Of a DNA stretch of 36,447 nucleotides, positions 1-36,447 are shown in pieces. Under the pieces are notes generated by a model that was given only the letters and a program-made list of their open reading frames with translations, ran no database searches and had not been told where the DNA came from. The position numbers and the translations under genes are program-made. This DNA is from Terramyces sp. JEL0728 (Eukaryota; Chytridiomycota; Chytridiomycetes; Rhizophydiales; Terramycetaceae): assembly GCA_027603945.1 (NCBI GenBank), contig JADIIU010000125.1, forward strand, positions 1 to 36,447, written 5' to 3'. Numbering within the stretch: the first letter of the stretch is position 1; each line of letters starts with the position of its first letter.

Positions 1-650
1 GACAACAAGGAGTTTGCACAGAGGCTTGATTTAAACAACAAACCAGGTGAACTGCCCATTGGAATGTCAAACGAAATGATCTGCAAAGATAATTCAAAGA
101 CTCTGCTTTCATATTTCCCTGATATGAAGGCGTTTAAAACCATGCCAGTCCCAGAACAAATGCCAGTATATTAGATTAATACCAGGTTAAACCGCCAAAT
201 GTAACATATATTCATGATCTGCACCTCAATAAACCTGCACCTGTATCTTCAACAACAAGATTATACGGCTTTGACCAAGTTGCAGGTGAAACCGACAGGA
301 AAGCTGCATTTGTAAACAGCAGCGCAAGCTCTTTCAGAATACCTACTTCTATTGGAAAAGCCGGAAGCAGTGGTTTCTTTAGAGAAAAGGAAAAGTTGGT
401 GGAATATCCAACAGCAACCTTCACCATTCATTATGATATATACCCCTACATTAAAATTGCTAATTATGATACAAGGATCAAGAAAGCCAATATGCTTCTG
501 CCAGAGTTTTTAGTCACTTCTCCTGCTAGGGTTGAGACAGGAATCGTGCAGCCAAGGTTTGACATAAAACATCCACTTGTGTACAAGGCAGAGAATGTCT
601 ACAGCCGCAAGTTGTTTGATAAATTCAAACCAGAACTTAAGGCAGGGTAA
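1..650 (+). CDS. Unrecognised protein, 3' part only (5' end outside window)
   Basis: The frame is open from base 1 and reaches a stop at 648-650 after removal of a 20-nt intron at 166-185 (starts GTATATTAG, ends ACCAG); without it the frame stops at 172-174. The visible ~210 residues have no recognisable domain, signal or membrane helix. They are rich in Pro, Tyr, Lys and Asn, including the stretches YPTATFTIHYDIYPY and FDIKHPLVYKAENVYSRKLF, and look like a partly disordered protein with short beta-prone pieces. The gene ends 13 bp from the 3' end of the convergent AK8 gene. Being next to AK8 could hint at a flagellar role, but that is only a guess. The coding call is firm; the function is unknown. 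Confidence 0.7.
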
Positions 651-663
651 TAAAACAAATAAT

Positions 664-2235
664 TTATTGAACTTGGCTAGGAATGGGTCTTAGCAAGTGT
701 CCTTGGACTTTTTCAAACAATCTTTCCATTGAAGGATTTTCTCCATTTTCGTCAGCTTCGCCAACCCCTTCACTCTCAATATAGTGCATAATCCCAGTTG
801 GACAGCTATTTTCCTTTAAATTATACACTTTAACGAGTTCGCGTTCCCATACATCGTAGGTTTCGAATTTAGTTTCCAAGTATTCGTTGCGATCTTGCTT
901 TGCATGTATCCATTTATCGAAATCTGCATTTTTCAGGTCGTCAGGGATTTTTTTGAGATTAACCACTCTTGCTGAATTAGGGTCGTATCTTCGGTGGATT
1001 AGTCTATTATAGCAAGTATCGTGTGACGCTTGTAGCCAGATTACTCTTATGTTAATAACGACTACCTATTTGGGACTATTCCTCGTCGGTGCAAGTATTC
1101 AGCTTCTTTATGATGGAATGGATATCCATCGAGAACCCATCCTCGCTCTAGACAATCCCTTCGTTTCAGTCTTGCGGTCAAATCTTCCGCGATGATTTCA
1201 AGTGGTACTAAATCCGGTTGTCTGATGTATGGCAAATACTTTTCGCCGTATCCAGCAGATACTTTTTCTAGCATTACCTTTTTGGCAGAAACTATATATT
1301 AGCGAGACTCACCTAAAACCGCACCAAATGTCTGAGCAATAAACTCGGCAACCGACGTTTTGCCTGATCCTGGCAATCCAGCGACCACAATCTTTAATCC
1401 TCTAGGGGCACCAGTAGCTTGTCGAATACTTAGATATCTGCAAATGTTTTCTGTTATCCCAACATCAGTTCCATCAGAGTCATTTTCCAGTCTAAATTTT
1501 CTATGGGAATGTTTAAAACATTTTAAAGCAGAAGGGATGTACTGCCTATAGATTTTCAATCTCTGCAATGCAGTAGCCAAATCTTCACCTTTTCTTCTAT
1601 TTCCTTCTTCTGGTGTTTTCATTGAAGCCAATTCTCTTTGCTTGTTTATATCTGATTTGATTCCAAAATGTTTATGGATAATCTCAGAGTCGGCAATATC
1701 AATTTCCACTGTGTTAGATGGTAAATTTACCAACATGGCCTGGGATGTGGCCTGCTTGTAACAAAGCCATCGCTTGGTTTTTGGTGCGCGGATAGCCATC
1801 AAGGATATACCCTCTTTCCACTACTTCCTGCTCTTTCAAATGGCCCAATACAATTGAAGAGATAATTGCGTCGGGCACCAATTGCCCTCTTTCAATGAAA
1901 GGTCTTGCTTGGACTCCAGCCGTCTTTTGCTTTTCATAGGCAATATCCAAAAGTTTTCCAACATTAATATACACGACATTTAGTCTGTTTGCAATTCCTT
2001 CAATCTGATATCAATATTTGGTTACCAGTGAGTTCAGTCCTGATAAGGGCGGAGTAACAACTACGATGCTCTTTCCAGGCGGTTTTGTAAAGTAATCCAT
2101 CATAAATTGAAAGGGGTCTGCCGGGCGAGAGATGATTAGTGCAGAAACAGTATCTCTAAACAAGTCGTATATTTCATGTCTATCTGCATAGTTGGCAAAC
2201 GCTTCAAGTTTCTCCTGCGTGACAATCTCCTTCAT
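664..2235 (-). CDS. AK8: Adenylate kinase 8-like, two adenylate kinase domains
   Basis: AK8 is a cilium/flagellum-associated nucleoside monophosphate kinase with tandem kinase domains. Splicing four introns (2005-2025, 1709-1730, 1292-1312, 1046-1065; 21, 22, 21, 20 nt) gives 495 aa, near the ~480 aa of animal AK8. The N-terminus (residues 1-50) has the family's YADRHEIYDLF and RPADPFQFMMDYF. Domain 1 follows, but its P-loop (about 60-68) reads TPPLSGLNS and lacks the GxGKT lysine. Its LDGYPRT motif is intact. Domain 2 has a good P-loop GLPGSGKT (272-279), then LDGYPF and the arginine-rich lid RLIHRRYDPNSARV. The start is the ATG at 2235; an upstream TTG frame has no initiator. The gene ends 13 bp from its convergent neighbour. 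Identity is sure; activity of domain 1 is doubtful. Confidence 0.9.
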
Positions 2236-2270
2236 AAACGCGTAAGATTGAGTAAAATGCAAAAAATTAT

Positions 2271-3161
2271 TTATTTAACGTATAGTGGTAAAATATCTAC
2301 ATAATCTGATTCAACGAATCTGTTCAGCCCAAATGCAGCAAGCGCAAAAAGCATACCAAAATAAACGTCAACCATATAGTGGTGTTTGAAATAAATTGTG
2401 GCCATCCACATCCAGATCGTATAGGTGACAAACAGGTATCCAACTTTCTTTGAAAGTTTGAAGGAGAACAACATCACTAATACGGCCATTGCCGAGTGCA
2501 AAGAAGGAAGGGCTCCGAATACCAAGGGAGATGACTGAAACACATTAGAGAATAGCTGAGTGCCAAGCAACTTGTCTACATTGACTAGTCCGGCTGGATC
2601 TCCGGGTATTGAGTAATTTGCTTCGGCAATTCCGTATTTGAGGTTATACCACGGAGCTGCGCAAGGAAGGATTAACTGAGCAACAACCCCAGCGACATTC
2701 ATCCAGCCCAAGGTATATAAATATTTCCTTACAATATCCATTTTTCCGTATGCCAAGCCCATGAATGTAAAAATAATTGGCGACAGATAATGAAGTATCC
2801 CGTAAGGGAGAAACAGCAATGCATCTAGTGCTGGCGTAATTGATACCTGCGCTACAAAGTTTACAGCCCATAATAGGATTGGGACCAATGTAATATATTC
2901 CGCATGATAGACCGTCTTGTAGTAATACTTGGAGATGAAAAATGAAAGCAGTGAAGTCCATAATAAACCAGCAACCGTGCTGAAGAATATATACTCCAAC
3001 GTAGGCAGTAGAGATACCTGAATCTTTGGTCTGAATTCTGTCGGTATAAATTTGCAATTCGTAAATAGGATCAACCAGAGCGCAATTGGATATAGGGAAA
3101 TAATAAACTGTTTCAACTGAGTTGATTTGCCTGTGGATTCAAACATTTCTATTTTTCCCAT
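2271..3161 (-). CDS. AUR1: Inositol phosphorylceramide synthase, Aur1-type PAP2 protein
   Basis: This enzyme transfers phosphoinositol from phosphatidylinositol to ceramide in the Golgi and is typical of fungi. The intronless 296-aa frame has several hydrophobic segments (about 22-40, 52-75, 90-110, 118-140, 148-170 and three near the C-terminus). The family signatures are present: APWYNLKYG followed by ANYSIPGDPAGLVNVDKLLG, then FGALPSLHSAMA (PAP2 motif with catalytic His), then FKHHYMVDVYFG (second His and Asp). It is shorter than budding yeast Aur1 (~400 aa), lacking a long C-tail. The start is the first ATG (3161). It lies upstream of and co-oriented with AK8, whose ATG is 35 bp beyond its stop; there is no sign that they are functionally linked. 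Confidence 0.88.
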   Translation of the reverse strand: MGKIEMFESTGKSTQLKQFIISLYPIALWLILFTNCKFIPTEFRPKIQVSLLPTLEYIFFSTVAGLLWTSLLSFFISKYYYKTVYHAEYITLVPILLWAVNFVAQVSITPALDALLFLPYGILHYLSPIIFTFMGLAYGKMDIVRKYLYTLGWMNVAGVVAQLILPCAAPWYNLKYGIAEANYSIPGDPAGLVNVDKLLGTQLFSNVFQSSPLVFGALPSLHSAMAVLVMLFSFKLSKKVGYLFVTYTIWMWMATIYFKHHYMVDVYFGMLFALAAFGLNRFVESDYVDILPLYVK

Positions 3162-3707
3162 TAAGAATGAGGCACCTCCTTTATTTTATATGTTGAGGTC
3201 ACCACAATTTGACTCGGGGCGTTTTTTCACCCGCTGCAGAGTATCACCGGCCCAGCCCAAGTAAGCCTTTGAAAAAAGCAATCCAAGCAATACTCGTAGG
3301 AGAAGCCCAACTCATTTCCACCGGATACTATTCCATTTTTTTAGTACTATAAGACTGGTAAGAGCAAAATTTAATATAAGGCTTCAGTTGTTTAATATAG
3401 TGGAGTGTCTCTGGGGCCCCTTCCATTGTCATTTCAAATCACCCAAAATCAATACATAAGGCCGATCAAATCCATTATTTCCGACGACAGCCGTACAGTC
3501 AATTAAGGATAGATCTGCACAAGTGGATATGAAATACCCAGAGATCTTGGGTCTATTAATTATTTAATATCTTTTTTCATTTCTGTTATCCGACCAAATG
3601 AATTTTTTAATATTGAACAATGGTTAATGAAATTAATGCAAAATAATATTCATTCTGGCTGAACAAAGTCGAATGCGATTCAATTTTTACCCGATTGACC
3701 GTCAACT
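3162..3707. other. Intergenic region between divergent genes
   Basis: These 546 bp separate the Aur1-like start from the Lines-like start, by far the roomiest divergent promoter in the first 9 kb. I see no convincing exon, tRNA cloverleaf or repeat. It has A/T-rich tracts, for example around 3560-3650, and a more GC-rich patch at 3215-3275. It probably holds both promoters and UTRs. Confidence 0.4.
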
Positions 3708-4751
3708 ATGGGAGACGATTTAGAATCCACAGACATTTTTAAATCATACCAAGCCCGGAAATTGAACTTAATCAACCTGGAAAATCTGGCGCAATGTTTC
3801 CAGAACTATGAAATAGTAGGATATCGAATTATTTTGCATGATGCTGCTAAAAATTGGCGCAAGATGGAACAGCCCCATGAATTGTATGAATATTACTGGG
3901 AGGAGATGCTCAAGCTCCCATTCACCTTTGATTACGAAGGATTGGTCTTGCTAATTGATATCCTCAAATTCATCAAAATAAACGTGAATGAAGCCTGGTT
4001 AGCCCGATTATATTCAATTTTAGATCGAGTAGTAGCGCTATTCACTTGTCTAGACATCAATATTAGGAGGAGGAGCTTTCAAATTGTTCAGTTGATGCTG
4101 GACATGAAACCAATGAAGCTCGAAATCATCATCGATGCATTATTCAAATACAATGAAAATCTATCTAGCTGGTGGGAATCTATCAGGGATGAAAACACAA
4201 CCGAATTTTGTGGAATGGGATCTTCAGTTAATGATAAGCATTCTTTTCAATTGGCGGTAGCGATTGCACTTGATATTCACTATCTAGTGAGCACCAGCCA
4301 GTCTCCGTTCCAACAACAAATGAACGGTCTGCAGCTATTATATCCCGCAACGGATCTCAACGAATTTATTTTGCAGCTATTTGGGGATCATGACTCTCTC
4401 TTGATATCTGTACTACAGAAATTGGCGGATATTTATCCGCATCAGAACTGCTTAAACTATGACATACATCCGGTCAAGCAATATCTATATCTACTAGACC
4501 ATTTTGATTTCGATTCAACAATCATTTTGGACTTGTTGATGGATTTAAATTCCACATTTGTGCATTATCTGGCTACAATATTATCGTTTGATCTGCACGA
4601 AATCAAAATTATATGCGCTGAATTCGACTCAATTAATTCCGAGACAGATCATTATGGGTCGCTAGTCAGTACTCTTCAGGAATTGAACTTGGGCTTTGTG
4701 GAAGAGGAAACGCGAAAGAGCTTGCAGTTATTGATGAATAAATTATACTAG
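3708..4751 (+). CDS. Helical-repeat protein, possibly Lines (LINS1) family
   Basis: Intronless 347-aa protein, almost wholly alpha-helical with hydrophobic heptads, no signal peptide or membrane span. The C-terminal third resembles the Lines C-terminal region: after a variable stretch comes HPVKQYLYLLDHFDFDSTIILDLLMD then STFVHYLATIL, matching the family pattern of an LF-x-FL-x-FD-x-S-x-LLD-x-L motif followed by a TxFLxYLL motif. Animal LINS1 is about twice as long, so this would be a compact version. Its function is poorly known even in animals. The resemblance is by eye only; an unrelated HEAT/ARM-like protein remains possible. The start is the first ATG, shortly after an in-frame-stop-rich leader. 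Confidence 0.5.
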   Translation: MGDDLESTDIFKSYQARKLNLINLENLAQCFQNYEIVGYRIILHDAAKNWRKMEQPHELYEYYWEEMLKLPFTFDYEGLVLLIDILKFIKINVNEAWLARLYSILDRVVALFTCLDINIRRRSFQIVQLMLDMKPMKLEIIIDALFKYNENLSSWWESIRDENTTEFCGMGSSVNDKHSFQLAVAIALDIHYLVSTSQSPFQQQMNGLQLLYPATDLNEFILQLFGDHDSLLISVLQKLADIYPHQNCLNYDIHPVKQYLYLLDHFDFDSTIILDLLMDLNSTFVHYLATILSFDLHEIKIICAEFDSINSETDHYGSLVSTLQELNLGFVEEETRKSLQLLMNKLY

Positions 4752-4994
4752 CACTTGTTGGCATGCTCTCTGATATTTGCACCGTGTGTGGTTGTATTAA
4801 TTTACACTCGCATTCATTCTCAATAAAAGGTATTGCCAGATATCAGAGGGGTTGAAAATATGAAAGCCAAAGATAGCAAAGATAGCGCTTGAGAGATTGC
4901 AACAGCCGACATCCATGACAAGGTTTACAAACTTTTTCATTTTGCAAGAAAGCGTCAGAAGACCAGCGAAAAGAACTTTCCACTTTCCAACGAA
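4752..4994. other. Short intergenic region
   Basis: 243 bp between two co-oriented genes. It contains an AATAAA at 4822, consistent with poly(A) signalling for the upstream gene, and a small direct repeat AAAGATAGC at about 4867-4885. No coding signal seen. Confidence 0.4.
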
Positions 4995-5951
4995 ATGCTG
5001 CGAATTCTGAAATCTAGACCAGCAATATTCACCCGCTCAATATCCTCCACCTCGGATTTCGTAAAGATTGTAGAAGTAGGGCCTAGAGATGGATTGCAAA
5101 ATGAACCTACCCCACTCACCACAAACCTCAAATTGGAGCTGATTTCAAAGTTAGTTTCAAGTGGCCTGCAAGTCGTTGAAGCTGCAGCATTTGTATCTCC
5201 CAAATGGGTACCGCAAATGGCAGATGCATCCGAAGTATACAAGAATCTGCCCAAAACCTCAAAAGTCTCATTTCCAGTTTTGTGTCCAAATGTTAAAGGG
5301 TTAGAAGCGGCAATGAAAGTAGGAGTAAAGGAAATTGCAGTATTCGGAGCTGCTTCAGAATCTTTTACCAAACGCAACATCAATTGCACCATTCAAGAAA
5401 GTATCGAGCGGTTCGGTGAAGTCATCAAAGTTGCTAAAGCCAACGATATCAAAGTGCGTGGATATGTTTCTACGGTCGTTGGGTGTCCATATGAAGGATT
5501 CATTGAACCAGAAAAAGTAGCCCATGTTGCGAAAGCTCTTTACGACATGGGATGCTATGAAATCTCGCTTGGAGATACAATTGGAGTTGGCACTCCAGAT
5601 AAATTCGAAAAAATGATTGACCACGTGGCCAAACATGTTCCGATAGATGCTCTGGCTGTCCATTGCCATGATACTTATGGCCAAGCTATTGGAAATATCA
5701 TCGTGTCGTTAAGGAAAGGGATCAGGATTATCGATTCTTCTGTTGCTGGTTTAGGTGGATGTCCTTATGCTGCCGGTGCTTCTGGCAATGTTGCTACTGA
5801 AGACGTGGTTTATCTATTGAATGGGCTGGGAATGCAAACTGGAGTAGATTTGGAAACGATAGTAAAAACTGGCCATTGGATCTCCAAAGAACTGGGAAGA
5901 CAGAACATGTCCAAAGCCGGAGTAGCCATTTCCTCCAAATTAAAGCTTTAG
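4995..5951 (+). CDS. HMGCL: Hydroxymethylglutaryl-CoA lyase, mitochondrial
   Basis: This enzyme cleaves HMG-CoA to acetoacetate and acetyl-CoA in leucine breakdown and ketogenesis. The intronless 318-aa protein starts with an Arg/Ser-rich, acid-free leader (MLRILKSRPAIFTRSISSTS), typical of mitochondrial import. The TIM-barrel motifs are all present: VEVGPRDGLQNE (catalytic Arg-Asp at about residues 31-32), SFVSPKWVPQMAD-like AFVSPKWVPQMAD, GAASESF, SLGDTIGVG, AVHCHDTYGQA (metal-binding His pair) and the active-site cysteine loop GLGGCPYA. Length and order match animal and bacterial HMGCL closely. Nothing unusual. The gene ends 42 bp from the convergent stop at 5994. Confidence 0.97.
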   Translation: MLRILKSRPAIFTRSISSTSDFVKIVEVGPRDGLQNEPTPLTTNLKLELISKLVSSGLQVVEAAAFVSPKWVPQMADASEVYKNLPKTSKVSFPVLCPNVKGLEAAMKVGVKEIAVFGAASESFTKRNINCTIQESIERFGEVIKVAKANDIKVRGYVSTVVGCPYEGFIEPEKVAHVAKALYDMGCYEISLGDTIGVGTPDKFEKMIDHVAKHVPIDALAVHCHDTYGQAIGNIIVSLRKGIRIIDSSVAGLGGCPYAAGASGNVATEDVVYLLNGLGMQTGVDLETIVKTGHWISKELGRQNMSKAGVAISSKLKL

Positions 5952-5993
5952 CATTAAATTCATATGTTATTTCAAGTTTATTGCAGTTGAAAA

Positions 5994-7781
5994 TCACTTG
6001 GAGTTTAGAAATTTTTCCATTAAAGTTGCAATCTTTTCAACTGCGCTAGTCAAGCGGTCAATGCGTTCATTCAAGGCATTCATATTAGCTTCCTTTTCTG
6101 TCTTTGGTTTTGGGTCTGAAGCTTGGGATTCGGGAGCAACTTTGTCCAACTCGTCTTTTTGAGGATAGTGTTGGAAAACCGGAGCAATAAGATTAGGAAA
6201 AGTGTATGTTTCAGTCGCATAAGTGATATCCTTGGATTCCTCAGAATTGGAATATTCGGGGACTGGCACATAATCTAAACTTGCTCCCATTTTGCTTACC
6301 AATTGGACTTTGAATGCATACACTTTGTTGCAGTTTAAATCAATCAATGCCCAAACAGATATCGAGGTATCATCTTTTGTGGTGTTGCAGTCCAAATTGA
6401 TTTCGCTTGTGGATTCCTTTATGCCCCGGAGAACAATTTTGTTCAGGTCCAACTTGGTGAAGGATAGTCCAGTGTTTTCCAAACTGATAGATGAATCAGA
6501 TTCAACTTTAGCTCGAACATAAACCCTGGTTAGAGTATATGGATTATCAAGGAAGATGAAAGCCAAATCATCCTCCTTCTTTGTTTCATATTTGAAATGC
6601 TTGAGAACATATTCGTGAATAATCGAACTGCTGTTCCCTTTGGGGTTTTGGAATGTAATCTTCAAACGAACTGGTCTATCCCTTGCAATAAGCGCTCGGT
6701 CCCACCACTTAATTTCTAGCTTACTGTCCGCTTCACTTCTTGGGACTTTGATGGTAAATTTGAGCCTTTGAGATTTGAAGTTTTCAACTGCAAAAGGGCA
6801 CTTTACATCCGTTTCAATATCGCATGGCTGGTAATCTTCGCCGATAACTCTGTATTCCGCTTTGATTAATCCAATTACAACAGGAGTTTCGATTTCGCAT
6901 TGATTGAATGCAGAAACTTCGCCTTCAAACAAATCGCAATCGGTGTGGGCATACTTTGGATTAGCTTTACATTCCAAAACAGATAGCAGCAATTGGTTGG
7001 AAAAATCCCCTTGGGATCTGAAATCACTCTTTGTTTTGTATTGCGGGACGTAGATGTCGGACCCCACTTTATTTGGTTGCGGCATACTGTAAGATTGCTT
7101 AGATTTATAGACAACTAGTCCATCAGACAAAGTTTGTTTAGTCACTAGTGTGAGTGTATCTGGATTGAACTCTATCAAGCGTGAAAAAGTTCCTTCGACG
7201 GGGTCAACTTGAATTGCGATCTTGATTTGATTGATTTTACCCTCTTTGCCAACAATCCATTCGGCAGAGCTATAGCAAACAGCGTCTCCAGAGTGAGCGA
7301 TTCGAATAGCTTCACCTGAATCTCTTCCTTTAGCCAACCTGGCTAAATCAGAGCATGAAAAAGTATTAAAGTAATTTGGTCCGGTTATTCGCAAAATCCC
7401 AACCTGCAAGACAATCAAAGGCTCGGTGATCAAAATGGAGTTTGTTGTCCATCTCAAAAGCTCTCCGACATAGACTTTCTGGGTATTATCCTCGAAAGTT
7501 TGTTCAAGAGTTTCCCATTCTTCTGCTGTATTGGAGTACTGAGTGATGTCGTTTGCCCTCGCGATAAATGTCCCATAAACGTAATCCATGTGGTGTTCAG
7601 TCCTATGCTTGTTCAAGATGCAAGGAGCTTCCTTTCCACAGCAAGGATAACTTCCATAGCTTGAATAGCAAGTCTTATGGAACGAGCAAGCTCCTTGAAC
7701 ATTCTCGTCTTCCTTGAAAGTCTAAATTAGTCGGAAAATTACATTTTCGCATTGCACACATTTTAAGATTTCTGCGGCCAT
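5994..7781 (-). CDS. Novel protein with N-terminal Cys/His zinc-binding module and C-terminal coiled coil
   Basis: The first exon is only 39 nt (7743-7781; MAAEILKCVQCEN), then a 21-nt intron (7722-7742) and one long exon, giving 588 aa. The start of exon 2 extends a Cys/His cluster: KCVQCENTF, ACSFHKTCY, YPCCGKEAPC, NKHRTEHH. This spacing (CxxC, CxFH, CC, C-x4-H-x3-HH) resembles CHORD-like zinc modules but is not a family I can name. The ~450-residue middle is beta-rich with scattered Cys and mentions no known motif. The last 35 residues (NALNERIDRLTSAVEKIATLMEKFLNSK region) form a clear heptad coiled coil, suggesting oligomerisation. No membrane span. It shares a 25-bp divergent promoter with the OYE gene. 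The gene is real; its function is unknown. Confidence 0.75.
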
Positions 7782-7806
7782 TTTTAAAAAGTTTGTTTTT
7801 CTGGAA

Positions 7807-9090
7807 ATGGAAAATATATTGAACAACAAACTGCAGTTCAAGTGTGGTAGAACAACTAGGAACCGGATTGTTAAAGCTGCGACATCCGAATGCTACGCAG
7901 ATCCTGGTAGTAACGTACCAAATAAGCTGCACACTACTTTATACAATGCATGGGCTGCAGGTGGTGTGGGAGTGATAATCACTGGAAATATTCTCGTAGA
8001 TGATACTTGCATTGAAAATAACGGCAATGTGATTTTAACTCGCAAGCGCTATGAAAAGGATCCAGATAGTTACAAACGATTCGCAGCTGCAATTAATCAA
8101 TTTGGGGATAAACCGTTAGCGATTGCACAATTGAATCATGCTGGAAGGCAATCGCCAATTGCAGTGACTACCAGCCCGCTTGCACCTTCCTCAGTTCGGA
8201 TAAGTGGATTTGTTGGAATATTCTTTTGCAAACCAAAGGAGATGACCATTAAAGATATTCAAGATGTAATTGAAAAGTTTGCAACCAGTGCGTGTTTGGC
8301 AGAACAGGCTGGATTCGACGGAGTTGAAATACATTCAGCTTATGGGTTTTTACTATCATCGTTCTTATCTCCAGATATCAACAAAAGACACGACGAATAC
8401 GGCGGATCTGTTGAAAATAGGATGAAACTACTCTTGCAAGTAATCCGGGCAGTACGGTCAAAGGTTTCTCAAAGTTTTATCGTTGGTGTAAAATTGAATT
8501 CCAGTGATATGTCAGTAAAAGGCGGATTCGCCGAGAAAGATGCATTGAAAGTAATTGAAGCGCTTGCAGATCCAAGTCTAGGATTAGATTTCATTGAAAT
8601 ATCAGGAGGAAGCTACGAGAAAGATGCATTTTATGACAAGAAAGTTAGGGAAAGCACACGGCAAAGAGAGGCATATTTTATTGACTTTGCAACAAAGGCA
8701 AGAAGAATCATAGCGGACATTCCAATACTAGTGACTGGTGGATTTCGTACTTTTAAAGGTATGTCTGGTGCTGTGGAAACTGGTGCAGTTGATCTTGTAG
8801 GACTAGCAAGGCCGTTATTAATCAACCCGAATCTTCCTTTGGATTTGCTGGAGGGAAAGGAGTCGAGTCTCCCCGATACCGCCGGGCATATTACATATGG
8901 GACTGTTGGGGATTTCATAATGAATTTCCTACCTTCTGGATCTGGGGAAACATTTTGGTATAGGCACCAGATGAAACGAATTGCAGAAGGGAAACCAGTG
9001 GATATTGAAAGTAAAAATGTCAGTTTTATCAAATCGCTACTGCAGTTGACCAGCTCATTTCTGTGGGATCCACGGAAAACTTTTCGCTGA
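7807..9090 (+). CDS. Old Yellow Enzyme-family NADH:flavin oxidoreductase
   Basis: FMN-dependent TIM-barrel enzyme that reduces activated double bonds or related substrates with NAD(P)H. The 427-aa intronless protein has the family landmarks: RNRIVKAATSE near the N-terminus, AQLNHAGRQ at about residue 110, the substrate/flavin loop HSAYGFLLSSFLSP, the signature NKRHDEYGGSVENR, and ILVTGGFRT then DLVGLARPLL for FMN phosphate binding. One oddity: the usual substrate-binding pair H-x-x-[HN] reads HSAY, with Tyr in the second position. The C-terminus (from about 370) is an extra helical tail. No targeting signal is evident. The start codon is 26 nt from the divergent start at 7781. Confidence 0.92.
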   Translation: MENILNNKLQFKCGRTTRNRIVKAATSECYADPGSNVPNKLHTTLYNAWAAGGVGVIITGNILVDDTCIENNGNVILTRKRYEKDPDSYKRFAAAINQFGDKPLAIAQLNHAGRQSPIAVTTSPLAPSSVRISGFVGIFFCKPKEMTIKDIQDVIEKFATSACLAEQAGFDGVEIHSAYGFLLSSFLSPDINKRHDEYGGSVENRMKLLLQVIRAVRSKVSQSFIVGVKLNSSDMSVKGGFAEKDALKVIEALADPSLGLDFIEISGGSYEKDAFYDKKVRESTRQREAYFIDFATKARRIIADIPILVTGGFRTFKGMSGAVETGAVDLVGLARPLLINPNLPLDLLEGKESSLPDTAGHITYGTVGDFIMNFLPSGSGETFWYRHQMKRIAEGKPVDIESKNVSFIKSLLQLTSSFLWDPRKTFR

Positions 9091-9495
9091 ATATCGTAGA
9101 AACAGCTTTGGCTTTGAAACCTCATACCTAATAAAGCGCTATTCTTGATTTTTATTGTAATTACGGTATAAAATCGAATGGATCAGGATCTGCATCTCGA
9201 AATAGATTGATATTCATAATTGCCCGTAGTTTTCTAATAATATTGTGAAATTGTAATATTCATTGTTTATTTCCAAAATTTTCTTTTTGTTTATTTCCAA
9301 AATTTATGGTTTAGCCCCAAATCTATCTTGAACAGGATTAGATATTCGCCGTTTATCTATCTCTTGAATATTCGACTGGACAAAAACAGACTGCTGGAAA
9401 CAATGGCGAGCGACAATACCCGACAATAATTGAGCGTCATCACCAGACCGCAACAATGAAAAACTGTTATTACTTTATTTTACTCTAGAGTAATT
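9091..9495. other. A/T-rich intergenic region
   Basis: 405 bp between two co-oriented genes. It is A/T-rich and holds the direct repeat listed separately. No exon, tRNA or other structure was found. Presumably it contains the 3' UTR of the oxidoreductase and the promoter of the seven-helix protein. Confidence 0.4.
9263..9305. repeat. Direct repeat, 19-nt units 5 nt apart
   Basis: The 19-mer TTGTTTATTTCCAAAATTT occurs at 9263-9281 and again, identical, at 9287-9305. It lies about 190 bp upstream of the seven-helix gene start. It could be a regulatory element or a simple replication-slippage product; the sequence does not decide. Confidence 0.8.
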
Positions 9496-10368
9496 ATGAA
9501 CATTACCAATATCGAAAATGCCGCTTTTGCAAACAACGATTGGAAAAAGGCTGCACTAGCCCTAGCAGTACTGGTAATGTTCATGGCTTTTTTGGTACTG
9601 GCCACCGCGTTATACAATCGGAAATGGCACCCTTTCAAAAGCAAGCAGCTGGACGTGCTTTGCGTAGCATACGTTGGTGGGCTATGTTACTTGCTATCTC
9701 TGATTCAAATATATCAAATTGTAGATCAGACTGGGGTATTTGCAATTTGTCATTTGTGGTTTCTCTGGTTTCAAACGGTATTTGGCTGTTGCCTGACGGC
9801 CACTGTGCTGGGGTATAGAATGCGGCGGTTGTATTTCTTGATACAACAGACTAAAGGAGCAACGGGCTTTTGGTTTTGGTTTCCAATAGTAGCCTTCTAT
9901 CTCCCTACTCCTATACTTGTCATTTTGGCAGAGATTTTCCCTTCTACCTATGTGACACCTTCCCCTGAAGTAATGCCTGGTTCCACTAACGGAATACCTG
10001 GCTGCGTAATATACTCAAACGAGGCATGGTATTTGTATGCATTGTACTTTGCGGTCCTGCTGCAAGTAGTCCATCTGTGGGTACTGACGTTCATGGTAGC
10101 CCGTATCAGAGCTAGTTTCAACGAATTCAAAGAAAATCTAATAATCAACATCATTAGTACAGTTCTACTCTTCGGGTCGCTTGCATTGGTCGTTGTTGGA
10201 TTTAGCAATACCCCGGCTGGAAAGATTATATTATTGTTTATGGGTGCAATTTTTTCATGTGTCAGCTCAGTTGGATCCCTAATCGCACCTACTATTGGAT
10301 TGTATGTGTTTGTTAACCTAGTTTCTTTTATAAGGACTCATATCTGGCAGCTTGGAAAAAAGGAATGA
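9496..10368 (+). CDS. Seven-transmembrane protein, GPCR-like
   Basis: The 290-aa intronless protein has seven hydrophobic segments (about 20-42, 55-75, 85-108, 125-147, 178-205, 215-240, 245-275). A short N-terminus carries NIT and NAA sequences, and a basic loop follows helix 1 (YNRKWHPFKSK). A 25-residue Pro/Gly-rich extracellular-type loop with a Cys (PGSTNGIPGCVIY) lies between helices 4 and 5, with a matching Cys after helix 2 (AICHLW), as in GPCR disulfides. It resembles fungal 7TM proteins that precede RGS domains, but no RGS domain follows. The frame ends soon after helix 7. An A6 run at 10356-10361 just before the stop could hide a frameshift that would add a Ser/Thr/Gln-rich tail to 10469. 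The ligand is unknown. Confidence 0.65.
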   Translation: MNITNIENAAFANNDWKKAALALAVLVMFMAFLVLATALYNRKWHPFKSKQLDVLCVAYVGGLCYLLSLIQIYQIVDQTGVFAICHLWFLWFQTVFGCCLTATVLGYRMRRLYFLIQQTKGATGFWFWFPIVAFYLPTPILVILAEIFPSTYVTPSPEVMPGSTNGIPGCVIYSNEAWYLYALYFAVLLQVVHLWVLTFMVARIRASFNEFKENLIINIISTVLLFGSLALVVVGFSNTPAGKIILLFMGAIFSCVSSVGSLIAPTIGLYVFVNLVSFIRTHIWQLGKKE

Positions 10369-10491
10369 TGGCAGAGAACCTTCCTACTGGCTTGGCATAT
10401 AATTCTTCCTCTACCAAGTCTGTTACCACACAAAAAGGAAATCAGCCATCGCAAAGTAGCGAGCACTAGCCTAGTTGATATGAATAAAAGT

Positions 10492-12331
10492 TTATTTGAT
10501 CCAATTAAGTCTCTTTACTATGATAGGCTCTTTGTTAATAACCAAACCAGATTCATTCCATGTCAGGCTGTCTTCGGTCAAGTCGGAATAGACTGGATTG
10601 CCATTGGCATCCAATATCTTGTATTTTTCATTAGATTTGGACAGAGTAAATCTACAGTTAATCAATGTATACGACTGGTTTTGATCATCCTGCAATTTGC
10701 AGTTATATTTGGTGATTAGCAGCTTCCAATAATCCAAATCTTTCATTTTTTCCAGTTCTGGTTGTGTAAATACATTAAGCGATGATGGTGTGTGTTCTGG
10801 ATGTTCAAGAATATTGCGTAAATGCGGCGGCCAAGCATTTACAGCCTCTGGAGTATACTTTATACTATGTCAGCGGAAAAAGTACCTTGCAGATCCGTCA
10901 TTTGAAAACACAATAGTCTTGCAATGGGATTTGGCTGCATTCGTAATGGCTTCTCCAAATTTCTTTGCGCTAGCCTTTCGGCCCAACTTTGCAACAGTTC
11001 CTCTTGGCACCTTTTCCACCTTTTCCACATGTACACTTTGGCCGTCATGAGTGGATCCCCACCCGCTAAATTAAAATAAGGGTTACTTTGAATCAAGCCC
11101 AAATCTCGTTGATCCAGTATAATTTAAGAGCTTTGGAAGTACTCGCAGCGTAACTAGCAAGTCATGGTCTGGAACGAGTATAGTTGATGATGAACATGAC
11201 GGATCTGCTTGCGCAATGATCGGGATAACTCTGGTTATTATAGGACTTTCAACCACAACAGAAGAAGTTTGGCGAGTTTCTTGATCAGTTTGATTCAATG
11301 CGTTCTGTCCTTCTACACTAAGGGGCGATGGATCAGGAGCATCCACAGGACGATAGTGTCCAGAATGAATTATCACTATGTTAACGCATTTTACTGGCGA
11401 CTACATCTGAATCATCAGTATAAATATCAGTTCCCCATATTGCCGACTTTCTAACAGCGATATTTCCTCTATAGCTCAAAAACTCTGCTGGTATTCTCAC
11501 TTCAAGAGCTGCAAAGTGATGTGCTTTTGTGAACGGCGGGATCAAGAATAAATCAAGGTCAACCGCTCTGTTTGAATGCGCCGTTCTACTTTTCGCCCCA
11601 GTATAATTTACATGCCCTAGGAATGTTGACGAATTTGGGTGATCCTTTGTACACAGCCGTTTGTCGTTTATAATAATGCTATCTCTTCCTAGTTTGTTCT
11701 TTACACCGTCCAGCAATGCGATAATTTCTTTTATATCATGGCCCAATTCCATTTTCGACAATTTCAGTTCGATAGCTGAAGGTTTCTTTGCTTCGCTTTT
11801 CTTTGCTTCACTTTTCTTTGATTCCGCGTTTACCTCATTTTCTTTCGATCCATCGGCCTGGTTGGGTTTATCTGTAATTTCTTTAGACTTGGCGGTGCTC
11901 TCTTTAGGTTTGTCTTTATCCGCTTTCTGTTTGGCTGATTCATCTGAATTTTCTTTCGCCCCTTCAACTTTAATCTCTGGGGATATTGGGTTCTCTGCTG
12001 GGACTCCCTCCTTTGTCTCTACTTGTTCAACTATCTCAGGGGGTTCTTGAACTGTGGTATCCTTTGTTTCTTCGTGGTCTGATTGTGGTACTTTTAAGGT
12101 GTATGATTCCAGCCCTTTCTCCTTTGCCACCCCTGGATCTTTTGGTGGTATAACTTTGAGTGTTCGAGTTACTTGCGGTTTATTTTTCCCCAACATTGGA
12201 GACAGCTTTATAGGTGGAAATTTGGGGCTGCTTTCGACATGATCGACACGAACTTTTTTCGAATCAGGCTCTCGTAGTTCGTCCTTTACTGGCAATGGCC
12301 TCTTCTTGCTTTCGCTCTCTGATGCGTCCAT
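10492..12331 (-). CDS. RXT3: Rxt3-family histone deacetylase (Rpd3L) complex subunit
   Basis: Rxt3 is a subunit of the large Rpd3 histone deacetylase complex, acting in gene repression in the nucleus. Three introns are removed: 11376-11394 (19 nt, GTAAAATGCGTTAACATAG), 11066-11086 and 10865-10885 (21 nt each), giving 592 aa. The first ~190 residues are disordered and Lys/Glu/Pro-rich, with short KKSEAKKSEAKK repeats. The Rxt3 domain follows: LEVRIPAEFLS, AIWGTDIYTDDSDVVA, IIHSGHYRP, VTLRVLPKLLNY, then RFGLDSNGWGSTHDGQSV, and near the end TPEAVNAWPP and SLTWNESGLVI. Several motifs span the splice junctions, which proves the introns. It is divergent from the next gene with 39 bp between starts. 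High confidence. Confidence 0.92.
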
Positions 12332-12370
12332 TTGTTGATTTCTGTGATTCGCGAAAAAATTATAAACAAA

Positions 12371-12859
12371 ATGCTATATGAAAGGTCCTCATCGCTACAA
12401 AGCTTCAAGAACGCAGTTACACTGGTAGACCAAACAACCAAAGTGACTTATCAAGTTCAAATGAAGAATATAATTGCGGTATTTGAGACTGGCCACGCAC
12501 TAGTTCAAATTCCAGTCAAGAATATCAACGACCCCTGTGAAATGGAAACGTATATTCAGCCGCACAAGTCGCTGTTAAAGGTGCTTCCGGAGTATCTGGA
12601 ATTATTTGATACCTCAATGCAGTTTTACAAATTTACCGAAAGCGAGACAGAACTATTCGTGTTTATCCAATCAGATATGGTGACAGAAGGCTTCAAACGG
12701 CAAGATGAAGTCATACTAGATTTGGGACCACGGTCATTATATGCTGATATTTCAAACCACGATGACTGTGAAAACCTTGACCTGCCTGTCTATATCAAAG
12801 TGCTAGATTGTGAAGAAGCAAACCAATACATTAATTTTGAAGAGATCGATTTGAACTAA
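12371..12859 (+). CDS. Unrecognised 162-aa protein
   Basis: The intronless frame starts at the first ATG (12371), 39 bp from the Rxt3 start on the other strand. An upstream in-frame TTG is not a likely start. The protein is acidic, especially the C-terminal half (DDCENLDLPVYIKVLDCEEANQYINFEEIDLN region), with alternating beta-type hydrophobics and no signal, membrane span or known motif. It could be a small single-domain beta-barrel protein. It is followed by the snapin-like gene 58 bp downstream on the same strand. I do not recognise the family. Confidence 0.7.
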   Translation: MLYERSSSLQSFKNAVTLVDQTTKVTYQVQMKNIIAVFETGHALVQIPVKNINDPCEMETYIQPHKSLLKVLPEYLELFDTSMQFYKFTESETELFVFIQSDMVTEGFKRQDEVILDLGPRSLYADISNHDDCENLDLPVYIKVLDCEEANQYINFEEIDLN

Positions 12860-12917
12860 TAAATCCGTATTTATTTTGCGCAAATTCCTTCCCAGATTCA
12901 AGAAGCAAATCTTTGAA

Positions 12918-13212
12918 ATGGAGACTGCACCAATATCGTCGGTGATCAAGGACATACTAATACCAAGTTTATCGGAAATAGAAGTATGCTTGGGCGACAC
13001 AATTGAAAGCCAAAGATCGCTGAAATCGCAATTGGAGAGAATCACAGCCGGTAATTTTTTCTAATGAAGAATGCCAAGTAATTACACCAATGTTGGAGCA
13101 ACCAAAGTTGGACCAAGGGATTCAACGATGCGCTAATTTGCGAAAGAGAGTCGTGTTAATGCAAAAGAAGATTGTTGGGATACAAAACAAAGTTGATCAG
13201 CTTGTGAAATAA
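12918..13212 (+). CDS. Small coiled-coil protein, snapin/BLOC-1 subunit-like
   Basis: A 19-nt intron at 13051-13069 joins two exons into a 91-aa helical protein. Without splicing the frame ends after 49 codons. The helix-break-helix plan (IPSLSEIEVCLGDTIESQRSL, then NLRKRVVLMQKKIVGIQNKV) matches snapin, whose C-terminal helix reads ARRRVxLVNxILQNAQERL. In BLOC-1/BORC such subunits act in endosome-lysosome traffic. The similarity rests on general coiled-coil features plus the RKRVVLMQ element, so other small BLOC/BORC or kinetochore coiled coils are possible. The start is the ATG at 12918. The gene model is firm; the family name is tentative. Confidence 0.55.
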
Positions 13213-13374
13213 AAAAGTAGAATAGTTTGTCCTGCATTACGATTCCGTCGGATTCGAGCTTCACTGACTGCGCATATCCACCAACATACTAAGATATCCG
13301 TTAAAAGCCAATTTTACTAAACAATATATTATTTCTGGTTGCTACAGAGTTGCAACGTTATTAAAAATTCAAAA

Positions 13375-16315
13375 TTAAATTGGATAATGAGATTCAGCAG
13401 ATCCCGCAGCTGATTGCTGAAACGTATTAAATGTGGTTGCTCCAGAATTAAAATTGGAGTTTGGTGGGTAATACGGTTGAGTATAGCCATACGTAGGTGC
13501 ATAATAAGATTGATTATAATACTGAGTTGGAGAATGGTTTGGGGTTGGAAGTGCATTTGGACTTGCGGCAAATTGAGCTGCATCAAAATTCTTTGCTGGG
13601 AATTTAACTGCTTCATCAGTCAAAGTTTGCAATCTTTTTGGAGAGACACTTTTTGGGAAAAATCCAGGGTGGTTTGTGAGAGGCGATACAATTTCGTCAT
13701 CATCGTTCAATGCTTCTGCAGGCGGCGGATTGCTTGGAAGGGTATTGATTTCATCCAACAATCGCTTGTAGCCTACGTGGTTATCTTGAGCTTGACGAAT
13801 TGATCCCAACACTTTTTTGGTGATAGATCCAAGAACTGCCCGTTCATCACTAGAGACACATCCTGATGCCAAAATTTTTTGAATAAGGGAAACCCCATTG
13901 TTCTGGTCCATTAAGATTTGGTGTAAATTATTTTCGTTATAGAATATTGCTTTAATTATAATATCACGAGCGTCCATTTCTACTCTCTGATTTACTACGA
14001 TTAATCGCCACTTACCAAGTTTAAATATAGTGGATAAAGACAATTTATGACTACAGAGTAATATGATATTTTGTTGCATTAGCGGGGCAACGACACGGTA
14101 CCGGCCTGGCAATTGCGACATGTCCAAAAGCCATGTCAACAATATTGATCCGTTGGAATTCATGGACAATTGGATGCAATTTTGGACAATTGCCAATGAA
14201 ACTTGCTTTTGCTGTCTTTTTGAAGTGTATTGGCTTTCCAGACAAGCTTTCATTGCCCTAGCGCCGAACCGGCCTTGGCCCAATTCCCAGCACTTTGCTT
14301 GCATTGCATCAAAAATGAATTGATTCTTTTGAGTTCCGAGTCTCAAACAGCATTGAATGACATAATTTCCAAATTGATCCAACAATAATGCCGGTGTGTA
14401 TGCCCTAAGTGCAGCTACGATTGCGTCAATCTGTGCAGTGGTTTTGGCACAATCGATTATTTTTTGAATAGCCCATGTTCCGTTTTTGTGAATTCCTAGA
14501 CTTGCCATTCGAGGGCTGATATTTTCAATCAACCGCAATCTTTGAGGGTCAGAGCATTTTTCCATCAGTTTTTGAATCACGACATTACCGATATAATCTT
14601 GTTAGCAAATATTTACCGGAGCAAAGCTCAATGGCTTCGTCGATTACTTCATAGTAGATCATTTCCAACTCTCTAGTGGCAATGTGGGATTCAAGTTTCT
14701 TTCTGATGTCGCGAAGTCGGTTTTGGTCGACTTTTCGGTACGGATTAGAGTCTGAAAGTGACATGATTGAGGGAGAATATCCGTCTTGTTTCAGATTCGA
14801 CTTACCTCCAGCAAAGGTAGTGTCAGCCGTATCGTCGACAGAGATATTTCCAGACGATTCAGTTCTTGGGGTTGGAGCGCCAGACAACGGATTAGTATTT
14901 GCAGAATTGTTTGTATTACCCCAAGGAGATTGATTCGATTGGAAAAACACTCTTTCGATAGCCTGGGTAGTCAAAGTGGTCAATACAGCAGGGTTGGCCA
15001 GGGCTTGAGCAGCAGTCATTGGTGGTTCGACTTTGGACGGTACTTTGGCGTAGCCAATTTTTACAACAGAGCCTCCAATATCTTGTCCGTTCAATTCATT
15101 CTTTGCATTCATTGCTTCTTCCAGGCTGTAGAAATTTACAAACCCACAGTTTTTATGAGTCTACATTAATGATCAATCACCAAAACCCTGGCAGACTCTA
15201 CTTTACCATGTTTGGCAAAGATAGCTTCTAAATCCGCTGGCTTTGTGCTTGGCAGTATGTTGCCAACCCAAAGTGATTTGGTTGGCTGCATCCCTTGAAT
15301 ATCATGAATAGCTTCTGTTTTTCCAAACCCAATTCTTACTATACAGTTGCCAATTCTACCGCCTTGCATTTGTTCTCTGGCAGCTAACGCATCGTCAAGC
15401 TTGAAATAATTTACAAATGCACATTCTTTTTCAGGAAGCATACGAATGGACTCAATAGTACCAAATTTAGAGAATATCTGTTGAAGCTCTTCAGAACCAA
15501 AAGATGAGTCTATGTTGCCAATCCACAAGGACCGCGAAGGTGCCATAAACTCATGGGTAGGCGATTCAGAACCACTGCGGTCGACAAGCGACTCGTTAAT
15601 GGGACTATTTGGTGCGATCGATTGAGAGCTACCAGTGGTATTTGCTGGCATTGAGTGAAGTTGAGCCTACGATTAATTATGTTTACCATTTCATCCCACC
15701 AAGGATTTTCAGGAGTTGCATTTGGAGTGGCCTCTTCTTCAAGATCTTTAAATAGTTGATCAGAAATAATGGTATTTGGGCCAGTGAAGGGTTCAGTGAC
15801 TGATCGGATTTTCGTTGGCGTTCCACCGCTGGGTTTCCTTGATGGAGGGCTGTTCATTGGGTCGTCCAAATCCAAAAATGAAAACATTCTAATCGCATCG
15901 CTTAGCTCTTCTTGTTCTTCCAAAGGGGCTGGATCGTTAACAGGTTTAAGATTTAGAGCTTCCAGCATTGGAGGAATCAATTCGGAATTAGACTTTGGAA
16001 CCCAGTCGGATGCAAATACAGATGGTCCGAATGCAGTAGAGATGCTATGGTGAGGAATCGACAAAGAGCTAGCTCTAATGCGACCTGCCCGTCCGTCATA
16101 ATTCTCCGACTGGGGAGCAAAAACGTCTTCAATTCCTGTTGTACTGCTGAAACTAAATGATTCTGTTCTATAATTTCTTGTATGCGGTTTGGTATTGCTT
16201 TCGCCAAAATCATAATAGGAGCCGTATTCCAAAGCATACTCTCTGGAATCGGCTTTCTTCTTGGCATTCTTGTTTGGGCTACTGATTAACGATTATCCTA
16301 CCTTGCTTGATCCAT
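13375..16315 (-). CDS. RRM-RRM-Pumilio (PUF) RNA-binding protein, Jsn1/Puf2-like
   Basis: A post-transcriptional regulator that would bind mRNA 3' UTRs. Five introns are removed: 16282-16301, 15667-15686, 15161-15180 (20 nt each), 14598-14616 (19) and 13995-14015 (21), giving 946 aa. Exon 1 is only 14 nt (MDQA + 2 nt). A disordered N-terminus contains a Trp-rich patch NPWWDEM. RRM1 has SLWIGNID and CAFVNYF; RRM2 has SLWVGNIL and, across an intron, NCGFVNFYS. After a Ser/Asn/Thr-rich linker come PUF repeats with YIGNVVIQKLMEKC, GTWAIQKIID, LLDQFGNYVIQCCL, RFGARAMKACLE and NGVSLIQKIL. The tail is Pro/Tyr/Asn-rich. A second in-frame candidate intron (14785-14805) would shorten it by 7 residues. 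This RRM+PUF architecture is fungal. Confidence 0.92.
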
Positions 16316-16971
16316 TATTAATTTAATTTTGTATGAAAAAGCGAAAGTTTTTGAAAATTTTGAGTGATGCTTCAAAAATTCAAAAAGACGGGTGATGTAA
16401 GCCGTTACGATGCAATGACCTTCTATGCAAATCGATTGGCTATCATGAAGCGCATTGATTTGACGAATCCTATGAATCAATCAGGGGCGAATAATTCCTG
16501 AATATATATGGAATACAAACGGAGAATAATATGAGGCAGATTGGCTCAATAGAGTTCAATCAATGCATGAAAAGATTATATTACGCTTAAATCTATTCCG
16601 AGTAGTGCAATATCGAAATAATCAGATTTCTAAAGTAATATGATTTCCCGCCTGACTTGGTGATCAAATACCGCAGCTTAAATTACCATTTCACAACAGG
16701 ACAATATAATGATTTGATTGGTTAGATTTTGACCATATAAAGACTAGGACGAAATAAAATGATCGCAAGCTCAAGAGATGCAATCGACGCAATCGACGCA
16801 GCGAATACAGCTTTAGAACTAACAAATTTTCTCCATTACTGCAATATCACTATTTGACATTCCCCAATACGCTGGAGATTATTTCAAGCGAAACAGCTAT
16901 AATGCGACTTCTCTGGTGCTGCCAAAATTGCTGGCTGCAGACACAAATAGGCCAACCCAATAAAACCAAGG
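16316..16971. other. Intergenic region, 656 bp
   Basis: Holds the promoter of the RRM-PUF gene and the 3' flank of the first small paralog. One short plus frame at 16760 (32 codons, MIASSRDAIDAIDAANTALE...) contains a 9-bp tandem repeat GCAATCGAC x2 but has no supporting evidence. No tRNA, repeat family or further copy of the small-protein module was found. Confidence 0.35.
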
Positions 16972-17277
16972 TCATTTATTAATTTGGCAATCTGCCTTTG
17001 GTATATCCCTTCCAGAAATCACCTTAAACAATCTGTGCTTGAAACAGTCGCAAGGAGTGAAATCCAGACTCTTTCTTTTTTCAGTACGATATAATTCCAG
17101 TTTTGTGTCCCAATCATTCTTGGAGAATTCCTGGTTTCTGTCAACAAACACCACAGATTTACGTCGTCCTATAGATTTGCTCTTTTTATTTGCACGGCAT
17201 AGAGTGCTCTCTGAGGTATTTAAATCATTGGTATTAATCGTTGCTAGTGATGGGGATAGCAGTGCTATTTGCGACAT
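16972..17277 (-). CDS. Small paralog 1 of a local V-x-F/W-D module family (101 aa)
   Basis: Intronless, basic, likely disordered protein. Its core RRKSVVFVDRNQEF and NDWDTKLELYRTEKRKS is nearly identical to paralog 2 at 17748, followed by a shared PCxCFKHR element. KSVVF fits the [RK]-x-V-x-F docking motif used by protein phosphatase 1 regulators, and the downstream hydrophobic/WD segment is at fixed spacing in all four local members. PP1 binding is inference. The N-terminal 30 residues are Ser/Thr/Asn-rich and diverged. The start ATG at 17277 aligns with the internal MSE of paralog 2, supporting it. The pair looks like a tandem duplication, with 470 bp between them. Confidence 0.72.
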   Translation of the reverse strand: MSQIALLSPSLATINTNDLNTSESTLCRANKKSKSIGRRKSVVFVDRNQEFSKNDWDTKLELYRTEKRKSLDFTPCDCFKHRLFKVISGRDIPKADCQINK

Positions 17278-17747
17278 TTACCATCTGACTGATTATTTGC
17301 TAGATTTATCTGCGAGAGGGGTCCTTCTCCCCTATAATAGAACAATGAAAGAAAAGCAAAATAATTTTCAAGGCGGATAGAGAATTTGGAGAATTCACTA
17401 TTGGTATCGCCGTCAATTTTTTCTAGGTAATACATACTGCTTTGATGTTTATCGCATAAGCTTGAAGTGCCATGCAAATTGTGTGGTCATTTTCCTTTGA
17501 ATTTTGGTGCTCAGTATTAGTGGAGGGATTTTTTTCCGTTTGTATCCGCGGCTAAAAATGTTAGCCGCTCAGAATACATTTTCACAGTCTGCAATGCTAC
17601 CCTTAACCAAATAAAATAGACATTTTGAAAAAGCTGCTTAATTGTAACTGGCCCTACGCTAATACTACCTGCGATTCAAATTAATCTTGCAATAGATGGG
17701 AGATTAATCTGTTAAAAACTTTGAAATCACAAGCTTGTTCACTTTAT
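17278..17747. other. Gap between small paralogs, possible decayed frame
   Basis: 470 bp. On the minus strand an open frame (17265-17477) includes MYYLEKIDGDTNSEFSKF and RLENYFAF, faintly like the NQEFSKNDWDTKLELY core of the neighbours. It lacks the V-x-F part, so a decayed paralog is only a possibility. Nothing else is evident. Confidence 0.25.
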
Positions 17748-18053
17748 TCAATCTTTATTGCTGAATTCACATTCGCTTTTCAGTACTTTTTGCACGCCAA
17801 ATAAGTGGTATATGCGGTGTTTGAAGCAACTACATGGCAAGTGTTCTTGGCTCTTCCGCTTTTCAGTGCGATACAATTCTAGTTTCGTATCCCAGTCTGC
17901 CTTCAGATATTCTTGTTGAGCGTCAACAAACCCAACAGATTTGCGACGCTTGTGTGTCTTTTTCTTTTCCTTTCTAAAGAGAGTGTTATTTGATTTGTCA
18001 ATAGAAGTAATGGAGAGATTCGTAACTGATACTTCCGACATCAGCTGGTTCAT
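17748..18053 (-). CDS. Small paralog 2 of the V-x-F/W-D module family (101 aa)
   Basis: Intronless. It carries KRRKSVGFVDAQQEYLK, DWDTKLELYRTEKRKS and LPCSCFKHRIYHLFG, matching paralog 1 residue for residue through the core. The first Met gives 101 aa; a second Met four codons in (MSEVSVTNLS) aligns better with paralog 1. A very basic stretch RKEKKKTHKRRKS precedes the V-x-F motif and could act as a nuclear signal. Two cysteines and a His in PCSCFKH are shared, perhaps metal or structural. Strong conservation of the core against a diverged N-terminus shows that the core is under selection. Confidence 0.75.
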   Translation of the reverse strand: MNQLMSEVSVTNLSITSIDKSNNTLFRKEKKKTHKRRKSVGFVDAQQEYLKADWDTKLELYRTEKRKSQEHLPCSCFKHRIYHLFGVQKVLKSECEFSNKD

Positions 18054-18535
18054 TTGTTAACCCACAATTTGTAAGTGAACAGGGGATACATTTTCGTGCA
18101 TTAGAACAATAAAACTAGCCACAAAGGATTATGCTAGGATTATTTAATATCACAAATAATCTGGGACCAATTTGAAACATGTACCTGTTATTTATCATTA
18201 ATAAAAGTGCTTTCTGCGGTTTGTGCCTTTGAAGCAATTATGACTCACTGGTGAATGCTGGCAGTAAATGAGCTTACCGACTAGCGACGCTTTGAAATAT
18301 AATCTATTCAAGAACCAACGTTGGTAAATATCCCATCTGCTTCCTAAAGAAGTTTTGCAAGCCAATAGAAGAGAAATTTCGCGGTATTTTTTTAATGAAT
18401 AATTGGGTCCAAAATTGCATTCGGATATGAATACCAGTATCGAACGACTTTCAGTCGGACGAAACCAATCTAATTACCCCGGGAAACTGTACGCTTCAAT
18501 TCTTACAACTACCAAAACCGTTAGAATGCAATTTT
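18054..18535. other. Gap between small paralogs 2 and 3
   Basis: 482 bp. On the minus strand a frame without ATG runs from about 18472 to a stop near 18226 and contains RSILVFISECNF, loosely like the V-x-F element but with wrong spacing to the next aromatic. I do not call it a gene. No RNA gene or repeat was seen. Confidence 0.25.
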
Positions 18536-18853
18536 TTATTTCATTTCAGCAAAGTAGTCGAGAACATTCTCTATCAGGTCTGAAGACATTCTTCGGAATC
18601 TGGTTGGGATCGATTTTGATCTCTCCCTTTCTTTTTTCACCTGGTCCATTTTATGATCATAATCATCGGCGGTAAATACTTCTCGGAGCTCTTTGAATAC
18701 TACAGATACTTTTTTTTCTGATAGACAAGGAAGCGTCCCCAAATTGCTGTTAAAATAGTCTGTGGATTCAAATGGGCAAGATTCGACAGGTTTTCTGCTG
18801 CTAAAGGATTGAACTGGTATCCTTTCCTCTTTAAAGCTTTGAGCTCTCTTCAT
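18536..18853 (-). CDS. Small paralog 3, diverged (105 aa)
   Basis: Intronless and basic. The module reads KKVSVVFKELREVFTADDYD then HKMDQVKKERERSKS: V-x-F, 11 residues, Tyr-Asp, then a charged helix ending in Ser, with the same spacing as paralogs 1 and 2. Outside the module it shares nothing. The N-terminal half is Ser/Pro/Phe-rich (SFKEERIPVQSFSSRKP), and the C-terminus is a helix, SSDLIENVLDYFAEMK. The start is the first ATG at 18853. It transcribes away from uL30m, whose ATG is about 200 bp upstream on the other strand. A distant member; homology rests on the ungapped module alignment. Confidence 0.65.
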   Translation of the reverse strand: MKRAQSFKEERIPVQSFSSRKPVESCPFESTDYFNSNLGTLPCLSEKKVSVVFKELREVFTADDYDHKMDQVKKERERSKSIPTRFRRMSSDLIENVLDYFAEMK

Positions 18854-19059
18854 TGAATTTCAAAAGTAAACTCGACGATAGCAGTTTTTCATTGTGATAA
18901 AAAGAATGGGTTCATCGGACAGATATATCCGCTGGAAGAATGTGTGGAAAAATTAGATTAAACTGCAAATCCGGCCTCCGTAACAGACTTGGGTATCATT
19001 TATTCATCATCAAATCTGTTTTAAAACTCAAATTTTTTTTCAATCTCAAATCGTCAAAA

Positions 19060-19638
19060 ATGTTTAGAATTCGACATTTCCACACAAGTTCGCTGTTGAA
19101 TTTCCCTAGGATGCCATTCAATCCAAAAAAGACAATCAGAGATATCAAACCCAAACAACCTACAAAAGAGGCTCTTGAAGCACCAATTGCAGAAAAGAAA
19201 AAATATCCTCAATTTCCACCAAGAAGTTATCCTCCAGCACATGTGAGGCTAAGCCAGCCTAAAGGGACAAAGAGACATTTAACGGACGTTCAAGTGCGTC
19301 CATTGCCAACTACATTTGCTAAAGGAGAATCATTTGCAAATTTTAAAAACAAAGAGTTAAAATGCGAACCATTGTCAGAGGGATACCATTATCCTTACAG
19401 ATACTATGAAGTTACATTGAGAAGAGGGGTGATTGGGCTACCAGAAGCTACCAGAAAAATAGTATCGGCATTGGGGTTTCAAAAGAGACATCAAGTAGTA
19501 TGGAGACTGGTCTCACCTAAATCAGCTGGGCAGATATTAAAAATCAAAGAGTTGGTACATGTAAGATTGGTTAATGAAATTCCAGCAAAAATTACACTGC
19601 CTTCTGGTTACAAAAAAACCTCTAGTTTAATAAATTAG
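19060..19638 (+). CDS. Mitochondrial large-subunit ribosomal protein uL30m
   Basis: Component of the mitoribosome large subunit. From the ATG at 19060 (MFRIRHFHTSSLLNFPRMP) the protein is 192 aa with an Arg/His/Ser mitochondrial leader. A longer frame opens upstream at 18940 but the leader argues for 19060. The L30 fold is seen in YYEVTLRRGVIGLPEATRKIVSALGF, then KRHQVVWRLVSPKSAGQILKIKELVHVRLV, the classic LRRGxIGxP...LGLxKRxQxV...GMIxKVxHLVxV pattern. The basic ~90-residue N-terminal extension is usual for mitochondrial versions. Its stop is 40 bp from the convergent paralog 4. Confidence 0.9.
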   Translation: MFRIRHFHTSSLLNFPRMPFNPKKTIRDIKPKQPTKEALEAPIAEKKKYPQFPPRSYPPAHVRLSQPKGTKRHLTDVQVRPLPTTFAKGESFANFKNKELKCEPLSEGYHYPYRYYEVTLRRGVIGLPEATRKIVSALGFQKRHQVVWRLVSPKSAGQILKIKELVHVRLVNEIPAKITLPSGYKKTSSLIN

Positions 19639-19678
19639 CAAAATATTCTTGGTAAATACATTCTTTATTATAAACAAA

Positions 19679-19954
19679 TTATTTCCTGGTAAATATATTC
19701 TTGAGTCGGTAATATACTGAGCGTTCCAATTTCTGCTGCTTAAAGAACTGCAGCCTCTCCTCCCACTCTTGATACGGATGCTGTACAACTGTATCACTGA
19801 ATGCGACTCTTTTTATATCAGCCAAGACTATCCCAGAATCTTTCTTTTGCAAATCCAATTTCTGCATGTCTCGGACATTGGTGTCAATGGTAACTTTGGA
19901 GATTAATTCGGGGTCAGCTCTTGTCTCGTTAAGAGATATTTCTGTAGCACACAT
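19679..19954 (-). CDS. Small paralog 4, most diverged (91 aa)
   Basis: Intronless. The module reads IKRVAFSDTVVQHPYQEW then EERLQFFKQQKLERS, followed by VYYRLKNIFTRK. RVAF is a textbook PP1-docking sequence. Trp lies exactly 11 residues after Phe, as in paralogs 1-3, and the aromatic/basic ending parallels the CFKHRLF ending of paralogs 1-2. The N-terminal 45 residues are acidic/Thr-rich and unrelated. The start is the ATG at 19954, 192 bp from the stop of the co-oriented RNF34-like gene. Membership is judged by eye from the fixed spacing; function is unknown, with PP1 regulation the leading guess. Confidence 0.62.
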   Translation of the reverse strand: MCATEISLNETRADPELISKVTIDTNVRDMQKLDLQKKDSGIVLADIKRVAFSDTVVQHPYQEWEERLQFFKQQKLERSVYYRLKNIFTRK

Positions 19955-20146
19955 TATTGCGGTTATGTGTTGGCAAAAGTTTTCGTCTCTTTATAACTGG
20001 CAGGTGACTTATTGTCAGGTGATTGAGAATTCCTGCAAAGGGAAGCCACAAATTTGCAATAAAGCACCAATTCTGTGGAAAGGACTGCAGCCGATACGGC
20101 GGCATCGAACCTGCAATTGCACGTACGGCTGATAGAGTACATTTTA

Positions 20147-21679
20147 TTATGCTTTAAAAGTATGGACAATGCGAACAATTCTTGCCCTGCAAATGGGGCA
20201 CTCGCCCGTAGTTTTCTGCAACTCTGTTGCACACTCCATACAGGCAATCAGGTGGCCGCACTCCAGTAGTACACAATTAATTGCCAAATCACAGCAAATC
20301 TATTGTTAATCTGGCTTACCTTGCAAATTTGATCTTCAGGTAAATTACCTTGTTCTTTCCTTACGTTATCAATTAATAGCTGCGCTCGTTCCAACAGATC
20401 TTTCCTTTCTAGCGCAAATTTAAGTGATACTCTTTCCAATAAAAGCATTTGGCGGAGAGCTTTTGTGCTTAGAGATTGGATATCAATCTTATTTGCTATA
20501 ATCGACCTAATAGTTGGCGTTTCGGCTAGTCTTGTAGGAATGCCAGTCGAGGGCGAGTATGATGACGAGTATGGGGCCGATTGTCTAGGTGAGAATTCAA
20601 ATGCTGGAGCATTATCAGTAGATCTTGATCGCGGTCTTGGAACATCTATATTCTGAGAGGATAAAGATGGTCTGTTTGGTGTCGAAAATGAATGCTCATG
20701 AGGGGGCAAATCGTGTACCGCTGTTGCAATTTCGATATCTGGTCGATGGAATGATTGTCTCCCAGAGTTGAGATTATTTGAGAATGAATTATGCCGAGAC
20801 GACGAGAATCTATCTTGCGAACCCATCTTTTCGTTGCCCGTTGGTGTATCTTGATTATTTGGCGGTTGCATATTGGTATTTTGGTATTGGCCATCCGACT
20901 GTGGTTGGTTTTTTGGCTGTGATTGTGGGTGGTATTGCTGATTCTGTTGTGACTGCTGCGGGGTTTGATTAGCGTCACTTGATCGTGATTGCGAATGGCT
21001 CTCATTTTCATTTGGCTTGAATATATTTGAAATCCCATCAACGAATTCATCAAACGGATTGCTTGCTCTTCTATTTTCAGTGTTTGGCGATGTGTCCTTT
21101 GGTCCATCAAATACCTTTTTAATAAAGTTTAGCGGATTTAAATCTGGATGGGATGAAGCGGAATTTGGCGCCTTGTCACTATTTGAAAAAGGCTCAAAGA
21201 CTTCTTTCATGAAATTAAACGGCTTTGAATCTCCAGAATTTGAAGATCGTTGATTGCTCGCTTTGATTAACGGCAGGACATTTCTTCCATAATTATCCAC
21301 GTTTGCTTGTGACACTCTATAATTTGAAATTAGTCTCACAAATTCACTTTTCTCTATCAGATTGGTCGATGAGATTCCATACACATTCAGATATCCTCGT
21401 ATTTCTTTAATCGAAAGCGATTTCATTTCCTCTTCGTTCATTTTTCCGACTGGATCAGTAATAATTACTTTTTAATATCCTGCTGCAGTATCCACAGAGC
21501 GATACTGGTAGATTGATGCTATATTCCGGAAGTGGTTGCTTTTCAGGATCCATGCATGCTTTACAAAACATATACCCGCAATAACAGCAACTGCACTTTT
21601 TACTGAATATCCAGAATTCGTCATTACAGCGTATGCAGGATTTAGTCTCTTCTTTATTTTTTGCTGACGGTGGATTCAT
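20147..21679 (-). CDS. FYVE-like/SAP/RING E3 ubiquitin ligase, RNF34/RFFL-like
   Basis: Putative E3 ubiquitin ligase of the CARP (RNF34/rififylin) type. Introns at 21450-21468 (19 nt) and 20300-20319 (20 nt) are removed, giving 497 aa. An N-terminal FYVE-like zinc finger has CIRCNDEF, KKCSCCYCGYMFCKACM and LCGYCSRI, without the PI3P-binding RRHHCR patch. The SAP-like motif SIKEIRGYLNVYGISSTNLIEKSEFV is almost diagnostic of RNF34/RFFL. A 220-residue Ser/Asn/Gln-rich linker follows, then a second helical SAP-like segment. The C-terminal RING spans the second intron: ICKICCDLAINCVLLECGHL, CMECATEL, CPICRARIVRIVHTFKA. Linker length is unusual; the rest matches animal family members. Confidence 0.93.
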
Positions 21680-21743
21680 TGGGAGGTTGGAAAAATCACA
21701 AGCAATTAATTTGAACCTTTCGGAAAATTTTGGAAGAAACTCG

Positions 21744-21787
21744 CCTAAAGTTCAGTAGTAACTCTCCTAAAGTTCAGTAGTAACTCT
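21744..21787. repeat. Perfect 22-bp tandem duplication
   Basis: Two identical adjacent copies of a 22-bp unit that begins CCTAAAGTTCAG occur in the 142-bp interval between the divergent RNF34-like and KTI12 starts. A recent duplication, possibly of a promoter element. Confidence 0.9.
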
Positions 21788-21821
21788 GAATTTATCCTCA
21801 TTTTTTTTGTTTTTTTCTACG

Positions 21822-22721
21822 ATGCCATTAATAACGATAAGCGGATTGCCATTATCAGGAAAGACTACCAGAGCAAACGAGATTGCCAAGTACCTGGAGG
21901 ATTATATCAGTAAAAATCAGACTTCTATACGGAAGATTATTACAGTAAATGATGAATCACTCTCAATTGACAAGAAAGCTGCGTATATTGGTAACTGGTA
22001 GGTTAATCAAGATGCAAATAGTGAAAAGAAGGCCAGAGGTGCTTTGCTTTCTGCAGTGGAGCGTCACTTGAGCAGAGAGGATATTGTAATTTGTGACGGC
22101 TTGAATTACATCAAAGGATTCAGATATCAGTTATATTGTGTCGCAAGGGCATTAGGGACTCCTACCTGCACTGTATTTTTATCTTAATTGCAGGTGTTTT
22201 GTGGGTTTGATACAAATTCTGCAGTCGAACGAAATAGCAACCTGGATAAATATGAGGCAGGAATGTTGGAAAATCTGTGCTCTAGATTTGAAGAACCTGA
22301 TGGGAGGAACAGGTGGGACGCACCTTTGTTTATTGTTATTCCAAAGGATGAATCTTTAGCAATGGAAGGAAATGCGACTTCAAATGGAATCGTTGAAGCA
22401 GCAATTTTGAAAAAAGCACCAGCTCCTAATCTCTCTACTGTTGTCAAGCCATTATTGGAAACTAATTATCTTCACGAGCTTGATAAAACGACTTCAAATG
22501 TCTTGGATGTGGTGATTGACGCTCAAAAGAATGGAAGAAGTGGTGACATCAAAGTTCCACGGTCTTCTGTCCCGGTTCACTTGCCGTCTAGGAATATTTC
22601 ACTTGCAGAATTGCGTCGACTAAAGAGACAATTCATGAATATAAACAAAACTCATACATCGATGAATATGGACCAGGTATCCACAGGATTTGCAGAGTAC
22701 CTAACTACAAATCTTGATTAA
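21822..22721 (+). CDS. KTI12: Kti12, Elongator-associated P-loop protein
   Basis: Kti12 binds tRNA and Elongator and is needed for wobble-uridine modification. Two 21-nt introns (21991-22011, 22173-22193) are removed, giving 285 aa (yeast: 313). The start is MPLITISGLPLSGKTT at 21822, where the P-loop GLPLSGKTT directly follows the first strand, as in the family; the in-frame TTG upstream is not used. Walker-B-like IVICDGLNYIKGFRYQLYCVAR comes before intron 2, then VFCGFDTNSAVERN, YEAGMLENLCSRFEEPDGRNRWDAPLF, a Kti12 signature. The C-terminal LAELRRLKRQFMNINK is also typical. Both junctions restore conserved motifs. Confidence 0.95.
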
Positions 22722-22757
22722 TAAATCCATTTAAAAGATTGTTTATTTCAAAACGAC

Positions 22758-24161
<1,404 letters not shown>

Positions 24162-24596
24162 TTTTGAGAGAAAATAATAGCGCGTTTAGCATCTGTTCTG
24201 TAAGCCACGACTGGACACAAGATAGAGTCCCTGCGATTTGCCAGTGGTTTGCAGCCTGCGAGGTTGGAGTACCATTCATCCTGGAAGAGTTTGAAAAATC
24301 ATACTCTGGTTGTAATTTGATCAAAATCAATGTGGACCCAAACGGTTCCTACAGCAACATCCAGAAGTATGTACCAGGTTTATTTCTAATTGACGACCAA
24401 CCGCAATGGAAATAAACTGCTCGCACAGATTAAACTAAAACTGTTGCTGCCGAATTGCTTATTGAGAAAATGTCTTTTGCAACTGGTTTCTTTGATGCCG
24501 GAACTGCTCTGGCATTGAACGCTTGATTACCTCGATTTAAATGTATTCTCAGTTAAAAATCTTTCACACCATGCGCTGAAACAGCACGTTTGTTCC

Positions 24597-25733
24597 ATGC
24601 GTGCATTTTTTACTTTTCCAATGTCAATTGCTTACTACCTGGAAGATCCTGAGGACAAGATATTCAAGTCGAAATCATTTCAAAACGTAGTAAGGACATA
24701 CATCAATGCAATACTTTCCAATCCAGAAACTCGCAACGTCTTCTTTTTCCTGTTACTCAACATTTCCTTTACAGTTGTAGAATTCCTGTATGGATGGTGG
24801 AATAATTCATTAGGATTAACTGCGGATGCAATACACATGCTGTTTGATTCAACAGCGATCATCTTCTCCCTAATTGCAAGTGTAATCACCAAATGGGATA
24901 AAAATAAAAGTTACACTTATGGATTTGGAAGAGTTGAAACTTTAACTGGGTTTATCAATGCATTAGCTCTGGTATTCGCCAGTGGAAATATTGTATGGGA
25001 AGCAATAGAGAGGTTGTACTCGCCTCAAGAATTGAATATGGACAATTTGTTGCTGGTATCGGTCTTGGGTTTACTAGTGAATATCGGTAAAACATTTCTT
25101 ACATAGTTGGGATATTCGCTTTCGATCATGGAGGAGCTATTGGACGAAAAGGACATGATTGTGGACATGATCATGATCACTCGCACCACTCTCATGAACA
25201 CCATGGACATTCTCACTCACACGGCTCACATTCTCATGGCCAGAATCCGTTAATGCACGGTATGTTTTTGCATGTTTTATCGGATGCTCTAGGATCCGTC
25301 GGCGTTATCGTATCATGTCTCCTTATTCAATGGTTTAGTAATAGCGAGCTAATGTAGATTGGCAATGGTCGGACCCATTGTGTTCCATATTTATAGCAGT
25401 CTTGACTCTAATTGGTTGCTGGCCACTTTTGCGAACCTCTGGTGAAATCCTCCTCCAAAGAGTGCCGCATTCATTGGACGACTCTATAAATACTAGTTTT
25501 TATCAGGTCGAATCTCTCTAATCTAGATTTCTGGGATACCCGGCGTTCTTGGGCATTCCAACGCGCATTTCTGGGAATTGAACCAAGGAGAATATGTTGG
25601 CAGTCTTTGCGTCCAAATACATAGAAATGTAGACGATCAATCTGTTTTATACCAGGTTCAACAGATTTACAGGCAGATTGGGATTAATAATGTTACTGTT
25701 CAAGTAGAAAAAGATCTTGTTCATTCATACTAA
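24597..25733 (+). CDS. Cation diffusion facilitator zinc transporter, ZnT5/7-Msc2 type
   Basis: Membrane zinc/proton antiporter of the early secretory pathway type. Three 20-nt introns (25087-25106, 25338-25357, 25507-25526) are removed, giving 358 aa. Six helices carry the two metal sites: LGLTADAIHMLFDSTA (H-x3-D) in helix 2 and FLHVLSDALGSVG (H-x3-D) in helix 5. RVETLTGFINALAL is a family motif. Between helices 4 and 5 is a striking His-rich loop (HDHDHSHHSHEHHGHSHSHG) for zinc. A C-terminal cytosolic domain ends GINNVTVQVEKD. The protein lacks the long N-terminal helix bundle of Msc2 and ZnT5, so it resembles ZnT7. The start at 24597 is the first ATG; MSIAYYLED at 24621 is an alternative. 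Confidence 0.93.
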
Positions 25734-25833
25734 TAAATTTCAGATAGAGCAGATAAATTTGCAAACCAGTGCGGATTACATGTGATTCGTCAAACTTTGA
25801 ATATTCCAGTTTATAAAAACAAACGCAATTGAA

Positions 25834-28057
25834 TTAGGCGTAGCTGGTCATGTAAAAATCATTGTTGGTACACCACGAGAGTAAGGAATGGCCAAGTCTG
25901 TCATAGAATCTGGAACCCATAACTCTGTTTCCTAACATTAATCAAGATTACTATGGGTAGATATTACTTGGGAAGGTGTCTTTTCGCAGCTTGCATATCT
26001 CAAGTCCCAAATATGAATATCAGACATTGGGTCTCCTAACGCGACCAAATTTCCATTCCTATGCAATGATGGTTTTTGGTACAGCGATGGGGCTTTTGCT
26101 TCGGCTGGAGGATCAGGTAAGTGCCATTGACTGACGTATATTTGTAGTCTGGTGTCATAGAGTTTCAAAGAAGAGTTCTTGTCAATGAAAGAAACTAGCA
26201 AAAGGTGCTTCTGTCCTGGAATTGGGAGAATTTCGCGGATCTTTTGTTATTGGAAAATACCTGGTGGTCATTCTTTCCATTCGCAGTTACAACAAGATCC
26301 CTATCCAGGTTATAACCAATCAAACGTTTGTCTTTGCCTCCAGAAAAGAGTGTATCAGTGAAATCTTGATAGTGGATAGATGTAACAGCATTGGTGTGCT
26401 CAAAGTGAACCCTTTGGGTTTTAAGAGCCTGGCCAGTACCACCAGTATGGGTCCACAGAGTAATAAGTTTATCATTACCGCCGGTCAGCCATCTAATATT
26501 ATCTGATATAGGCATTTTACCAATGGTGGTGATGTTTTTAGTATGTGGGTATTGTGTGACGTGAATGATTTTGTTGGTGAAAACTTTGTTCTTTCCTAAT
26601 GTTTGCAATTCGCAGTCATGAATAAGGGCCAGCTGGTGCAATTCGTATTGTCCGCTGTTGCTATCTGAAGAATGCTCAAGTAATTTTTCATAATTGGAAG
26701 CGACAACAAGTATATCATCAGTAATCCATTCCTATCGTTAGCCATATAAAACCATAGCCTCGCTCCTTGAGTTCTTCAACTCACTTGATGGAATTGTGTG
26801 TATCGTGTTTCTTTCCTTCAAGTCAAATACTTGGACAGTTCCGAAAATCAATAATGTCTTACCCATCATTAGGCGAGGCAAAAGCTAGGTCGGCAAACGG
26901 CCCTTCTTCCTTTACCAGGACATCGCGGGCATTTCTCCCAAAATTGGTAAGCTTGACCGATTTGAGACTGTTGAGCGTTTGTCTTGAGCCGCTGGACTTG
27001 ATTTCCCATTCAGCAACAACTGGCTCAAAAGGAACGGTGGCAGGTGGTGGATTTCCCAGAGTATTTTCAATGTACGAAGCTAGCTGTTCCTTGAAAGGAA
27101 TGTGATTTGCACCATCGTCTTCACTGACTGTCTCTCCATCCATTTCTTCAACTTCTCCTTCGAGAACAATTTCTTCAACTGGAGTTTCGGAACGTTGACG
27201 CCTTGGCGAAATCTTGTTTGCATTTTCGGAAGAATTACTATGTTCTACAATATTTTGGCGGCCAGCGTGTATGTATCCAGAGGATTGAATATTTCGGTCT
27301 TTGGGACGGTTATTGTCCCTCTGGCCACTCCATGAGCGCTCTCGAGAGTCGTCTCTAGAGTGTCTACCATTGCTCTGATAGTTGTCACCATTGTTTGAGT
27401 TGAAATTGTTCCTTCTATCAGAGGAGTCAACTGAATTGTTACGATGGCGGCCAGAATTAGAATTATTACCACTGTTTCGGTAGGTATCAGGGCTAGATTC
27501 GTAAGAGCTGGTTCTTTGTGCGCCAGAGTTTTGGCTGGGATCCTCTCTTGAAAATGGATCCTGTCTGTAGTTTCTTGGATAATCGTCATCATTGAAGTTG
27601 CCCCTTGCTTGGCCCTGATTGTCTTTTCTTTTAGAATTGACCTTTTGTTTCCTACTGAAATCTTCATCTTTATCTATAGAGTTTGACAGCGAGCGCTCTC
27701 GTTTTCTACTGACATTATCTTCAAGCCTTTCGGTTGAAATTACAACTTCCATTGCCTTGGTCATTACTTTGATCTTTTCAGTTATTTTTGTAGCTTTTTC
27801 TAAATGTGCTGAAGCTTTCTTTGCATACTCCTTGTTCTTTGCCAGATAAAAAGTCAAATCCCTTTCACTCTTCAAAATCTTTTGCATTAACTTTTCCGGC
27901 TTGTAGTTGGCAAAGTTTTCAAATTCATCATCTGAAGATATAGTTGACATGTTATCTGCCGCATCTGAGTCAAATTCACCTTACTTTTGGCAACAGGGTA
28001 GTATTCAACATCCTCAGAGTATGAAATTTTCCGTTTAGCTTTCTCTTCTGACTTCAT
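25834..28057 (-). CDS. Disordered RS/Asn-rich N-terminus fused to WD40 repeats
   Basis: I read one 706-aa protein after removing introns 27965-27984 (20 nt), 26841-26862 (22, apparent GG acceptor), 26732-26752 (21), 26241-26260 and 25932-25951 (20 each). N-terminus: acidic/basic stretch and coiled coil (KILKSERDLTFYLAKNKEYA), then ~150 disordered Arg/Ser/Asn residues. From about residue 330, WD40-type repeats: FADLAFASPNDGTVQVFDL, IRWLTGGNDKLITLWTHTG, TDTLFSGGKDKRLIGYNL, SSLKLYDTR, SDIHIWDLR and SLLSWCTNNDFYMTSYA. The first repeat is split by the GG-ending intron; if that is not spliced, the N-terminal part stops at 26859 and a second gene starts at 26866. The RS/N-rich part suggests an RNA-related role. 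Family unknown; start at 28057 uncertain. Confidence 0.65.
26841..26862 (-). other. Candidate 22-nt intron with GT donor and GG acceptor
   Basis: Minus strand reads GTAAGACATTATTG and ends TTTTCGG. Removing it turns ...SPNDG-stop into SPNDGTVQVFDL, an intact WD40 strand, and the summed coding length becomes a multiple of three. The acceptor would be canonical (TTTTCAG) with one A in place of G, so a base error or polymorphism is possible. Confidence 0.6.
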
Positions 28058-28320
28058 GGCTGGTTTCTTGGACCGGATTGTGGAACTTTTTTTTATCCTT
28101 CTTGCCAATGAGGTCCTTCAGACGATTTGTTCCTCGAAATATCAAACTAAAGACGCAAAGACCTGTACAACTGCAAATCAATTCAGCGATACCCAAGCCA
28201 AGTAGTATTGCCAGCAGAATCGCCGTTCAGGGGGTAACTTTTACTCACGCTAGATAAATCCTTCTCTTTATTTCGGCACGGTGCAGCTAGTTGATGATCA
28301 TTAAGAGAATTATTCCTGGT
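28035..28320 (-). CDS. Possible single-pass membrane protein, 5' end unresolved
   Basis: Two open minus frames join if a 22-nt segment at 28223-28244 (GTAAAAGTTACCCC...GAACGG) is removed as a second GG-ending intron. The product has a hydrophilic part (NDHQLAAPCRNKEKDLSSV), a strong membrane helix (ILLAILLGLGIAELICSCTG then LCVFSLIF) and a basic tail RGTNRLKDLIGKKDKKK. No ATG is found in frame; an acceptor-like CTGAACCAG at 28318-28326 suggests that a first exon lies upstream toward the GMPPA start, but no donor is visible nearby. The stop at 28035 overlaps the presumed start of the WD40 gene by 23 nt. An A8 run at 28090-28097 could also merge it with that gene by a one-base shift. Confidence 0.35.
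28223..28244 (-). other. Second candidate 22-nt intron with GG acceptor
   Basis: Donor GTAAAA, branch-like CTGAAC, end CGG. It joins a hydrophilic open frame to a membrane-helix frame. Weaker than the one at 26841 because the host gene lacks a defined start and homology. Confidence 0.35.
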
Positions 28321-28413
28321 TCAGCTCATGTAGAAATATATTCGCATTAATTATTATTTTTTGTGACATCAAGGTGACTCAAAAGCAAAATTCAAAGTTT
28401 GCAAATCTTTGAA

Positions 28414-29771
28414 ATGTCCTACAAGGGTGTTGTGTTAGTTGGAGGACCATCAGTCGGTACAAGATTCCGCCCGCTATCCATGGATTTCCCGAAACCATTA
28501 TTTCCAATCGCTGGCCACCCTATCATTTACCACCATGTTCAAGCTCTCGCCAAAATCCCTGGAATCAAAGAAATATTACTAGTAGGGTTCTTTGAACAAG
28601 CAGTATTTGACCGGTTTCTGACTGAAATGCAAATAGAGTTTTCACATGTACAAATCAGGTAAATCGTTGTTGATTAAGGTATTTACGTGAATATCAATCA
28701 ATGGGGACAGCTGGCGGTATTCATCATTTCAGAGATGAAATTTTACGTGGAAACCCTGATGCTTTCTTTGTGTTGAACGGGGATATTGCCTGCTCATTTC
28801 CTCTTGTTCAAATGCTGGCAACCCACAGACAAAGCAATGGGCTTGGAACAGTACTTTCAATGAGAGAACACAAAGATCGTGTCAACCGATATGGTTGTAT
28901 TGTTGTCAATCCCGATACAAAGGAAGTCGATCATTTTGTCGAAAAACCTCAATCGTTTGTCTCGGATTTAATTTCTTGTGGAGTTTATGTGTTTGGAAAG
29001 GATTTGTTCAATTACATTACCAAGGCGATTGAGATTAGACGCACCAAAGAAGAAGAAGCAGGAGTTGATGAGGCTTGGAATGCAATTGGCGCATCAAACG
29101 CTGCGCTCTCTGCCAGATCCAATGAAAGGGTACAGTTAGAGCAAGATGTATTCCCATTATTGACCGGTAAAAAGCTCTTATATTCGCACACTATGGGCAG
29201 TGACGATTTCTGGATGTCCATTAAAACTGGCTCTTCAACCATCACAGCCAACCGCAAGTATCTGCAATATTTCATGCAGGCGCATCCAAGAAGATTGTCA
29301 GTACCCTCGGTTGCCCCAGCTAAACCAGCTACTCCAGAATTCCCAAATGGTAGGCAAACACCCGAAATTATTGCGCCTGCCTATATACATCCAACTGCTG
29401 TTATCCATCCTTCTGCAAAGATCGGCCCAAATGCTTTCATTGGTGCAAGAGTGCTTATTGGCCGTGGTGTGCGCGTAAGAGATGCTCTGATTCTTGATGC
29501 AGTGGAAATAAAGAATGACGCGTGCATCCTCAACTCTGTTGTTGGCTGGGAATCCAAGATTGGAGCTTGGTGCAGAGTGGAAGGATCTACTCACGATGAA
29601 GTGGAAACACATGCTAAAGATGATGCAACTACTCAAAAAGGGTTCAAAATCCCATCCGCATGCATATTTGGAAAAGGGGTTACAGTCGCTGACGAACTGG
29701 TGGTTAGAGACTGCATCGTTCTGCCTCACAAAGAAATCAAAAACTCTTTCCAAAGGGAAATTTTGATGTAA
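28414..29771 (+). CDS. GMPPA: Mannose-1-phosphate guanylyltransferase regulatory subunit alpha
   Basis: GMPPA is the GDP-mannose-binding, feedback-regulatory partner of the catalytic GMPPB in GDP-mannose synthesis for glycans and cell-wall mannan. One 20-nt intron (28659-28678) is removed, giving 445 aa (human ~420). The nucleotidyltransferase domain starts KGVVLVGGPSVGTRFRPLS, PKPLFPIAGHPII; then RYLREYQSMGTAGGIHHFRD spans the intron, FVLNGDIACSFP, and CGVYVFGKDLF. After a linker of Pro/Ala comes the left-handed beta-helix (IHPTAVIHPSAKIGPNAFIGA) and an alpha-type C-terminus VVRDCIVLPHKEIKNSF. GGPSVGTRFRPLS and the tail distinguish it from GMPPB. The start is the ATG at 28414. Confidence 0.95.
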
Positions 29772-29815
29772 CGGTCTTAATAAAAAGTTCAAAAAAAATT
29801 GAAAAAAGTTCAAAT

Positions 29816-30016
29816 ATGTTTAGAGCTGCACCTAGGATAAGAAGTGCGATAAAAAATATCAAATTCAGCAGGAGCATTTCTATTTCGGTCCGTAGAGTAA
29901 TTCATAACTAACGACAGCCAATTTCAGCCATCCCAGAGCAACTTTCCCATTCTATTCAAACACACTGCATTCTAACAAATCTAACGAATATAGTGGACGT
30001 ACTGGACGACAATTAA
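29816..30016 (+). CDS. Small (59 aa) mitochondrial-type protein
   Basis: Too short for simple frame searches. Exon 1 (29816-29896) encodes MFRAAPRIRSAIKNIKF then SRSISISVRR, an Arg/Ser-rich, acid-free amphipathic leader. A 21-nt intron (29897-29917, GTAATTCATAACTAACG...) follows, with an in-frame stop if retained. Exon 2 gives PISAIPEQLSHSIQTHC, ILTNLTNIVDVLDDN and a stop. The gene lies between GMPPA (44 bp) and the AIFM3-like gene (60 bp), same strand, consistent with the local density. I do not recognise the mature part. The leader and the well-formed intron argue for a real gene; the 3' end could contain a further intron. Confidence 0.55.
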
Positions 30017-30076
30017 CACTGAGTAATTTTTAATAAATAATTATCCCGCCCACCGGCTTTTTTTCCAAAGTAATCC

Positions 30077-32095
30077 ATGACCGAATATAAAGTCGCTAAT
30101 GTTGACGATCTGAAAGATGGCGAGATGTAGGCTGTAACTGATTCTAGGAAAGAAGTTGTTTTTGACGCTGGCAAAGCCCTGTTGTCCAGAATTAACGGAG
30201 AATGTACCTTTAACTGATGCTAGTTTTCGCAACGTCTCATCTCTGTCCGCATTATAAAGCGCCATTGAGCAAAGGAGCGATTTCCTCGGATGGACGTGTA
30301 ATGTGCCCATGGGTAACTCTCATTAACGCAGCATGGTGCATGTTTCCGTGTTCAGACGGGGGATATTGAAGACGGACCTTCAATTGATTCATTGCAATCT
30401 TTCAAAGTATCTGTAAAGGGCGGATCAGTTTATATTACTGCAACTGAAGCACAAGTAAAGGCTGGACGAAAGAAGCCTGTTTGCACAAAGTCAAATACCG
30501 CTAAAGGCGAAACCACCGTCATTATCGGAGGTGGTGCTGGTGGTTTGGTAGCTGCAGAAACTTTGAGAAAAGTAATCACCATTAATTCAGGAAGGATATG
30601 CAGGAAAGGTCATTATTATCAGTCGCGAAAGCTACCTCCCAATTGATCGGTACTATGCAACTAATGCAGCCCTAAACTTTCAAAGGCTCTCAAGATCGAT
30701 GCTGCAAAGGTTGCACTGAGAACTGAGCAAGATTTCAAGGATTTGGATATTGAAATCAGACTTTCAACTGTACCAAAAATTAATTCTAGCAAGTCTCTGC
30801 TGTTAATCCTAAAGAAAAGAGTGTAACTCTAAGCGATTCTTCCTCATTAAAGTACAATAGTTTGATTGTCGCAACTGGTGGGGATGTAACTTCGTTATTA
30901 AAATAGCCTCGTGTATTGCCATTCCCAGGACATGATTTACAAAACATTTTTGTAATGAGAACAGTGGAAGATGCAAACTATGTTGGAAAAGCCCTTGAGG
31001 AAATCACCGATCGCAAACCAAATGTTGTAATTGTCGGTTCCAGTTTCATTGGGATGGAAGCTGCCAGCATCCTTGCTAAAGTAGCCAAAGTAACTGTTAT
31101 TGGAATGGAAAAGGTGGCAGGAATTAATTATAGTATCCATTTGAAAGAGTGTTAGGAGCTGCCGTTGGTGAAGCAATGTACAAATTGAACACGAGCAACG
31201 GAATCGATTTGCAAATGGAGAAATTTGTTGAAAAATATGGCCCTTCAGCAACAGACCCAAAGAAAGTCGGTTCAGTTGTTTTGAAGGGTGGACATTCTAT
31301 CCCAGCTGATTTTGTTATTTTAGGAGCCGGGGTTATTCCAAAGACTGACTATTTGAAATCATCTGGTATCACTCTGGATAAGGATGGTGGCATTTCAGTT
31401 TTAGGTTCAATGGAAGTGCCAAATGCTGCCGATGTTTATGCTGTTGGTAAATGGCATTAATCCAGGTGATATTGCAAGATATCCATACCACATTACTGGC
31501 GAAAATATCAGAGTTGAACACTGGAATGTTGCTCAAAATCAAGGAAGAGTGGCTGCTGAAGCTATTTTGGCCAAACAAAAGGGAGAACCTCTTCCAGTCT
31601 TTAAACAAATCCCATACTTTTGGTAATTTGGTATTGATTTCAAGGACTGTCCAGTTCGGCAAATCCATTAGATATTGTGGATACGCTACCTCATTTGATG
31701 ACACTGTGGTTCAGGTAATCTGACGTTTTAGTCCTAGGGGTCCTTGGAAATGGATTCAACAGGCGGTGGATTGTCCTTTGCTGTCTTTTATCTCAGAAAA
31801 GGTAAGGTGGTTGGGGTCTGCACCTTGGCAAAAGACCCTGTCGTCTCGCATGCTTCGGAATTATTCAGACTGGGAAAGATGCCTTCTGGAGAAGAATTAA
31901 AGAATGGAAGGGATTTGCTTTCGGTCCCTTTGGAATGTAAAACAATAATTAATCGTAACAGCTTCTGAAAAATTTGTTTGCACCAAAAAAACCGAATCTG
32001 TAGCAGAAACCAAAGAGCTGAACTGGGTAACATTCGTCGCAATCCCTGCCCTCATTGTTTTACTTTCATCATTGTACTTCCTACAAGCCAAATAA
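30077..32095 (+). CDS. AIFM3-like Rieske plus FAD oxidoreductase with C-terminal membrane anchor
   Basis: Twelve introns (30127-30147, 30204-30223, 30313-30331, 30572-30590, 30650-30669, 30770-30789, 30886-30906, 31114-31133, 31447-31465, 31623-31644, 31715-31737, 31937-31961; 19-25 nt) yield 589 aa; human AIFM3 has 605. The N-terminal Rieske domain binds a 2Fe-2S cluster: HLCPHYKAPLS and MCPWHGACF (C-x-H, C-x-x-H). The FAD/NAD domain has VIIGGGAGGLVAAETL, SYLPIDRPKLSKAL, LIVATGGDPR, VVIVGSSFIGMEAA and the C-terminal VEHWNVAQNQGRVAAE, then a reductase C-domain (YCGYATSFDDTVVQGSLE). The last exon adds a hydrophobic helix (NWVTFVAIPALIVLLSSLYF) and LQAK, a tail anchor. Most densely intronic gene in the window. 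No N-terminal targeting signal. Confidence 0.95.
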
Positions 32096-32106
32096 AGCAC
32101 GTATCT

Positions 32107-32961
32107 TTATTCTACAAGTCTCTTTGCTCTCGCTTGATATATGAATTCTCGTTCCTGTTCCAGAATTTTATTAGGATCTTCCAACTCTAATACCGGCATT
32201 TGGTACTTTGGCCCATGGAATTCGCCATGGCTGGGTAAATTCTGAATAGTTCCACATCTTGGCTGGCCTTTCGACCACTCTCCTTTGTATATTTGTCTTT
32301 TTTTCAAGTAGATGAATTTGCCTGGTCCTTCTTTCTCATCATCAAACCACATTCCTTCATATCTGTCCCCATTTGCTACATTAGCGTTGTAATACCAAGC
32401 AATAGGATTCCTTGGCCGTGTCTCATCTCATGGTGCCATTCACCTTCATAAACAGAGCCGTCTTTATAATCCATTCTTCCCCACCCTTGTCTCATATCCT
32501 TACTCCACATTCCTTGATAGATCGACCCATCTGCGTAGAAATAAGTCCCAGTACCGTGACGAGTATCAGCTTGCCATAACCCAGTATAAACTTTACGCAA
32601 TTTTAAGCCTTCCTTTGCTTTACTTTTTTTATCTGGAACTTGAAGCAAAGTCTCTTTGCTGCTCTCCTTTTGGTCTGCCGTGTCTTCAGGGACAGACAGA
32701 ATGCCATATCCGTGTCGCATGTCCGATTGCCATTCTCCCATATACTGATATCCAGACGCTTTATAATAATGGCTTCCCTTTCCTTGCGTTAATTATTCTA
32801 TTACCGTGGCGAAGGTTGTCTTTCCATTCTCCAATGTACCTGTCACCATTTATGAGATAAATTGTGGAATGCGTTCCGTTCTTTTGGGATAGCTTGTCTT
32901 TTGCTTTCCATACACTTGCTTTTGGGCCTTCGGCGTGTTTTCCTAGTCTAATTGACTCCAT
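32107..32961 (-). CDS. MORN3: MORN-repeat protein, MORN3-like
   Basis: MORN3 is a small MORN-repeat protein of cilia/sperm in animals. Introns at 32783-32804 (22 nt) and 32376-32395 (20 nt) are removed, giving 270 aa (human 240). The N-terminus aligns with MORN3: WKAKDKLSQKNGTHSTIYLINGD, then repeats YIGEWKDNLRHGKGS, YMGEWQSDMRHGYGIL, YTGLWQADTRHGTGTYFYADG, YQGMWSKDMRQGWGRMDYKDG, YEGEWHHEMRHGQGIL, YEGMWFDDEKEGPGKF and YKGEWSKGQPRCGTI. The terminal segment (PVLELEDPNKILEQEREF) also matches MORN3. An insertion of ~25 Lys/Glu residues sits between repeats 2 and 3. Supports a flagellated life stage, with AK8. Confidence 0.92.
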
Positions 32962-33059
32962 TATGTAAAGACGTCACCGTCACAATTAAAAGTCGATCTC
33001 AGGTGAAGGCGAAATGGCATTTGAAAACATGACGGCTACTATCTCCACGCAATGTAGGC

Positions 33060-34221
33060 TCAAGAAAGAATCTCTTTATTGACAAACGAACAGAGCCTTC
33101 TAGAGTACTGGAAAGGCTCTTCCACGCTATGTTCTCCATCCAAATATTCAGCACTCATAAACGACCTTAGCTTTGAGTTGGACCGTTTTAAACTCCTTTC
33201 AAGTGCCTTGTGTGTATTATACTTTTGCAATATATCTACCAATCCAAAAATATACATCTGCTGTTACCATAATATTTACTGTTTTACCATCTGCAGAATA
33301 GAATTTGTTTGGAGCTTTGCGAGTAGTTTCTGGTTCAACTATTACTGCAGTGTCGATGATTTCGGATATGCCCATTACCAAACTGTAGATTAAACATTGT
33401 TACCTGTAGTCCATAAATCCATGCTCTGCTAAAAACTGGCTATCGTGGATTATATACTCCAGCAAGGACTCTGAAGAAAGGCCGACTGTCAGAAAGCCAT
33501 GTTCCTTTAGGTATAGATAATCCAAATCTTTGAACGGATGTAGAATATAAAGTGGATCTGCATGGTAAGGTTTATCTTTGAATATCTCGGTCAATTCTGC
33601 CTCTGACACCATTGCACTACGTCCATACTCGGAACCCTTTAAATCAAACTTTAACTTTGTCCTGCTGTCAAACCAATTCTCCATTACAACGAACTGGAGC
33701 TGATTTGGTAGTGCCTCCAATGATAACTCTTCAAAATTCAGAATCTCCATGGAATATATTCCGTAATATCTAGGGAGCAGCGAATTGGGATTGCTCGCTA
33801 AATGCTGATAGTATGGGTGCCAAAATTCCATCAAATTGGCAAATTCGGAATGTTGTAGTGATTTTAACAGAAACTGGCAGTTGCAAGTTGCAAGGAATAC
33901 GGCTTGGGATTGACTATTTGACTGCAACAAAACGAGCGGATCCTGAAATGCCTCTTGGAGAGGTAGTGAATAGTTTGAGCTCTGTCGCAATGCTCTGGTA
34001 TCCACACAGTTGAATTCAGAGTATTTTACCATCCCAATTGCCGTAGAGTAAAACGAAATTGCTGTTGAATCAACGAAATTTGTATTTAGCGATTTTAAAA
34101 TGCACATGCGACACACCTCCAAGTATTCTTCCTGGGACAGCTCTGAGCAGCTATCTCTGCAAGATGAAAGAATCCAGCCAACTGCCACTAATGCGATGAT
34201 GATGGCAATTATCGCAAGCAT
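33060..34221 (-). CDS. Phosphatidylinositol phosphate kinase with N-terminal membrane anchor
   Basis: Lipid kinase of the PIP5K/PIP4K family. Introns at 33383-33403 (21 nt) and 33261-33279 (19 nt) are removed, giving 373 aa. The N-terminus (LAIIAIIIALVAVGWIL, residues 2-18) is a clear signal anchor, unusual for this family. The PIPK core follows: LLPRYYGIYSMEI, QFVVMENWF, KFDLKGSEYGR (DLKGS), LYILHPFKDLDYL, AEHGFMDYSLVMGI (across intron 1) and, across intron 2, YIFGLVDILQKYN with the IID-type catalytic Asp, then KALERSLKR. The region usually holding the glycine-rich loop is short and diverged (residues 20-110). Gene starts 44 bp after the PGAM5 stop on the same strand. Whether it is active is uncertain. 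Confidence 0.9.
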
Positions 34222-34265
34222 AATATTTTTTCTTAATTTTTTATTTTGTCATGATGCAGTCAAAG

Positions 34266-35131
34266 TCAATTGTATGTTTGCTTGTGGAGAGGAATATGCC
34301 CGGTTTCACCCAATCCGCGAACAGAAACTCTGCCGCCATCACTAATTGCGATTCTTGTTATCGAAGCATTGTAGAGTCCCAAATGCAACCACGCACCTGG
34401 ATCAAGCTGGAGAGCTCTGAAAAAACAATATCTTATCAGATTTCCATGCGCAACAACAACATCAACAGACTGCTTGACTTTTTCTTTTTCAATGCCTGGT
34501 CTATCTTCCGCTTGTCTATGGAAGAATTTGCGAAAAGCTAACTTAGTATGGACAAACCTGCTTCGATTCTACAGCCTTCTTGGAAAAATATACTGTCTGC
34601 TGGATTCCAGTCATAGCCTTCAGGTTTGCAGGGAGCTCCCTCGCGCAGTATTGAATCTTTTTGGAGCAGTAATGGAGCAGAAATATTTGAGGCAGCTCTA
34701 CTTTTTTGAAGCTTGTCATATATAATTGTTGCTGTTTCGTGTGCTCTTGCCATATCTGAACAGAATACTCTAACAGCAGATCCGTCTCCTTCAAGAAGCC
34801 CTTCGTGATTCAGAATTTTTGAAATGCATTCACCAGCGTGTTCCGCTTGTTCCCGACCAAGTTTAGTAAGGGCACGCAGGGGATCATTATGCAAATAATC
34901 TTCTTCTCCAGATAAACGCTTTAAATCTTTGTGATCAGAAACATACTGTCCGTGTCTGACCAATATTATATGATGCTTAGTTTTCTTTTCATTGCCACTA
35001 TTGTGCATATAGTCCCAGTTATTGTTCCATGATCTTGATATATGTCCAGTTGTAAGAATTGCGCCTGTTGTTAGTGCAAATCGAAGCGATTTCATTTTTG
35101 CAAAAATAGGCAAATGGTTCAGGATTCCCAT
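34266..35131 (-). CDS. PGAM5: PGAM5-like mitochondrial Ser/Thr phosphatase
   Basis: Histidine-phosphatase-fold protein that acts as a protein phosphatase on mitochondria. One 20-nt intron (34538-34557) is removed, giving 281 aa (human 289). An N-terminal hydrophobic segment (FALTTGAILTTGHI, ~17-30) fits the membrane anchor; HIILVRHGQY supplies the phosphoacceptor His; LTKLGREQAEHAG, VFCSDMARAHETATII, LREGAPCKPEGYDWNPADS, EGCRIEAAFRKFFHR (across the intron), VVVAHGNLIRYC (second His) and GRVSVRGLGETGHIP complete it. The start at 35131 is the first ATG; MKSLRFALTTG at 35095 would suit a targeting signal better. Neighbours PIPK and MORN3 follow on the same strand. Confidence 0.95.
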
Positions 35132-35837
35132 ATGAAAGGTTTAAATGCAATACTATTCTTGGAATTGCTCCTCTTAAAATTGGACCTCTAGATTTTGATC
35201 TATGAACAGAAATCACTCCAAAGCCTTGTCCTAATTCAGTCACTCTTGGCCATATTTCGCATCCATCGTTGCTCATTAGTACTTTACTACAGCTTCTCAT
35301 CTAAGTTTAGGGAAATGCCATGGATTGTGGCTCTCCATCAAGCCTGATTTGTCATTGTCAATCATTAAGAACAGTGTTGACACCTTCTAACATAGATCGG
35401 TGAAAACACTTGCCTGTCTCAATCAGGATGGCTTACCATTCTTAGATGTACTTCAAGGCAGGGTCACTTGAAATCAGGACGAATCCCTTGAAAAAGAGTA
35501 TAGGCTCTAGCACAAGTCAAGTTTCAAACAAATTCTGGTGTGTAGATTTTCTTTGGCTCTGAAACGCCTTCATTGGCACTGCGTATGACGACTTGTATGA
35601 TGGAAATAAGGAAATAACTACTTGGGGATGCCCAGTTCGACCTTTGTGCATACTCTTCATAGTTTTGATCACGAATTTGGACAACCAGACCCGAACCAAA
35701 CCCAATATCCTTCCAAATAAAAAATTATAAGAAGGTTTTTACTCAACACAAAAGGAGCCTAAAGTAGATCATTTACTACACGCGTTTCATTTCTCATTTA
35801 TGAATATAAATATTATGGTTTGTGCTAAAGGTCAAAA
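35132..35837. other. 706-bp region with exon-like orphan frames
   Basis: No confident gene. On the minus strand a frame at 35524-35709 reads DIGFGSGLVVQIRDQNYEEY then AQRSNWASPSS and ends EPKKIYTPEFV-stop. It has protein-like composition but no initiator; a splice acceptor GGAAG directly precedes it. Another minus frame starts at an ATG at 35300 (MRSCSKVLMSNDGCEIWPRV) and runs into the PGAM5 gene in a shadow frame. Neither matches a family I know. The rest looks like non-coding DNA and the promoter of the secreted-protein gene. Confidence 0.25.
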
Positions 35838-36447
35838 ATGAAAATCGTTTCTGTAGCTGTACTTGCCTCAATTGCCCTCGCCGCTCCTTTACCCCAGGCT
35901 AACACACAGACTGGAGTACCTCAACCTGGGCAAATCCAGCCTGGTGCTAATGTTCCGACTTCTTCACTCAATCCAACTGGCGACGCATCTTCCCAGATCA
36001 CTCCTCAGACTGGCCAAAATACTCTGACTGCTGTTCGCAACTTCTTGGGCGATGTACAGATGGTTTCCAATGCCATCAACCAGATTGGAAGTGGCCAAGT
36101 AACTGATCCAGCTACGATTGCTACATTGGCACAAATTGCATTCAATGCCGAAATCAATGAGAACGAGCAAAGACTGATTATGGTTGCAGCTGCTGGTCAA
36201 GCTGGAGCCGAAGCCAATAGCAATATCTTGACATTTACCCCAACTGTTCTCAACGGTCTTCAAGCGATTGCAAGCAATCCAAACCAAAATGCTCAACAGA
36301 TTGCCTTGCAAATGGGAACTGTCCGAGATGCTCGTATTCTCCCATCGATTTCTAATCTTGCCACTGCTGCACTTGGAAATGTTCCTGTAAACACAATCAT
36401 CCAATCAACAATCCAGCAGTCCACCACCAACAACGGTAATCCGCAAA
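35838..36447 (+). CDS. Secreted Ala/Gln/Asn-rich protein, 3' end outside window
   Basis: MKIVSVAVLASIALAAPLPQ is a textbook signal peptide, cleaved after about residue 16. A Gln/Pro/Thr-rich spacer (NTQTGVPQPGQIQPG) leads to a helical domain: NFLGDVQMVSNAINQIGSG, DPATIATLAQIAFNAEIN, ENEQRLIMVAAAGQAG, then QNAQQIALQMGTVRDARILP. The pattern resembles small fungal secreted proteins built on a FLGDV/FLNxAxxL motif and AxxAFxAExxExxQ helices, whose role is poorly defined (cell surface or effector-like). The frame is open to the window edge (203 codons). Codon use is more regular, with more C-ending codons, than in the neighbours, suggesting strong expression. It has no cysteines in the visible part. 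Confidence 0.85.
   Translation, partial: MKIVSVAVLASIALAAPLPQANTQTGVPQPGQIQPGANVPTSSLNPTGDASSQITPQTGQNTLTAVRNFLGDVQMVSNAINQIGSGQVTDPATIATLAQIAFNAEINENEQRLIMVAAAGQAGAEANSNILTFTPTVLNGLQAIASNPNQNAQQIALQMGTVRDARILPSISNLATAALGNVPVNTIIQSTIQQSTTNNGNPQ

Follow-up and report, generated by a model that had tools for sequence, protein, structure and literature searches.

Ultra-short introns in a Terramycetaceae chytrid: segments of 19-22 nucleotides as probable U2-type spliceosomal introns

Contig JADIIU010000125.1 of the chytrid Terramyces sp. JEL0728 (36,447 nucleotides, hereafter the window), one of the contigs of a 15.0 Mb genome assembly, raises the question of what the very short segments interrupting its coding sequences are and how they would be removed. 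A first-pass annotation had read them as genome-wide spliceosomal introns. This reading is supported by a sharp length peak, a branch element at a fixed position, spliceosome parts encoded in the genome, continuity with homologous proteins and constraint between haplotypes. The evidence, which is that of sequence, makes it very probable that the segments are U2-type spliceosomal introns of ordinary chemistry, near the physical minimum, in a member of the Terramycetaceae.

Length class and splice signals

The length class is visible in a codon-only model, which has no length or branch prior: 86 of its 161 GT-AG calls fall at 19-22 nt, against 8, 6, 6, 5, 3, 4 and 12 calls for seven decoy dinucleotide pairs. 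The distribution is narrow and unimodal (12, 43, 24 and 7 calls at 19, 20, 21 and 22 nt, respectively), and the 23-nt class, with 2 calls, does not rise above the decoys (1-7). The codon table of this model was retrained on earlier GT-AG decodings; a first run trained on long open reading frames alone placed 47 of 85 calls at 19-22 nt (decoys 2-4), and a stricter penalty 63 of 116 (decoys 1-8). A second model, which includes splice signals, places 261 of 266 introns at 19-22 nt, compared with 11, 7, 7, 9, 7 and 15 for six decoys; since its length prior favours these lengths, only the ratio to the decoys counts. The plain motif spectrum shows a clear excess at 19 nt (84, against 20 shuffled and 45 reversed) and 20 nt (117, against 20 and 38) and a weak one at 21 nt (50, against 20 and 45), and at 22 nt the reversed control is not exceeded (43, against 20 and 51). 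Genome-wide, the pattern of a 20-nt intron is matched 1,882 times and its reverse 163 times. These counts exceed chance, and the earlier observation of ultra-short introns holds. Some ten thousand introns or more are expected in the whole genome, roughly 17,000 by plain extrapolation.

Introns of normal length could exist beside this class and have been missed, in UTRs, above 120 nt or in uncalled genes. The splice-signal model has a ceiling of 60 nt and the codon-only model one of 120 nt; both cover coding sequence, and the long-intron comparison extends over 236 kb of the 15.0 Mb. At least two genes of the window were missed by the models: one is snapin-like, and the other, near 24500-25800, resembles a transporter gene. 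However, the 63 GT-AG calls at 24-120 nt lie below each of the seven decoys (132-149), and the introns of three conserved genes, AIF-like (11), MAP kinase (MAPK; 9) and Prp8 (5), are all of 19-23 nt. A hidden long class thus seems unlikely, and the first-pass statement that no larger intron was needed agrees with the codon-only calls for coding sequence, within their 120-nt limit.

GT-AG termini join the coding exons. GC-AG forms, with a GCAAGT donor, are rare; two of 20-21 nt occur in Prp18 (placed by reading the DNA) and SF1. A YTRAY branch element is found in 218 of the 266 introns of the splice-signal model, 48 having no match (17 of 86 in the codon-only model). Its adenine occupies position 14 or 15 from the 5' end in 192 of the 218, and in 196 its distance to the last G is 5 or 6 nt, so that usually only 2-3 nt separate the element from the AG; the branch-like element of the earlier description is present, and its spacing of 3-7 nt is corrected to these usual 2-3 nt. 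The AG used is the first after the branch in 207 of 218 cases. At the donor, position +4 is not restricted to A, C or G, as described before, but is T in 37 of 266 introns. G at +5 is down to 21%, and C occupies +5 in 43 and +6 in 41 of the 266.

These tallies also bear on an assignment to the minor (U12-type) spliceosome, whose branch site core resembles the TTAAC-like elements observed here. U12-type introns are marked by an ATATCC or GTATCC donor and a CCTTAAC branch. The ATCC-like donor run is absent, as the low frequencies of C at +5 and +6 indicate, and TTAAT, the commonest branch element (84 of 218), outnumbers TTAAC (46 of 218). The assignment was rejected on these donor and branch tallies and is improbable in the extreme.

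Under the U2-type reading, each intron would behave as a two-part ruler, in which the 5' end and the branch adenine of YTRAY are some 14-15 nt apart and another 5-6 nt lead through the AG; variation of each part by about one base would give the range of 19-22 nt. Splicing would proceed efficiently by the conventional two-step route and take the first AG after the branch, and the 5' splice site would be recognised mainly as GTA, with a weak contribution of positions +4 to +6. U1 and U2 may act in sequence, since both would hardly fit side by side on 14 nt. It is conceivable, though rather doubtful, that the ruler is obligate, with acceptance limited to introns whose branch adenine lies 14-16 nt in from the 5' end and 5-6 nt short of the 3' end, introns of normal length being unusable. 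In that case the snRNAs responsible for 5' splice site recognition would have co-evolved, in keeping with the unrecognised U1 and U6 core and the reduced G at +5, with Prp8, SF1, Slu7 and Prp18 remaining conventional.

Introns of the window and of conserved genes

The first-pass annotation had counted 56 introns in the window. The splice-signal model at its main setting finds 46 (7 of 19, 17 of 20, 14 of 21, 6 of 22 and 2 of 23 nt), and 34, 46, 48 and 54 at four penalties, the loosest including one call of 52 nt. Both of its examples lie where it had placed them. The 19-nt intron at 11376..11394 (minus strand), in the Rxt3 gene (Pfam Rxt3), reads GTAAAATGCGTTAACATAG and is called by both models, as are the two 21-nt introns of the same gene, 11066..11086, with a haplotype difference in its spacer, and 10865..10885. 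The 19-nt intron at 13051..13069 (plus strand) reads GTAATTTTTTCTAATGAAG; it was placed from the sequence in what that annotation called a snapin-like gene, which the model does not call, and its removal leaves a frame that, read directly, is open to the stop.

Continuity with distant homologues was assessed in the three conserved genes, a junction being accepted if 80% or more of 20 homologues per gene align across it without a gap. This holds for 23 of 25 junctions: 10 of 11 in the AIF-like gene, 8 of 9 in the MAPK gene and 5 of 5 in Prp8. The AIF-like gene (Rieske and FAD/NAD oxidoreductase; Pfam Rieske and Pyr_redox_2) is modelled at 30077..31968 on the plus strand and encodes 555 aa once its 11 introns are removed. 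Ten are placed by the splice-signal model together with homologue alignment: 30127..30147 (21 nt), 30204..30223 (20 nt), 30313..30331 (19 nt), 30572..30590 (19 nt), 30650..30669 (20 nt), 30770..30789 (20 nt), 30886..30906 (21 nt), 31114..31133 (20 nt, GTG donor), 31447..31465 (19 nt, called by both models) and 31623..31644 (22 nt). The eleventh, 31715..31737 (23 nt, splice-signal model), is the weakest junction of the gene, gap-free in 11 of 20 homologues and unsupported by the threshold above.

The MAPK gene (22758..24161, minus strand; 404 aa without its 9 introns) rests on the splice-signal model, Pfam, homologues and a match to a solved MAPK over residues 8-342. The splice-signal model and the homologues place introns at 24067..24087 (21 nt), 23910..23930 (21 nt), 23832..23853 (22 nt), 23617..23638 (22 nt), 23464..23486 (23 nt, gap-free in 19 of 20 homologues), 23372..23391 (20 nt), 23191..23212 (22 nt, with a haplotype difference in the spacer) and 22998..23016 (19 nt, removed by the deposited model as well). 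The ninth, 22900..22918 (19 nt, splice-signal model), lies within a poorly conserved tail and is gap-free in 1 of 20 homologues; the deposited model splices it too, and its spacer carries a haplotype difference.

Elsewhere on the plus strand, introns are predicted at 166..185 (20 nt, both models) and, by the splice-signal model, at 10302..10321 (20 nt, two haplotype differences in the spacer), at 21991..22011 and 22173..22193 in the KTI12 gene identified by Pfam (21 nt each, the second with a haplotype difference in its spacer) and at 28659..28678 (20 nt), in a gene which we take to be nucleotidyltransferase-like. On the minus strand, the splice-signal model gives 34538..34557 (20 nt) in a histidine phosphatase-family gene (Pfam), 33383..33403 (21 nt), 27965..27984 (20 nt), 7722..7742 (21 nt), and 32783..32804 (22 nt) and 32376..32395 (20 nt) in a gene that presumably encodes a MORN-repeat protein. 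In another, presumed to encode a WD40 protein, 26732..26752 (21 nt) and 26241..26260 (20 nt) are called by both models and 25932..25951 (20 nt) by the splice-signal model. The gene with five introns between 13995 and 16301, in our reading an RRM/PUF-like one, contains 16282..16301 (20 nt, both models, with an ambiguous acceptor that the codon-only model places 3 nt further, giving 23 nt), 15667..15686 (20 nt, both models, two haplotype differences in the spacer), 15161..15180 (20 nt, GTG donor, splice-signal model), 14598..14616 (19 nt, both models) and 13995..14015 (21 nt, splice-signal model, one haplotype difference in the spacer). Finally, an adenylate-kinase-domain gene (Pfam) carries 2005..2025 (21 nt), 1709..1730 (22 nt) and 1292..1312 (21 nt, GTG donor), all called by both models, and 1046..1065 (20 nt, splice-signal model, one haplotype difference in the spacer).

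Haplotype constraint and spliceosome components

A second contig, 1-2% divergent, carries 26 introns that could be compared, all of the same length and with no indels. No substitution separates the haplotypes at the 245 sites of GTA, branch element and AG, against 10 at 292 spacer sites (Fisher p=0.0025). The spacer rate is unlike that of codon positions 1+2 (31 of 11,526; p=4e-8) and like that of codon position 3 (128 of 5,763; p=0.22). The splice signals are conserved while the spacers drift, as U2-type introns should.

The same comparison addresses the view that the segments arose as insertions in assembly or sequencing, or mark decayed genes, and are never spliced. In its favour, the models deposited for the same contig leave some of the segments unspliced or splice them otherwise: agreement extends to 5 of the initial 9 introns in the AIF-like gene and to 8 of the 9 in the MAPK gene, and the deposited AIF-like model retains 31447..31465 and stops there. 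However, the segments recur in the second haplotype at identical lengths with intact signals, and the haplotypes differ at codon positions 1, 2 and 3 by 0.35, 0.19 and 2.22%, a pattern that is the mark of working genes. Moreover, the Prp8 gene itself is interrupted by five such segments. Insertion or decay is accordingly a very improbable origin.

Five of seven spliceosome parts sought were found in the genome: Prp8, U2, SF1, Slu7 and Prp18. Prp8 is 98% identical to that of Boothiomyces sp. JEL0866 and 86% to that of Batrachochytrium, which identifies the host, as judged from these comparisons, as a fungus with a near-standard Prp8. In the deposited JEL0866 Prp8, seven extra residues stand exactly where the first Prp8 intron lies here, as would be expected if a 21-nt intron of the sister genus had been read through. 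The U2 snRNA (140 bits) carries GTAGTA, which the YTRAY element fits. The first-pass annotation had pointed to the snRNAs, SF1/U2AF and Prp8 as the components to inspect; U2, SF1 and Prp8 are there, and U1 and U6 were not found in genome searches, which cannot show absence (no U6 core was recognised within three mismatches).

The failure to find U1 and U6 could be taken as a sign of another route of removal, such as tRNA-type or Ire1-type splicing, self-splicing, translational bypass or DNA elimination as in ciliates. To our knowledge, introns this short are also below the lengths that most spliceosomes are known to handle. Nevertheless, the GT-AG ends, the rare GC-AG forms with their GCAAGT donor, the fixed distance of a YTRAY element that fits U2 and the presence of Prp8, SF1, Slu7 and Prp18 all speak for a spliceosome, and a route of this other kind is highly unlikely.

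Relation to other ultra-short introns

With a narrow range of lengths inside 15-25 nt, no normal-length class detected in the coding sequence covered and 5 or 6 nt from branch to 3' end in most introns, the chytrid shares the features of ultra-short-intron genomes. Among the closest known systems is the heterotrich ciliate Stentor coeruleus, with introns of 15-16 nt and altered Cwc25 and Isy1 (PMC9505925). Common to both are a narrow size class, GT-AG ends, a stringent GTA start, a fixed position of the branch adenine, a tail of about 5 nt after it, a conserved Prp8 and the GUAGUA of U2. In Stentor, however, the branch adenine is at position 10 of 15 and lacks a strong consensus, whereas the fungus has a clear YTRAY with its adenine at 14-15 and a loop from the 5' end to the branch that is 4-5 nt longer. 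Introns of chlorarachniophyte nucleomorphs (18-21 nt; B. natans has 865, PMC6461891) are nearly equal in length and likewise numerous, but the nucleus that carries them is an endosymbiont relic in which U1 (102 nt) and U5 are shortened, in contrast to the 15 Mb fungal assembly. The mikrocytids Mikrocytos and Paramikrocytos (16-17 nt; 224 introns in M. mackini, PMC10245619) also combine narrow length with conserved sequence; they are parasites with a reduced spliceosome of 17-19 proteins, whereas most of the parts sought were found in the chytrid and its Prp8 is not divergent. Paramecium and Nyctotherus likewise have ultra-short introns only, some 5 nt longer at ~25 nt and in a different major group; the study of these introns (PMC5014332) also describes selection acting on the in-frame stops of those of 3n length. 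The 24 type B introns of Trichomonas (~23-25 nt) also form a short, uniform class, but beside a longer one of 56-196 nt (PMC12316389), of which no counterpart was detected in chytrid coding sequence. In Cryptococcus neoformans, also a fungus and described as the richest in short introns among the fungal species compared, "ultra-short" means below 60 nt (mean of the short introns 56 nt, PMC11913375), two to three times the chytrid lengths.

Previously known cases of ultra-short introns come from ciliates, reduced parasites and relic nuclei, for which an altered or diminished spliceosome often offers an explanation; a literature search returned no description of such introns in a fungus with these spliceosome parts in place. 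The occurrence of a near-standard Prp8 with SF1, Slu7 and Prp18 alongside tiny introns would separate intron miniaturisation from loss of those factors. The chytrid introns are among the shortest known and offer a test case for the minimum RNA that a splicing machine needs, with a loop of 14-15 nt and a tail of 5-6 nt as a geometric bound for structural models. The intron minima usual in gene models and RNA-seq mappers may damage annotation in the Terramycetaceae.

Length of the introns against controls

From its sequence, the chytrid Terramyces sp. JEL0728 is predicted to have ultra-short spliceosomal introns that are real and occur throughout the genome. The length claim rests on motif counts and on a codon-only hidden Markov model, since the length prior of our second model (the signal model) favours 19-22 nt. 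The codon-only model drew on codon usage and GT...AG ends, weighted all lengths from 12 to 120 nt alike and had no branch element. Gene models and motif spectrum were drawn from 236,447 bases (the window, which makes up all 36,447 bases of contig C125, plus loci L005-L024) out of the 15,016,339 bases assembled into 231 contigs. In this sample 86 of the 161 codon-only calls fell at 19-22 nt (12, 43, 24 and 7 for 19, 20, 21 and 22 nt), compared with 8, 6, 6, 5, 3, 4 and 12 for the decoy ends GA-TG, TG-GA, CT-AC, GT-AC, CT-AG, GC-AG and AT-AC, respectively. A stricter penalty left 63/116 in this range (decoys 1-8), and codons taken from long ORFs only left 47/85 (five decoys, 2-4). The two calls at 23 nt in the sample lay within the decoy range of 1-7. 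At 24-120 nt, GT-AG ends gave 63 calls and the seven decoys 147, 139, 132, 149, 144, 139 and 144; longer introns in coding sequence are thus not indicated, in agreement, for coding sequence, with the view of the first-pass annotation that larger introns were not needed.

The motif GTA[ACG]...YTRAY...AG was matched 84, 117, 50 and 43 times at 19, 20, 21 and 22 nt on both strands of the sample, against 20 at each length in shuffled and 45, 38, 45 and 51 in reversed sequence. The 19 and 20 nt classes stand out clearly and the 21 nt class weakly, while at 22 nt there was no excess over the reversed control (43 vs 51). Across the whole genome, the pattern GTANNNNNNNTTAAYNNNAG had 1,882 matches (931+951) versus 163 (78+85) for its reversed form, counts that are partly doubled because some parts of the assembly are present as both haplotypes. 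The earlier proposal that these introns are genuine and genome-wide is borne out by the codon-only and genome-wide counts.

Across the sample, the signal model, whose donor, branch and length preferences were trained on the codon-only output, placed 266 introns, of which 61, 133, 48, 19 and 4 measure 19, 20, 21, 22 and 23 nt, and one measures 41 nt. Six decoys gave 7-15 calls at 19-22 nt, from which false calls are put at about 4%. The density of 1.12 per kb extrapolates plainly to about 16,900 introns per genome, a rough figure, given a sample of 1.6% of the assembly and the presence of both haplotypes in some of its parts. The window has 46 introns by this model (34-54 depending on penalty). 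At least two window genes are overlooked by it, among them the snapin-like gene (19-nt intron at 13051..13069, + strand).

Spliced proteins and deposited gene models

The AIF-like gene (30077..31968, + strand; Rieske and FAD/NAD oxidoreductase), the MAPK gene (22758..24161, - strand) and Prp8 were spliced accordingly, and each protein was aligned to 20 homologues hand-picked out of the 120 listed, with Terramycetaceae and partial proteins excluded. Counted pairwise over ±5 residues, 10/11 AIF-like and 8/9 MAPK junctions were gap-free in at least 80% of homologues, as were 5/5 in Prp8 (±6 residues; the stretch examined stops short of the Prp8 stop). The pairwise count supersedes a column-based one for MAPK, which was low (4/9) because single-homologue insertions opened alignment columns. 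The junctions below the 80% level were AIF-like 11 (gap-free in 11/20) and MAPK 9 (1/20, in a weakly conserved tail). Pfam domains cross junctions in six spliced proteins (kinase, adenylate kinase, KTI12, histidine phosphatase, Rxt3 and Rieske/Pyr_redox), and residues 8-342 of the spliced MAPK can be aligned to a solved MAPK. Splicing factors are themselves interrupted: Prp8 by five introns of 19-22 nt in the stretch examined, SF1 and Slu7 by three such introns each, and Prp18 by one of 21 nt at the gene start.

Such introns are already latent in public data, since the deposited models of the contig contain many of them. The deposited MAPK model agrees with ours at 8/9 introns and the AIF-like model at 5 of the first 9, the latter ending at a retained 19-nt intron (377 aa vs 555 aa here). 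Both deposited proteins (P0241 and P0129) lack conserved pieces where their models treat ultra-short introns differently. The idea of a hard 20-nt floor in the deposited annotation arose because the AIF-like protein mishandles all three of its 19-nt introns; it is contradicted by the deposited MAPK, in which both 19-nt introns are spliced.

Terramyces and Boothiomyces are free-living saprotrophs of the same family (Chytridiomycota, Rhizophydiales, Terramycetaceae). In Boothiomyces sp. JEL0866, the deposited Prp8 (P0001) reads MPPEHLR-LSFTNCR-KIIRDHG, where Terramyces has MPPEHLR-KIIRDHG with a 20-nt intron. The seven-residue insert fits a stopless 21-nt intron translated as coding sequence and looks like an annotation error in the public record. 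If so, Boothiomyces shares the same kind of intron.

Splice signals and their arrangement

The donor GT is followed by A at +3 in 241 of the 266 signal-model introns. Relative to the usual GTAAGT it is much relaxed, because +4 is mixed (A, C, T and G in 155, 47, 37 and 27) and +5 is G in only 56/266; +6 is T in 155/266. A YTRAY branch element occurs in 218/266 (TTAAT 84, TTAAC 46, CTAAT 37, TTGAT 21, CTAAC 13, CTGAT 7, TTGAC 6 and CTGAC 4). The branch A sits at position 14 in 113 of these 218 introns, at 15 in 79 and at 16 in 16; its distance to the last G is 5 nt in 95 and 6 nt in 101. The acceptor is the first AG past the branch in 207 of the 218. These tallies stem from a model that favours such signals, and the 86 codon-only introns agree with them (YTRAY in 69; branch A 5 or 6 nt from the last G in 58). 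Two GC-AG introns have a full GCAAGT donor, which may compensate for the lost T: a 20-nt one in Prp18, located by direct inspection of the DNA, and a 21-nt one in SF1. In-frame stops in 44 of the 45 21-nt introns with known phase were set aside as evidence of selection, because the model would mostly read through a stopless 21-nt intron and leave it uncalled.

Both haplotypes are kept in places in the assembly at 1-2% divergence: window 1-24229 against contig C38:1-24500 (L034-L036), and also L026 and L027. Such retention points to a mixed culture or to a strain that is diploid or heterokaryotic. The exact copy on C38 of the 19-nt Rxt3 intron (11376..11394, - strand) was considered as a possible spreading element and rejected, because this copy belongs to the second haplotype (3,019 bases aligned at 98.9% identity).

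Aligned in reverse orientation, C38 and window 1-24229 are 98.2-98.9% identical. Over 26 introns, no substitution separates the haplotypes in GTA (0/78), AG (0/52) or branch elements (0/115; YTRAY available in 23/26 introns), versus 10/292 (3.4%) in the spacers. Codon positions 1, 2 and 3 have 20, 11 and 128 substitutions per 5,763 each (0.35, 0.19 and 2.22%), with the window's first gene (630 coding sites, phase unknown, 8 substitutions) excluded, and sequence outside modelled genes has 70/5,773 (1.2%). Genes with fewer than 200 coding bases and a minus-strand call at 4955-5392 overlapping another gene were left out of this comparison. The spacer rate differs from that of the signals (p=0.0025) and of positions 1+2 (p=4e-8), and does not differ significantly from that of position 3 (p=0.22). 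None of the 26 introns contains an indel between haplotypes; 12/12 deletion runs and 11/12 insertions lie outside modelled genes, whereas one insertion adds 9 bases to coding sequence (a further, thirteenth record is an overhang at the window end). Fixed signals with drifting spacers are the pattern that spliced introns should leave, independently of any homologue.

During splicing the 5' end is read by U6 and U1, the branch region base-pairs with U2, and an AG close to the branch serves as the 3' site. A branch A at 14-15 would put the start of the U2 helix only a few bases beyond the part read by U6, and because of this position full U1 and U2 footprints together on one intron seem unlikely. 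The probable solution is that U1 gives way to U6, or that GTA by itself is recognised. In Stentor (PMC9505925) the tail is likewise 5 nt, with a loop of 10 nt. By our comparison of these two lineages, a tail of 5-6 nt may thus be a common floor and the loop the lineage-variable part.

Spliceosome components and precedent

Inspection of the snRNAs, SF1 and Prp8, suggested in the first-pass annotation, recovered U2, SF1 and Prp8 and gave no match for U1 or U6; overall, 5/7 spliceosome parts sought were found. The U2 snRNA (Rfam match of 140 bits) has GTAGTA intact. Prp8, Slu7, Prp18 and SF1 are present in the genome, the Prp8 main exon being 98% identical to that of Boothiomyces sp. JEL0866, followed by Batrachochytrium dendrobatidis and Entophlyctis luteolus (86%). 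In yeast, Slu7 and Prp18 matter less when the branch sits close to the 3' splice site; loss of either is ruled out here by the presence of both genes. U1 had no match in the assembly, a search that cannot demonstrate absence. For U6 there was nothing above the Rfam cut-off, no match to two core patterns with up to 3 mismatches and none by BLAST with human U6; these searches cannot demonstrate absence and would miss a yeast-like, interrupted or unassembled U6. U6 could be diverged, intron-interrupted or missing from the assembly. Candidates on contigs C199 and C111 (27.4 and 26.9 bits; cut-off 44) were rejected on inspection: both contain the ACAGAGA of U6 but lack the remainder of its core, and each locus is a copy of the other at 98.9% identity.

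Among the matches listed from open-access PMC papers, no description of introns of Boothiomyces or Terramyces was found; both 'intron' matches in PMC11210171 are a company name. For fungi, PMC11913375 applies the term 'ultra-short' to introns of Cryptococcus neoformans under 60 nt, whose mean length is 56. The kind of intron is already known; what is new is the host, a fungus with five of seven sought spliceosome parts found and a Prp8 closely resembling those of other chytrids, together with a clear branch element whose position is fixed.

A minor observation concerns window 16972-19990 (- strand), where four adjacent ORFs of about 100 aa appear related by eye and two have ...DWDTKLELYRTEKRKS... 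in common; the four may form a local tandem family.
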